Part shown: positions 1 through 64,000 of the stretch, in pieces | How the letters are laid out: every line of letters starts with the position of its first letter | Position numbering within the stretch: the first letter of the stretch is position 1 | Assembly: GCF_000007365.1 (NCBI RefSeq) | Contig: NC_004061.1 | Coordinates: forward strand, 577,455 to 641,454 | Length of the DNA: 64,000 nucleotides | Direction: 5' to 3' | Source: Buchnera aphidicola str. Sg (Schizaphis graminum) | GTDB taxonomy: Bacteria > Pseudomonadota > Gammaproteobacteria > Enterobacterales > Enterobacteriaceae | Position numbers and translations under genes: made by a program | The notes under the pieces: generated by a model | Seen by the model: only the letters and a program-made list of their open reading frames with translations | The model's database searches: none | Told to the model about the DNA's origin: nothing

Positions 1-1545
1 TTTTATTACAGCTAAATTAGCTTTATTTGGCGCTAAATATATTAGTTGATTAGAAATATCTAACGCTAAATAAGATTTATTTTTATTTATAAAATCAGAA
101 ATAATTTTTTTATTTTTCGATCTAATCCAACGTGCAAGAGAGATATTTACTCTTTCATAAATTGCATCTATTTTGTATTCAATCTTTAAACGTTCAATAA
201 CAACATCAAATTGCAGTATTCCAATAGCACCTAAAATTAAACTATTATTAATCATAGGACGAAAAACTTGTATTGCACCTTCTTCTGACAATTGTGATAA
301 ACCCTTTTTTAATTTCTTTTGTTGTAATGGATTTTTTAAAAAAATACGACGAAATACTTCTGGAGCAAAGCTTGGAATCCCAACAAATTTGATTTCTTCT
401 CCTTCTGTAAAGGTATCGCCAATTTTTATTGTTCCATGATTATGTATTCCTATTACATCTCCAGGATATGCATGTTCTATAGAAAATCTATCTCCAGCTA
501 AAAAAGAAAATGCATCAGAAACAATAATATCTTTTTTCATGCGTACATGTCTTAATTTTATACCTTTTTTATATTTTCCAGAAACAATTCTCATAAAAGC
601 TATACGATCACGATGTTTTAAATCCATATTAGCCTGAATTTTAAATACAAAACCTGTAAATTTTTTTTCTTCAGGTTCTACTTTTCGTGTTTTAGTAACA
701 CGATAAATAGGAGAAGGAGCCCATTTTATTAAACTTTCTAGTATATGATCAATACCGAAATTGTTTAACGCACTACCAAAAAGAACAGGGGTAATATCAC
801 CTTTTAAAAATTTTTTTTTACTAAATTTTGGATACACATAGGCAGCTAATTTTAATTCTTCATGCAATTGTGTATATAGATCTGCACCAAGATACTCTTT
901 TAAGGAATGTTCATTTAAAAAAGAAGAAAAAGAGTTAAAATTAATTTTTTTAACGATATTTTTTTGATATAAGTTAACTATTTTATCATGGATATGACAA
1001 ATACCTTTAAAGTTTTTTCCACAACTGATAGGCCAAGTTATTGGAATGCAGTCTAAACTTAATTCTTTTTCTATTTCATCTAGAATCTCTATTGCTTCAC
1101 GACTATCACGATCTAATTTATTAATAAAAGTAATTACAGGAGTATTATGTAAACGACTAACATTAATTAATTTTTTTGTTCTATCTTCTATTCCTTTAGC
1201 AGCATCGATAATTAATAAACAACAATCAACTGCAGTAAGAATTCGATATGTATCTTCTGAAAAATCTTCATGACCGGGGGTATCTAGCAAATTCATTAAA
1301 GTATTCTTATATGTAAATTGCATAACTGAGGTAGTAATAGAAATTCCACGCTTTTTTTCAATGTTCATCCAGTCTGATTTAGCATATTTTCCGTTTCCTC
1401 TGGCTTTAATAGTTCCAGAAGTACGAATTACTTTTCCAAGTAATAACATTTTTTCTGTCACAGTTGTTTTACCGGCGTCAGGATGAGAAATAATAGCAAA
1501 GGTACGCCTTTTACTTAACTCCAATTGATGATTAATATTAAACAT
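1..1545 (-). CDS. prfC: Peptide chain release factor 3 (RF3), 3' end cut off by the window
   Basis: RF3 is the translational GTPase that recycles RF1 and RF2 from the ribosome after peptide release. The start codon is the ATG at 1545 ([19 protein letters not shown]). The P-loop SHPDAGKTT lies near residues 19-27, followed by [14 protein letters not shown] and NKLDR, the G3 and G4 motifs of the EF-G-like GTPase family. The frame stays open for 515 codons to base 1; the E. coli protein is 529 residues, so about 14 residues are missing. The last visible residues ([20 protein letters not shown]) align with the RF3 C-terminus. It is divergent from ansA across 238 bases. Identification is secure. 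Confidence 0.96.
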
Positions 1546-1783
1546 ATATACTCATTTAAATTATTTTTCATTATTAAAATTTTAATCAAAATTTTAAGTA
1601 GTAAAAATAAAAATTATTTGTTAAAAACAAATATTCAAATATTTTTTTAAAAGTCCACATTAGTAATCTTGATTTATTTAAAAAAAATAGTAATATTACA
1701 CTAAATGTAATAAAAATGAATTAAATTGTATGTAATAATACAAATATTTATATATTGCATGGTAAAAAAAAAGAGTTTCTGCA

Positions 1784-2798
1784 ATGAAAAAAAAATTTAT
1801 ATATATTGCATACACAGGTGGTACTATTGGGATGCAAAAATCAAAATATGGATATATTCCTATTTCTGGATATCTTCAAAAACAATTAATTAACATGCCA
1901 GAATTTCATAGTTCAGAGATTCCAAATTTTACTATTAAAGAATACAATCCGTTAATTGACTCATCTAATATGACTCCAATAGAATGGCAAAAAATTGCAG
2001 ACGATATTAAAAATAATTATCATAAGTATGATGGATTTATTATTCTGCACGGAACAGATACCATGGCATATACTGCATCAGCTTTGTCGTTTATATTAGA
2101 AAATTTAGAAAAACCAGTGATAATAACAGGATCTCAAATTCCGCTATCAGAAATCCGATCAGATGGACGACAAAATTTATTAAACGCATTGTTAATGGCT
2201 GCAAATTATCCTATTAACGAAGTTACTCTGTTTTTTAATCATAGATTATATAGAGGAAATAGAACAACTAAATCACATGCTGATGGATTTGACGCTTTTT
2301 CTTCACCTAATTTAGGACCTTTGTTAGAAGTAGGAATCAATATTCAATCTTTTTACAAAGAGAAATTTAAAAAAAAAGTAAAAAAACTCAAGGTATATAA
2401 AATAAAACCACAACCTATCAGCATACTTACAATATATCCAGGCATATCTAAAGAAGTAATACAAAACTTTTTATCCAATCCAGTAAAAGCGTTGATTTTA
2501 TGTACCTATGGAATAGGAAACGCTCCGCAGAATACAGATTTTTTAAAAGAGTTAGATATTGCCAAAAAAAAAAAATATTATCGTAATAAATTTAACACAA
2601 TGTGCATCTGGATGCGTTAATATGAATAATTATGCAACTGGTAATTCACTCATAAAAGTTGGTGTTATTAGCGGATATGATTTAACAATAGAAGCGGCAT
2701 TAACTAAGTTGCATTTTCTATTAAGTCAAAATCTTTCGATTGAAAAAATTCGTATTCAAATGCAAAACAACTTACGGGGCGAATTAACTTTAAATTAA
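1784..2798 (+). CDS. ansA: L-asparaginase I (cytoplasmic), frame broken at a 12-A tract
   Basis: Hydrolyses asparagine to aspartate and ammonia in the cytoplasm. The N-terminal part has the asparaginase signatures TGGTIGM (residues 11-17) and HGTDTMAYTASAL (about 89-101), and aligns along its length with E. coli AnsA. At 2564-2575 there is a run of 12 A; the frame in use then reaches a stop at 2618-2620. The C-terminal quarter (INLTQCASG... to LRGELTLN) continues in another frame to 2798. Eleven A (one fewer) would join both parts into one protein of about 337 residues, the normal length. There are no other lesions, so transcript slippage could still give some enzyme. Confidence 0.9.
2564..2575 (+). 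repeat. A12 homopolymer interrupting ansA
   Basis: Twelve consecutive A after GCC. The upstream frame reads KKKKYY and soon stops; the frame that matches AnsA (KKKNIIVINLTQC) requires one A fewer. Confidence 0.9.
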
Positions 2799-2847
2799 GT
2801 AATTTTCATATGTTTTTTAAAAAATATTAGATATTGATTTAAAAAAT

Positions 2848-3426
2848 TCAATAAAAAGAATGATTACCATGAAGATGGTCAGTCTGATCAATTACTTTTT
2901 TTATTTCGGGGAAAAAAGATAATATCTTTTTCTCAACTATTTCTTTTAAAGTAGTTCCAATCATTGAACATCCATTACATCCTCCAGTAAATTTTATTAA
3001 AGCTGTATTATTTTGAGAAATCTGAATTAAATGAACTTTCCCTCCATGCATTGATAATTGGGGATTGATATTATTGTTTAAAAAGTTTTCTATCCTTTCT
3101 TTTAAAGAAGATGCAGTATTTTTTGAATAATTTTGCTTAGCATAAGGCGCTTTAAAAGTTAATTGTGAACCTACATTATCAACTATAAGATCAATCTCAG
3201 AATTTTTTAAAAAAGAAATGATAGATCGATCAACATAAACAAAAAAATGATTATAATTTAATTTAATATCATGATTTTCTACGTCATCTTCAGTACAGTA
3301 TGCTACGCCGCATTCTGCATTTTGTGTACCTGGATTTATAATAAATACACGTATTTGAGTACCGATAGGTTCTTTTGATAAAAGTGATATAAAATGATTT
3401 TGAGCCTTATCAGAAATATTAATCAT
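2848..3426 (-). CDS. nfuA: Fe-S cluster carrier NfuA
   Basis: Scaffold or carrier that delivers 4Fe-4S clusters to target proteins. At 192 residues it matches E. coli NfuA (191). Residues 1-100 form the degenerate A-type (IscA-like) domain and the last 80 the Nfu domain, with the cluster-binding CxxC at Cys150 and Cys153 (GGCNGCSM). It faces ansA tail to tail and is divergent from bioH. Together with iscS, iscU, hscBA and fdx at the other end of the window it makes up most of the Fe-S machinery. Confidence 0.95.
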
Positions 3427-3558
3427 AAATGTTAATTTAGTAAAATTTTAATTATGATTAATTTTACTAATTTATTATAATAAATACAAGAATATTCTGT
3501 TCATAATAGAATGATCTTATATGAAAACAATAAAAAAATTTTTATTTAGGAAAAATAA

Positions 3559-4327
3559 ATGAAAAATTTTTACTGGAAAACAATAGGCCATGGAAAAATT
3601 AATCTTATTGTGTTAAATGGGTGGGGATTCAATTCAAAAATTTGGTTTATTATTATTAATCAACTTAATAATATATTTAAATTTTATTTAATTGATTTAC
3701 CTGGAATAGGAATTAACAAACATTTACTACCAGTTAAAATCGATGAAATAAGTGAAATTTTATATTATTATATGCCTAAAAATTCTATTTGGTTAGGATG
3801 GTCTATGGGTGGATTAATTACTAATCGATTTGCTTCATTATATCCACAAAACATCTTAGGAGTAATAAATGTTACTTCTTCTCCATGTTTTATAAAAAAA
3901 AAAATGGCCCGGAGTAGAAGAAAAAACAATGCATCGTTTTTACAAAAATTTAAAAAAAAATTATTATGATACAATAAATAATTTTTTATCTTTACAAGTA
4001 TCAGGATCAAAAGAAAATTTACAAGATCTAAAAAAATTAAAAAAAATAATATCTTATGAAGATAAACCAGATAAAAAAATGTTAAAAAATGGATTAGAAA
4101 TACTTCTTTCAACGGATTTACGGTTAGAAAAAAATATTCTTAAAATTCCTTTATTACGTATATATGGTGCTTTAGATAGTTTAGTTCCAAAAAAAATATC
4201 TAAAATACTTGATAAAAAATGGCCTGAAAGCATTTCTATTATTATAGAAAAAGCAGCTCATATACCTTTTATTTCACATAAAGAACAATTTTGTCATATT
4301 TTACTAAAATTTATAAAAAATCTTTGA
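3559..4327 (+). CDS. bioH: Pimeloyl-ACP methyl ester esterase, frame broken at an 11-A tract
   Basis: Alpha/beta hydrolase that removes the methyl ester from pimeloyl-ACP in biotin synthesis. The upstream part has the GWSMGG nucleophile elbow (catalytic Ser); the downstream part has the acid in YGALDSLVP and the catalytic His in AAHIPFISH. A run of 11 A at 3894-3904 throws the frame. With 10 A the sequence continues as KKKWPGVEEKTMHRFY, matching the WPGI stretch of E. coli BioH, and gives about 255 residues. An AGGA ribosome-binding site precedes the ATG. No other lesions, so it may be rescued by slippage. Confidence 0.88.
3894..3904 (+). repeat. A11 homopolymer interrupting bioH
   Basis: Eleven A between TAT and TGG. 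Loss of one A (or gain of two) rejoins the two halves of BioH. Confidence 0.88.
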
Positions 4328-4343
4328 TTTAAAAAAATATATA

Positions 4344-4362
4344 GCCCCTAAAAAATTGGGGC
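4344..4362. terminator. Bidirectional hairpin terminator between bioH and ssb
   Basis: GCCCC (4344-4348) pairs with GGGGC (4358-4362) around a 9-base loop. This GC-rich stem is very unusual in such AT-rich DNA. Read on the minus strand it is followed by a T-rich stretch (tatatattttttt); read on the plus strand it is followed by ATTTTATTTTT. It sits between convergent genes and would serve both. Confidence 0.75.
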
Positions 4363-4378
4363 CATGGATTTTATTTTT

Positions 4379-4867
4379 CTAAAAAGGAATTTCATCATCA
4401 AAATCTATTTCTGAAGAATCAATTTTTTCTATTTTTTTAGGAGAATTATTTATTTCTATTTTTTTTGTTTTTACAATATTATTATTTTCATTTAATGTGA
4501 CATTATGAGAATTTGAATTACGATTTCCTAACATTTGCATCGTACCGCCAATGTTAACTATAACTTCTGTTGTATAACGTTCAAGACCATTTTGGTCTTG
4601 CCATTTTCTAGTTTGAAGAGATCCTTCAATATAAACTTGAGAACCTTTTCTTAAATATTCTCCAGCAATTTCGGCTAATTTTCCAAATAATACTATTCTA
4701 TGCCATTCTGTTTTCTCTTTGTTTTCACCAGTATTTTTATCTTTCCAATTTTCTGAAGTTGCAAGTGTCATATTTACTACTGCGTTACCGTTCGGCATGT
4801 AACGAACTTCAGGATCTTGACCCAAATGACCAATTAATATTACTTTATTTACACCTCTACTTGCCAT
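4379..4867 (-). CDS. ssb: Single-stranded DNA-binding protein
   Basis: Coats single-stranded DNA in replication, repair and recombination. The start is the ATG at 4867 ([20 protein letters not shown]), which matches the family start and has a GGAG site 8-11 bases upstream; an in-frame ATG 14 codons earlier looks spurious. The OB fold spans about residues 1-110. The linker is short and polar, and the conserved acidic tip DFDDEIPF that recruits partner proteins is intact. 162 residues, against 178 in E. coli. The long gap to dnaB probably holds the promoter. Confidence 0.96.
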
Positions 4868-5748
4868 AATCAAAACTCCATTTTCTAACTTTAAAAAAAT
4901 TAAGTACATTTTTAAATAGAATTTTTAATTATTTGTAATACAAATACATCATGAATACCTAATTTAATATAACCAAAATTATAAAAAACGATATATTAAA
5001 ATAATTAAGATATTAGAAATAATAAAAATTTTTTAATAGTTGTTTTTATAAAAATTTTTTTTAAAAAATAAAAATTTATATCTTTTTTTAATTAAAAAAA
5101 ACTATTAAAAAAATTATAAACTATAATTTTATATATTTTTAAAAATTAAATAATATTTTTTATATTAATGTATTATTTTAAATAATTACAAGTTTTTGAA
5201 AAATTTAAAAAACGTAATTAATTTTTTTAAGTTTTAAAAAAAAATTCTTTTTAAATAAATTCCAACATCATAGATTTTATCTTAAATAAAACATTGTTAT
5301 AGTAATTTTGTTTCTGAGAATATAAAAAAAATTGAATTATATTTTCATAAATTTTTATAAATAATCTCAAAAAAGTAAAACTGATTTGATAAAAAATAAA
5401 TAAAATTAAATTTTTTATTATATATATTCTTATTAAAATCTATCAAAATAAAGTGAAAAATTAATTTTAACATTATTTAGTATATCAAAAAATATTCCCT
5501 TAAAAATATATTCCCTTAATAAAATAAGAATATACTTTTCAGAAAAATTAATAAAATATCTTATTATATATTTTTTTGACATGATCAATCGAATACTTAA
5601 AGATAAAAATAAAAAATTTTTTTTAGATAATCGATTTCTTAAAATAAGATAAAAAACTAAATTGGATTAGTGAATAAATAGTCTACTATTTAAAATACTA
5701 TAATATAATTTTACAATGATTCACTAAATAATGGTATATCCAATATAT
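4868..5748. other. 881-base AT-rich gap between ssb and dnaB
   Basis: No open frame, RNA gene or recognisable pseudogene remains visible. It contains long A and T runs, a 12-base direct repeat (ATATTCCCTTAA at 5492-5503 and 5508-5519), and one promoter-like pair close to dnaB. Probably the eroded remains of lost genes, but I find no residual homology to name them. Confidence 0.6.
5576..5604 (+). promoter_or_regulatory. Candidate sigma-70 promoter for dnaB
   Basis: A perfect TTGACA at 5576-5581 is followed after exactly 17 bases by AAAGAT (5599-5604), a weak -10. It lies about 125 bases upstream of the dnaB coding start. A full consensus -35 is uncommon in sequence this AT-rich, but the -10 is poor, so this is tentative. 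Confidence 0.4.
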
Positions 5749-7128
5749 ATGGCAAAAAATAAATCATATTTACATCAAATTAATAGATTAAAAATTCCAC
5801 CACATTCATTAGAAGCAGAACAATCAGTATTAGGTGGATTAATGTTAGATAATGAACAATGGGATTCTGTTTCAGAACACGTAGTAGCTGATGATTTTTT
5901 TAGTAAACCACATCGTTTAATATTTCAAGAGATGCAACAATTATTAGATTTAGGACATCCTATTGATTTAATTACATTATCAGAATCGTTAGAACAAAAG
6001 GGAAAATTAGAAAGTGTAGGTAGATTTTCTTATTTAGCAGAATTATCAAAAAACACTCCTAGCACAGCAAATATTATAGCATATGCTGATATAATACGCG
6101 AAAGAGCAATAGTAAGGGAAATGATATTAGTAGCCAACAAAATAGCAAATGCTGGATATGATACTCAAGGGAGAAAAAGCGAAGAATTATTAGATTATGC
6201 AGAATCTAGTGTATTTAAAATTGCCGAAAAACGTTTTAAAAAAGATTCAGGTCCCAAAAATATTGAACAAATTCTCGATGAAACTGTTACTAGTATTGAA
6301 AAATTATTTTTATCTCCTAATGATGGAGTAACAGGAATAAATACAGGATATCAAGATTTAAATAAAAAAACATCAGGTTTGCAGCCTTCAGAGCTTATTA
6401 TTATTGCAGCAAGACCTTCAATGGGTAAAACAACTTTTGCAATGAACTTATGTGAAAATGCTGCTATGCTATATGATAAACCAGTATTAATTTTTAGTTT
6501 AGAAATGCCTGGAGAGCAAATCATGATGCGTATGTTAGCATCTTTATCCAGAGTTAATCAGGCACGTATTCGAACAGGACAATTAAATGATGAAGATTGG
6601 TCTCGCATGTCTGGTACTATCAATGTTTTACTTAAAAAAAAGAATATTTATATAGATGATTCTTCAGCTCTTACTCCTAGTGAAGTTCGTTCTAGAGCAC
6701 GTCGTATTTATCGTGAAAATAAGGGATTAACTTTAATAATGGTTGATTATTTACAACTAATGAGAGTTCCATCTCTTTCTGATAACAGAACTCTTGAAAT
6801 TGCTGAAATTTCAAGAACTTTAAAAGCATTGGCAAAAGAATTACAAGTACCAGTTATAGCATTATCACAATTGAATCGTTCTTTAGAACAAAGATCAGAT
6901 AAAAGACCAGTAAATTCAGATTTACGCGAATCTGGTTCTCTAGAACAAGATGCAGATTTAATAATGTTTATATATCGCGACGAAATATATCACGAAAACA
7001 GTGATTTTAAAGGTGTGGCAGAGATTATAATAGGGAAACAAAGAAATGGACCAATTGGGACAATATGCTTAACATTTAACGGACACTGGTCTAGATTTGA
7101 TAATTATTGTGGTCCTAAATATGATTGA
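5749..7128 (+). CDS. dnaB: Replicative DNA helicase
   Basis: Hexameric 5'-3' helicase at the replication fork. The N-terminal domain (about residues 15-110, IPPHSLEAEQSVLGG) is followed by the RecA-like core with Walker A ARPSMGKTTF, Walker B IMVDYLQLM and the arginine-finger region QRNGPIGT. It is 459 residues from the ATG at 5749 (MAKNKSYL, resembling E. coli MAGNK); an upstream in-frame ATG at 5731 would add six residues, and neither has a clear ribosome-binding site. E. coli DnaB has 471 residues. Very strongly conserved. Confidence 0.97.
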   Translation: MAKNKSYLHQINRLKIPPHSLEAEQSVLGGLMLDNEQWDSVSEHVVADDFFSKPHRLIFQEMQQLLDLGHPIDLITLSESLEQKGKLESVGRFSYLAELSKNTPSTANIIAYADIIRERAIVREMILVANKIANAGYDTQGRKSEELLDYAESSVFKIAEKRFKKDSGPKNIEQILDETVTSIEKLFLSPNDGVTGINTGYQDLNKKTSGLQPSELIIIAARPSMGKTTFAMNLCENAAMLYDKPVLIFSLEMPGEQIMMRMLASLSRVNQARIRTGQLNDEDWSRMSGTINVLLKKKNIYIDDSSALTPSEVRSRARRIYRENKGLTLIMVDYLQLMRVPSLSDNRTLEIAEISRTLKALAKELQVPVIALSQLNRSLEQRSDKRPVNSDLRESGSLEQDADLIMFIYRDEIYHENSDFKGVAEIIIGKQRNGPIGTICLTFNGHWSRFDNYCGPKYD

Positions 7129-7290
7129 ATAATACAATAATTTTAGATTAAGATACCAATCTTATTCAAATTAATTTTTATTTTTAAAATTTAACAACTA
7201 ATTTTAATTAAGAAAATTGTAATTTTAAAAAAATGCGTTTTGTATTATATTTACAACACATAATTTAATTTAGTATTGAGTTATAAACAT

Positions 7291-8253
7291 ATGAGAAAAA
7301 AAAAGAATTTAAAAATCGGAATAGTAATGGATTCTATTACATTAATTAACATCAAAAAAGACTCAAGTTTTGCTATATTATTAGAAGCTCAAAAAAGACA
7401 ACATGAAATTTATTATATGGAAATGAATGATCTCTATTTAAGGAAAGGTCAATCGTATGCAACAACAAAATCAATAGAAATTCAAAAAAATCAAAATAAT
7501 TATTTTAAATTTATTCAAAAAAAAGATATTTCATTAAATGAGTTAGATGCTATTTTAATGCGAAAAGATCCTCCATTTAATACTGAATTTATTTACGCAA
7601 CATATATTCTCGAACGTGCAGAAGAAAAAGGTGTATTAGTAATTAACAAACCCAAAAGTTTAAGAGACTGCAACGAAAAAATATTTATATCATGGTTTTC
7701 TAGATTTACTACAGACACGTTAGTTACAAGAAAATTATCTAAAATACATAATTTTTGGAAAGAAAAAAACGACATAATATTAAAACCCTTAGATGCAATG
7801 GGTGGGAAAGGTGTCTTTCGTATTAAGAAAGATGACCCTAATTTTTCTGTTATTGTAGAAACACTTACAAATTACGAAAAGAAATATTGTATGATTCAAA
7901 CTTATTTACCAGAAGTACAATTCGGTGACAAAAGAATTTTAATTGTAAATGGAAAACCTATACCTTGGTCTTTAACACGTATTCCTAAACATGGAGAAAC
8001 AAGAGCAAATTTGGCTGTTGGAGGAGAAGGAAGGGTACAGAAACTAAACGATAAAGATTGGGAAATAGCTAATTATTTGGCTCCAATTTTAAAAAAAAGA
8101 GGATTAATTCTTGTTGGATTAGATGTAATAGGTGATAAATTAACAGAAATAAATGTTACAAGTCCAACATGTATTTGTGAAATTGAAGAAAAGAAAAATA
8201 TTTCTATTACAGGTATTTTAATCGATTATATTGAAGATAAAATATATAAATAG
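7291..8253 (+). CDS. gshB: Glutathione synthetase
   Basis: ATP-grasp ligase that adds glycine to gamma-glutamylcysteine. The start chosen is the ATG at 7291 (MRKKKNLKIGIVMDS), giving 320 residues against 316 in E. coli; a TTG at 7276 is in frame but has no support. Family motifs are MRKDPPFNTEFIYATY, the nucleotide-binding loop GGKGVFR and the metal site INVTSPTC near the C-terminus. ruvX starts 11 bases after it, so the two are probably co-transcribed; in E. coli yqgE lies between them and is absent here. Confidence 0.96.
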   Translation: MRKKKNLKIGIVMDSITLINIKKDSSFAILLEAQKRQHEIYYMEMNDLYLRKGQSYATTKSIEIQKNQNNYFKFIQKKDISLNELDAILMRKDPPFNTEFIYATYILERAEEKGVLVINKPKSLRDCNEKIFISWFSRFTTDTLVTRKLSKIHNFWKEKNDIILKPLDAMGGKGVFRIKKDDPNFSVIVETLTNYEKKYCMIQTYLPEVQFGDKRILIVNGKPIPWSLTRIPKHGETRANLAVGGEGRVQKLNDKDWEIANYLAPILKKRGLILVGLDVIGDKLTEINVTSPTCICEIEEKKNISITGILIDYIEDKIYK

Positions 8254-8263
8254 AGATCAAAAA

Positions 8264-8677
8264 ATGATAGTAATAGCTTTTGATTTTGGTTTAAAGAATA
8301 TTGGAGTAGCAGTCGGAGAAAATATCCTTAAAAAAGGCAGAGCTTTAAATAAATTATCTGCAAAAAACGGATCTCCAGATTGGAATAATATAAAAAATTT
8401 ATTAAAAATATGGCAACCCAAATTTTTGGTTGTAGGACTACCATTAAATATAGATGGTACTAGGCAAGATATAACGAAAAAAGCAGAAAAATTTGCTTTT
8501 TTATTAAAATATAAATTTAATATTTTTGTTTATTTACATGATGAACGTTTAAGTACTAAAGAAGCTAAATCATTAATATTTAAGAAAAATGGTTTTAAAG
8601 TATTAAAAAAAGAAAAAATACATTCTGTTGCTGCTGTAATTATATTAGAAAGTTGGTTTAATCAAAATTTATATTAA
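8264..8677 (+). CDS. ruvX: RuvX/YqgF family RNase H-fold protein (pre-16S rRNA nuclease)
   Basis: Small RNase H-like nuclease implicated in 5' maturation of 16S rRNA. The ATG at 8264 gives 137 residues (E. coli 138), with the family motifs AFDFGLKNIG near the N-terminus, VVGLPLN in the middle and HDERLSTKEA towards the end, carrying the acidic catalytic residues. An earlier in-frame ATG at 8231 lies within gshB and is unlikely. Follows gshB closely in an operon. Confidence 0.93.
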   Translation: MIVIAFDFGLKNIGVAVGENILKKGRALNKLSAKNGSPDWNNIKNLLKIWQPKFLVVGLPLNIDGTRQDITKKAEKFAFLLKYKFNIFVYLHDERLSTKEAKSLIFKKNGFKVLKKEKIHSVAAVIILESWFNQNLY

Positions 8678-8708
8678 TTCTTTAATACATTCAAATTAAT
8701 GATAAAAC

Positions 8709-9398
8709 ATGAACAATATTAATATCAATATTAAAATTATTAAAAAAAAAATTCAATATTTTTTAAAGAAAAATAACTATCCTTTAAAAAAAATAAAAAT
8801 AATCGCAGTGAGCAAAAACCAAGGAATTGATAAAATAAAATTAGCAATATCATCTGGAATACACGAATTTGGAGAAAATTACGTTCAAGAAGGAATTGAT
8901 AAAATTCAAAAATTAAAAAAATATCAAAATATTATTTGGCATTTTATTGGAAAAGTTCAATCAAATAAAACAAAAATTATTGCAGAAAATTTCGATTGGT
9001 GTCAAACTATAGACCGCGAAAAAATCGCAATTCTACTTAATAAATATAGAGAAAAAAAATCATTTCCAATGAATGTCTTAATGCAAATAAACATCTCTAA
9101 TGAAGTAACTAAAAATGGCATATGCATAAAAAATTATAAAAAATTAGCAAAAACTATTTCTTTAATGCCTAATTTAAATTTTCGAGGAATTATGATGATG
9201 CCTGAAGTAGAAAAAAAAATGATAAAACAAAATGATAATTATAAAAATGGAAACTTTATTTTTAATGAATTAAAAAAAGAATACCAGTCAATTGATACTT
9301 TATCATTAGGTACAAGTTTTGATATAGAAAATGCTTTACTTTTTCACAGTAATATGATTAGAATTGGACGTTTTATTTTTAAAAATCAAGTTAGATAA
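8709..9398 (+). CDS. yggS: Pyridoxal-phosphate homeostasis protein (YggS/PROSC family)
   Basis: PLP-binding single-domain TIM-barrel protein that buffers vitamin B6 and influences amino-acid pools. At 229 residues it is normal in length. The PLP lysine is in IIAVSKNQG (about residue 37), followed by GENYVQE, WHFIGKVQSNK and SLGTSFDIENAL, all family hallmarks. It lies between ruvX and hemW on the same strand; in E. coli yggT, yggU and rdgB intervene before hemW and are missing here. Confidence 0.95.
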   Translation: MNNININIKIIKKKIQYFLKKNNYPLKKIKIIAVSKNQGIDKIKLAISSGIHEFGENYVQEGIDKIQKLKKYQNIIWHFIGKVQSNKTKIIAENFDWCQTIDREKIAILLNKYREKKSFPMNVLMQINISNEVTKNGICIKNYKKLAKTISLMPNLNFRGIMMMPEVEKKMIKQNDNYKNGNFIFNELKKEYQSIDTLSLGTSFDIENALLFHSNMIRIGRFIFKNQVR

Positions 9399-9426
9399 TA
9401 TGTTAAATATTTATTAAAATACTACT

Positions 9427-10557
9427 ATGTTTAAACTTCCACCTATTAGCTTATATATCCATATTCCTTGGTGTATAAAAAAATGTGGATATTGTGATTT
9501 TTATTCGTACGTTAACAAAAGTTTTATTCCAGAAAAAGAATATATCGATCATTTATTAAAAGATTTAGAAAAAGATTTAAGCTTGATAAAAGAAAGAGAA
9601 ATAAACAGTATTTTTATCGGTGGTGGAACACCTAGTTTACTTAAAAGTAGTTCAATAAAAAAAATGATGAGGGAAATAAAAAAAAGAATAAATATTTCTA
9701 ATACAGCAGAGATTACCATAGAAGCAAATCCAACAACATTAGAATACAAACGTTTTTTTAATTATAAAAAATCAGGTATCAATCGTTTTTCTATAGGTGT
9801 TCAAACGTTTAACTCAGATTTATTAAAAAAAATAGAACGTACATATAATAAAAGAGAAGCAATTCTAGCAGTAGAAGAAATAAAAAAAATCAATAAAAAT
9901 TTTAATCTAGATATTATGTATGGACTACCTAATCAATCTTTAAAAGATGTATTGTTGGATTTACAATACGCTGTTAAATATAATCCAACACATATATCAT
10001 GGTATCAATTAACTTTAGAACCTAATACTCCTTTTTATGTAAAAAAATTAAATTTACCCAACGAGAACAATATTTTTAAAATGTTAGTAGAAGGAGAGAA
10101 ATTTTTAAAACAATCAGGATATAAAAAATATGAGATATCTTCATATGCAAAATTAAACTATGAATGTCAACATAATCTTAATTACTGGAATTTTGGAGAT
10201 TATATAGGAATAGGTTGTAGTGCTCATGGTAAAATAACTCAAATTAATGGAGATATTATTAGAACTATAAAAAATAAGAATATAAACGATTTTATGAATG
10301 GTAAATATTTGAAACACAAAAATTTTGTGTTAAAAAAAGATAAACCTTTTGAATACTTTATGAATATCTTTAGACTTTACAAACCTGTCTTAAAAAGACA
10401 ATTTGAAGAAAGAACAAATATTAATCAAAATTATATAAAAGAAAAAATAAAAAAAGCAATAGAAAAAGGATACCTAAAAAATAAAATTGATTTTTGGGAT
10501 ACAACAAAAAAAGGAAAAATGTTTCTTAATTCATTATTAAAGATTTTTTTAGATTAA
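9427..10557 (+). CDS. hemW: HemW-type radical SAM protein (heme chaperone)
   Basis: Radical SAM protein related to oxygen-independent coproporphyrinogen oxidase but thought to carry heme to haemoproteins. The CxxxCxxC cluster motif is CIKKCGYCDFYS (residues about 16-26), followed by FIGGGTPSLL and SIGVQTF. 376 residues, as in the family. It is retained although hemC and hemD in this window are dead, so any heme would have to come from outside. Its end lies seven bases from the convergent trmB. Confidence 0.93.
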   Translation: MFKLPPISLYIHIPWCIKKCGYCDFYSYVNKSFIPEKEYIDHLLKDLEKDLSLIKEREINSIFIGGGTPSLLKSSSIKKMMREIKKRINISNTAEITIEANPTTLEYKRFFNYKKSGINRFSIGVQTFNSDLLKKIERTYNKREAILAVEEIKKINKNFNLDIMYGLPNQSLKDVLLDLQYAVKYNPTHISWYQLTLEPNTPFYVKKLNLPNENNIFKMLVEGEKFLKQSGYKKYEISSYAKLNYECQHNLNYWNFGDYIGIGCSAHGKITQINGDIIRTIKNKNINDFMNGKYLKHKNFVLKKDKPFEYFMNIFRLYKPVLKRQFEERTNINQNYIKEKIKKAIEKGYLKNKIDFWDTTKKGKMFLNSLLKIFLD

Positions 10558-10563
10558 AAAATT

Positions 10564-11283
10564 CTATTTTTTTAATTTAAATATTAAATCGAATATTTTA
10601 TTGCCTGATAATTTTGCTTTTTTTTCAAAGTTAGTTACTAAACGATATTTAAAATGTTCAAAACACATTCTTTTTTTTGATAAATTTATATAATTATCAA
10701 TGTTTTGTATTAAGTTTAATATAAAAAAATTATATTCTTTTGAATCAGTAACAATATGTAAAATACCATCATTATTTAATTTTTTTAAAATTTTTATTAG
10801 AAAAAAATCTTGTATCATTCTTCTTTTATGATGTCTTTTTTTATTCCATGGATCTGGAAAAAAAATTTGTACTTTTGATAAAGTATGATCTAAAATCATC
10901 TGATCAATTACTTCAATTGCATCATGATAAATAATTTTTAAATTATTAATTCCAGAATAATGAGCTAAACGTAAACAAGATCCTATTCCTGATTTATAAA
11001 CTTCTATTCCTAAAAAGTTTTTGTTTGGAAAATTAGCAGCAGTTTTAACTAAAGACTCACCTGATCCAAAACCAATTTCCAAAATAACAGGAGCACTATT
11101 TTTAAAAACAGATGTAAAATCTAACGGTTCTAATTTAAAATCAATACCAATTGACAACCAATATTTTTCAATTGCCTGTAATTGAGATTTAGTAATTCGA
11201 CCTTTTCGACAAACAAAACTACGATTTTTACGTAAAAAAGTACCATTGCAATTATATTGAGGTGTGATAATATTATTTTTCAT
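10564..11283 (-). CDS. trmB: tRNA (guanine-46-N7)-methyltransferase
   Basis: Makes m7G46 in the variable loop of tRNAs. 239 residues (E. coli 239). The SAM-binding motif ILEIGFGSGES is at about residues 68-78 and the family signature FFPDPWNKKRHHKRR follows at about 142-156. Divergent from mutY with 108 bases between, as in E. coli. Confidence 0.96.
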   Translation of the reverse strand: MKNNIITPQYNCNGTFLRKNRSFVCRKGRITKSQLQAIEKYWLSIGIDFKLEPLDFTSVFKNSAPVILEIGFGSGESLVKTAANFPNKNFLGIEVYKSGIGSCLRLAHYSGINNLKIIYHDAIEVIDQMILDHTLSKVQIFFPDPWNKKRHHKRRMIQDFFLIKILKKLNNDGILHIVTDSKEYNFFILNLIQNIDNYINLSKKRMCFEHFKYRLVTNFEKKAKLSGNKIFDLIFKLKK

Positions 11284-11391
11284 ATTTAATCATACTTTTT
11301 TTAATCAAGTAAAAAATATTGAAGTCAATTACATTAAGATAATTTATATCTCATATTTTTTAAAATTTTTAAAATTAAAAAATTCTATAAA

Positions 11392-12435
11392 ATGACAATA
11401 TATGTTTTTTCGCAATTAATTCTTAATTGGTATCATATAAATGGAAGAAAAAATCTTCCATGGAAAAAAGATAAAACTTTATATAAAGTTTGGATATCAG
11501 AAATAATGTTACAGCAAACAACTGTAAAAACAGCAATTCCTTATTTTAAAAATTTTATATCAAGATTTCCAAATATACAATCTTTAAATCAAAGTAAATT
11601 AGACGATATTTTATGTTTATGGAGTGGACTTGGATATTATAAAAGAGCAGAAAATATTTATAAAACAGTGAAAATTATTAAAGAAGAATTCCAAGAAAAA
11701 TTTCCAACAGGATTTTCAGACCTAATTAAATTACCAGGAATTGGAAGATCTACAGCAGGTGCTATTTTATCGTTATCATTAGATTATTTTTTTCCTATTT
11801 TAGAAGGAAATGTAAAAAGAATTTTAATGAGATATTACGGTATAATTGGATATGTAACAGAAAAAAAAATAGAACAAAAATTATGGTATTTAATCGAATT
11901 AATTACTCCAATTCATAATACTGGTAGCTTTAATCAGGGTATAATGGATATAGGTGCATTAATTTGTACTCCTAAAAATCCAAAATGTAATTTATGCCCA
12001 TTAATACAAAAATGCATAGCTTACAAAGAAAAAAATTGGATTAAATATCCATTAAAAAAAAAGAAAAAGATAATACTAGAAAAAAAATCTTGGTTTGTTG
12101 TTATCAAATATCAAAATCAATTTTGGATTGAAAAAAATACAGAAAAAAAAATTTGGAAAAATTTATTTTGTTTTCCAAATTTTGATACTAAAATTAAAAC
12201 CATAGAATGGTTAAAAAAAAATAAAATCAATATAGATAAAAAACATAAAAAAATTCAATCTTTTTATCATAAATTTAGTCATTTTACACTTCATATTATT
12301 CCAATTCTAGTAAATTTATCTTTTTTTAAAAATTTTCAGAATAGTAAAAAAACAGGAATTTGGTATGATTTGAAAAACACACACGACATAGGTCTTCCTA
12401 AACCAGTTCAAAAAATACTAGAAATATTTAAATAG
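11392..12435 (+). CDS. mutY: A/G-specific adenine DNA glycosylase
   Basis: Base-excision repair enzyme that removes adenine mispaired with 8-oxoguanine. Catalytic Glu37 sits in SEIMLQQTTV, the helix-hairpin-helix is LPGIGRSTAGA, the catalytic Asp is in GIMDIGALIC, and the 4Fe-4S cluster ligands have the C-x6-C-x2-C-x5-C pattern (ICTPKNPKCNLCPLIQKC). The NUDIX-like C-terminal domain is present. 347 residues (E. coli 350). Followed closely by yggX, as in E. coli. Confidence 0.96.
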   Translation: MTIYVFSQLILNWYHINGRKNLPWKKDKTLYKVWISEIMLQQTTVKTAIPYFKNFISRFPNIQSLNQSKLDDILCLWSGLGYYKRAENIYKTVKIIKEEFQEKFPTGFSDLIKLPGIGRSTAGAILSLSLDYFFPILEGNVKRILMRYYGIIGYVTEKKIEQKLWYLIELITPIHNTGSFNQGIMDIGALICTPKNPKCNLCPLIQKCIAYKEKNWIKYPLKKKKKIILEKKSWFVVIKYQNQFWIEKNTEKKIWKNLFCFPNFDTKIKTIEWLKKNKINIDKKHKKIQSFYHKFSHFTLHIIPILVNLSFFKNFQNSKKTGIWYDLKNTHDIGLPKPVQKILEIFK

Positions 12436-12460
12436 TTTTTAATAAAAAAGGTTAAAAAAA

Positions 12461-12697
12461 ATGAATCGTATAATTTTTTGTACATTTTTACAAAAAAAAT
12501 CTGAAGGTCAAGATTATCCTCCTTATCCAGGAAAATTAGGAGAAAAAATATATAATCAAATATCTAAAATTGCTTGGAAGGAATGGAAATTACAGCAAAC
12601 TAAATTAATTAATGAAGAAAAACTAAATATGTTTAATCAAAATGATAGAAAAAAAATAGAAAAATATATGAAATTATTTCTATTTAATAACGAATAG
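12461..12697 (+). CDS. yggX: YggX family Fe(2+)-trafficking protein
   Basis: Small protein linked to iron handling and protection of Fe-S clusters. 78 residues compared with 91 in E. coli; the conserved beginning [15 protein letters not shown], with its family Cys, and [14 protein letters not shown] are intact, while the last 13 or so residues are missing. An AAGG ribosome-binding site precedes it. It lies 25 bases after mutY, the Fe-S enzyme it may help protect. Confidence 0.93.
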
Positions 12698-12763
12698 ACA
12701 CATTTTTCTATATAAATTTAAATTATTAATATAATTTCTTAAAATTATTAGCGTATTAAAAAA

Positions 12764-13534
12764 GTGCTTATAATCGATTCTGGTATAGGTGGGCTATCTA
12801 TATTAGATAATATTAAAAAAAAATTTCCCCATATAAATTATATTTATATGCTAGATAACGAAGCTTTTCCTTATGGAAAAAAAAAAGAAAAATTTCTTAT
12901 AGAAAGAAGCATAAAAATAATTAATGCAATAAAGAAAATTTATCCTATTAAGATGGTAATAATAGCTTGTAATACAGCAAGTACAATATCTTTACCTACT
13001 TTAAAAAAAACTTTTAGTATTCCTATTATTGGAGTGTTACCTGTATTTAAACCTGCTATTAAAATAACAAAAAATAAAATTATCGGTTTAATAGCAACTC
13101 GATCAACTATTAATAGTTTATATATAAAAAAAACAATATATAAATATTCTCTTGAAAATACTATAAAAATAATAGCTACAAATGAACTAGCGGTAATAGC
13201 TGAAAAAAAAGTTAGAAAACTATCTATTTCAAATATAAAATTAAAAAAAATCTTTCAATCGTGGATCATTCTTTCAATAAAACCTGATACTATCATCCTT
13301 GGATGTACTCATTTTTCTTTTCTAAAAAAAGAGATTCAGCAGATATTTCATAAACCTATTAATTTTATAGACCCAGGAGATACCATTGTTAATAAAATTG
13401 AAAAATATTTTTATCAAAAAAAAATAAAAAAAAATATTTTATTATGTTCGAAATATAATAAACAAATAAAACAACTAGTATTTTTTTTAAAAAAATATAA
13501 ATTTAAAAAAATTCAAGAAATTAACTTAAATTAA
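12764..13534 (+). CDS. murI: Glutamate racemase
   Basis: Makes D-glutamate for peptidoglycan. The family opening IDSGIGGLSIL directly follows a GTG at 12764, the first common start after an in-frame TAG at 12749; an ATT four codons upstream is an alternative. About 20 N-terminal residues of the E. coli enzyme are absent. The two catalytic cysteines are present in ACNTAST and GCTHFSF. 256 residues. Its 3' end overlaps the convergent sbcB by 14 bases. Confidence 0.92.
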   Translation: MLIIDSGIGGLSILDNIKKKFPHINYIYMLDNEAFPYGKKKEKFLIERSIKIINAIKKIYPIKMVIIACNTASTISLPTLKKTFSIPIIGVLPVFKPAIKITKNKIIGLIATRSTINSLYIKKTIYKYSLENTIKIIATNELAVIAEKKVRKLSISNIKLKKIFQSWIILSIKPDTIILGCTHFSFLKKEIQQIFHKPINFIDPGDTIVNKIEKYFYQKKIKKNILLCSKYNKQIKQLVFFLKKYKFKKIQEINLN

Positions 13535-14969
13535 TATTTTTATAAAACACTTTTTTATATTTTTTAAAAACATACTTTAATAAATCAGATAATAAATTAT
13601 TTTTTTTTACATCATAAGAATAAATTTTTAAAAGACTTTCAATTTTATCTATATATCCTGTTAAAAAAAAAGAATTTAAAGTTTTTAAACAATAATTAAT
13701 CCATTCCTTTTTTTCATCATTTTTTAGTATATTAAAAAAATTACGTGCTTTATAACGAAAAAATAACTCTTTTAAACGAGGATCTTTAAAATCTAACTTC
13801 ATCTTTTTTAAATCACTCGATTTAGTTAGACTTATTTTTTTTATTAAATTTTTATCATGAAAATTAAAAAAAGAATCATATATTTGTAGATCTACATTTA
13901 AAGAATTTTTATTTTCATTTTTTTTTAATAAAACATTTTTAACTAAATCTATTAAAAAATAATTTTTTTTCACTAGATTTATTTTCTTATAGTAAAAATA
14001 CTTTTTAAAGTTTAATCGATTAGTATCTTCTTTTCTAATCACTTTTATTGGTGCCAAAATAGGACAGCGATTCAAATATACTAATACTATTCCTAGATCA
14101 AATAAATCTTTAATTGAAATATTACTAATAGATACTGTCTTGCAAAAAACAATTAGTTTGTCAATATCTTTAAATAAATCAATTGAAATTAATATGTTTT
14201 TATTATGTAGGTCCCATGACAAAGGTAATATACAACTCATATTCTGACGTAAAGCTCCAAAATAACTAGAAACATATATAATTGGGGTAAATTTTTCTAT
14301 ATCAATTAACCTACATAATTCATTTTTTTTTCTGTATTTGAAAAAAAAATCAAATAATTTTGGTTGTTTTCTTTTTATTAGTTTGGCTAATTCAATAGTA
14401 GCATATACATCTGATGTAGCATCATGAGCATTATAATGTGATATATTATTTTTTTGAGTTAAATCTGAAAGTTTAAAAACAGGTAGTCCAAATTCATTTT
14501 TAGGCCATTGTATACCACTTGGTCTTAAAGCATAACATGCTCTTACAACGTTTAATAAATCCCAACGAGAATTATTATTTTTCCAACTCCATTCATAAGG
14601 ATCTAAAAAATTGCGATAAAATATATTTCTTGTAATTTCATCATCAAAATTAATATTATTATAACCTATAATACAAGTATTTGGTTTTAACAGAACATCA
14701 TGTATTTTTTTAGAAAATTTGTATTCATTAAAACCATGTTTTTCTGTATATTCAGGAGTAATTCCTGTAATTAAAATTGAAGAAGGATCAGGTAAGTAAT
14801 CATCTGATGGAAAACAATAAAAACACTTTGGTTCTTCCATAATATTAAAATTTTTATCTGTTCTAATTGAAGAAAATTGAGCTGGTTTATCTAGAGATGT
14901 ATGTATTCCAAAAGTTTCATAATCATAAAATAAAAAGTTTACTTCATTTTTTTTTAAAATATTTTTCAT
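13521..14969 (-). CDS. sbcB: Exodeoxyribonuclease I
   Basis: 3'-5' single-strand DNA exonuclease used in repair and recombination. The DEDD exonuclease motif FYDYETFG begins 12 residues after the chosen ATG (14969), the same spacing as in E. coli; a longer frame from 15155 adds unrelated hydrophobic sequence and overlaps tmaR. Further motifs are NFDDEITRNIFYRN and NAHDATSDVYATI. 482 residues (E. coli 475). The C-terminal half is diverged but full length. Divergent from tmaR as in E. coli. Confidence 0.94.
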   Translation of the reverse strand: MKNILKKNEVNFLFYDYETFGIHTSLDKPAQFSSIRTDKNFNIMEEPKCFYCFPSDDYLPDPSSILITGITPEYTEKHGFNEYKFSKKIHDVLLKPNTCIIGYNNINFDDEITRNIFYRNFLDPYEWSWKNNNSRWDLLNVVRACYALRPSGIQWPKNEFGLPVFKLSDLTQKNNISHYNAHDATSDVYATIELAKLIKRKQPKLFDFFFKYRKKNELCRLIDIEKFTPIIYVSSYFGALRQNMSCILPLSWDLHNKNILISIDLFKDIDKLIVFCKTVSISNISIKDLFDLGIVLVYLNRCPILAPIKVIRKEDTNRLNFKKYFYYKKINLVKKNYFLIDLVKNVLLKKNENKNSLNVDLQIYDSFFNFHDKNLIKKISLTKSSDLKKMKLDFKDPRLKELFFRYKARNFFNILKNDEKKEWINYCLKTLNSFFLTGYIDKIESLLKIYSYDVKKNNLLSDLLKYVFKKYKKVFYKNINLS

Positions 14970-15066
14970 ATTGTTTTTCATTTTTAGTTTTAATGAATAA
15001 AAACTGTTAAACTCTAAAATATTATTAAAAATATTCACTATAACTGAAAAAGGTTTTTTAAATATA

Positions 15067-15372
15067 ATGAATACAAAAAAAACATTTAAAAGCGCATTAG
15101 AGTTTGTACATAAATTCAGAAGAAAAAATAAAATAAAGAGAGAGATATCCGACATTGAAAAAAAAATTAGAGATAATCAAAAAAGAATATTATTACTTGA
15201 TAATCTTAATCAATATATTACACCAGACATGAACTATGAAGAAATTAAAAAAATAATTTTTATGATGAAAAATGATTATGAAGATAGAATAGATGATTAT
15301 ATTGTAAAAAATGCTGAGCTTTCAAAGGAAAAAAGAAGTTTATCAAAAGAGTTAAAATTAATTGTTGATTGA
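15067..15372 (+). CDS. tmaR: Pole-localiser protein TmaR (YeeX, DUF496)
   Basis: In E. coli this small coiled-coil protein clusters enzyme I of the PTS at the cell pole and regulates sugar uptake. The 101-residue product shares long identical blocks with it: [38 protein letters not shown]. It keeps its E. coli position divergent to sbcB. Retention fits with the PTS permease MtlA encoded further on in the window. Confidence 0.93.
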
Positions 15373-15386
15373 AAAAAAAGTTTTTT

Positions 15387-15459
15387 CTCCCCTGACTGGG
15401 CTCGAACCAGTGACATACGGATTAACAGTCCGCCGTTCTACCAACTGAACTACAGAGGA
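15387..15459 (-). tRNA. tRNA-Asn(GTT)
   Basis: Read on the minus strand, acceptor TCCTCTG pairs with CAGGGGA, the T arm is CTGG TTCGAGC CCAG, and the anticodon loop is CTGTTAA with GTT. Discriminator G, as expected for Asn. CCA is not encoded. Confidence 0.95.
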
Positions 15460-15574
15460 ATATAAATATATATATCAAAAAATTACACATATGTCAAATA
15501 GATATAAAACAAAAAAAAATTAAATTTAAAAAAATAAAAAGAAGTGTAGATTATTAGAAGAAATTGATTTATAG

Positions 15575-15580
15575 TATAAT
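15575..15580 (+). promoter_or_regulatory. Candidate -10 box for tRNA-Ile and pyrE
   Basis: Perfect TATAAT 13 bases upstream of the tRNA. No good -35 at the expected spacing. Confidence 0.4.
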
Positions 15581-15592
15581 ATAAAATTTTAT

Positions 15593-15665
15593 GGCCCTTT
15601 AGCTCAGTGGTCAGAGCAGGCGACTCATAATCGCTTGGTCGCTGGTTCAAATCCAGCAAGGGCCA
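15593..15665 (+). tRNA. tRNA-Ile(CAT), lysidine type
   Basis: Acceptor GGCCCTT pairs with AAGGGCC and the anticodon is CAT. The body matches E. coli ileX (minor isoleucine tRNA) almost base for base, including the D arm and the AGGCGACTCATAATCGCTT anticodon arm, and not elongator or initiator tRNA-Met. It should read AUA once TilS converts C34 to lysidine. CCA is not encoded. Confidence 0.9.
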
Positions 15666-15724
15666 TTAAAATAAAATTTTTAATATTAATTAAAACTTTT
15701 CACTAAAAATAAGGATCAAACTTT

Positions 15725-16380
15725 ATGAAGTGGAAAAAAGAATTCATTAAATTTCTTTTAAAAAAAAAGTCTTCAATTTTGGAAATTTTATACTAAAATC
15801 TGGAAAAACAAGTCCCTATTTCTTCAACTCAGGTCTATTATCTAAGGGAGAAGATATTGCTAAGATTGGTTGTTTTTACGCACAAGCTATAATTAATTTA
15901 AATATTAAATTTGATATCTTATTTGGTACTGCTTATAAAGGTATCCCAATTGTAGTCGCCACCTCTATAGCATTAAAAAATCAATATAATTTAGACGTTC
16001 CATATTCTTTTAACAGAAAAGAAGAAAAAAAATATGGAGAAAAAGGATCCTTTGTAGGAGCAAATATAAAAAATAAAAAAATTATTATTTTAGACGACGT
16101 GATTACGTCAGGAATTTCAATCAATCATGCAGCTAAAATAATAAAACAAGAAAAAGCTGAAATATCTTCAATTTTTGTTTTATTAGATAGAAAAGAAAAA
16201 CAAGAAAATTACTTAGATATAATAATTAACTCACAAGATAAAAAAAAATGTAAAATCAATTCAATTATTACAATTGATGACTTTATATCTTATCTTTTAG
16301 AAGAAAAAAAATTAAAAAAATATGCATATAAATTAATCGAATATCGTAAAAAATTAGCAATAATAAGAAGTAATAGGTAA
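15725..16380 (+). CDS. pyrE: Orotate phosphoribosyltransferase, frame broken at a 9-A tract
   Basis: Joins orotate to PRPP in pyrimidine synthesis. The ATG at 15725 starts MKWKKEFIKFLL, then nine A at 15760-15768 shift the frame into a stop at 15794. With ten A the frame continues as KKKVFNFGNFILKSGKTSPYF, aligning residue for residue with E. coli, and stays open to 16380, about 218 residues. Motifs: GTAYKGIP and the PRPP loop IIILDDVITSG. One lesion only. It keeps the E. coli neighbourhood with dut. Probably rescued by slippage. Confidence 0.9.
15760..15768 (+). repeat. A9 homopolymer interrupting pyrE
   Basis: Nine A preceded by TTT-TT and followed by GTC. Gain of one A restores PyrE with the exact spacing of the E. 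coli alignment. Confidence 0.88.
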
Positions 16381-16399
16381 AATATTACATTTTTATTTA

Positions 16400-16879
16400 T
16401 TATTGAACACCTGAATGACCAAATCCTTTTCCAAAACGTACGGTTTCTTCAAAATCATCAACAATAGAAAATGTAGGTCTGATAATTGGAACAAATATCA
16501 TCTGAGCAATTCTATCATAGGGATTAATAAAAAAAATATTTTTACTACGATTCCAAAGCGATATCATTAATTCACCTTGATAATCTGAATCAATTAAACC
16601 AATCAAATTACCTAAGATAATCCCATTTTTATGACCTAATCCAGAACGAGGTAAAACTAAAGCTGTAATATAAGGATTATCAATATGTATTGCTATTCCA
16701 GTTGGAACTAAAATAACTTCTTTAGAAGGTAAAGATATTTTTTTCTTTATACTTGCTCTAAGATCTAAACCGGAAGATCCAGGAGTTGCATATTGGGGTA
16801 AAAAAAAACTACTATTTTTTTTTATATTAGAATCTAGAATTCTGATTTTAATATTATTATTAATCAAATGTTTTTGCAT
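16400..16879 (-). CDS. dut: Deoxyuridine 5'-triphosphate nucleotidohydrolase
   Basis: Trimeric dUTPase that keeps uracil out of DNA and supplies dUMP. The five family motifs are visible: GLDLRA, PRSGLGHKNGI, GLIDSDYQGEL, RIAQMIFVP and the C-terminal GFGHSGVQ (FGKGFGHSG, usually RGEGGFGHSG). 159 residues (E. coli 151), with a slightly longer N-terminus. Convergent with pyrE, and next to the dead cysQ. Confidence 0.96.
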   Translation of the reverse strand: MQKHLINNNIKIRILDSNIKKNSSFFLPQYATPGSSGLDLRASIKKKISLPSKEVILVPTGIAIHIDNPYITALVLPRSGLGHKNGIILGNLIGLIDSDYQGELMISLWNRSKNIFFINPYDRIAQMIFVPIIRPTFSIVDDFEETVRFGKGFGHSGVQ

Positions 16880-16908
16880 AAATATTTTATTAATGAATTA
16901 TAAATTTT

Positions 16909-17667
16909 CTAATTAGAGGCTAAAAAACCTGGATTTATTAAAGATGAAATATTATGATAAGAAGATAAAGAATAATTTAATTCTCCTCCATTCCATGTTT
17001 GTACCTTGCCACCTACTGCAATAACAATAGCATGACCTGCTTGCAGTATCCCAGATGCATGTACTTCCAAATCGTGGATAAATTTGTGCTTTTCCTTCTG
17101 CAACATAACAAAATTTTAATGAAGAACCTAATTTTTTTATTTTATAATTGCTATTATTTGTGTAATTTAAAAAATTATCTAATTCTTTTTCAGGATGTGA
17201 ACGACTTGTGACTAATAATGGTGTTTTTGATGATGCAACAAATATTTTTTTATATCCTTCTTTTTTGTTTTCTTTCCAAGCCTCTTTATTAAAAGAATAA
17301 TACAAAACATTGAAAAAAGGAGCATATATCAAACTTAAAACAGGTATACCTTTTTTAATTAAACTAACATTTACTGTAAATTCACCATTTTTTTTAAAAA
17401 TTCTTTAGTTCCATCTAATGGGTCAATTAACCAATAAGTATGCCAATTCTTATAATCTTTAAAATTATGTAATCCTTCTTCAGATAAAATTGGAATTTTT
17501 GAACAAATTGAAAACAATCCTTTTTTAAGAATATGGTTTGCTTCATAATCAACATTAGTTATAGGAGTATTATCTGATTTATATTAAATGTTTACTGATT
17601 TTTTAGAAAAAAAATTCATTATAGCAGAACCTGCAATTTGTGCTAGTTCACAAATTTTTTTTAACAT
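16909..17667 (-). pseudogene. cysQ: Degraded 3'(2'),5'-bisphosphate nucleotidase
   Basis: CysQ hydrolyses PAP and recycles PAPS by-products of sulfate assimilation. Homology runs from the ATG at 17667 (MLKKICELAQIAGSAIM) through LIDPLDGTKEF and YPRFGSTCIWDTA to INPGFLASN. Three separate lesions: an in-frame TAA at 17584-17586 (codon 28); an A8 run (17388-17395) that needs one more A after KEFLKK; and an extra A just after the WDTA codons, around 17049. The last is not in a homopolymer. Unlike its neighbours this gene cannot be rescued by slippage and is dead. Confidence 0.9.
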
Positions 17668-17708
17668 TTAACACCATTTATGTATATTAAATTTATTTTA
17701 AAAAATAT

Positions 17709-18161
17709 TTATTTTTTTGAAATAATATTAACTATAAAATATTCACATACTTCATTATGTGGTTGAAATATGACTTTGTGTTCTCCTACTTGACGTAATA
17801 CTCCGTTTGGTAATTTAATTTCTTTTTTATTAACTTTGATACCCAATAAATTCATTTCTTTTATAATATTCCTAATTCCTATCGAACCAAATATTTTACC
17901 CTCTTTACCAACTTTAGATGGAATAGTTATAGATTTTATTGTCTTTATTTTTTCGGCTCGAGATTGAGCAATAAGTAATTTACTAATGTTTTCTTTTTCT
18001 AACTCAACACGCTGAGCTTCAAAAGATTCAATATTTTTTTTACTAGCTAAAATTGCCTTACCTTTTGGAATTAAAAAATTTCTTGCATAGCCAGATTTAA
18101 CATGAACAATTGCACCAGAATCACCTAGTTTTTTTATTTTTGATAAAAGAATTACTTCCAT
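17709..18161 (-). CDS. rplI: Large subunit ribosomal protein L9
   Basis: Ribosomal protein binding 23S rRNA at the base of the L1 stalk. 150 residues (E. coli 149), MEVILLSKIKKLGDSGAIVHVKSGYARNFLIPKGKA is the L9 signature spanning the N-terminal domain, followed by the long connecting helix and the C-terminal domain ending in LPNGVLRQVGEHKV. Last gene of the rpsF-rpsR-rplI operon. Confidence 0.97.
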   Translation of the reverse strand: MEVILLSKIKKLGDSGAIVHVKSGYARNFLIPKGKAILASKKNIESFEAQRVELEKENISKLLIAQSRAEKIKTIKSITIPSKVGKEGKIFGSIGIRNIIKEMNLLGIKVNKKEIKLPNGVLRQVGEHKVIFQPHNEVCEYFIVNIISKK

Positions 18162-18217
18162 TGTTGATTGTTCTCTCTTTTTTTTCTACTTTGTTTAATA
18201 ATTAAATAAAATTTATC

Positions 18218-18445
18218 TTAATGGTGTTGATCAGTATATGGAAGTAAAGCAAGATAGCGTGCTTTTTTAATAGCCCTAGATAATTGACGCTGAAATTTAG
18301 CTCTGGTGCCAGTGATACGACTAGGAACAATTTTACCATTTTCTGTAATATAATTTTTTAACATTGCAATATCTTTATAATCTATTTCTTGAATGCCTTC
18401 TGCAGTAAAACGACAGAATTTTCGACGACGAAAGTAACGTGCCAT
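18218..18445 (-). CDS. rpsR: Small subunit ribosomal protein S18
   Basis: Binds the 30S platform as a complex with S6. 75 residues exactly as in E. coli, with [15 protein letters not shown] and the S18 signature [15 protein letters not shown]. In E. coli priB lies between rpsF and rpsR; here the 63-base gap has no priB. Confidence 0.98.
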
Positions 18446-18508
18446 TATTTAAGTATCCTTTAAAATAAATATTTTATTTTTTAATAAAGTTTATGTCTTT
18501 ACAACTAC

Positions 18509-18850
18509 TTATTTTTTATCTTTTTTTTCTTCTTTTAACTTTATTACTGGAGAAGGTTCATTGATTGCTTTTTTTACAGATATAATGATATTTCTAATAA
18601 CTGCATTATTAAAACGAAAATCTGTCTCTAAAAGACTGATAGTTTTAGGAAAAGTTTCTATATTCAAAAGAATATAATGTGCTTTATGTAATTTATTAAT
18701 AGGATAAGCTAGCTGTCGTCTACCCCAATCTTCTAAACGATGTATAATACCAGAATTATGATGAATGATTTTTTTATATTTTTCGATTATTACAGAAACT
18801 TTTTCACTATAGTCTGGATGAATCATAAAAATTATTTCATAATGACGCAT
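18509..18850 (-). CDS. rpsF: Small subunit ribosomal protein S6
   Basis: 30S platform protein that forms a complex with S18. 113 residues; [18 protein letters not shown] and the [22 protein letters not shown] block are typical of S6. The E. coli protein has a longer acidic C-terminus, replaced here by a short basic tail (LKEEKKDKK). First gene of the operon; its AAGGAG ribosome-binding site lies within a predicted hairpin (see the leader element). Confidence 0.97.
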
Positions 18851-18857
18851 GTAAAAT

Positions 18858-18920
18858 GCTCCTTGTGGATTTTTTTAGCTTTCTTATTGTTTATAGCTAT
18901 TTTCCAAGAAAGCAAGGAAC
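18858..18920 (-). promoter_or_regulatory. Two-stem leader of rpsF, candidate S6:S18 autoregulatory element
   Basis: On the minus strand GTTCCTTG (18920-18913) pairs with CAAGGAGC (18865-18858), eight base pairs including one G-U, and directly on top CTTTCTT (18912-18906) pairs with AAGAAAG (18885-18879), seven pairs, with a 20-base loop and a 13-base bulge on the 3' side. The outer stem hides the AAGGAG ribosome-binding site of rpsF, which starts eight bases later. An S6:S18-binding structure with a one-sided bulge is known upstream of rpsF in many bacteria. Here the bulge contains UCCA rather than the usual CCG, so identity is inferred. Confidence 0.65.
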
Positions 18921-19022
18921 GTTTGTAAAAAGATTATAGCTAATTATATATATGGTATTTTAATTTAAAAAAAAAATCAATAAAATTTCATTTTTAAAAA
19001 AATATTCTTTCTAAATTAAAAA

Positions 19023-21203
19023 TCAACGAGACATATATAGGGATAATTCTATCTTACGCTCATTTAAATTAACAGAAATAACCTTTACTTTTAAGGTATC
19101 ACCAAGACAATAAGTATTTTTACTTGACTTACCAATAAGTTTTAATCCAATAGAATCAAAATAATAGTAATCATCAATTAAAGTTGCTATATGCACTAAT
19201 CCATCAATGAAAAATTGATTTAAACGCACAAAAAAACCAAACGAAGTAACATTAGAAATAACTCCTGTTAATACGTCTCCTATTTTTTTTTGCATAAAAT
19301 CGCATTTTAACCAATCTAATACATCTCTAGTAGCTTCATCTGCACGTCTTTCTGTCATTGAACAATGAAGACCTATTTTTGTTACTTCATTAAGATTATA
19401 TAAATGATATTTAGATAGATTTTTTTCTTTTAATAGTAAGTTTTTAATAACTCTGTGAACTAAAAGATCAGGATAGCGCCTAATAGGAGAAGTAAAGTGA
19501 ACATAGCTTGATAAAGATAAACCAAAGTGGCCACGATTATCTGGAGAGTATACAGCTTGTTTCATAGAACGCAATAATATAGTTTGAATCATTTCATAAT
19601 CAGGGCGAGTAGAAATTTTTTTTAATAATTCTGAATAATCCGTAGATTCTGGTATTTCTCCTCCTAACAAAGACAATCCTAATTTTTTTAAAACTGATCG
19701 AAAATTAATAATACTATCTTTATCAGGACGATCATGATTGCGAAACAAAACTGGAGACTTATGCTTTTTAACAAATTCAGCTGAAGCTATATTCGCTAAT
19801 ATCATACATGATTCAATAAATTTATGCGCATCATTTCGAATGTTTTGGGAAATATTTTTAATTCGATAATTAGAATCTAATATAAATTTAGCTTCTATAT
19901 TTTCAAAATAAATACCTCTTTTAGAAACATTGTATTTCTTTAAAATTTTTTGTAAAGACGATAAATTTTGAATGTATTTTAATAATTTTTTATATTTAAA
20001 ACAAAGTTCAATATCGCCATTCCAAATTTTAAATATTTCATTATATGTAAAACGTCCATGAGAACATATGACTGCTTCATAATGTTTATATGTGATTAAT
20101 TCTCCTTTATTTGATAAATTCATTTCGCATATTAAAGATAAACGTTCTGCATTTGGATTTAAAGAGCACACATCTATAGATATTTTTTCTGGTAACATAG
20201 GTATAACTAAAGAGGGAAAATAAATAGATGTACCTCTTTTTGAAGCAGCTTTGTCTAAAGCAGTATCAGGCTGGATATAGTAACTTACATCAGAAATTGC
20301 TACCCATAGTTTCCATCCTTTTTCTCCATTAGTTTTTTTTTTACAAAAAATAGCATCGTCAAAATCACGAGCATCTTCTTCATCAATTGTAAAAAATGGG
20401 AGATGTCTTAAATCTATACGATTTTTAAAATCTTTTTCATTGATTTTACTCTTTATTCCACATAATTGGTATTCAACTTCTTTTGACCATAAATAGGGGA
20501 TACAATGAGTACGTAATGCTATTTTTATAGCTAAATTTGTTCCCATTTCTTTTCCAAGAACTTCTACTATAGTTCCTTGTATCTTACTTTTTTTCGTGGC
20601 ATTTTCTCGTAATTTTACTACCACAATTGTTCCTATAGAAATATTTTCATTAGAAATAAGTGAATCTAAAATAAATATTTTAAAATTAAATCGAGTATCG
20701 TTTGGGATAACAAATTTTTTTTTATTATCGACGCAATATCGACCTACAATCAAAACATCATTTGGTCGCAATATTTTTAATACTTTTGCCGAATTTCTTC
20801 CTTTTCTATCAGATTTGACAATATGTGCTAAAATAACATCACCATGAATACATAATTTCATTTGTTCTATTGAAAGCCAGAGATCATCTTTAAATGTTTC
20901 TGTTCTAAGAAAACCATAGCCATCTCTGTGACCTATAACTTTACCTGTAACTATTTTTAAATTTTCTGGAGTAATATAACAACGATTTCGAGTGTATATA
21001 ATTTGACCATCTCGTTCCATTGCTCTTAATCTCCGACGTAGTGCTTTTTTTTGTTCTTGACTATTGATACTAAATTTTTTTTCTAATTTTTTTTGACTTA
21101 TTAGGTCTTTATCAGTTTTTAACAAAAATAAAATTTGTTCTCGACGTGGGATAAAATTTCTATATTTCTTAGTCTCTTTTTTTTGGTAGGAATCTACTAC
21201 CAT
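19023..21203 (-). CDS. rnr: Ribonuclease R
   Basis: Processive 3'-5' exoribonuclease able to degrade structured RNA. 726 residues compared with 813 in E. coli. The order is N-terminal helix-turn-helix region (LRRRLRAMERDGQI), cold-shock domains (VIGHRDGYGFLR), the RNB catalytic core with DEEDARDFDDAIF (metal-binding Asp) and SPIRRYPDLLVHR, and the S1 domain (GVISNVTSFGFFVRL). It ends with the S1 domain at ERKIELSLYMSR; the lysine-rich C-terminal tail is missing. In E. coli nsrR lies between purA and rnr and is absent here. Confidence 0.96.
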   Translation of the reverse strand: MVVDSYQKKETKKYRNFIPRREQILFLLKTDKDLISQKKLEKKFSINSQEQKKALRRRLRAMERDGQIIYTRNRCYITPENLKIVTGKVIGHRDGYGFLRTETFKDDLWLSIEQMKLCIHGDVILAHIVKSDRKGRNSAKVLKILRPNDVLIVGRYCVDNKKKFVIPNDTRFNFKIFILDSLISNENISIGTIVVVKLRENATKKSKIQGTIVEVLGKEMGTNLAIKIALRTHCIPYLWSKEVEYQLCGIKSKINEKDFKNRIDLRHLPFFTIDEEDARDFDDAIFCKKKTNGEKGWKLWVAISDVSYYIQPDTALDKAASKRGTSIYFPSLVIPMLPEKISIDVCSLNPNAERLSLICEMNLSNKGELITYKHYEAVICSHGRFTYNEIFKIWNGDIELCFKYKKLLKYIQNLSSLQKILKKYNVSKRGIYFENIEAKFILDSNYRIKNISQNIRNDAHKFIESCMILANIASAEFVKKHKSPVLFRNHDRPDKDSIINFRSVLKKLGLSLLGGEIPESTDYSELLKKISTRPDYEMIQTILLRSMKQAVYSPDNRGHFGLSLSSYVHFTSPIRRYPDLLVHRVIKNLLLKEKNLSKYHLYNLNEVTKIGLHCSMTERRADEATRDVLDWLKCDFMQKKIGDVLTGVISNVTSFGFFVRLNQFFIDGLVHIATLIDDYYYFDSIGLKLIGKSSKNTYCLGDTLKVKVISVNLNERKIELSLYMSR

Positions 21204-21350
21204 ATTTACTTCTCCAATTATATTATTCTATAATATATGTTTTATTAAAAATAATTTATCATCAATTAATAATCGTCAAATTTATTTAAAAATCTTATTT
21301 TTTTAGCATATTTTATAAAAAATTTAAAAATGATGATTAAAAATCATAAT

Positions 21351-23612
<2,262 letters not shown>

Positions 23613-23616
<4 letters not shown>

Positions 23617-24848
23617 TCTCTTTCTATATTTTTAATATTAGTACGTATAGATTCTATACGACGTTTTTTAAAAAAATCACTAGGAGGTAACGAAGAAACA
23701 TCATTTATTTCTTTATTTTTTTGAAAAGAACAAGAATGGTTTTTACTTAAATTAATTGGATTATTAAAAAGATCCTGTTTATTAAATTTATCTTGATGAA
23801 AAAAATTATTTAAAGAGAGAAATAGTTTTGAATGATTTTTTTTATCAATAAAAATTTTCTTAGTCTTACTTAATAATTTTTCCATTGATTCTATGTAAAG
23901 ACGTTTTAAAGTCATTTCTTTATTCTTTCTATATTCAGGAAGAATTTTTAAAAAACGAACTACTTCTCCTTGAGCTTCTAATATTCTTCGTGAAGAATAC
24001 GCTTTAGCTTCTTCTAAAATTCTCTGCGCTTTTCCATGTGCTTTTGGCTGAACCTCATTTGAATAAGCTTCAGCTTCACGTATATATTGTTCACGATTCT
24101 CACGCGCTGCAATAGCATCGTCAAAAGCTTCTTTAACTTCTTCTGGAGGTCTAGCGGTCTGAAAATTTACATCTAATATAGTTATTCCTAATTTGTAAGG
24201 TTTAATTGTTTCTTCAATTTCTTTTTGAGTATCACTTCGAATTAAAGTACGTCCTTCAGTTAATACACGATCCATATTTGAATGTCCAATAACTCCACGC
24301 AATGCACTATCAGTAGCTTGACGTAAACTATCATCTGGATAAGCAACAGAAAAAAGATAATCAGCAGGATCAGTAATTTTATATTGTACGTTCATTTCTA
24401 CACGTACTACATTTTCGTCTGAAGTTAACATGACACCTGATGTTGCCAATTCTCGTACAGTTTCAACATTGACAGCTTTTACTTCATTAATAAAAACTGG
24501 TCTCCAATTTAATCCTGGTGCAACTAAATGACTGAATTTTCCAAAAGTAGTAACTACTCCACGTTCAGCTTCTTTAATAGTATAAAAACCACTGAAACAC
24601 CAAACAAAAAAAGACACAAAAGCTATTATTAAAAATGGGTTAATTTTATTTTTTGATAAATTTTGAGAATTATTTGTTTTATTAAATATATTATTAATGT
24701 TATATAAAAATTTCTTAAAGTCTAATGTAATTATTTTTTCATGATTTTTTCGATCATCTTTATTTTTTGAACCATTTTTTTCTTGACTATTTTTTTTCCC
24801 CCACGGATCAAGCTCTGGTTCACTATTATTAAATTTATTCCAGGCCAT
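23613..24848 (-). CDS. hflK: FtsH-associated SPFH protein HflK
   Basis: Partner of HflC in the complex that surrounds FtsH. The start is the ATG at 24848 (MAWNKFNNSEPELDPWG, like E. coli MAWNQPG...DPWG), with a GAGG site eight bases upstream. The N-terminal segment is hydrophilic, a transmembrane helix lies at about residues 75-95 (FLIIAFVSFFVWCFSGF), then the SPFH domain (GVVTTFGKFSHLVAPGLNW). 411 residues (E. coli 419). hfq and hflX, its upstream neighbours in E. coli, are missing here. Confidence 0.95.
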
Positions 24849-25055
24849 TTTATGCCTCATTTTATTAGTTTTAATACTTATTAATTTTTAAAAAAATATA
24901 AATAGAAATAATATATCCTATATTGTACAGTATGAAAACTGTATTTTTTTTATAAATTTTTGAAAAAAATTGAATAAAATTAGTTAAAAGATAAAAATAT
25001 TTTTTTAAAAATACTAATAAATTTCTTTTAAATTTTTTTAAAAGATATAATCTTA

Positions 25056-26041
25056 TCAAAAAATTTGATCATGAAATGTTAAATTTGTATTCTTTTTAAG
25101 AATATCCAACATCTGTAAAAAAAGAGAATTTAGACTATCAGCATGTAAATAATACACGTTTTTCCATTTTTTTAACCATGTTATTTGATGTTTTGCTAAT
25201 TTTCTTGTTGCAAAAACAATTTTTTTAAACATTTCTTCATAACTAATTTGATATTCAAGATATTCCCACATTTGACGATAACCTATACATCGAATAGATG
25301 GTAAATTTTTATGTATATCTTTTCTAAAAAACAAGTTTTCTACTTCTTTTTGAAAACCTAATTGCATCATTTTTTGTACACGTAATTCAATTTTTTTATA
25401 TAGCCATTTTTTATTTTTTGGTGTAATAGAAAATTGAATAATATTATATGGCAATAAATCAGAATTTTTTATTTCTTTTAAAGATGTTAACGTTTTTCCA
25501 GATATATAAAAAACTTCTAATGCTCTTAGCAATCTTTGAGAATCATTCTTATGAATACGATTAGCAGATATGGGGTCTATTGAATTTAATTTTTCGTATA
25601 AAAATTTTCTGTTATTTTTTTTTTATTTAACAAATATTTCCGAATTTTAATATTAGATGCAGGTAAATTAGATATTCCATATAACAATGTTTGATAATAA
25701 AACATTGTACCTCCAACAAGTAAGGGTATTTTACCTATTTTTAAAATGCTAGAAATTTCTTTTAAAGCGTCTCTTCTAAATTCTGCAGCAGAATAAATTT
25801 CATTCGGATCCTTAATGTTTAACAAGCGATGAGGATGATTTTTTAAATCTATAGGATGTGGCTTATCCGTACCAATATTCATATCTCTATAAATTAATGC
25901 TGAATCAACACTAATTATTTCTATTGGTAAATATTTTCTCAGAAAAATAGCGAATTTACTTTTTCCGCATCCAGTTGGTCCCATTAAAAAAAAAATAATA
26001 GGTTTTTTCTCTTTATCAGAACTTATACTTTTAATATACAT
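25056..26041 (-). CDS. miaA: tRNA dimethylallyltransferase, frame broken at a 10-A tract
   Basis: Attaches dimethylallyl to A37 of tRNAs reading UNN codons. The first half has the P-loop MGPTGCGKS and ISVDSALIYRDMNIGT; the second half has RALEVFYISGKTL and LPSIRCIGYRQMWEYL. The two lie in different frames, divided by a run of ten A (minus strand; T at 25615-25624). Eleven A would read NKKKNNRKFLYEKLNSIDP and join them into about 328 residues (E. coli 316). It overlaps the mutL 3' end by 19 bases. One lesion only; probably rescued by slippage. Confidence 0.9.
25615..25624 (-). repeat. A10 homopolymer interrupting miaA
   Basis: Ten T on the plus strand, ten A in the mRNA. Gain of one A (or loss of two) restores MiaA. 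Confidence 0.88.
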
Positions 26042-27771
26042 AATACTTCATCAACATTTATTTTTTGCAATAGTTTTAATGGAGGTTTTTTAAATATAGA
26101 AGGACAAAAATACTCTATTTCTAATAATATTGAAATTCCGTCTTCATAATTCCAAGAATTTTTTTCTATTAATATAGTAGTATCAAACCATTTAATTATA
26201 TCTTTAATATATATTTTTTTTTTAAAAAAAATAAATGAAAAAAAACTAGATAACAACACATCAAGATTTTGATTTTTTAAAAAAATAGGAATAGTTTTTA
26301 AAAAAAAATATTTTTCTTTCAAAATAAGATTAAAACCAAATTTTAATAATAATTTTAAATTATTAGATAATATTTTATTCTGTTTAAAAGTTATAAAATA
26401 CAAAAAATTATATGAAAAAATTTCAGGTATCATATTATTTTTAATAGCGCTTCGTAATTTATATTGTTCAACTATCTTTTTTGCTAGGGGAAAAGAAATC
26501 AATGAAAAGGTATTTGAATAATACATTAATCCATAATATTTTTGAAAAACAATTAATAATTTTCCAAAAGAAAAAAAGTATTCTTTTAAAAATCTTTGAG
26601 AATTGATTTTAAACAAATCAGTTGATATTACATCTTTATATAAATCTTTTTTTTCGTATTTAGAATGAATTTGAGATACTAACTTAGTATTTAAAGAATC
26701 AGAATTATTATTTTTACATTTATTAGAATGAGTTTTTAAAAAAAAATTATTTGAAATATATTTAATTTTACATTTTTTTAAACTAGATAAAATAGATTGA
26801 TATACAAAAAAATAAATAATGTTAGATTTATGAAATTTAATTTCATTTTTAGTAGGATGAATATTAATATCTATTTCATTAGAAGGCAATGTAAGATATA
26901 AAATAAACGATGTACTTCTTTTATTCCCTATTATTTCATAAAATGAATTAAAAACAGCACTCTTTATAAGATTGTTATAAACAAATCGATTGTTAACATA
27001 GCAATATTGTATTTTTTTAAAAGTACTTGAAAGAGATGAAGGAAAAATTAACCATCCAAACAATGTAATATTGTGCATTTTTTCTTTAATTTCTAAAACA
27101 TAATTTAGGTCGATTTGATTAAATACTGTTTTTAATCGATGAATTTTATTGTTATTTTTTGTTATTGCTTTATATGATACAAATAATTTTTTATCTTTTT
27201 TAAAAAAAATATTGATACCAAAATTAGATAAAGCAATCTTTTTTATTGTTTCATCAATTTTTAGAAATTCTGATCTTTCATTTTTTATAAATTTAAGACG
27301 AACAGGGATATTATAAAATAAATTATCTACTATTATACTCGTTCCAATTGGATGAGCAATCGGTTGCAATAAAGTATGATTAGAAAATCCTTCTGAATAT
27401 ATACTCCATGCTATATTACTATTTTGAGAACATGAAATTAATTTCATCCTTGAAACAGCACGAATACTTGCTAACGCTTCTCCTCTAAAACCAAATGTAT
27501 TGATATTATCTAAATCTGAAAGTCTATTAATTTTACTAGTGGCATGACGTGAAATCGCAAGTAATAATTGGTCTTTTTCAATGCCAAAACCATCATCTTT
27601 TACTGTTATAGAATTAAGTCCACTTCTTTCGACACTGATATCAATGTTTTTTGCTTGCGCATCAATACTGTTTTCTAAAAGCTCTTTAATAACAGATGAT
27701 GGTCTTTCAATTACTTCTCCAGCTGAAATTTGACTGGATAAACTAGATGATAACATACGAATAGGTTGCAT
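26023..27771 (-). CDS. mutL: DNA mismatch repair protein MutL
   Basis: ATPase that couples mismatch recognition to strand removal. The GHKL ATPase domain is strongly conserved (ISAGEVIERPSSVIKELLENS, DDGFGI, FGFRGEALASI), the middle and C-terminal dimerisation domain are much diverged and rich in Lys, Phe and Asn. 582 residues against 615 in E. coli. It continues into miaA with a 19-base overlap, the E. coli order; the amiB that precedes it in E. coli lies elsewhere in this window. Confidence 0.95.
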   Translation of the reverse strand: MQPIRMLSSSLSSQISAGEVIERPSSVIKELLENSIDAQAKNIDISVERSGLNSITVKDDGFGIEKDQLLLAISRHATSKINRLSDLDNINTFGFRGEALASIRAVSRMKLISCSQNSNIAWSIYSEGFSNHTLLQPIAHPIGTSIIVDNLFYNIPVRLKFIKNERSEFLKIDETIKKIALSNFGINIFFKKDKKLFVSYKAITKNNNKIHRLKTVFNQIDLNYVLEIKEKMHNITLFGWLIFPSSLSSTFKKIQYCYVNNRFVYNNLIKSAVFNSFYEIIGNKRSTSFILYLTLPSNEIDINIHPTKNEIKFHKSNIIYFFVYQSILSSLKKCKIKYISNNFFLKTHSNKCKNNNSDSLNTKLVSQIHSKYEKKDLYKDVISTDLFKINSQRFLKEYFFSFGKLLIVFQKYYGLMYYSNTFSLISFPLAKKIVEQYKLRSAIKNNMIPEIFSYNFLYFITFKQNKILSNNLKLLLKFGFNLILKEKYFFLKTIPIFLKNQNLDVLLSSFFSFIFFKKKIYIKDIIKWFDTTILIEKNSWNYEDGISILLEIEYFCPSIFKKPPLKLLQKINVDEVLCILKV

Positions 27772-27817
27772 TTGACCTTATTCTCTAAAATTATAAGAAA
27801 TGATTTTTAGTATAAAT

Positions 27818-28984
27818 TTATAAAAAATCTTTTATTATAGAATGATATTCTGAAATAATTATCCTAATTTCATTACTATTTGCATTTAATTTACATACCT
27901 TAACTAAAGTTTCTTCAAGTCCCTCTTCTTTGATTAAGGAAGATAATTTAATTGATTGTATATCGTTTATATTTCGATAATGCAATGCTGCTGCAATACC
28001 CTTAACTAAATTAAAATATGGTAAATTATATTTCATGGCTTCTACAAAAGGCTGAATTAAACGTTCATCCTTACTTAATTTTTGTAATGGATTTCGTGCA
28101 ATACGTTCAAGTTTATCTAAGATAAAGGGATTCTTAAAACGAACAAAAATTTTATCAATATAAGATAGATGATCTTTTTTATTGAAATTATAGCGTTTAA
28201 TTAATACCAATCCGCTTTCGTACATAGCATCTTTTACAATTCTTTGTATACTAAAATCTGACATTGCTTCACATATGTTTTTATAATTTTTCATCAGACC
28301 TAAGTATGCTGCAATAGCATGACCTGTATTAAGAGTTAAAATTTTTCTATCTATAAAAGATGTTAAATTATCACTTAGTGTCATATCGATAATTTTAGGT
28401 ACCATTCCTTTAAATTGATTTACATCAACAATCCATTCTTTGAAATTTTCAGCAATGACAAACAAACTATTTTCTTCTTTAAACGAAGAAAATGTCGGGA
28501 CGATGGTATCAATAGTACAATCTACAAAACCAATATATTCATCAAAATAATCATGATATTTAAGAGGAATTTTATCAAAAATAATTTTTTTTAAAAAAGA
28601 AGTTGCTTTAATTTTATTTTCACAGGCAATTATATTCAACGGTTTTTTACACTTTAAGTTAATTCTTAAAATAATTCCCTCTATGAGAATAGAAGCTATT
28701 TTATAAAGAGCATTAACTCCAGCTGCTGTTGTAATTAAATCTACATGAGAAATGACATTTAAAACATTTGGATCATAAGAATTTATAGCACTGATATTGT
28801 TAATATTTATAATTTTTTCGAAACTATTATCTATTAATTTAATTTTGTATTTTTTATAATTATTAATAGCATTTATTATATTCTGATCAACATCTGAAAA
28901 TATCAAATTAAAATCAGATTTTAATAATACTCGTGCGATAAAACCTCGTCCAATATTTCCTGCTCCAAAATGTAAAGCTCTCAT
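27818..28984 (-). CDS. mtlD: Mannitol-1-phosphate 5-dehydrogenase
   Basis: Oxidises mannitol 1-phosphate to fructose 6-phosphate with NAD. The ATG at 28984 (MRALHFGAGNIGRGFI) matches the E. coli start; the longer frame from 29020 overlaps mtlA. The Rossmann fingerprint GAGNIGRGFI is at residues 7-16. 388 residues (E. coli 382). It lies 19 bases after mtlA in a mannitol operon that lacks the repressor mtlR. Confidence 0.95.
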   Translation of the reverse strand: MRALHFGAGNIGRGFIARVLLKSDFNLIFSDVDQNIINAINNYKKYKIKLIDNSFEKIININNISAINSYDPNVLNVISHVDLITTAAGVNALYKIASILIEGIILRINLKCKKPLNIIACENKIKATSFLKKIIFDKIPLKYHDYFDEYIGFVDCTIDTIVPTFSSFKEENSLFVIAENFKEWIVDVNQFKGMVPKIIDMTLSDNLTSFIDRKILTLNTGHAIAAYLGLMKNYKNICEAMSDFSIQRIVKDAMYESGLVLIKRYNFNKKDHLSYIDKIFVRFKNPFILDKLERIARNPLQKLSKDERLIQPFVEAMKYNLPYFNLVKGIAAALHYRNINDIQSIKLSSLIKEEGLEETLVKVCKLNANSNEIRIIISEYHSIIKDFL

Positions 28985-29003
28985 AAAATTATTCCAATTT
29001 AAA

Positions 29004-30953
29004 TTAGTTTTTTTTAACATTTACATTTAAATATGATAAAACTTCTTTTACACTTTTTGTTTTTGATAATTTACTAATAACATCTTTATCATCTAATGCA
29101 TTAGTAATATTGCTAACTACCATAATATGTTCATTATTCTTTGCAGCGATACCAATAACAAGATAAGCAATATCATCGATTGTTTCTCCAAAATGAACAC
29201 CTTTAGGAAATTGGCAAAAAATTACTCCAGTTTTTAAAATAGAATCTTTAGATTTTATAGTACCATGAGGTAAAGCTACAGATTCGCCTAACCAAGTTGA
29301 AGCAATTTTTTCTCGATCAAGCATTGCATCAATATAATCTTTTTTAACATATCCTTGTGCTACCAAATGTTTACCAACAATTTTGATAGCTTCTTTTTTG
29401 TTTTCAGCATATTGATTAAGAAAAATATTCTTATCACTTATTTGAAAAAAACACTTTGATTGAATTTCTTTATGAGAATCAATATTTATTTGAGTAATAC
29501 GATCTTTTTTATCCTGAATATTATTTTTTTTAAAAAAATCTTTATTTAAGTCTAATTGTTTTACTAAGCTGGTATAAAAATTACTATCAAGAAAATTTGT
29601 TAATGATATATGTTGAGCATCAGGAGCGCGTTTTTTAGCAAGGTAAGTTAATTTTTCATGTGTAATAACTAAATCTGCATTTTTAGGTAGCAAATTAATG
29701 GCAATATTAGATACATAAATATGTGTTAAATTATTACTTTTTATTTTTTTGCGCAGAATACTTGCGCCCATAGCACTAGATCCCATACCAGCATCACAAG
29801 CAATTATAATGTTCTTAATTTTTTGAAAATTTTTAATTTTTTTAATAAAATCATATTTTTCATCACCTATTTTCTTTATAGGAAATAAGTTATTTTTAAA
29901 TAATTGTATAGAACTTTTATCATTTTTTATTTTTTGACCTAAATTAATTTTGAAAAACAACATTGCACTCAAAAAAGAAATTAAAAAAGAAGAAAATATA
30001 GAAATTAAATTTGCAAAATATAAACCTTTTTTTGTCATCGCCAAAATAGATAAAATAGAACCTGGTGATACAGCAGCAATTAAACCTCCCTTAAAAAAAA
30101 CCAGCATAAAAATACTTGTCATACTTCCTAAAATTAAAGAAATCATTAATATTGGTTTTATCAATACATAACTAAAATAAATTTCATGAATTCCTCCTAA
30201 AAATTGAACAATTGCAGCTGTTCCTGAAGATTTATACGATTTTTCTTTTCCGAAAAAAAAGCAAGCTATTAATATGCCTAATCCTGGACCAGGATTTGAT
30301 TCTATTAAAAAAAATAAAGAACTTTTATTCTCTGATATTTCTTGAATTCCTAATGGAGAAAATATACCATGATTAATTGCATTATTTAAAAAAAATACCT
30401 TAGCTGGTTCAATAATAAATGCAATAAGGGGTAACAAATTAAAATCTATTATTATTTTTATTAGACATCCTAAAAATTTAGATACCCCCTCAATGAAGGG
30501 ACCAATAAAAAAAAATGAAAAAATTGTTAAAAATATTCCAATTATTGCAATTGAAAAATTATTAACTAACATTTCAAAACCACTTTTAATTCTGTTTTTA
30601 ATTATTTGATCAAAACCTTTTATTATCCATCCTCCTAATGGACCAGCAACCATTCCTCCTAAAAACATAGGCATATCTGTACTTGTTATCATTCCTATAG
30701 TAGTTATACTTCCTAATAAACCTCCTCTTTGACCAGCAATTAAACTTCCTCCAGTATATCCAATAAGAATAGGCAAAAGATAAAATATTATAGGTGATAT
30801 TAATTGAGCAAATATTTTATTATATTGCCAATCTAAAGAAAGAAACAAAGAGTTCATGATGCCCCACGTAATAAATATACTTATATTAGGCATAATCATA
30901 TTACTTAAAAATTGACCAAAATTTTGTATTTTTAATGTTATTAATCTAAACAT
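29004..30953 (-). CDS. mtlA: Mannitol-specific PTS permease, EIICBA
   Basis: Imports and phosphorylates mannitol using phosphate from HPr. Domains in order: EIIC membrane part (about residues 1-340, with [14 protein letters not shown] and [10 protein letters not shown]), EIIB with the phosphocysteine in [16 protein letters not shown] (about residue 388), and EIIA with the active His in ESVALPHGT (about residue 567). 649 residues (E. coli 637). All three domains look complete, so the aphid host probably supplies mannitol or a similar sugar alcohol. Confidence 0.96.
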
Positions 30954-31116
30954 AAATATTCACTCAAACTTGAAAAATAGCAGTAAAAAACATTTTTAAT
31001 TCTATAGATAAAAAAAGCTTATTTAAGTTAAAAATTTTTTAAAATACTTTATAAAATATCATTAAAAGACTGATATCGTATTTTTAAAAAATAGAAAAAA
31101 TTTTAATTAATTGAAA

Positions 31117-32784
31117 TTAAAGATAATTTTGTTTATTTTTAAAAAAATTATAAAAATCAATAAGCCCTTGTGTTGAAGAATCATAAGATTTACTATTCTT
31201 TGTTTTTTCATTAATATTTTTATAAATACTTTGTGCTACTTCCTTTCCTATTTCAACACCCCATTGATCAAAACTAAAAATATTTAATATATGACCTTGA
31301 ACAAAAATTTTGTGTTCATACAACGCAATTAACATTCCTAATGTATAAGGTGTTATTTTCCGTAATAAAATAGAATTTGTTGGTTTATTTCCTTCGCATA
31401 TTTTAAAAGGTAAAATTCTATTAAATTCATCTTCTTCTTTTTTAAAAGAAGTAGATTCTTTTAAAAAAGAATTTTTAGATTTTCCAAAAGCAAGTACTTG
31501 AGTTTGAGCTAAAAAATTAGATATTAATTTAAGATGATGATCATTTAAATTATTATGAGAAACAGTTGGTACGATAAAATCACTTGGGATTAATTTAGTG
31601 CCTTGATGAATCAACTGAAAAAATGCATGCTGACCATTGGTACCTGGTTCACCCCAAATAATAGGTCCAGTTTGATAACATACCTTATTTCCATTTTTGT
31701 CAATTGATTTTCCATTAGATTCCATATTAGATTGTTGAAAATATGCAGAAAAACGATGCATATATTGATCATATGGAAATATAGCTTCTGTTTCAGAATT
31801 AAAAAAGTTAGTATACCAAATACTAATCAGAGCTAGTAAAATAGGAATATTTTTATCATATTCAGTATGATAAAAATGATTATCCATAACATGTGCTCCC
31901 TGTAAAAATTTTTCGAAATTATTAAATCCAATAGATAGAACAATAGATAATCCAGCAGAAGACCATAATGAAAAACGACCTCCTACCCAGTCCCAAAATT
32001 GAAAAATATTTTTTATATTAATTCCAAAATTCACAGCATTGTTTATATTGGCTGACAAAGCAAAAAAATGTTTATCTAAAGTTTCTTTCGTTTTTGAATG
32101 TTTTAAAAACCAAAATTTTGCACTATTAGCATTAGTTATAGTTTCATCGGTAGTAAATGTTTTAGAAGCTATTAAAAAAATTGTTGTTTCAGGATTGATC
32201 TTTTTTAAAATCTCAGAAAGATGAGTACCATCTATGTTAGAAACATAGTGTATATTTAAATGATTTTTATATGGACGCAATGCTTCTGTAACCATATAAG
32301 GTCCTAAATCTGATCCTCCAATACCTATATTAACAACATCAGAAATAGATTTTCCACTGTAACCTTTCCATGTTCCATCAATAACTAATTCCGAAAAATT
32401 TTTCATTTTTTTAAGTACATCATTAACTTCTGACATAATATCAGAATTATTTAGTAAAATTGGAAAATTACTTCTATTGCGTAAAGCAATATGCAATACA
32501 GACCTATTTTCAGTTTGATTAATTTTAGATCCAGAAAACATTAATTTAATAGCAGACTTAACATTCATTTCTTTTGCTAAATTTAATAAAAGTATTAAAG
32601 TTTTTTCAGTAATACGATTTTTTGAAAAATCAATTAATATTTCATTTTCAAAAAAAATTGAAAACTTTTTAAATCTATTGAAATCAGATAAAAAAAGATC
32701 TTTTAAATGGATATTTTTAACTTCCTTAAAATGATTTTTTAAATCTTTCCAAGATTTAGTTTCAATAAGATTAATATTTTTCAT
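31117..32784 (-). CDS. pgi: Glucose-6-phosphate isomerase
   Basis: Interconverts glucose 6-phosphate and fructose 6-phosphate. 555 residues (E. coli 549). Both family signatures are visible, [18 protein letters not shown] and [14 protein letters not shown], as is the active-site stretch [16 protein letters not shown]. The mannitol product fructose 6-phosphate enters glycolysis next to this enzyme. It stands alone, divergent from orn. Confidence 0.97.
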
Positions 32785-32914
32785 CTGATTTACCTGTGTT
32801 TAATTTTTATTAATATATTAAAAACATTTATTTTTTATTGAGTTTTTATTATACTATATTCATTAATTTTTAACTAAAAAAATAGAATTAAAAAAAATTT
32901 ATTTATAAAAAATT

Positions 32915-33469
32915 ATGACTATTAATAATGAAAATCTTATTTGGATTGATTTGGAAATGACTGGATTGAATTCTGAAATACATCGAATTATTGAGATTGC
33001 TACAGTAATTACAGATACAAAATTAAATATAATTTCAGAAGGTCCAGTTATTGCTATTCATCAAAAAGAAGAACATATAGTAATAATGGATGAATGGAAT
33101 ACTAAAATACATAAAAAAAATGGATTAATAAAACGAGTACAAAAAAGTATATATAATGAATCAAAAGCTGAATCTAAAACTATATTCTTTTTAAAAAAAT
33201 GGGTTCCTATTCAATCATCACCTATCTGTGGTAACAGTGTCTATCAAGATAGAAAGTTTTTAGCTCGATATATGCCAAATTTAGAAAACTATTTTCACTA
33301 TCGATGTATAGATGTTAGTACTATTAAAGAATTAGTAAATCGTTGGTGTCCTTCATTTAAAAAAATAAAAAAACAAAATCATACAGCATTAGAAGATATT
33401 CATGAATCTATAATAGAATTAAATTTTTATAAAAAAATTTTTTTTGATACTATAAAATATAGTAAATAA
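32915..33469 (+). CDS. orn: Oligoribonuclease
   Basis: Degrades the di- to pentanucleotides left by other RNases. DEDDh exonuclease with the first acid pair in WIDLEMTGL (residues 10-18), the second Asp in [11 protein letters not shown], and the His/Asp motif in [12 protein letters not shown]. 184 residues (E. coli 181). Followed by tRNA-Gly, as orn is by the glyVXY cluster in E. coli. Confidence 0.96.
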
Positions 33470-33535
33470 CATTCTATTCTAATTAAAGTTATTTAAAGAA
33501 TTTTTAAATAAAATCAATATTTTTTAAAAGAAAGC

Positions 33536-33562
33536 TTGATAAATATATCTTATATATATAAT
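33536..33562 (+). promoter_or_regulatory. Candidate sigma-70 promoter for tRNA-Gly
   Basis: TTGATA (33536-33541) and TATAAT (33557-33562), with a 15-base spacer, ending 36 bases before the tRNA. The -10 is perfect; a shifted TAATAT at 33559 would give a 17-base spacer. Confidence 0.5.
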
Positions 33563-33598
33563 ATAAATAAATATAATAAGCATAAAATTATAAATTTT

Positions 33599-33674
33599 GC
33601 GGGAATAGCTCAGTTGGTAGAGCACAACCTTGCCAAGGTTGGGGTCGCGAGTTCGAATCTCGTTTCCCGCTCCA
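33599..33674 (+). tRNA. tRNA-Gly(GCC)
   Basis: Acceptor GCGGGAA pairs with TTCCCGC, anticodon loop TTGCCAA carries GCC, T arm GCGAG TTCGAAT CTCGT, and CCA is encoded at 33672-33674. Confidence 0.97.
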
Positions 33675-33719
33675 TTTATATCATCAATCTAAAAATTAAA
33701 TTATAGATAAGGAAAATTT

Positions 33720-34624
33720 ATGATTTTTTGTCCTTTTTATAAATGGATAATATTTGCCGTTTTATTATTTACCTTTCAAACACAATCTGCAGATAAACTA
33801 AATAAAATTAATTTCAAAAAAGATAATTTTAAAAAAAATAAATATGATTTTTTTTTAAAAATATAAAAAAAAATCAAAAGAACAAGAACAATACAAAAAA
33901 CCCATTAAAAAAATTTATTATAGTGATTGATCCAGGACATGGAGGACAAGATCCAGGAGCAATAAATAGTTTAGGATTACAAGAAAAAAAAATAACTTTA
34001 AAGATTGGTATAAAACTTAAAAATTTATTACAAAATAGTGATTTATTTTATCCAGTTTTAACGCGAAATGATGATTCTTATGTATCATTAAAAAAAAGAA
34101 GAGATTTTCTAAAAAATAATCACGTAAGTTTTTTAATATCTATCCATGCAGACTCTTCTAAAAAAAGATATGTATCAGGTGCATCAATCTGGATTACTAC
34201 TAATGATAGAATGCATCGTGAAATTAATAATTTTATAAAAAATAGAGAAGAAAACATATATTTTCCTAAAAACATTCAAAATTTAATTCAAAAAAATAAA
34301 CATGATTTTTTTTTAAAAAAAACTGTTCTCGATTTACAATTTAATAATTTTCAAAAAATGGAAATTAATTTATCTAGATATATATTTCAACAACTTAAAA
34401 AAATTATAAAATTAGATAAAATAAATCTAAACTATGCCAGTTTAGGAATACTGAGCTCTATAAATACACCTTCTATGTTAATAGAAACAGGGTTTATCAC
34501 AAATTTTTTAGAAGAAAAAAAATTAAGAACTAACAAATACCAAAATAAAATTGCAAATGCTATCTATATTGCTTTAAAAAATTATTTTCAAGATAGATTG
34601 CTCTCTAACTTGAGAAATACATAA
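33720..34624 (+). CDS. amiB: N-acetylmuramoyl-L-alanine amidase, shortened, frame broken at a homopolymer
   Basis: Periplasmic zinc amidase that splits septal peptidoglycan. The start is ATG 33720, followed by a signal peptide (FYKWIIFAVLLFTFQTQSA, cleavage after QSA). The frame reaches TAA at 33864. The Amidase_3 domain lies in another frame: VIDPGHGGQDPGA (Zn His), LQEKKIT (Zn Glu), ISIHADS (Zn His), LIETGFITN (catalytic Glu). One extra base in the T9/A5 stretch (33848-33861) would join them into about 301 residues. The E. coli AMIN localisation domain is absent. Family assignment (AmiA/B/C) rests on context. Confidence 0.82.
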
Positions 34625-34652
34625 AAAATTTGAAAAATAATTCTTAAAATTA

Positions 34653-34687
34653 TTTTAAGCATCTAATTTATTGTAAGATGCTTAAAA
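34653..34687. terminator. Bidirectional hairpin terminator between amiB and rpmE
   Basis: TTTTAAGCATCT (34653-34664) pairs perfectly over 12 bases with AGATGCTTAAAA (34676-34687) around an 11-base loop. The stem has A and T runs at its ends, so it can serve both convergent genes. Confidence 0.8.
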
Positions 34688-34713
34688 TTAAAAATTATAA
34701 ATTAAAATATCAT

Positions 34714-34932
34714 TTATACCGTATCTTTCTTAATCAGTTTAAAACGTTTTTTAAATCTTTCAACTCGTCCTCCAGTATCAATAATTCTTTGTTTTCCAGT
34801 ATAAAATGGATGACATTTTGCACATATATCTAAATTTAGATTGACATTAACGGTTGAGAAAATTTCAATTATATTTCCACATGAGCAAGTAGCTATTATT
34901 TGAGAATAAGCTGGATGTATTTTTTTTTTCAT
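34714..34932 (-). CDS. rpmE: Large subunit ribosomal protein L31 (zinc-containing form)
   Basis: Bridges the two ribosomal subunits. 72 residues, with the zinc-binding cysteines of the C+ paralogue in ATCSCGN (Cys16, Cys18) and [13 protein letters not shown] (Cys37, Cys40). In E. coli rpmE is followed in the same neighbourhood by priA, cytR, ftsN, hslV and hslU; here priA and cytR are missing. Confidence 0.97.
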
Positions 34933-35035
34933 AAAAGTTTTCCTAAAATATATATAACAATATCTATTCTATTATACGATTATTAGTGTACTAATAATCA
35001 ATATTTTTCAATTTAAATAAAATATATAACAAAAT

Positions 35036-35302
35036 ATGTACAACGATAAAAATAAAATTAATTCAGTGTATTTTAAAAAAAAAAAAAAAAAATAAAAAAA
35101 AAAGAAAATAAATTTAAATAAATATCATATTCTCATTATTATAATAGTTATTATTTTACTTTTTTGCTTTTTAAACATGTTTTTTAAAAAATCAAAAAAT
35201 ATAGAAAAAAAAATTTTTATAGATAAAAAAATAAGTGATGACTTATTACCTCCCAAACCTAAACAAAAATGGAAATATATTCAAAGATTAGAAAATTTGT
35301 AA
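35036..35302 (+). CDS. ftsN: Miniature FtsN: transmembrane anchor plus essential peptide, with an in-frame TAA between two poly-A runs
   Basis: FtsN triggers septal peptidoglycan synthesis in cell division. From ATG 35036 the frame reads 13 residues, six Lys from 18 A, then TAA (35093-35095), then lysines from ten A and a transmembrane helix (KYHILIIIIVIILLFCFLNM), ending LLPPKPKQKWKYIQRLENL. The last stretch aligns with E. coli FtsN residues 75-91, including Trp83, Tyr85 and Leu89 of the essential E domain. The rest of the periplasmic part, with the SPOR domain, is gone. Position before hslV supports the identity. Compensating slippage in the two A runs would remove the stop. Confidence 0.72.
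35075..35103 (+). repeat. A18-T-A10 tract in ftsN
   Basis: Eighteen A (35075-35092), one T, then ten A (35094-35103). The T creates the TAA stop in the FtsN frame. This is the longest homopolymer in the window. Confidence 0.9.
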
Positions 35303-35492
35303 TTTTTAAAATTTCTTTCAAAAATTTAATAAAATTAAATTTTTTGTCCATAATTAATAGTTTTTTTTATTAACAATTTTACTCAAATAATTCATATAAA
35401 TTAAAGTTATAACGCTCAATTTGTTTTATTATAAATTTTATTTTTTATATAATTAAAAAAATAAACACATTATTTTTTAAGAGGTTTTTCTT

Positions 35493-36023
35493 GTGACCAC
35501 AATACTCAGTGTAAGATTAAAAAATAAAGTAGTAATTGGAGGTGATGGACAAGCTACTTTAGGCAATACTATTATGAAAAGTAATGTTAAAAAAATCAGA
35601 ACACTTTATCATGAAAAGGTGATTGCTGGTTTTGCAGGTGGAACTGCAGATGCTTTCACTTTATTTGAAATGTTTGAAAAAAAATTAGCTATGTATCAGG
35701 GTCAATTGCCACGTGCTGCTATTGAATTAGCAAAAGATTGGAGATCTGATAGAATGTTACGTAAATTAGAAGCTTTGTTAGCAGTTGCTGATAAAGACAC
35801 TTCATTAATTATTACTGGAAATGGCGATGTGATACAGCCTGAAGATGATTTAATTGCAATAGGTTCTGGTGGATCTTATGCTCAATCTGCAGCACGTGCA
35901 TTAATTAATAATACTACACTCAACGCTGATGAAATCGTAGAAAAATCATTAAATATTGCAGCAAATATTTGTATATATACCAATCATAGTTTTACTATAA
36001 AAGAACTATTTTCAGAAAAATAA
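35493..36023 (+). CDS. hslV: ATP-dependent protease subunit HslV
   Basis: Proteolytic core of the HslUV (ClpYQ) complex. Starts with GTG at 35493 ([25 protein letters not shown]), with a GAGG ribosome-binding site; Thr2 is the catalytic nucleophile after removal of Met. 176 residues, the same as E. coli. Eleven bases before hslU. Confidence 0.97.
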
Positions 36024-36034
36024 GGATTATTTAT

Positions 36035-37366
36035 ATGTCTGAAATGACACCCCCTCAAATTGTTTCTGAACTTAATAAATTTATTATTGGTCAAGAACAA
36101 GCAAAAAAAGCTGTTGCTATTGCATTAAGAAATCGTTGGAGGAGAATGCAATTAAATAACGAGTTACGTCATGAAATTACTCCTAAAAATATCTTGATGA
36201 TTGGTCCTACTGGAGTAGGAAAAACAGAAATTGCTAGAAGATTGGCAAAATTAGCAAATTCACCTTTTATAAAAGTAGAAGCAACTAAATTTACTGAAGT
36301 TGGATACGTTGGAAAAGAAGTAGACTCAATTATTCGAGATTTAACCGATGCAGCTATTAAAATGATTCGAGTAAAAAACATTGAAAAAAACAAACTTCGA
36401 GTCGAAGAAATAGTTGAAGAAAGAATACTAGACGTTCTAGTACCTAGACCGAAAAATAACTGGACAGAAAATGAAAAAAATGAAAGTTTATTAAATACAT
36501 TGCAAGTATTTCGAAAAAAATTAAGAGAAGGAATTCTCGACGAAAAAGAAATTGAAATTAATGTATTAGCTAGCACTATGGGAGTTGAAATAATGGCGCC
36601 TCCTGGTATGGAAGAGTTAACAAGTCAATTGCAATCTCTTTTTCAAAATTTAGGAGGGCATAAAAAAAATACAAGAAGACTAAAAATAAAAGATGCAGTT
36701 TTGTTATTAAAAGAAGAAGAAGCTGCTAAATTAATAAATCAAGAAGAAATTAAAAAAGAAGCAATTAATGCAGTAGAACAAAATGGTATAGTATTTGTTG
36801 ATGAAATTGATAAAATATGTAAAAGACGTGATTCTTCTGGTCCAGATGTTTCTAGAGAAGGTGTGCAAAGAGATTTACTCCCTTTAGTTGAAGGTTGCAC
36901 TGTATCAACTAAGTATGGCATGGTTAAAACAGATCATATTTTATTTATTGCATCAGGTGCTTTTCAAACATCAACACCTTCTGATTTGATTCCCGAGTTA
37001 CAAGGACGTCTTCCGATCAAAGTAGAATTACAACCATTAACAATTAATGATTTTGAAAAAATTCTAACTGAACCAACTGCATCTATTACAGCACAATATA
37101 AAGCTCTTATGAAAACAGAAGGTGTATGCATCAATTTTACAAAAGAAGGAATACGAAATATTGCAGAAGCAGCTTGGAAAGTTAATGAATCTATGGAAAA
37201 TATTGGAGCACGTCGTTTACATACAATATTAGAAAAACTTATGGAAGATATTTCTTTTAATGCTTGTGATAACGTTGGTAAAACTATTGAAATTAACTCA
37301 GAATATGTTGGAAAACATTTAGATCAACTAATATCTAACGAAGATTTAGGTAGATTTATTTTATAA
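36035..37366 (+). CDS. hslU: ATPase subunit HslU of the HslUV protease
   Basis: AAA+ unfoldase that feeds substrates to HslV. 443 residues as in E. coli. Walker [10 protein letters not shown] (about residues 56-64), Walker [12 protein letters not shown], sensor LQGRLPI, and the C-terminal tail GRFIL that docks into HslV. The intermediate domain is somewhat diverged. Confidence 0.98.
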
Positions 37367-37460
37367 TTTTTAAAATTCTAATCTATTTTTTAATAAATTA
37401 AAACAGATGAATGTTTTTTAAAAAAATATAAATATTTTTATTATTTATTACAAATAGTTG

Positions 37461-37487
37461 TTGAAAAAAAAAAATAAAACCTTATAT
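37461..37487 (+). promoter_or_regulatory. Candidate heat-shock (sigma-32) promoter of ibpA with a poly-A spacer
   Basis: TTGAAA at 37461-37466 and CCTTATAT at 37480-37487, with 13 bases between, fit the sigma-32 pattern (CTTGAAA and CCCCATNT). The A run covers 37464-37474 (11 A), so its length sets the spacer. A one-base deletion in the poly-A of the Buchnera ibpA promoter is a published cause of heat sensitivity in pea aphids. Confidence 0.75.
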
Positions 37488-37576
37488 CGAATTAAGAAAC
37501 TTTTTTTAGTTCCAATATTGATTGTAAGAGTATAAAACTAAAATAAATATAAATCTATAATATGAAAGGAGGTTTT

Positions 37577-38062
37577 ATGTCTTATCGTTCATTTTCTTTT
37601 TTACCAAATATTGATCAAAATAGTGTTTTTTCAAATAGATTCAATCAAATTGATAAAATTTTCAGTACATTAACAGGAGAAAAACCTTTATCAGATACAC
37701 CAGCTTATAATTTATTTCAAATTGACGAACATAAATATGAATTAATATTAAGTATTCCTGGATATGAAGAAAAAGAATTAGATATTTCTGTACATAATAG
37801 TCAACTAACAGTACAGGGAAAAAAACAAAATCAAGAAAATGATGATAAAAAAATAAAAAAATATTTACATAAAGGGATTATATTTAATGATTTTTCTTTA
37901 AATTTTAACTTTGATCATAAAATTCAAGTAAAAAAGGCAGAACTATTTTCAGGATTATTAAAAATTAATTTTGAATGTAGAGTTCCAGATGAAGAAAAAC
38001 CTAAAAAAATATTTATTAATATTCCAAACAAAGTGAAAGAAATTGAAAAAAATAAAATATAA
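37577..38062 (+). CDS. ibpA: Small heat shock protein IbpA
   Basis: Alpha-crystallin family holdase that protects aggregating proteins. The ATG at 37577 (MSYRSFSFLPNIDQ) follows a textbook AAAGGAGG site; an ATG at 37562 lies upstream of that site. The alpha-crystallin domain starts at about residue 40 (YNLFQIDEHKYELILSIPGYEEKELDI) and GLLKINFECRVPDEEKP ends it. 161 residues (E. coli IbpA 137). Confidence 0.95.
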   Translation: MSYRSFSFLPNIDQNSVFSNRFNQIDKIFSTLTGEKPLSDTPAYNLFQIDEHKYELILSIPGYEEKELDISVHNSQLTVQGKKQNQENDDKKIKKYLHKGIIFNDFSLNFNFDHKIQVKKAELFSGLLKINFECRVPDEEKPKKIFINIPNKVKEIEKNKI

Positions 38063-38096
38063 AAATTTTTAATAAAAATGAATATTTTTTTAAATC

Positions 38097-38132
38097 AATC
38101 ATTGTACTTGTTCCAAAATAAGTACAATGATT
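38097..38132 (+). terminator. Hairpin terminator after ibpA
   Basis: AATCATTGTACTT (38097-38109) pairs perfectly with AAGTACAATGATT (38120-38132), 13 pairs and a 10-base loop. The run of T after it is short, so it could also be a 3' stabiliser. Confidence 0.65.
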
Positions 38133-38164
38133 TAAAAATTAAAAAAAGGTAGGAAATTAGATTA

Positions 38165-38938
38165 ATGAATCCATGGATTAATGCTAATGTTTTAAAAGTT
38201 CACAAGTGGACTCAAAATTTGTTCAGTCTTATTTTAAACGCAGAGATTGCTCCTTTTCAAGCAGGACAATTTACAAAATTAGCTTTAAATGAAGAAAACA
38301 TAAATTTTTCTAATAATGTTAAAAAGAAAAAAATTCAAAGAGCATATTCGTTTGTTAATGCTCCAAGTAATAAAAATTTGGAAATTTATATTGTTCGAAT
38401 ACTTAATGGTAAATTAAGTAATCTTTTATATAATTTAAAATCTGGAGATAATTTATTTATTAAAGAAAAATCATTTGGTTTTTTTACTTTAGATGAAATA
38501 CCTAATTGTAAAACATTATGGATGTTTGCTACTGGTACTGGAATAGGTCCTTATTGTTCTATACTACAAGAATATAAAAATATTAATAGATTTAAAAATA
38601 TCATATTAATACATGCTGTAAGATATCAAAACGAATTAACCTATCTTCCTTTAATGAAGCAACTTTATAAAAGTTATAATGGAAAATTAAAGATTGAAAC
38701 AATAGTAAGTAGAGAAAAAAATCATAATTCATTATATGGAAGAATCCCTCTTTTATTACAAAATCAAATTTTAGAAAAAAAAATTGGTTTAAAAATTAAT
38801 CGCAATGATTCACATGTTATGTTGTGTGGAAATCCAGCTATGGTAAAAGATACATATCTTTTCTTACAAAAAGATCGATGTATGCAAAAAAATTTACGAC
38901 GTAAACATGGTCATATTACAATGGAAAATTATTGGTAA
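38165..38938 (+). CDS. fpr: Ferredoxin/flavodoxin-NADP+ reductase
   Basis: FAD enzyme that passes electrons from NADPH to ferredoxin or flavodoxin. 257 residues (E. coli 248). RAYSFVNAP is the FAD site, [10 protein letters not shown] the NADP-binding loop, CGNPAMV another conserved turn, and the C-terminus ITMENYW matches E. coli TAEHYW. A likely electron donor for the Fe-S assembly and radical SAM proteins in this window. Confidence 0.96.
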
Positions 38939-38942
38939 TATT

Positions 38943-39916
38943 TTAAGAACGTTCAAATGAAAAAGACATAACTTGATCAATGCTATTTTTATTTAAAGCT
39001 ATCATAATTAAACGATCTAACCCTATAGCGACCCCTGAACAAGTCGGCAGACCATGATGGATTGCATCTAAAAAATAGTCATCTATTTTTTGTTCAGGAA
39101 GGTTCATATCACAGCGTTTTCTATTATCTTTAATAAAACGTTTTCTTTGTTCAAAATAATCCGTTAATTCATGAAAACCATTTCCTAATTCAATTCCTTT
39201 AAAAAAAATCTCAAATCTTTCTGAAACACGACTGTCTTTTTTATTTATAGAAGCAAGACAAGCTTGTTCTGAAGGAAAATGATAGACGAAAAGTGGTTTT
39301 TCTTTGCCAAGAAAAGGCTGTATTTGTAATGTAAATATATTTTCTATTAATTGATTTAAATCATTTTCAAGATAAATTAAATTTTTTAAGTTAAATTTTT
39401 TATAACATTGAAACAGTTCAGATAAACTAGTAGATAAAGGATCTATTTTTAAAAATTTCATGAATACTTCTTGATAAGAAATTTTATCTGCTTTATTAAA
39501 ATTTAATATTTTTTGAAAAAAAAAGTCTATTTCTTCAATCATTTTTTCCATAGAACAAGAAAGTTGATACCATTCAAGCATAGTAAACTCTGGATTGTGA
39601 TATTGACCAAATTCTTGGTTTCTAAAACTACGGCAAATTTGATATATAGATCCGCTTCCTGCAGATAATAAACGTTTCATATGATATTCTGGACTAGTTA
39701 TTAACCATAATTTTTTTTTTTAATATTGTCATTAAAAGAAAAATAATTAGTTATAAACGGCATCAAATTTACATCTGTTACTCCTGATTGAGATAATATT
39801 GGAGTTTCTACTTCCATAATATTTTTTTTTAAAAAAAAAGAGCGAATATCAGCGATAATTTTTGATCTTTTCATTAAATCTTTAATAGAAGCACTAGGTT
39901 TCCATTTTTTTTTCAT
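38943..39916 (-). CDS. epmA: EF-P lysine ligase EpmA (GenX/YjeA), frame broken at an 11-A tract
   Basis: Class II lysyl-tRNA synthetase paralogue that attaches beta-lysine to elongation factor P. The N-terminal frame (KPSASIKDLMKRSKIIADIRSFF, EVETPILSQSGVTD) ends at 39701; the rest (MKRLLSAGSGSIYQICRSFRNQE, HNPEFTMLEWY, GIELGNGFHELTD, SGVAIGLDRLIM) is in another frame. The break is a run of 11 A (T at 39711-39721). Twelve A gives KKKKLWLITSPEYHMKRLL, matching E. coli, and a protein of about 325 residues, the expected length. One lesion. Confidence 0.9.
39711..39721 (-). repeat. A11 homopolymer interrupting epmA
   Basis: Eleven T on the plus strand. Gain of one A in the mRNA restores EpmA. 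Confidence 0.88.
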
Positions 39917-40015
39917 ATATTGCCTTTAAAAAAATAAGAATATTAATTCTTAAAAAATATTATATATTTAATAAATAACTTTAACATAATTGATTTATAG
40001 ATAAAAAAATAAAAA

Positions 40016-40513
40016 ATGAAAAAAATTGCAATATATCCAGGTACGTTTGATCCAATTACATACGGACATTTAGATGTTATAACACGTGCAACAAAAATTT
40101 TTGATAATATCATTATTGCCATTTCAAATAACGTACATAAAAAAACTATTTTTAATTTAAAAGAACGAATAAAATTAACTAAACTAGCTACATTTCATCT
40201 TAAAAATATAAAAAAAGTAATTGGATTTAATGGTTTGCTCGCTAATTTAGCAAAAAGGGAAAAAAGTAATATTTTAATTAGAGGAGTACGAACAATATTT
40301 GATTTTGATTATGAAATAAAATTAGCAGCTATAAATAAACAAATTTATCCTGATTTAGATAGTATTTTTTTTCTTTCTTCTAAAGAAGTATCATTTATAT
40401 CTTCATCTTTTGTAAAAGAAATAGCGAAATATCAAGGTAACATTAAACCGTATCTTCCTAAAGAAATACATTTCGCTTTAATAAAAAAATTTAAAGATAT
40501 TCCTCAAAAATAA
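40016..40513 (+). CDS. coaD: Phosphopantetheine adenylyltransferase
   Basis: Adds AMP to 4'-phosphopantetheine in coenzyme A synthesis. The nucleotidyltransferase motif GTFDPITYGHLDVI is at residues 9-22; ILIRGVRTIFDFDYE and SSKEVSFISSSFVKEIA follow. 165 residues (E. coli 159). Confidence 0.97.
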   Translation: MKKIAIYPGTFDPITYGHLDVITRATKIFDNIIIAISNNVHKKTIFNLKERIKLTKLATFHLKNIKKVIGFNGLLANLAKREKSNILIRGVRTIFDFDYEIKLAAINKQIYPDLDSIFFLSSKEVSFISSSFVKEIAKYQGNIKPYLPKEIHFALIKKFKDIPQK

Positions 40514-40529
40514 ATATTATTTTTTAAAA

Positions 40530-40556
40530 AATAGGGTATATAAAATATACCCTATT
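40530..40556. terminator. Bidirectional hairpin terminator after coaD
   Basis: AATAGGGTATAT (40530-40541) pairs with ATATACCCTATT (40545-40556), 12 pairs with a 3-base loop, followed by ATATTTTTC on the plus strand. It lies between convergent coaD and the unrecognised gene. Confidence 0.85.
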
Positions 40557-40588
40557 ATATTTTTCAAAACATATTTACGTTAAAAAAA

Positions 40589-42015
40589 TCAATGAACAAA
40601 TTTTGAAAATTTTACTCTTGGTGAATTCGCAGCAGAAAGAATTATACTCGTACGTATTTTAAAAGAATAATTTGGCTGAATAGAATTTTTGTCTTTTGCA
40701 CGTAAATTAGACACATGAGTAACAACTAACTTTATTTGATTATTATCTATATGTGTAATTGTATAAACGTTTCTTGAATTTACAGTTTGATATTTATTTA
40801 TTTCTGGATGTTCAGAAAGCAAATGAAGGTAAGACTGACTTAAAATTTTTGGATGTGCATATGCAGAAATTAATTGTTGATCTGTAATATTTGGAACTAT
40901 TTTTTTAAACTTTTCTATCATATCTTCTTTATTTGTAGAGGGAATTAAATGTCCATCGATAACAAAAATAGCTGAATGAAAATCTTTCATAAAGTCTTTA
41001 TTTAATTCTTCAGAAGAAGATTTTAACTTTTCATATATTTTTTGAAAGCCTCTTATCATAGAAAAGACATTTGCAGGTGATAAATCGAATTTATCTGAAA
41101 ACTTCCAAATATTGTTGTCTGTAAAATATTTATAATGAGATTTTTCAATAGCTTTATTCATTCTATCTCTAAATTTTTTATCAACTCGTAAGGTACCTTC
41201 TCTTACTTCTATATCAAAATTTTCGTCTAAATTAGATGGATACCATTGATTTAAATTTTCTTTTTTGGGAACTGCAACATTAAGATCAGGGAATGAACTT
41301 TCATATTCAGGATGACGTGGATTTTTATTTAGTTTATTAACTACTTTTAATCTTCCTTCTTCTTTAACTTTTTCGATTATAGTATCTATAAAAAATTTTG
41401 AAGATTCAATTGTTTTATTTAATTCTTCAACTTGTTTCACTAAATTATCAATTTTTTCACTTGTTTCTTTAGTTGATTCTGTTGGTTGTGAAAATAATTC
41501 GCATCCGGCATTAAAAATTTTTAAAAAAGTTGTACCATTAAAAAGATTTATAGTTTCGTTTTTAATTTTCTCGTAAGCACTGAGTATGCTATCTTTTATT
41601 GTATTAAAAGATTCTATTATTTTTTTTTTTAAATTAATATCTTTAATTGTTGTTTCAATTTTTTCTTGAATTCGTTCTAATATATCGAGTGGATTGTAGG
41701 AAGTACTTTCAGCAGAGGACTCAGAAGAGGATTCAGAAAAAGTTTTTTTTTCATTATAAAATCATTAAATTTTAATAAATATTTTTTATAAAAATTTTCT
41801 AAATTAATTAAATTGTTTTTATTTTCGTTTTCGTTTTCAATATAATTAATAGAAACTTTAGTACTGCTAATAGGATGTTTTTTTTCTTCTATTAAAATTT
41901 TTGAAGTATTTTTAAGATTTTTTAGTGATTTATGGCATATTTCATCAATTTTAACTTTTAATTCTTTATGACGTATTGGATTTAATTTATCAACTAGAGT
42001 AACATTAGATGACAT
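40589..42015 (-). CDS. Large unrecognised protein, frame broken at a 9-A tract
   Basis: I recognise no family. From ATG 42015 a Lys-rich polar segment reaches MKKK at a run of nine A (T at 41743-41751). With ten A the protein runs on as TFSESSSESSAESTSYNPLD to 40589, about 475 residues, without stops. It contains an acidic Ser-rich linker, helical stretches with coiled-coil character (IDNLVKQVEELNKTIESSK), and a C-terminal half richer in structure (IWKFSDKFDLSPANVFSMIRG, NVYTITHIDNNQIKLVVTHV). No signal peptide or membrane helix. It may be one of the Buchnera-only orphan (yba) genes; I infer this from position and lack of similarity only. Confidence 0.7.
41743..41751 (-). repeat. A9 homopolymer interrupting the unrecognised gene
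   Basis: Nine T on the plus strand. Gain of one A joins the 112-codon first frame to the long second frame, which is already open at this point. Confidence 0.8.
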
Positions 42016-42253
42016 AATTTTTTTTCCTTTTTTTAATTTACTATTTTATTTAGTTTTATTGAATATTTTTTTGAAAATGTAAATTAAATTTTTTAAAAAT
42101 AAAAAATTGGATTATTAGTTACAATCTAAAATCGTTATAACTATACGAAAAAAATTAAATTTTTTAGATTTGATAAAAATAAAAAATTTAATTTTAATTG
42201 TAAATTGTATTTTTGGAAAAGTCAATTAATTAATATTAAAAAATAAAAATATT

Positions 42254-43003
42254 ATGAATATATATTTGATTATAAATCACGAAAATCAAAGAATACAAAA
42301 TTTAATTGATAAATATCATTTAAAACATGATGAAAATTCTTCTATGGCTTTAATAATGAATTCTAATTCTTTAGAATTATATGATCGTTCAAAACCTCGT
42401 AATAAATCTATAAAAGTCAATTTTAGTTCAAAAAAAAATAATTATAGGTGTTTAAATTTTAAAAAAAAAAATGAAATTCTTTATAAAGCTATAGGAATTA
42501 AAAAAAATTATTTCCCTTCTGTTTTAGATGCAACAGCAGGATTAGGACAAGATTCATTTTTAATTTCTTTTTTAGGATGTTATGTTATTATGATGGAATA
42601 TCATCCTGTCATTGCAGCATTATTGACAGATGGTTTAGAAAGAGGTTATAAAGATGAAAAAATTGGTTTTTGGTTAAAAAAGAGATTACATTTAATTTAC
42701 GATAATAGCTTAAATATACTTAATATACCTATTTCACAACCTGATGTCATTTATTTAGATCCTATGTATCCAATTAATAAAAAAAAATCTCTTCCTAAAA
42801 AAAATATGCAATTTTTAAGAAAATTGGCAAATAAAGATGATCAATCTAAAAATTTGCTAAAGGTGGCTAGAAAATTTGCGAAAAAAAGAGTTGTTGTAAA
42901 GAGACCTTCTTATGCTAATCCTATATCTGATGAAAAGGTAGATTTTATTATTAGTAATAAATATCATCGTTTTGATATATATCTACCTTTTAAAAAAAAA
43001 TAG
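42254..43003 (+). CDS. rsmJ: 16S rRNA (guanine-1516-N2)-methyltransferase
   Basis: DUF548 family (YhiQ) rRNA methyltransferase. The SAM-binding motif VLDATAGLGQDSFL is at about residues 91-104, the substrate motif YLDPMYP at about 171-177, and KRPSYANPI follows. 249 residues (E. coli 250). The stop codon lies within the following terminator stem. Confidence 0.95.
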   Translation: MNIYLIINHENQRIQNLIDKYHLKHDENSSMALIMNSNSLELYDRSKPRNKSIKVNFSSKKNNYRCLNFKKKNEILYKAIGIKKNYFPSVLDATAGLGQDSFLISFLGCYVIMMEYHPVIAALLTDGLERGYKDEKIGFWLKKRLHLIYDNSLNILNIPISQPDVIYLDPMYPINKKKSLPKKNMQFLRKLANKDDQSKNLLKVARKFAKKRVVVKRPSYANPISDEKVDFIISNKYHRFDIYLPFKKK

Positions 43004-43032
43004 GAGTACATTTTTTTAAAACGTACTCCTAT
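43000..43032. terminator. Bidirectional hairpin terminator between rsmJ and pitA
   Basis: ATAGGAGTAC (43000-43009) pairs with GTACTCCTAT (43023-43032), ten pairs and a 13-base loop with seven T. It includes the rsmJ stop codon and serves two convergent genes. Confidence 0.75.
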
Positions 43033-43053
43033 AATTAAAATGTCATAAATCTT

Positions 43054-44535
43054 TTAAAAATTTTTTATAAATAAAAGAGTAATCCAATAAAAAAAACCAG
43101 ACAATAAAATTGAAACAGGTAAAGTTAATATCCAAGCAAGAGCAATATTTTTTATTGTACTAATTTGAATACCATCTCCATCACTTAACATTGCTCCAGC
43201 TACAGAAGAAGACAAAATATGTGTTGTAGATACAGGTATTCCTGTATAGCTTGCTATACCAATTGATAAAGAAGCAGTTATCTGCGCCGACATGGCTTGT
43301 GCATATGTCATTCTTTTTTTTCCTATCTTTTCACCAATAGTTACTACTATACGTTTCCAACCAATCATTGTACCTACAGATAAAGAAAGTGCGATAATTA
43401 GTATTATCCACATTGGTGCATATTCAATCGTTTTAAGTATATCTTTTTTACTTTTTTTTAAAAAATCTTTTTCTTTTTTAACGATATTTGAAAAATGTAT
43501 TGTTTGATCTATATTTTCAGAAAGAAAAAGTAAAAAATGACGTAATTTAAATCTTTGTTTTATATTTAATTGATTAAAATCATATATATTTTGTAATAAA
43601 AATTTAGTTTTTTTTATATTTTTTATAATTTCAAAATAATTATAATTTTTTATTGAAAAATCAATTTTTTTTTGATTTTTAGTATTTTTAATTATTTTGA
43701 CTTTATTTTTTGAATAGTATTCATATAGATGATCAATTGTATTTTTTGTGTAAATAATTTCTTTTTTAGATGCATTTAAATTAACTAAAAAACCACATGG
43801 TGCAATTCCGATAAGGACAAGCATTAACAAACCAATTCCTTTTTGACCATCGTTTGCACCATGTGCATAACTTACTCCAATAGATGATAAGATCAAAGCG
43901 ATTTTAATTAAAAAAGGTGGTTTTTTTTTGCCTTCTTTTTGTTCTCTTTCTAATGGAGTCATATGAATACGATAATGATTCTTTTTCTTTTTTAAAAAAA
44001 AACGTAACAAAAATATTAAACTACCCGAAATTATTAATCCTACAATCGGTGAAAAAATAAGAGATAAAAATACATTTGTCATTTTAGGAACATTTAAAGC
44101 ATGTAATAAAGAAGAATCAGTAATTATCGCGTTAGTTAAACCAATTCCAATTATTGCTCCAATAAGCGAATGCGAACTTGAAGCTGGTAAACAAAAATAC
44201 CAAGTAGATAAATTCCATAGTATAGCTGCTAATAACATAGAAAAAACCATAGCAAGAGCATTTTTTGAATTACTATTTAATAGTAAATCATTTGGCAATA
44301 AATGAACAATTGCATACGCAACTGTTAAACCTCCCAACAAGACACCAAGAAAATTAAATAGACCTGACATTATAACTGCAAAATGAGCTGAAGTTGCACG
44401 TGTATAAATCAATGTTGACACAGCATTTGCTGTATCATGAAATCCATTAATAGCTTCGTAACACAATACAAAAAATAAAGCTAGTAAAATAAATAAACTA
44501 TGATTCAAATCAGAATAAGAAAATAAATATAGCAT
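43054..44535 (-). CDS. pitA: Low-affinity inorganic phosphate transporter
   Basis: PiT family inner-membrane phosphate carrier. The duplicated signature is visible as NGFHDTANAVSTLIYTRA near the N-terminus and GANDGQKGIGLLML in the middle, with SSSHSLIGAIIGIGL and GIPVSTTHILSSS repeats. About ten membrane segments flank a long Lys-rich cytoplasmic loop (about residues 265-365). 493 residues (E. coli 499). Confidence 0.95.
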   Translation of the reverse strand: MLYLFSYSDLNHSLFILLALFFVLCYEAINGFHDTANAVSTLIYTRATSAHFAVIMSGLFNFLGVLLGGLTVAYAIVHLLPNDLLLNSNSKNALAMVFSMLLAAILWNLSTWYFCLPASSSHSLIGAIIGIGLTNAIITDSSLLHALNVPKMTNVFLSLIFSPIVGLIISGSLIFLLRFFLKKKKNHYRIHMTPLEREQKEGKKKPPFLIKIALILSSIGVSYAHGANDGQKGIGLLMLVLIGIAPCGFLVNLNASKKEIIYTKNTIDHLYEYYSKNKVKIIKNTKNQKKIDFSIKNYNYFEIIKNIKKTKFLLQNIYDFNQLNIKQRFKLRHFLLFLSENIDQTIHFSNIVKKEKDFLKKSKKDILKTIEYAPMWIILIIALSLSVGTMIGWKRIVVTIGEKIGKKRMTYAQAMSAQITASLSIGIASYTGIPVSTTHILSSSVAGAMLSDGDGIQISTIKNIALAWILTLPVSILLSGFFYWITLLFIKNF

Positions 44536-44623
44536 AACCTTTAAGCCATTTTGATGAATTGAACTAAGTTTATTATCTGTGAGAAACCTTGTTAGAGGAA
44601 AGTAATTATTTTAAAAAACTATA

Positions 44624-45865
44624 TTATTTTTTTAATTTTAAAGATAATAAAATTGCGAAAATTAAAATTATAATAATAAAGGATGAAATACCTATCCATT
44701 TTAAATAAAACCAAAAAAATCCTCCGAATGTGCCAAAAATACTTGATCCTAAATAATAGAAAAACAAATATAAAGAAGTTGCTTGAACTTTAGCGATTTT
44801 TGCATGGAAACCAATCCAACTGCTTGCAATAGAATGAGATGCAAAAAAACCACTTGAAAATATCACTAATCCTAAAATGATTATGAAAATTTCATTATAT
44901 TGTGTCATTAATAAACCTAAAATCATCAGTAATAATGCTATTCTTAATATACTGCTACGATTATATTGATTTATTAAAATTCCAGCTTTAGGAGAACTGT
45001 AAACTCCGGTCAAATAAATAATAGATAAAAATCCTATATTTGAAGAAGACAAAAAAAATGGTGATAACATTAATCGATAGCTAATATAATTAAAAATTGT
45101 AATAAAACTACCCATTAACATAAATCCTATTGCAAATAAGATTAACAATGTTGGATTTTTTAAATGCAAATAAAAATTTTTTAAAAATTTATTAAAATCT
45201 ATAGAAATAGGATAAAAATTTTTTGAAGATGGTAAAAAATATAAAAAAAGACAAGATGACATTAAAGAAAAAAAACCAATAACTATAAATGCAATATGCC
45301 AAGAAAAATATTCTGCTAAAATACTACTTAATATTCTTCCAGAGCATCCTCCTATCGTATTTCCGCTGATATACAATCCCATGCAAAATGATACAGAATT
45401 TGGATGTACTTCTTCAACAATATAAGTCATGGCAACTGCGACAACACCACTTAGAGCTAGTCCAGTTAGGGCACGAAGAAAGACAATAACTGTCCAATTA
45501 TTGCTAATAGAACATATAATAGTGAGTACTGCTGCTATTAATAAAGAAGAAGACATAATTGACTTTCTACCAATTCTATCTGATAAGGGTCCAATAAATA
45601 GTGTCCCAATTGACATTGTAGCTGTTGCTGCTGATAAAGATAAACTACTCTCTGTTGCAGTTAAACAAAATTGTTTAGAAAATACTGGTAAAATAGACTG
45701 AACACAATATAAAATAGAAAAACTAGAAAAACCGCCTAAAAAAAGAGATAAAACAATTTGATTAAATTTTTTTGTATTTTTTTTTTTAATAACATTTTTT
45801 ATTTTCCAAAAGTATAAAAAACATTTTTTAAATAAAATATGTTTTTTATATGTATATATATCCAT
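44624..45865 (-). CDS. MFS transporter, YnfM-like
   Basis: Twelve-helix major facilitator superfamily protein, 413 residues, most like E. coli YnfM (arabinose efflux type group). [13 protein letters not shown] between helices 2 and 3 is the MFS motif A. The first 35 residues are Lys-rich and cytoplasmic. Substrate unknown; it could be an exporter of amino acids or other products to the host. Its start overlaps the dapF end by 20 bases, so it is translated from the same message. Confidence 0.85.
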
Positions 45866-46700
45866 CGTAAATATGACAAGCTGTCCCTATCATATAAAGA
45901 GGATAATTAAAACCTTTCCATTTAATTATTAAATTACCACCTAATAAATCTACCTTAACATTATCACAAAGAAGATTTTTGGCTATACCAACTGCAACTG
46001 CTGCACACGCGCCACTACCGCAAGATTGAGTTTCACCTACATCACGTTCATACACTCTTAATTGAATGTGATTTTTGTTTATAACTTTCATAAAACCTAC
46101 GTTTATTCCTTGAGGAAAAATTGAATTTTTTTCTAAAAGTTCACCAATTTTTTTTACAGGTGCATTATTTATAGATTCTACTTTAATAACACAATGAGGA
46201 TTTCCAATAGATACTAAACTACATTTTAAATTTTTATTTATAAGTTTGACAGAAAAATTATTTAATACAATTTTTTTTGAAATAGATATTTCTTCTAATT
46301 TAAAACTAGGTTCATTCATATTAACTTGTATATTGTTATCAGACATAAATTTAATAGATATATTTTTTTTATTAGTACTTAACATAATTTTTCGTTTGTT
46401 GATTAAACCTTTTAAAAAAAGAAATAAACCTACACATCGAGCACCATTTCCACATTGTTCAACTTCATTTCCATTGGCGTTAAAAATACGATAATGAAAA
46501 TCAAATTTAAAGTTATTAGATTTTTCAATTAATAATAATTGATCAAAACCAACTCCAGTATTTCGATTAGATAAGTTTTCAATAATTGATTTAGTTAAAA
46601 TAAAATCTTGTTTAATCGATTCAATGACCATAAAGTCGTTGCCTAAACCATGCATCTTAGAAAAATAAATTTTTTTCTTTTTTTTGTAATTTGAAAACAT
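45846..46700 (-). CDS. dapF: Diaminopimelate epimerase
   Basis: Converts LL- to meso-diaminopimelate for lysine and peptidoglycan. The two catalytic cysteines are in QCGNGARC (about residue 83) and SCGSGACAA (about 227). 284 residues (E. coli 274); the start adds ten residues ([10 protein letters not shown]) before [11 protein letters not shown]. Divergent from cyaY with about 120 bases between. Lysine is one of the amino acids the host needs. Confidence 0.96.
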
Positions 46701-46819
46701 TTTTATTCCTGATAGTTATTTATTCTTTTTACATTCTTAAAAATAAAACAATGTATAATTTATTAAAAAAAATATTTTTAACTTAATATAATAAAATTTA
46801 TTATTCAAGGATATAAAAA

Positions 46820-47185
46820 ATGAAAAAAAATACAAATTTTACTCAAATAAATAACAATTTTTATCGGTTAGTAGATGATTTGTTTCTAAAGATAGAAGAT
46901 AATTTAAATTTTTACGATGATAAAATTGATATCGACTATGAAGTACAAGATTACGTTATGACTATTACTTTTTTAAATAAAAGTATAATTGTAGTTAACA
47001 AACAAGAATCGTTGCGCCAAATATGGTTAGCTACAAAATTTAATGCATATCACTTTAATTATAAAATAGATAAATGGATTTGCAATCGCAGTAACAAAGA
47101 TTTTTGGGAAATATTTGAAAAATCATGCTCTATTCAATCAAATGAAAATTTGATTTTTACTGCTTTTAAAAGAATTAAAAAATAA
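46820..47185 (+). CDS. cyaY: Frataxin-like protein CyaY
   Basis: Iron-binding regulator of IscS-based Fe-S assembly. 121 residues (E. coli 106), with the acidic ridge at the N-terminal helix ([25 protein letters not shown]), [14 protein letters not shown], and [21 protein letters not shown]. The Fe-S partners iscS, iscU and fdx are about 10 kb away in this window. Confidence 0.94.
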
Positions 47186-47244
47186 AAATTAATTTTTTAT
47201 TTCTTTAAAAAATTTAACATATTAAATAACATTTCTATCCTGAT

Positions 47245-48198
47245 ATGAATCGTAATATGCGAAAAAAAATATTAAGAATTGCTACTAGAAAAAGCCCTTT
47301 AGCTTTACAACAAACTAAATATGTATAAAAAAAACTATTATCTTTATATCCAGATTTAAATATAAAGATCATACCTATTGTTACTCATGGAGATAATATT
47401 TTAAATAAATCTCTTTCTAAAATAGGAGGAAAAGGTTTGTTTATAAAAGAATTAGAATTTGCTCTTCTTGAAAATAAAGAAGATATTGCAATACATTCAA
47501 TGAAGAATCTTCCTGTTCATATTACGAAAGAATTGCGTTTAATTAGTATATGTAAAAGAGGAAATCCATTAGATTCCTTAGTATCTAATCATTATCAATC
47601 TATTAATCATTTACCAAAAGGGGCAGTAGTTGGCACATCTAGTTTAAGAAGACAATGTCAATTAATCACTTATCGTCCAGATTTAATTATTTTACCTTTA
47701 AGAGGTAATGTAGAAACAAGAATAGCTAGATTAGATGAGGGTAAATATGATGCAATTATTTTAGCTACTGAGGGGTTAAAAAGGTTAAATTTAAAACATA
47801 GAATTACTCAAGTTATACCAGCTGAATTATCACTTCCTCCATGTGGTCAAGGGGTTATCGGTATATAATCTAGATTACATGATAAGAAAATATTGTTTTT
47901 TTTGTCGAGTTTAAATCATTTTAATACTTTTATTGAAATAAATGCAGAAAGAGCATTTTGCAAAAAATTAAAATCTGGATGTCATATTCCAATTGGAAGT
48001 TATGCTGTTCTTAAAAAGAAAAAAATTTGGCTTAGAGGATTAGTTGGTTCACCAGATGGTGAAATAATATTGAAAGGTGAAAGATTTGGTTGGTATAACA
48101 TTGCAGAAGAAATGGGTTATTCTTTAGCAAAAGAATTACTTAATAACGGAGCAAAAAGAATTTTAGGTCGTTTTTATACAAAAAAAATTAAATTATAC
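47245..48198 (+). pseudogene. hemC: Degraded porphobilinogen deaminase
   Basis: HemC makes hydroxymethylbilane for heme. From ATG 47245 (MNRNMRKKILRIATRKSPLA) the frame is colinear with E. coli HemC, with two in-frame TAA: at 47326-47328 (in KYV*KKL) and 47866-47868 (in VIGI*SRL). The catalytic aspartate of HSMKD (Asp84 in E. coli) is replaced by Asn (HSMKNLP), while the cofactor cysteine ([11 protein letters not shown]) stays. Its own stop codon is lost, and the frame reads straight into hemD. Not a poly-A frameshift: this gene is dead. Confidence 0.93.
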
Positions 48199-48951
48199 AT
48201 GAAAATATTAGTTACAAGACCCTCTCCAGAGGGAGAAGAACTAGTAAATAATTTAAACAATGTAGGTATATTTTCTTCTCATATTTCTTTATTTGATTTT
48301 TATCCAAGTGAAGGAAAAAATAGTATACCAAAAAAAGTTTATGCATTATATAAATCGGATATAATTGTGATTTTTTCTAAAAAATCTATTTATTACATTA
48401 ATACATATTTAAAAAAAATAATTTAATGTGACCTATATATCCAAAATATTATGCTATTAGTAAAAATATTTCTCTTATTTTACAGAAATATGTTAAAAAA
48501 AATTTTTTTCCTAAAAAAAAAGAAAATAGTGAAAATTTATTAAATATTTTATGTAAAAAAAGTCTTTTAAAAAAAAATTGTTTTATTACAGGGAGAAAAT
48601 AGAGGAAAATTAATAAAAGAATATTTAATTAAAAAGGGTTTTGATATATGTGTTGTTGAATGTTATAAAAGAATTTTTAAAATTATAGATATTTTTTCAG
48701 AGGTAAAAAATTGGCGTAATTCAAAAATAAATACACTTGTAGTAACAAGTGGCGAAATATTATATCGATTAGATAAAATAATTTCTATCATTGATAAAAC
48801 TGAATGGTTGTTTAAATGCAAAATATTTTTTGTTGGAAATAGATTAGCAGATATAGCAAAAAAAATTGGTTGGAGCGATATAATTATTTTTGATTATGCA
48901 GATAATAATAATTTATTTAAATTAATTAATAGAGTTAATAATAGAAATTAA
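48199..48951 (+). pseudogene. hemD: Degraded uroporphyrinogen-III synthase
   Basis: Begins [16 protein letters not shown], like E. coli HemD, then ends at TAA 48424. Homology continues in other frames: YPKYYAISKN (a TGA stands where Trp should be, just before it), then QGENRGKLIKEY and VVTSGEILYRL to the end at 48951. At least two frameshifts and extra stops. It follows hemC in frame without a stop. The tRNA-Pro CCA is only four bases beyond its end, on the opposite strand. Confidence 0.88.
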
Positions 48952-48955
48952 TTTT

Positions 48956-49032
48956 TGGTCGGCGAAAGAGGATTTGAACCCCTGACCCACTGGTCCCAAA
49001 CCAGTTGCGCTACCAAGCTGCGCTATTCGCCG
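48956..49032 (-). tRNA. tRNA-Pro(TGG)
   Basis: Acceptor CGGCGAA pairs with TTCGCCG; anticodon loop TTTGGGA contains TGG. CCA is encoded (plus-strand TGG at 48956-48958). Last of three tRNAs in the order Arg-His-Pro. Confidence 0.96.
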
Positions 49033-49065
49033 TAAAAATATTTGACTACAATTATTTATTTTTTG

Positions 49066-49139
49066 GGTGGCTAATGGGATTTGAACCCATGACCACTGGA
49101 ATCACAATCCAGAACTCTACCAACTGAGCTATAGCCACC
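49066..49139 (-). tRNA. tRNA-His(GTG)
   Basis: The extra 5' G (position -1) opposite C73 is present, with acceptor GTGGCTA pairing with TAGCCAC. Anticodon GTG in TTGTGAT. CCA is not encoded; C73 is followed by CAA. Confidence 0.96.
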
Positions 49140-49177
49140 AAAATTTTGTTATTTTTTATTATTTTTTTATAAAATAA

Positions 49178-49252
49178 TGCGCTCGACAGGATTTGAACCT
49201 GATACCTCTACCTTCGGAAGATAGCGCTCTATCCAAAATGAGCTACGAGCGC
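49178..49252 (-). tRNA. tRNA-Arg(CCG)
   Basis: Acceptor GCGCTCG pairs with CGAGCGC; anticodon loop TTCCGAA contains CCG; T arm CAGG TTCAAAT CCTG. Matches E. coli argX, which heads the argX-hisR-leuT-proM operon. CCA is not encoded. Confidence 0.95.
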
Positions 49253-49352
49253 ATTTAAAATAAAACTAGATTACAATAGTTTAAGATTAATAATCTTCAT
49301 TGTCCAGTTTTTTTTTAAATTTACAAATAAAATAAAAAAATATTTTAAATAT

Positions 49353-50612
49353 TTATGATCTTTTCATCATATCAAAAAATTCATCGTTTGTTTTTGTCAT
49401 AGATAATTTATTTAACAAAAATTCCATTGCATCTATTTCACTCATAGGATGAATAATTTTTCTTAAAATCCACATTTTTTGTAACTCATCTGGTAAAGTT
49501 AATAGTTCTTCTTTTCTAGTACCAGATCTATTATAATCAATAGCAGGAAAAACACGTTTTTCTGCTATTTTCCTAGATAATGGAAGTTCCATGTTTCCTG
49601 TTCCTTTAAATTCTTCGTAAATCACTTCATCCATTTTCGATCCTGTATCAACTAATGCTGTAGCAATAATTGTTAAACTGCCTCCTTCTTCTACATTGCG
49701 AGCAGCACCAAAAAATCTTTTAGGTCGATGTAAAGCGTTAGCATCTACCCCCCCTGTTAAAACCTTTCCTGATGCCGGAACAACGGTATTATAAGCACGT
49801 GCTAAGCGGGTAATTGAATCAAGTAATATAATTACGTCTTTTTTATGTTCTACTAGTCTTTTTGCTTTTTCAATAACCATTTCAGCCACTTGAACATGTC
49901 TTGATGCAGGTTCATCGAAAGTAGATGCAACTACTTCTCCTTTCACTAATCTTTGCATTTCAGTTACTTCTTCCGGTCTTTCATCAATTAATAAAACCAT
50001 CAGTACGCAATCTGGATGATTGTAAGCTATGCTCTGTGCAATATTTTGTAATAAAATTGTTTTTCCTGCTTTTGGCGGTGCTACAATTAAACCTCTTTGA
50101 CCTCGTCCAATAGGTGAAGCTAAATCTAGAACTCTTGCTGTTAGGTCTTCTGTTGAACCATTTCCTCTTTCCATTCTTAATCTGGAATTGGCGTGTAAGG
50201 GTGTTAAATTTTCAAATAGAATTTTGCTTCTAGCATTTTCAGGCTTATCGTAATTTACTGCATTAACTTTAAGTAGAGCGAAATATCTTTCACCTTCTTT
50301 TGGTGGTCTTATTTTTCCAGAAATAGTATCACCAGTACGTAAATTAAATCTACGAATTTGACTTGGTGAAACATATATATCATCAGGACCAGCTAAATAA
50401 GAACTATCAGCGGAACGTAAAAAACCAAATCCATCTTGTAATATTTCTAAAACACCATCTCCAAATATATCTTCTCCACTTTTTGCATGTTGTTTAAGGA
50501 TGGCAAAAATAATATCTTGTTTACGCATACGCGCTAAATTTTCCAACCCCATTTTTTCACCAAGAGTAATTAATTCAGAAACTGGCATATTTTTAAGTGC
50601 GGTAAGATTCAT
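49353..50612 (-). CDS. rho: Transcription termination factor Rho
   Basis: Hexameric RNA helicase that ends untranslated transcripts. 419 residues as in E. coli. The RNA-binding domain includes [23 protein letters not shown]; the P-loop is [12 protein letters not shown] (about 175-186), Walker [14 protein letters not shown], and GALTG-like [21 protein letters not shown] the Q/R loops. Flanked by trxA as in E. coli. Confidence 0.98.
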
Positions 50613-50757
50613 AATGGTGGGTTCTTAGTAAAATCGGGGTAAATCTCGAAATGATAACTGTGATATCAATTATAAATTTTTTTATTGTCATTAATAAATT
50701 TTTCATAAAATTGAATTTAATTTTTTGAGTTAAAGTTAATTAACTATATATAAATAT

Positions 50758-51084
50758 TTATTTAATATTCTCATCTAAAAAATCTTTGAGTTGTAATTTA
50801 GAAATTGCTCCAACTTTAGTAGCAAGAACTTCTCTTCCATGAAATAATAGTAATGCTGGAATTCCTCGAATAGAGTAAATAGGAGCAGTATTTGGATTTT
50901 TTTCGATATTTAATTTACCAACTTTAATTTTATTAAAATATTCTTGTGCTATTTCTTCTAAAATAGGAGCTAATATTTTACATGGATTACACCATTCAGC
51001 CCAGAAATCAACTAATACAAAACTTTTATGTTCTAATACTTCTTTTTCAAAATTTTGATCAGTAAGTTCGATTATTTTATTCAT
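50758..51084 (-). CDS. trxA: Thioredoxin with an unusual CNPC active site
   Basis: Small redox protein that reduces ribonucleotide reductase and other disulfides. 108 residues (E. coli 109). The active site reads WCNPC (Cys32-Cys35) where almost all thioredoxins have WCGPC. The cis-proline segment [11 protein letters not shown] and the buried Asp in LVDFWAEWC are conserved. Lies between rep and rho, the E. coli order (rep-trxA-rho). Confidence 0.95.
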
Positions 51085-51242
51085 TTTTTATGATACTCTA
51101 TATTTAATAATAAAAAATTTTCTTAATTAATTCTATTATAATATCATTTTTGGGAATTGATTTAAACTAAAATTAAATAATTTTAACTATCTGAAATTAG
51201 ATATTTTTTTATTTTTTAAGATTTTTTTTAAGTTTTCTATTT

Positions 51243-53219
51243 TTATATTTTTTTTTCTTTTGTATGAAAAGCATCTAAATAATCATCTTTTTCCCATTGT
51301 AAATCTTCTTGGGGTAATTCAAATAAAAATCTACTAGGTGCTGTATATAATTTTTGTCCATATTGAATTCTAGTTTGACAATATGTAAAAAATAGTTCTT
51401 TTCGTGCTCTTGTCATTCCTACATAAGTTAATCTTCTTTCTTCCTCTATGTTATCATTATTAATGCTCTTTATATTGGGTAAAATTCCCTCATTCATACC
51501 AATTATAAAAACTGAAGAAAATTCCAATCCTTTAGATGAATGCAAAGTCATCAATTGTACTCGATTTTTTGGGATTTCATTTATTTGTATTTTTTTTTCT
51601 AAAATATCTCGTAATGTCATTTTTTTAACAATTTGTAATAAATTCATTGGTTTTTCAAATTCATTTCCCCTTAACATTTCTTTTAACCAATTTGATAACG
51701 TGTAAATATTATTTATGCTTGTTTTAATTTTTTTCGGTTCTTTTAAAATTTTAGTTAACCATAGTTCATATTTAATATCATTAATAATTTTATCTAAAAT
51801 GATATCTTCTTTAAGAAGTGATAATTTGATTATTTTTTTAATCCAATAAATAAAATCTTTAATTTTTTTTACTGTTCTTTCTCTTAAAATTTTTTTTATT
51901 TCTATATCGTTACTAATTTGAAAAAGACTTTTATTTTTTTTAGAAGCTAATTCTTCTAATTTATTTAGTGTAGTTAATCCTATTTGGCGATGAGGAATAT
52001 TTAAAATTCTTATAAATGCATGATTATCGTCTGGATTTACAATTAAACGAAGATAACTTAATAAATCTTTTATTTCAGGACGAGAAAAAAATGATGAATT
52101 TGTAGAGATATCATAAGGAATATTTTTTTTTAAGAAAGTTTTTTCAAGAATTTGAGATTGGTAATTCCCTCGATATAATATAGCATAATCTTTGTATTGC
52201 ATTATATCGTTAGAACATTCATGAATTATTTTATCTGCTATTTTTTCTGCTTCATTTTTTTCATTTTTTCCAATTATAACTTTTATTTTGTTACCGTATT
52301 CTAAATTAGAAAATAATTTTTTTTTAAAATAATGTAAATTGTTTGAGATTAATTTATTTGCTGCTTTAAGTATTCTTCCGTAAGAGCGATAATTTTGTTC
52401 CATTTTTATAATTTTTAAGTTGGGAAAATCTTTTTTTATTAAAAAAAGATTTTGTGGTTTTGCTCCTCTCCATGAATATATAGATTGATCATCATCTCCT
52501 ACTAAAGTAAAATTTGAATTTACATTAGTAAGCATTTTAATTAGTTCATATTGACTATTATTTGTATCTTGATATTCGTCTACTAATAGATAAGAAATTT
52601 TTTTTTGCCAACGATTTTGTATAATTTGATTATTTTTTAATAAACTTGTTGGTATACAAATTAAATCATCAAAATCTAATATGTTTGATTTTCGTAAATG
52701 AAAAGTGTATTGCTTATAAAAAAATGCGAAATCTTTTTCTAAATTTGATTGTGCTGATAATTGAACTTGTAATGGAGTGAGAAATTTATTTTTCCAAAAA
52801 GAAATCATAAAAACTAATTTTTTTAACAATTTTGTATCATTTTTTATACTTTTACTGCATATTTTTTTTAACAACATCATTTGATCTCTTTCATCAAATA
52901 AAGAAAAATTAGAGTTAAATTTTAATGTATTAATTTCTTTTTTAATGATTTCTAATCCAAGAGAATGAAAAGTTGAAATAATCATTTTTTTTATTTGCAA
53001 TAAATTTAAATGTTTTGCAAGACGAACTTTTATTTCATGAGCAGCTTTATTAGTGAAAGTAACAGCAATAATGTTTCCAGGTTTATATTGACAATTATTG
53101 ATTAAGTAAATAATTTTATTAATAATAACTTTTGTTTTTCCTGAACCAGCCCCTGCTAATATTAAGCAGGGACCATTAATGAGTTCTATAGCATTTTTTT
53201 GATTAAAATTAAGAGACAT
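51243..53219 (-). CDS. rep: ATP-dependent DNA helicase Rep
   Basis: UvrD-family 3'-5' helicase that helps forks pass obstacles. Walker A AGAGSGKTKVI (about residues 22-32), motif Ia VTFTNKAAHE, motif II LLVDEYQDTN, motif III LVGDDDQSIYSWRGA, motif V TLHSSKGLEF and motif VI RRLTYVGMTRARKEL. 658 residues (E. coli 673). Complete. Confidence 0.96.
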   Translation of the reverse strand: MSLNFNQKNAIELINGPCLILAGAGSGKTKVIINKIIYLINNCQYKPGNIIAVTFTNKAAHEIKVRLAKHLNLLQIKKMIISTFHSLGLEIIKKEINTLKFNSNFSLFDERDQMMLLKKICSKSIKNDTKLLKKLVFMISFWKNKFLTPLQVQLSAQSNLEKDFAFFYKQYTFHLRKSNILDFDDLICIPTSLLKNNQIIQNRWQKKISYLLVDEYQDTNNSQYELIKMLTNVNSNFTLVGDDDQSIYSWRGAKPQNLFLIKKDFPNLKIIKMEQNYRSYGRILKAANKLISNNLHYFKKKLFSNLEYGNKIKVIIGKNEKNEAEKIADKIIHECSNDIMQYKDYAILYRGNYQSQILEKTFLKKNIPYDISTNSSFFSRPEIKDLLSYLRLIVNPDDNHAFIRILNIPHRQIGLTTLNKLEELASKKNKSLFQISNDIEIKKILRERTVKKIKDFIYWIKKIIKLSLLKEDIILDKIINDIKYELWLTKILKEPKKIKTSINNIYTLSNWLKEMLRGNEFEKPMNLLQIVKKMTLRDILEKKIQINEIPKNRVQLMTLHSSKGLEFSSVFIIGMNEGILPNIKSINNDNIEEERRLTYVGMTRARKELFFTYCQTRIQYGQKLYTAPSRFLFELPQEDLQWEKDDYLDAFHTKEKKI

Positions 53220-53301
53220 AAAATAATAATTTCAGATTGATTAGAAAATTAATTTTTAAAAATTCTTAAAAAATTAAGGTAAAATTTAGAGAATTTATTG
53301 T

Positions 53302-54777
53302 TTATTTTGCAACACAAATTGATTTCATTTCTTTCATATGTTTTCTTAATTTTTTCCCAACAATTTCAATTGGATGATTACGAATTTCTTCATTAATTTT
53401 ATATAATTCAATATTATCTATTTTTGTATTTGGTAATGACAATCCTAAAACATTTTTTTCAAGACTCATAATAAAATCTTTTAAAATAGGATATGCTGCT
53501 TCAGAAAAAAGATAGCTTCCATATTCTGCTGTATCTGAAATGACTATATTCATTTCATATAATTTCTTTCTTGCAATTGTATTAGCAATTAATGGTAATT
53601 CATGTAAAGATTCGTAATAGGCTGACTCATTTATGATACCTGTGTTGATCATCGTTTCAAAAGCTAATTCAATGCCTGATTTTAATATAGATACCATTAG
53701 TGTTCCATGATCGTAATATTCTTGTTCTGATATTTTTTCAGAGTAAGAAAGAATATTTTTTTCAAAAGGTGTTTTTTTTGTATCTTCTCGCCAATTTAAT
53801 AATTTTTTATCGTTATTATGCCAATCTATCATCATTTCTTTAGAAAAAGAACCTGAAATAATATCGTCCATATGTTTTTTAAAGAGAGGTGATAATATTT
53901 TTTTTATTTTTTTAGATATTTTAAATGCTTTGATTTTTGATGGATTAGAAAGTCTATCCATCATGAGTGTGATACCCCCATGCTTAAGAGATTCTGTGAT
54001 TGTTTCCCAACCATATTGTATTAACTTTGCTGCATAAGAAGGATTATGTTTATCTTTAATTAATTTTTCATAACATATTAGAGAAGCTGTTTGTAATAAT
54101 CCACATAAAATTGTTTGTTCTCCCATTAAATCTGATTTTACTTCAGCTATAAATGAAGATTCTAAAACTCCTGCACGATGCCCACCTGTTGAGAAAGCCC
54201 ATGCTTTTGCAATTTCTAATCCTATTTTTTTAGGATCATTTTCAGTATGAACCGCAATTAACGTAGGTACCCCAAATCCTCTTTTGAATTCTTCTCTCAC
54301 TTCTGTTCCAGGACATTTTGGTGCCACCATAACGACTGTTATATCTTTTCGTATAATTTCACCACATTCTACAATATTAAAACCATGTGAATAACCTAAA
54401 CATGAATTTTTTTTCATCAGTTTTTGTAGTTCTTTCACAACATTTTCATGTTGTTTATCTGGTGTTAAATTGATAACTAAATCAGCATTTGGTATTAATG
54501 ATTCATAGTCATTAACTTCAAAATTATTTTTAGTTGCGTTTAACCAAGAAGAGTTTTTTCTTAAAATACTGTTTTTTTTAAGTGCAAAGGAGATATTTAA
54601 TCCAGAATCTCTCATATTTAAAGCTTGATTTAAACCTTGTGACCCACAACCTACAATAACTATTTTTTTATTTTTTAAAATTTTATTTTCATTTTTAAAT
54701 TCGTTTTCTTTCATAAAGCGACATTTTTTGATTTCATTAATTCTTTTACGAAAACATAATTTATTAAAATAATTCAT
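53302..54777 (-). CDS. ilvC: Ketol-acid reductoisomerase (class II)
   Basis: Second step of valine and isoleucine synthesis, NADPH-dependent. 491 residues, the long form typical of enterobacteria. Rossmann motif [11 protein letters not shown] (about residues 40-50), [24 protein letters not shown], and [12 protein letters not shown] with metal ligands. Lies downstream of ilvD (68 bases) and is probably co-transcribed. Supplies amino acids the aphid cannot make. Confidence 0.97.
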
Positions 54778-54845
54778 TTTTAGTAATTCCTGAATAATTT
54801 AAAATTGATTTAATATTTATTGTTATTGATGATAAATTTTATTTT

Positions 54846-56699
54846 TTAAAAATTAAATAGTTTCTTTTTATTTCTTATTGCACCTTTATCTGCACTCAAA
54901 GCAAAATGTGCATAGGCACGAAGGGCAAAAGAAATATTTCTTTTGCGATTAAGAGGTTTATATGCTTTTAAACCTTTTGCATTTTCTTTAATGATACGAA
55001 GATTTAGTTCTTTTTCTGTAATATTTAAATGAATTGTCTTGTTTACAATATTAATTTGAATATCATCACCATTTTCTACTAAAGCGATAATACCCTTATT
55101 TGCTGCTTCAGGCGAAATATGACCTATAGATAAACCAGATGTTCCTCCAGAAAAACGTCCGTCGGTGATTAATGCACATTGTTTATCTAAATTTATAGAT
55201 TTTAAATATGTTGTTGGATATAGCATTTCTTGCATTCCGGGCCCACCCTTGGGACCTTCATATCGAATAACGATAACATCACCAGCAATAATTTTACCTG
55301 ATAAAATAGCACTAACAGCTTCTTCTTGACTTTCATAAACCTTAGCAGGTCCAGAAAAAATATAATGTTTTTTATCTATGCTAGCTGTTTTTATTATACA
55401 TCCATTTTTTGCTAAATTTCCATACAAAACAGATAATCCACCATTTTTACTATAGGCATTTTCATGTGAACGAATACATCCATTAACGCGATCTTTGTCT
55501 AATTTATTCCATCTATAATTTTGAGAAAAAGGTTTAATTGTACGATTACCACCTGGACCTGCATGAAACATCTTTATTACATTTTTATTTTTTGTAGACA
55601 AAATATCATATTTTTTTAATGTTTTTTCTAAATTCAATCCTAATATGTTTTCTGTTTTTTTATTTAATAAATTAGAACGATTTAATTCTCCTAAAATTCT
55701 CATTACACCACCTGCTCGATGTACATCTTCTACATGATACAAATTAGTACTCGGAGCTACTTTGCAAATATGAGGAATTTTTTTTGAAAGGTTGTTAATA
55801 TCTGACATTTTAAAATCAACTTTTCCCTCGTATGCTGCAGCTAATAAATGCAAAATAGTATTAGTTGATCCTCCCATGGCAATATCTAAAGCCATAGCAT
55901 TTTCGAAAGATTCTTTATTTGCTATATTGCGTGGTAAAACGTTTTTATTGTTATTAAGGTAATAATCTTTCGTAATTTTAACGATATTTCGTGCAGATTT
56001 TTTAAATAATTTTTTACGATCAATATGAGTTGCTAATAGTGTTCCGTTTCCAGGTAAACTTAAACCTATAGCTTCTATTAAACAATTCATAGAATTTGCT
56101 GTAAACATACCTGAACAGGAACCGCAAGTAGGGCAAGCTGAAAGTTCAATTTCTCTTATAAAATCATCGGATTTATTAGAATCACCTCCATGTATTATGG
56201 CATCAACTAAATCAATTTTTTTTGTTTTATCTTTTGTTTTTATTTTACCTGCTTCCATTGGTCCTCCTGAAACAAAGACTGATGGTATATTTAAACGTAA
56301 AGATGCCATAAACATAGCTGGAGTTATTTTATCGCAATTTGAAACACAGATCATTGAATCGACACAATGAGCATTAATTACGTATTCTATAGAATCTGCA
56401 ATTAATTCACGAGACGGTAGAGAATATAACATTCCTGAATGTCCCATTGCTATTCCATCATCTATTGCAATAGTATTAAATTCTTTTGGAACGCCACCAT
56501 ATTTTTTTATTTCTTTAGAGATTATTTTTCCAACTTCTTGTAAATGAATATGTCCTGGTACAAATTGAGAAAATGAATTTACTATTGCAATAATAGGTTT
56601 TTTAAAGTCTTCATCTGTCATTCCTGTAGCACGCCACAGGGATCTCGCTCCAGACATATTTCTACCATGTGTAGTTGTAAATGAACGATATTTAGGCAT
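54846..56699 (-). CDS. ilvD: Dihydroxy-acid dehydratase
   Basis: Fe-S enzyme for the third step of valine and isoleucine synthesis. 617 residues (E. coli 616). Cluster cysteines lie in [15 protein letters not shown] and [19 protein letters not shown], and [19 protein letters not shown] near the C-terminus ([23 protein letters not shown]). GGAG ribosome-binding site 16-13 bases before the ATG. The final step enzyme ilvE is not in this window. Confidence 0.97.
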
Positions 56700-56897
56700 T
56701 TTAAAAATTACTCCAAGAAATATTTTTTATTATTTTTAGAAATTTTTAAAAATAAGTATGTGTTTTTTAGTTTAAAGACTTTTTTTTATTTTTTTTAATA
56801 GTAGGAATTATATATTATAAATATATAAATTAATTGATATTGTTTCTTTTATTTTTAAATAAAAGTCATTCTTTATAAGAAACAATAAGTGAAATTT

Positions 56898-56974
56898 TGG
56901 CAGGGGTGGAAGGACTTGAACCTACAACTTTCGGTTTTGGAGACCGATGCTCTACCAAATTGAACTACACCCCT
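56898..56974 (-). tRNA. tRNA-Trp(CCA)
   Basis: Acceptor AGGGGTG pairs with CACCCCT, anticodon loop CTCCAAA contains CCA, discriminator G, and CCA is encoded (plus-strand TGG at 56898-56900). It is upstream of ilvD on the same strand. Confidence 0.97.
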
Positions 56975-57155
56975 AATGACATTTGAATCTTAAAAATAAT
57001 TATATTCTTAATTAAGATAAAAGTCTAGTTTGTATATTATATATTTTACCTATAATTTACATTTATTTTTAGATCTAAATATTTTTTAAAATGATAGAAT
57101 ATTACTTTAATCTTTAGTTCTTTTTCTACAATGATTATATAAGGTAAATAATTTA

Positions 57156-58370
57156 GTGAAAAATCCAATTTATTTAGATTATGCGGCTACTACACCAGTA
57201 GAATTTAAAGTTGCAAAAAAAATGATGAATTATCTAACAATAGATGGAATATTTGGTAATCCCGCATCCCGTTCTCATAAATTTGGCTGGGAAGCTGAAG
57301 AAGTAATTGACATTGCTCGTAATGAAATATCAGAGTTAATTGGTTCAGATTCTCGAGAAATTGTATTCACTTCTGGTGCTACTGAAGCAAATAATCTAGC
57401 TATCAAAGGTATTGCATTTTTTCATAGAAAAAAGGGTAATCATATTATTACAAGTAAAACAGAACACAAGTCTGTATTAGATGCATGTAGGTATTTAGAA
57501 AGCGTGGGTTTTTCTGTAACTTATCTTACTCCTAAAAATAACGGTATTATTGATTTAAATGATTTAAAAAAAAATATAAATAAAAACACTATACTTGTTT
57601 CAATAATGCATGTAAATAATGAAACTGGCATTATACAGGATATAACCAATATATCTAAAATTTGCAGATCCCATGACATTTTTTTTCATGTCGACGCCAC
57701 TCAAAGTGTAGGTAAAATAGCTATTAATCTAAAAAATTTATTTGTAGATTTAATGTCTTTTTCAGCTCATAAAATATACGGACCTAAGGGAATTGGAGGC
57801 TTATATGTACGTCGAAAACCACGTGTACGTTTATCAGCTTTATCACATGGAGGAGGACATGAAAGAGGAATGCGCGCAGGAACTTTACCTGTTCATCAAA
57901 TTGTTGGCATGGGTGAGTCTTTTAAATTAGCTAGAAAAAAAATAAATGATGATTTTATTCATTTAACTAATTTAAGAAACGATCTTTGGAATGGTATTAA
58001 AAATATTGAAGAGGTTTATTTAAATAGTGATTTAAAGCAAGGTGCACCTCATATTCTAAATGTTAGCTTTAACTATATTGAAGGTGAGTCATTAATTATG
58101 GCACTTAAAGATTTAGCTATTTCTTCTGGTTCCGCATGTACTTCTTCAAGTTTAGAGCCATCTTATGTTTTAAGAGCTTTAGGAATTAAAGATGAATTAG
58201 CTCATAGTTCCATTCGTTTTTCAATTGGAAGATTTACAACAAAAGAAGAAATTCAACATACAGTAAAATCAGTACATAAATCAATTCATAGATTACGTGC
58301 TCTTTCACCTTTGTGGGAAATGTTTAAATCAGGAGTTGATTTAAATAGTATAGAATGGGATCATACCTAA
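57156..58370 (+). CDS. iscS: Cysteine desulfurase IscS
   Basis: PLP enzyme that supplies sulfur for Fe-S clusters and thiolated tRNA. Starts with GTG at 57156 ([16 protein letters not shown]), with AAGG 12-15 bases upstream. The PLP lysine is in [15 protein letters not shown] and the active cysteine in SGSACTSSS (about residue 328). 404 residues as in E. coli. There is no iscR upstream. Followed by iscU after 38 bases. Confidence 0.98.
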
Positions 58371-58408
58371 AGTAAGAGAATCAAATATATATTAAGAAGG
58401 TAGTTAAA

Positions 58409-58795
58409 ATGGCTTATAGCAAAAAAGTTATGGATCATTATGAAAATCCACGTAATGTTGGTTCCTTTTCTAATTCTGATTCTAATGTAGGAAGTGGATT
58501 GGTAGGTGCACCTGCTTGTGGTGATGTGATGAAATTACAAATTAAAGTTAATGAACAAGGTATTATTGAAGATGCTTGCTTTAAAACGTATGGTTGTGGT
58601 TCTGCAATAGCCTCTAGTTCTTTGGTTACAGAATGGATTAAGGGTAAATCTATAACGGAAGCAGAAGCAATTAAAAATACTAGTATAGTTGAAGAACTAG
58701 AATTGCCACCAGTAAAAATACATTGTTCTATTTTAGCAGAGGATGCTATTAAAGCTGCTATTTCAGATTATAAAAGTAAGAAAAATAAAAATTAA
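58409..58795 (+). CDS. iscU: Fe-S cluster scaffold IscU
   Basis: Scaffold on which new clusters are built. 128 residues as in E. coli. The three ligand cysteines are in APACGDVMK, TYGCGSAIASSS and KIHCSILAED, and LPPVK just before the last is the HscA recognition motif. An AAGG site precedes the ATG. iscA, next in E. coli, is missing. Confidence 0.98.
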   Translation: MAYSKKVMDHYENPRNVGSFSNSDSNVGSGLVGAPACGDVMKLQIKVNEQGIIEDACFKTYGCGSAIASSSLVTEWIKGKSITEAEAIKNTSIVEELELPPVKIHCSILAEDAIKAAISDYKSKKNKN

Positions 58796-58813
58796 TTTTT
58801 ATTTTTTTAGTTA

Positions 58814-58845
58814 AAATGTTGAAAGAGATTATCCTTTCAACATTT
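58814..58845 (+). terminator. Hairpin between iscU and hscB
   Basis: AAATGTTGAAAG (58814-58825) pairs perfectly with CTTTCAACATTT (58834-58845), 12 pairs and an 8-base loop. The following sequence is only moderately T-rich, so it may be an attenuating terminator or a processing or stability element within the operon. Confidence 0.7.
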
Positions 58846-58893
58846 AATTATGAATTTTAGTATTTTTTAAATATATTTTGAATTAGGTGACTT

Positions 58894-59391
58894 ATGGATT
58901 ATTTTGCATTATTTAATTTACCAAAAAAATATATAATTGATAAATTTTTACTTTCTAAAAATTTTTATAAATTACAGTTAAAATTTCATCCAGATTTATT
59001 TATACATCATTCTGAATCTAAAAAAAGAATAGTTTTACAAAAATCAATTGAAATTAATAAAGGATATAAAATTTTACAAGATTCATTAAATAGAGCTATA
59101 CACTTACTTTTTTTAAATGGTTTTAAGATTAGTAAAGAAAAAGTTTTATCTGAAGATAATAGTTTTTTAAAAAAATATTTTTTTTTATATGAAGAATTAG
59201 ATTTTTTGTTAAAAAATAACTGTGATGAAGTTCAAATCGATATTTTTTTTAAAAAAATAAGAAATAAAATAGACAATTATGAAAAAATAATTGAAATTAA
59301 ATTTAATGAAAAAAAATGGGATGATATTATTAAATTAATAACTAAACTTCTTTTTTTTAAAAAAATACAAACTCGTTTAAAACAGTCATAA
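58894..59391 (+). CDS. hscB: Fe-S co-chaperone HscB
   Basis: J-domain protein that brings IscU to HscA. The HPD motif is in LKFHPDLF (residues about 31-33), followed by the C-terminal three-helix domain. 165 residues (E. coli 171); the C-terminal part is rich in Lys and Phe and diverged. Confidence 0.95.
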
Positions 59392-59421
59392 TCACTTATT
59401 CAATAAATTGGGATTTTATGC

Positions 59422-61251
59422 ATGGTTTTTTTGAAAAATAAAGTTAAAAAAAAATTAATTTTAGGTATTGATTTTGGAACTACTTATTCTCTTTTAGCTA
59501 GTGTACAAAATGAACGTGTTGTTTTATTGACAGATGATAAAAAACGTTATTTGTTACCATCGATTGTAAATTTTAATAAAAAAAAACCTTTAATTGGTTG
59601 GGAAGCAGAGAAAAAAATAATTAAAGATCCGATTAATACAATTACTTCAGTTAAACGTTTAATTGGTCGATCTATTGATTTTATTAAAAAAGAATTTCCT
59701 ATTTTACCATATGTTATAGAAGATAATAAAGATGGAGGTATTTTATTTCATACAAATTCTGGACTTGTTACTCCTATTGATGTTACTAGTGAAATATTGA
59801 AATTTTTAAAAGAAAAATCCTGTGAATTTTTTAATAAAAAAATAGATGCAACAGTAATTACTGTTCCTGCATATTTTGACAATCTCCAAAGAGATTCTAT
59901 CAAAAAAGCTGCTATATCAGCAAAAATTAATTTAATTAGACTCCTTAATGAGCCAACTTCCGCTGCTGTCGCTTATGGTTTACAGTTAAATACAGAAGGT
60001 CTTGTTGTCGTCTACGATTTAGGAGGTGGTACCTTTGATATTTCTGTATTAAAATTAAATAAAGGAATATTTGAAGTTTTAGGGACAGCTGGTCATGCTA
60101 ATTTAGGTGGAGATGATTTTGATACTTTGTTATCTAAATACATCTATAAAAAATTGAATTTGTCAAATCAATGCGATAACTTTTTTCAATCTTTATTACT
60201 TAAAAAAGCAAAAGAAATAAAAATAAAACTTACTAAATATGAAAAGGTAGAAGTAAATTTTTTTAATTGGAAAGGTATTATTTTTCGTGATGAATTTAAT
60301 TTAATTATTAAAGATTTAATTCAAAAAACTTTATTTATTTGTTCTAATCTTCTTAAAGAAATTGATCTTAAGATAGAAAGTATTAAAGAAGTTATTATGG
60401 TAGGTGGATCAACACGTGTCCCATTAGTATATCAAGAAGTAAAAAAATTTTTTCGAAAATCACCTTTAATATCTATAAATCCTGATCAGGTTGTTGCTAT
60501 AGGTGCAGCGATACAATCAGATATGCTTATGAAAAATACTATTCAAAAAAGAACAATTTTATTAGATGTAACTCCCCTTTCTTTAGGTATTGAAGTTATG
60601 GGAGGGTTTGTTGAAAAAATCATTTTTCGTAATACTCCTATACCTATTTCTAAGACAAAAGAATTTACAACTGCTAAAGACAATCAAACTATTATTGTTA
60701 TCCATATATTGCAAGGAGAAAGAGAATTAGTAAAAGATTGTATTTCTCTTTCACGATTTATTTTAAAGGATATTCCATCTAAAAAAGCAGGTGTAGTTCG
60801 TATTTTAGTCACATTTGAAATAGATACTGATGGTTTGATTAGTGTAAAAATTTTAGAAAAATTTAGTCATAAGGAGAAAAAAATTCAAATTGAGAATGTT
60901 ACTTTTTTACAAAATAAAAACATTCATAAGATAATTAAAGAATCCACTATAAATGCTAAAGAAGACTATTATCTTAGGGTTAGAAAAGAGAAAAAAATTG
61001 AATCTAAATACATTTTAGATCTTTTAAATAATGCTTTACAAGAAGATCGAAATTTAATTACTTCAGAGGAATTAAAAAAAATAAAATCACATCAAATTAA
61101 ATTACAAAAATCTATAGATGAAGATGATTTTTTTTCTATGAAATTAAATTTAAAAAAATTAGAAGAAGTTAGTAAAAATTTTCTTTCTTTAAGATTAAAA
61201 AAAAATATGGATTCTTTTTCAATTAAAAATTTATCAGACGAGATTACATAA
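59422..61251 (+). CDS. hscA: Hsp70-type chaperone HscA
   Basis: Chaperone that releases clusters from IscU. Nucleotide-binding domain motifs [22 protein letters not shown] and [12 protein letters not shown]; substrate-binding domain begins [16 protein letters not shown]. 609 residues (E. coli 616). Its stop overlaps the fdx start by one base (TAATG). Confidence 0.97.
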
Positions 61252-61586
61252 TGCCTAAAATATTTTTTTTACCTCATAAATTATTGTTACCTAAAGGTGG
61301 TTGTTTTGAATGTAAAGAAGGTGAAACTATTTTAAATGTTGCGTTAAAAAATAATATTAAATTAGAACATGCTTGTGAAAAATCATGTGCTTGTAGTACA
61401 TGTCATTGTATTATAAGAAAAGGTTTTCTTTCTCTTTCAGGATGGTCTGAAAAAGAAGAAGATGTACTAGATAAAGCTTGGGGTTTAGAGTCTACAAGTC
61501 GTTTGAGTTGTCAAGCAATTATTGGAAATATTGATATAGAAGTACAAATTCCCTTATATAATACTAACTATATAATAGAAAATTAA
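61251..61586 (+). CDS. fdx: 2Fe-2S ferredoxin of the isc system
   Basis: Electron donor for cluster assembly. 111 residues as in E. coli. The cluster ligands are in [13 protein letters not shown] (Cys at the first, third and fourth or so positions of C-x5-C-x2-C) and LSCQAII. Its stop is immediately next to that of convergent der, with no intergenic base. iscX, which follows in E. coli, is absent. Confidence 0.97.
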
Positions 61587-62948
61587 TTATTTTTTTGAGA
61601 TATATGGATTCATAGTTTCTTTAAATTGTATTTTTATTGGTGTTCCATTCATTTTTAGCGTTTTGTAAAAGAAATTTTTTAAATATTTTTTATAGCATAA
61701 AGATAAATTTTTTACTTGATTACCATGTATCATTATCTCGATTGGATTAGAATTTCCTAGATGTGCATATTTTAGCTTTATTCGTCTTCCATTTATAATT
61801 GGAGGTTGATGTTTTTTTACTGCTTTATGCATTATTTTCATAACTTGAGAGGTTTTTATTTTCTTTTGAGAAGTATGATAAGAGGTATCAATAGATTTAA
61901 ATAATTCTACTGTTCCCTCATTATTCAGTGCTGATATAAAATGTATTTTTGAAAAAAAGTTACATTTTAATTGTTTTTTGATTAAGTTTTCTAAATTTTT
62001 TTTTTCTTTTAAACTTAATAAATCACATTTGTTAATTACGATAATTAATGGTTTTCCAGATTTTTCAATAAAACTAGATAATAACAAATCTTGTTTAGAT
62101 ATTTGATCTTTTGCATCTATTATGAGTAAAGTTAAATGAGATTTTTCAATTGTTTGTAAAGTTTTAATTTTGCAAAATTTTTCTATTTTATTTGTTTTAG
62201 ATTTTTTCTTAGACATTCCTGCTGTATCTATAAAAATATAATTTTTATAATTATATTTAATAGGTACTAATACAGTATCTAACGTTGTACCGGCTTTGTT
62301 TGAAGTAATCATTCTTTTTTTCATTAGTAGTGAATTAATTAATGTTGATTTTCCAACATTTGGTTTTCCTATACATGCTATTTTTACTGAATTTTTTTCT
62401 TTTTTAGAATGCTCTTGACTTATTTTTTCTAGTTTTTTTTCTTTAAATTTTGAGTTAATCCAAGGAGTTAAATATTTTGAAATAAGATTATTAATTCCTT
62501 GGTTATGACTTGCAGAAATTTTTATATTTTCTTTAAATCCTAAAGAATAAAATTCATTAATTTTAGAAATTTCTTTAATTCCATCTATTTTGTTAATTAC
62601 TAATATTGTTTTTTTTTCATATTTTCTTATTTTTCGAGAAATTTCATATTCCTCTGGCATAACTCCATCACGAGCATTTACTAAAAATAAAATTCCGTCG
62701 CATTCTTTAATTGCTTTTAAGGTTTGTTCATGACTTTGTTTTTCTATTTTTTGTGATTTAAAATTGATTCCTGCTGTATCTACTATAGTTATTTTTTTAT
62801 TTTCTTTTAAGTAACAATATCCATAATTTCTGTCTCTAGTAAGTCCGGGATAATCAGCAACTAATGCATTTCTTGTTTTACTTAATATATTAAATAAAGT
62901 AGATTTTCCTACATTAGTGCGTCCAATTAATACGATTATAGGTAACAT
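61587..62948 (-). CDS. der: Ribosome-assembly GTPase Der (EngA)
   Basis: Double GTPase essential for 50S assembly. Two G domains: GRTNVGKSTLFN / DTAGI / NKID and GKPNVGKSTLINS / DTAGM / NKCD; then the KH-like domain with PPIINGRRIKLKYA. 453 residues compared with 490 in E. coli; the acidic linker and C-terminal tail are shorter. In E. coli bamB lies next, missing here. Confidence 0.97.
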   Translation of the reverse strand: MLPIIVLIGRTNVGKSTLFNILSKTRNALVADYPGLTRDRNYGYCYLKENKKITIVDTAGINFKSQKIEKQSHEQTLKAIKECDGILFLVNARDGVMPEEYEISRKIRKYEKKTILVINKIDGIKEISKINEFYSLGFKENIKISASHNQGINNLISKYLTPWINSKFKEKKLEKISQEHSKKEKNSVKIACIGKPNVGKSTLINSLLMKKRMITSNKAGTTLDTVLVPIKYNYKNYIFIDTAGMSKKKSKTNKIEKFCKIKTLQTIEKSHLTLLIIDAKDQISKQDLLLSSFIEKSGKPLIIVINKCDLLSLKEKKNLENLIKKQLKCNFFSKIHFISALNNEGTVELFKSIDTSYHTSQKKIKTSQVMKIMHKAVKKHQPPIINGRRIKLKYAHLGNSNPIEIMIHGNQVKNLSLCYKKYLKNFFYKTLKMNGTPIKIQFKETMNPYISKK

Positions 62949-62982
62949 AATAAGATATCCATTTTTATTTTAATTTTTGCAT

Positions 62983-63567
62983 TTATCTTTTTATTTCGTT
63001 AATTTTCATGTTAATAATTTCTTTAGATGCATTAGATTTTTCAAGGTATTTACTTTTTTTCCATGCTAATATTGCTTTTTTAATCTCTTTATTTTTCATA
63101 AAAATATCACCTTTCATGTTTTCTACTATATTTTTCCAAGAATTGTCTTTTATTTCTTCTAGTATTTTTATTGCATCTTGATTTTTATTTTGTTGTATTT
63201 TTATTTTTGCGATTCTTATTTTTAGAATGTTTTGTAAATTTTCTTCTTTTGTATATTTTAAGCTATTGTTTAATTGTATTAAAGCTTTATCTAAATTTTT
63301 ATCTAAAATATATTTTTTTGCTAAAAAAAGAGAAGATAAAGTGCCATAAATATTTTTATTTTCTGTAATAAAATTTTCAACACTTTTTAGATTTTGATTG
63401 TTCTTTGCATTTATTTTTTTTATTACTTCTTCATATCTTAATTTTTCTAATTTTAATTTCTTTTCTTTTGGTTTTATAAACCAAAAACTACAAAATATAA
63501 AAAAAATGAGAAAAAATAATACTAAATATGTTTTTAAAGATACTTTTTTCATTTTATTTAAATGCAT
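62983..63567 (-). CDS. yfgM: YfgM family inner-membrane protein (SecYEG/PpiD-associated)
   Basis: Ancillary subunit of the SecYEG translocon that works with PpiD on exported proteins. One N-terminal transmembrane helix (about residues 13-31, YLVLFFLIFFIFCSFWFI), then TPR-like helices (ENKNIYGTLSSLFLAKKYI). 194 residues (E. coli 206). The cytoplasmic N-terminus is shortened. Weakly conserved in sequence but position next to der supports it. Confidence 0.88.
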   Translation of the reverse strand: MHLNKMKKVSLKTYLVLFFLIFFIFCSFWFIKPKEKKLKLEKLRYEEVIKKINAKNNQNLKSVENFITENKNIYGTLSSLFLAKKYILDKNLDKALIQLNNSLKYTKEENLQNILKIRIAKIKIQQNKNQDAIKILEEIKDNSWKNIVENMKGDIFMKNKEIKKAILAWKKSKYLEKSNASKEIINMKINEIKR

Positions 63568-63812
63568 TTCTATTTTTCCTTATTCCTTGTTTTTTAAAAA
63601 TATATTGTTTAAAAACACCTTTTATACGGAGATATTTTTTTAATTTTTAAAAAAAATTATAATGAATGCAATATTAATTTTTTTTAGAATAAATTTTTAT
63701 TTAATTTTGATTAAAATAATAGCATATAAAAAAAGTTATTCGTATGAAAAACACTAATTGTACACAGTTAGTTAGTTCAAGAAGTTCTTTAATTATCAAT
63801 GTCACACGTGAC

Positions 63813-63821
63813 TTATCCACA
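63813..63821 (+). promoter_or_regulatory. Perfect DnaA box
   Basis: TTATCCACA, the highest-affinity form of the consensus TTATNCACA, in the probable origin region. Confidence 0.75.
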
Positions 63822-63943
63822 GATTTTGTGTTTACTAATAATAAATATTATTTATTTCTTTTTTTTTTTTTTTTAAAAACAGAAAAACAATGTTTATTAA
63901 TTTTTTTTCAGTATTTTATTTTAAATATTTATTATGTGTTATC

Positions 63944-63970
63944 TTGATTAAAATATTAATACTGTATAGA
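63944..63970 (+). promoter_or_regulatory. Candidate promoter pointing out of the window (towards mnmG)
   Basis: TTGATT (63944-63949) and TATAGA (63965-63970), spacer 15 bases. Weak, but the right orientation for a gene starting just past base 64000. Confidence 0.3.
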
Positions 63971-64000
63971 ATAATTTGAATATTTTAAAGGGTATTTGGC

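What the first reader, a model, noticed from the sequence alone, without database searches (positions are those of the whole stretch)
2564..41751. Seven or more genes are each broken once, always at a poly(A) run, in one 64 kb window
ansA (A12), bioH (A11), pyrE (A9), miaA (A10), epmA (A11), the unrecognised gene (A9) and amiB (T9/A5) each carry one frame error, and it lies in a homopolymer. Both sides of each break stay well conserved, and a one-base change in the run restores the normal length. If these were dead genes, further damage would be spread elsewhere, as it is in cysQ, hemC and hemD. The pattern fits transcriptional slippage rescue, described in Buchnera and Blochmannia. The gene list here is mixed, from nucleotide synthesis to tRNA modification.
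Basis: partly seen in the sequence, partly recalled or inferred. Interest (0 to 1): 0.85.

Follow-up and report, generated by a model that had tools for sequence, protein, structure and literature searches.

The report
Old frame breaks kept at poly(A)
In this aphid symbiont several genes are split out of frame at runs of A, and comparison with related symbionts shows that some of these splits are ancient and still under selection, so the cell very probably reads across them instead of having lost the genes.

Summary
In detail: ansA, bioH, pyrE, miaA, epmA, amiB and an orphan gene (yba3) each have two parts in different frames meeting at an A/T run of 9-12. By length the genome is Buchnera aphidicola Sg; rescue by slippage at poly(A) is already published for this genus. 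New is the age of breaks. yba3 is split at an A9 in 33 of 34 genus genomes, the run being nine A in 34 of 34; 39 control runs keep their length in 20% of relatives on average, at most 73%. Outside the genus yba3 is one frame in 14 of 16. pyrE is off frame in 14 of 36 genomes, 13 of them in one clade of 14. miaA and bioH are broken in all four of a subclade. Codons after these breaks stay constrained, with one bioH and one yba3 pair unclear. hemD is similar in most relatives, though dead in Sg. ansA and epmA breaks are recent and undecided. Best reading: polymerase slippage; ribosomal -1 shifting is the rival. No transcript or peptide was seen.

The parts
1784..2620 (+). ansA, first part; run A12 at 2564-2575
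   Evidence: asparaginase NF006998 positions 1-263; one frame in G018 and G032
2556..2798 (+). ansA, second part, other frame
   Evidence: NF006998 positions 262-336
3559..3969 (+). bioH, first part; run A11 at 3894-3904
   Evidence: BioH model positions 1-115; break at the same place in G018, G032, G042
3896..4327 (+). bioH, second part, other frame
   Evidence: bioH model TIGR01738 positions 106-245
15725..15796 (+). pyrE start region; run A9 at 15760-15768
15751..16380 (+). pyrE main part, other frame; first common start codon is GTG 16099
   Evidence: Pribosyltran; the ORF listing
25586..26041 (-). miaA, first part; run 25615-25624
   Evidence: TIGR00174 positions 2-130
25056..25622 (-). 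miaA, second part, other frame
   Evidence: TIGR00174 positions 130-286
33720..33866 (+). amiB signal-peptide ORF (48 codons)
   Evidence: kept in relatives
33848..34624 (+). amiB amidase part, other frame; T9 at 33848-33856
   Evidence: Amidase_3 1.7e-45; NF007751 positions 184-419
39701..39916 (-). epmA, first part; run 39711-39721
   Evidence: NF006828 positions 3-68
38943..39719 (-). epmA, second part, other frame
   Evidence: NF006828 positions 69-324
41677..42015 (-). yba3 (orphan gene), first part
40589..41761 (-). yba3, second part, other frame
   Evidence: homologue named Yba3
41743..41751 (-). yba3 A9 run, nine A in 34 of 34 genus genomes
48199..48948 (+). hemD, decayed in this genome; run A8 at 48495-48502 where most relatives have A9

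Best explanation
These are working or recently working genes whose two parts lie in different frames across a slippery A/T run, and the full protein comes from part of the messages. Shown: the breaks, their positions, their sharing between species, and continued purifying selection after the yba3, pyrE, miaA and bioH breaks. Inferred: RNA polymerase slips on the run, so that some transcripts have a run whose length differs from the genome's and carry both parts in one frame. At A9 sites (yba3, pyrE, hemD) the retained state is mostly one frame offset (29 of 33, 14 of 14, 24 of 27); at longer runs (A10-A12: miaA, bioH, ansA, epmA) either offset occurs, as expected if slippage there makes many lengths. 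Recoding by one route or another for yba3: about 0.9; polymerase slippage as the main route: about 0.6.
For: Age: yba3 split in 33 of 34 genus genomes, single frame with an MSS-like start in 14 of 16 homologues outside the genus. pyrE off frame in 14 of 36: 13 of a 14-genome clade with support 97, plus G033, three changes on the tree of 35. miaA and bioH broken in G000, G018, G032, G042, a clade with support 99. Run kept: nine A in 34 of 34 for yba3 while most flanking columns agree at 0.4-0.8, one further column (second after the run) being invariant too; 39 controls mean 0.20, highest 11 of 15. No other way in: no conserved ATG, GTG or TTG in the second yba3 frame, none in the first ~100 codons in 7 of 33. 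Open first ORF of yba3 by chance about 1.5e-7. Selection after the break: pyrE dN/dS 0.05-0.25 in 5 broken pairs against 0.15-0.19 in 5 in-frame pairs; yba3 second part 0.19-0.45 in 9 of 10 pairs (one of the nine includes the unsplit G036); miaA second part 0.19-0.25 in 4 broken pairs, bioH second part 0.16-0.27 in three. Eroding copies do show relaxation: bioH G001-G006 1.26 (0.78-2.14), ansA G032-G042 first part 0.59 (0.39-0.81). Against a ribosome-only route: both offsets occur among yba3 (29 and 4 genomes) and miaA (2 and 2). No stem at yba3, pyrE or hemD and no Shine-Dalgarno-like stretch at pyrE or hemD. Literature passage: slippage shown for one locus of R. padi Buchnera (PMC3164680).
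Against: No RNA or protein data. PMC5574713 found no frame-restoring transcription error in A. pisum Buchnera. The first yba3 part shows no clear constraint: dN/dS 0.41-1.28 and all 10 intervals include 1. bioH G032-G042 second part 0.60 (0.36-1.15). yba3 G037-G039 0.89 (0.65-1.22), with the G037 first part broken further. hemD run length is less fixed (A7-A10). The ansA and epmA breaks give no test, being seen only in Sg. dN/dS is pairwise Nei-Gojobori on AT-rich DNA; the tree rests on four proteins. In the control runs were read in a codon alignment, the yba3 run was found as the break itself, and two of the 39 control runs lie in the amidase part of amiB.
Confidence: 0.6

Rival explanations
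1. Ribosomal -1 frameshifting at the run (A_AAA_AAA or A_AAA_AAG) rather than polymerase slippage.
For: The common offset of yba3, hemD and pyrE is the -1 frame; the pyrE runs end in A_AAA_AAG. PMC7245037 proposes ribosomal frameshifting for other frame-broken Buchnera genes (passage).
Against: 4 of 33 split yba3 genes, bioH in 4 of 4, hemD in G014 and G037, and miaA in 2 of 4 have the other offset. No downstream structure; no internal Shine-Dalgarno at pyrE or hemD.
Confidence: 0.22
2. Ordinary gene decay: the breaks are inactivating and the genes are on their way out.
For: Homopolymer indels are a usual first hit; PMC3164680 counts 42 of 69 pseudogenes as single-genome homopolymer cases. bioH and epmA are eroded or absent in several relatives. 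Fits ansA and epmA.
Against: Sharing between species and constrained codons for yba3, pyrE, miaA and bioH.
Confidence: 0.12
3. Two separate proteins: the second part is translated from its own start.
For: The A. pisum homologue P0006 appears to be annotated as starting just after the run.
Against: No shared start codon in the second yba3 frame; pyrE would lose about a quarter or more of its length. In 14 of 16 homologues outside the genus, and in G036, both parts of yba3 are one ORF.
Confidence: 0.05
4. Sequencing error in runs.
For: Runs are hard to read and Sg is an old assembly (recalled).
Against: The same yba3 and pyrE states recur in many separate genomes.
Confidence: 0.02

Closest known systems
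Poly(A) frameshifts rescued by polymerase infidelity in Buchnera and Blochmannia (Tamas et al. 2008 PNAS; not held, seen only as cited)
   Same: Single break in an A run, both halves conserved, same genus
   Different: Cases here are shared by clades or by the whole genus; transcripts not examined
Ancient frameshifts kept by selection in Blochmannia (Wernegreen et al. 2010; not held, seen only as cited)
   Same: Break shared by species with no decay
   Different: Other genus and genes; yba3 has a nine-A run in 34 of 34 genomes
Transcriptional slippage at runs of 9 A or T in bacteria, dnaX and a Shigella case (PMC5009743 passage; details recalled)
   Same: Runs of nine, no structure found
   Different: No measured product here; offset not the same in all yba3 genes
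Programmed -1 ribosomal frameshifting, E. coli dnaX type (recalled)
   Same: A_AAA_AAG or A_AAA_AAA at the site, -1 offset usual
   Different: No stem found; no Shine-Dalgarno at pyrE or hemD; some sites have the other offset

Membership tests
Slippage-rescued poly(A) frameshift of insect endosymbionts | single break lying in a homopolymer | tested here: met
   7 of 7 genes in Sg
Slippage-rescued poly(A) frameshift of insect endosymbionts | both sides under purifying selection after the break | tested here: inconclusive
   met for miaA (4 pairs) and bioH (3 of 4 pairs); pyrE and yba3 met after the break, but the pyrE first piece is too short to test and the yba3 first part is not distinguishable from 1 in 10 of 10 pairs; ansA and epmA not informative
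Slippage-rescued poly(A) frameshift of insect endosymbionts | mixed transcript lengths, some joining the frames | not testable with these tools
   no RNA data
Ancient frameshift kept by selection | same break shared by several species without decay | tested here: met
   yba3 33 of 34 (G037 decaying), pyrE 13 of 14 in clade, miaA and bioH 4 of 4
Programmed -1 ribosomal frameshift | slippery heptamer in frame | tested here: met
   pyrE A_AAA_AAG; yba3 and hemD A_AAA_AAA in genomes with the -1 offset (read from the contexts)
Programmed -1 ribosomal frameshift | stimulatory RNA structure or Shine-Dalgarno | tested here: not met
   fold z -0.09 yba3 (34 sites), -0.23 pyrE (15 sites, including G009 and G012 that are in frame), 0.03 hemD (20 sites, including the one-frame G039); no SD-like stretch at pyrE or hemD, not scanned at yba3
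Pseudogene | more than one lesion or relaxed dN/dS | tested here: not met
   not met for yba3 (except G037), pyrE and miaA; met for hemC and hemD of Sg by their stops
EspG/VirA-like effector fold (Yba3 second part) | fold match | tested here: inconclusive
   [not shown]

The most novel reading that the evidence does not exclude
The A9 of yba3 is a programmed recoding site, fixed since near the base of the genus, that sets how much full-length Yba3 is made from a highly expressed message; Yba3 is a distant EspG/VirA-like protein that Buchnera passes to its aphid host through its flagellar export machinery.
Probability: 0.12. Interest if true: 0.92.

Novelty: new variant of a known kind. Interest (0 to 1): 0.68.

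Why it matters
Genes scored as pseudogenes, or annotated as truncated, in reduced genomes may be working genes: a metabolic map of Sg that drops pyrE, miaA or bioH could be wrong. A genus-wide A9 of fixed length in one of the few Buchnera-specific genes gives a clean natural test of whether symbionts came to depend on polymerase or ribosome slippage. The cases with opposite offsets make the two mechanisms directly separable.

Tried and rejected
RNA structure after yba3, pyrE and hemD runs: nothing. Pfam and PDB sequence searches with Yba3: nothing convincing. Considered and rejected: sequencing error, separate translation, all breaks being recent. Not done: whole-genome count of breaks; branch-specific dN/dS; correction for AT bias. 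Dropped as a control: epmA G007-G010 dN/dS 0.96, because the G010 match is only 29% identical and may be a paralogue. One script gave nothing because of a wrong option and was rerun; another picked wrong pieces and was redone; a pyrE script could not read several genomes and was redone. The chance that all seven breaks lie in runs was not made into a test, since replication slippage explains it.

Literature: Tamas 2008 and Wernegreen 2010 are not held and are known only as cited by others. Passages or named sections were seen of PMC5574713, PMC3164680, PMC5009743, PMC3017870, PMC3890641, PMC1899503, PMC7245037 and PMC4389277; no paper was read whole. That the old yba3, hemD and pyrE breaks were not found in print rests only (the last returned no paper) and on those passages; the supplementary gene list of PMC3164680 could not be read and may name Sg frameshifts of this window. 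A database record of Brachycaudus Buchnera (P0011, 474 aa) already spans both yba3 frames, so an annotator had seen it.
Full report
What it is. The window is the last 64 kb of a single 641,454-base contig, the length given for Buchnera aphidicola of Schizaphis graminum in Table 1 of PMC3164680, which lists 18 homopolymeric frameshifts and 17 pseudogenes for that genome (passage). [quoted passage not shown]

Age of the breaks. The matching 64 kb of 15 relatives was fetched, and parts of it from 20 more genus genomes. yba3: of 36 genus genomes 34 have it (none in G005, and none in G009, whose hemD stretch reads as N). Its two parts lie in different frames in 33 of 34 (31; G037 and G045); G036 carries both in one frame with the run unchanged. 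The run is nine A in 34 of 34, with majority-base frequency 1.00 at all nine columns and mostly 0.4-0.8 around them; the second column after the run is invariant too. The second part lies in the -1 frame in 29 and in the +1 frame in 4 (G001, G006, G014, G037), and these four are not one clade. Of the 198 genomes searched in the family, 16 of other genera have a homologue of the second part, and in 14 of these 16 the ORF runs from an MSS-like start to the end in one frame. So the break arose near the base of the genus and stayed.

pyrE. All 36 genus genomes have it. The start region is off frame relative to the main part in 14 and in frame in 21 by script, plus G004 in frame. Thirteen of the 14 lie in a clade of 14 with support 97; the exception there is G034, in frame; G033 stands apart. 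miaA: off frame in G000, G018, G032 and G042, one frame in 15 of the 19 regions examined; run lengths A10, A12, A12, A11 and both offsets. bioH: off frame at the same place and offset in the same four; of the other 15 regions 10 gave hits in one frame (two of them, G002 and G006, weak or partial), G016 is broken elsewhere, G017 and G001 are eroded, G014 and G003 have none. ansA is in one frame in G018 and G032 and eroded in G042. epmA: this break in G000 only among 34; 24 one-frame hits (G010 only 29% identical), 7 without a hit, G031 eroded, G036 broken near its start. amiB, 34 genomes: no core found in G015, no signal peptide in three; in the other 30 the signal-peptide ORF and the amidase part lie in different frames in 23, in one frame in 5, in the same frame with a stop between in 2. 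Sites and offsets vary, so amiB is repeated breakage rather than one old site.

Selection. Pairwise Nei-Gojobori dN/dS with codon bootstrap. pyrE main part: 0.20, 0.25, 0.15, 0.12, 0.05 in five pairs off frame, 0.15-0.19 in five pairs in frame, no interval reaching 1. yba3 second part: 0.19-0.45 in nine of ten pairs (one of them with the unsplit G036); G037-G039 0.89. yba3 first part: 0.41-1.28, all ten intervals including 1. amiB core 0.09-0.20 in five pairs. miaA second part 0.19-0.25 in four broken pairs, 0.13-0.38 in three intact. bioH second part 0.16-0.27 in three broken pairs, 0.60 (0.36-1.15) in G032-G042. Eroding copies give 1.26 (0.78-2.14; bioH G001-G006) and 0.59 (0.39-0.81; ansA first part G032-G042), so the measure can show relaxation. 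cysQ and hemC of Sg, though damaged, still give 0.10-0.28 against G018; hemD second part 0.56 (0.33-1.01). For ansA and epmA the divergence from G018 and G032 includes time before the break, so their low values say little.

Controls. In 17 Sg genes taken as intact (Sg length within 12% of the median, at least 14 genomes; the amidase part of amiB is one), 39 A/T runs of nine or more kept the same length in 20% of relatives on average, at most 11 of 15; the yba3 run did so in 15 of 15 of the same relatives. An open first yba3 ORF of at least 99 codons has a chance of about 1.5e-7 at the stop density of the other frames (31 genomes). In the second yba3 frame ATG, GTG and TTG are scattered, and absent over the first ~100 codons in 7 of 33, while the first part has a GG-bearing stretch upstream of its start in 31 of 31.

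hemD. Both parts were found in 33 of 36 genus genomes: different frames in 27 (24 at one offset, two of them, G032 and G045, at another run; 3 at the other offset, of which G018 is decayed), one frame in 5, and Sg broken by stops. The run at the common junction, where a motif search could read it, is A9 in 21, A10 in 5, A8 in 2 and A7 in 1 of 29, in-frame copies included. Second part dN/dS is 0.25 and 0.19 in two off-frame pairs. Of 16 genomes outside the genus, 2 have a hemD match, one of them (G156) over nearly the whole family model in one frame. So hemD is a further old break; in Sg, where hemC has in-frame stops too, the gene is dead and the run is A8.

Mechanism. Both frame offsets among yba3 genes and among miaA genes, the lack of structure, the lack of a Shine-Dalgarno signal at pyrE and hemD and published slippage in this genus (passages) favour polymerase slippage. 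The predominance of the -1 frame at A9 sites fits slippage that mostly lengthens the run, since 151 of 157 transcription insertions but only 16 of 57 deletions in Buchnera fell in homopolymers (PMC5574713), but it fits ribosomal -1 shifting as well. The same paper reports no case in which a transcription error restored a frame. The question is open until RNA is read.

Verdict. The finding is real and more interesting than stated, though its general idea is published. The new points are the age of the breaks, the nine-A run of yba3, and the hemD and pyrE cases.

Noticed in passing
window 48199-48948; L157-L176: hemD carries an old frame break at an A9/A10 run in most Buchnera relatives (parts in different frames in 27 of 33); in Sg it is decayed.
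   Followed up: yes
[not shown]
   Followed up: partly
window 33720-34624; L093-L110: amiB signal peptide and amidase part lie in different frames in 23 of 30 Buchnera genomes, at varying runs and offsets.
   Followed up: partly
window 47257-48200: hemC of Sg has in-frame stops but still low dN/dS, so the damage looks recent.
   Followed up: partly
L003-L006 (G018): G018 has breaks of its own in further genes near A/T runs (clusters c2, c15 and c45; contexts).
   Followed up: no
L033, L037, L029 regions (cluster c33): The gene upstream of the tRNA-Gly locus is off frame near its end at A13-A15 runs in G007, G010 and G011.
   Followed up: no
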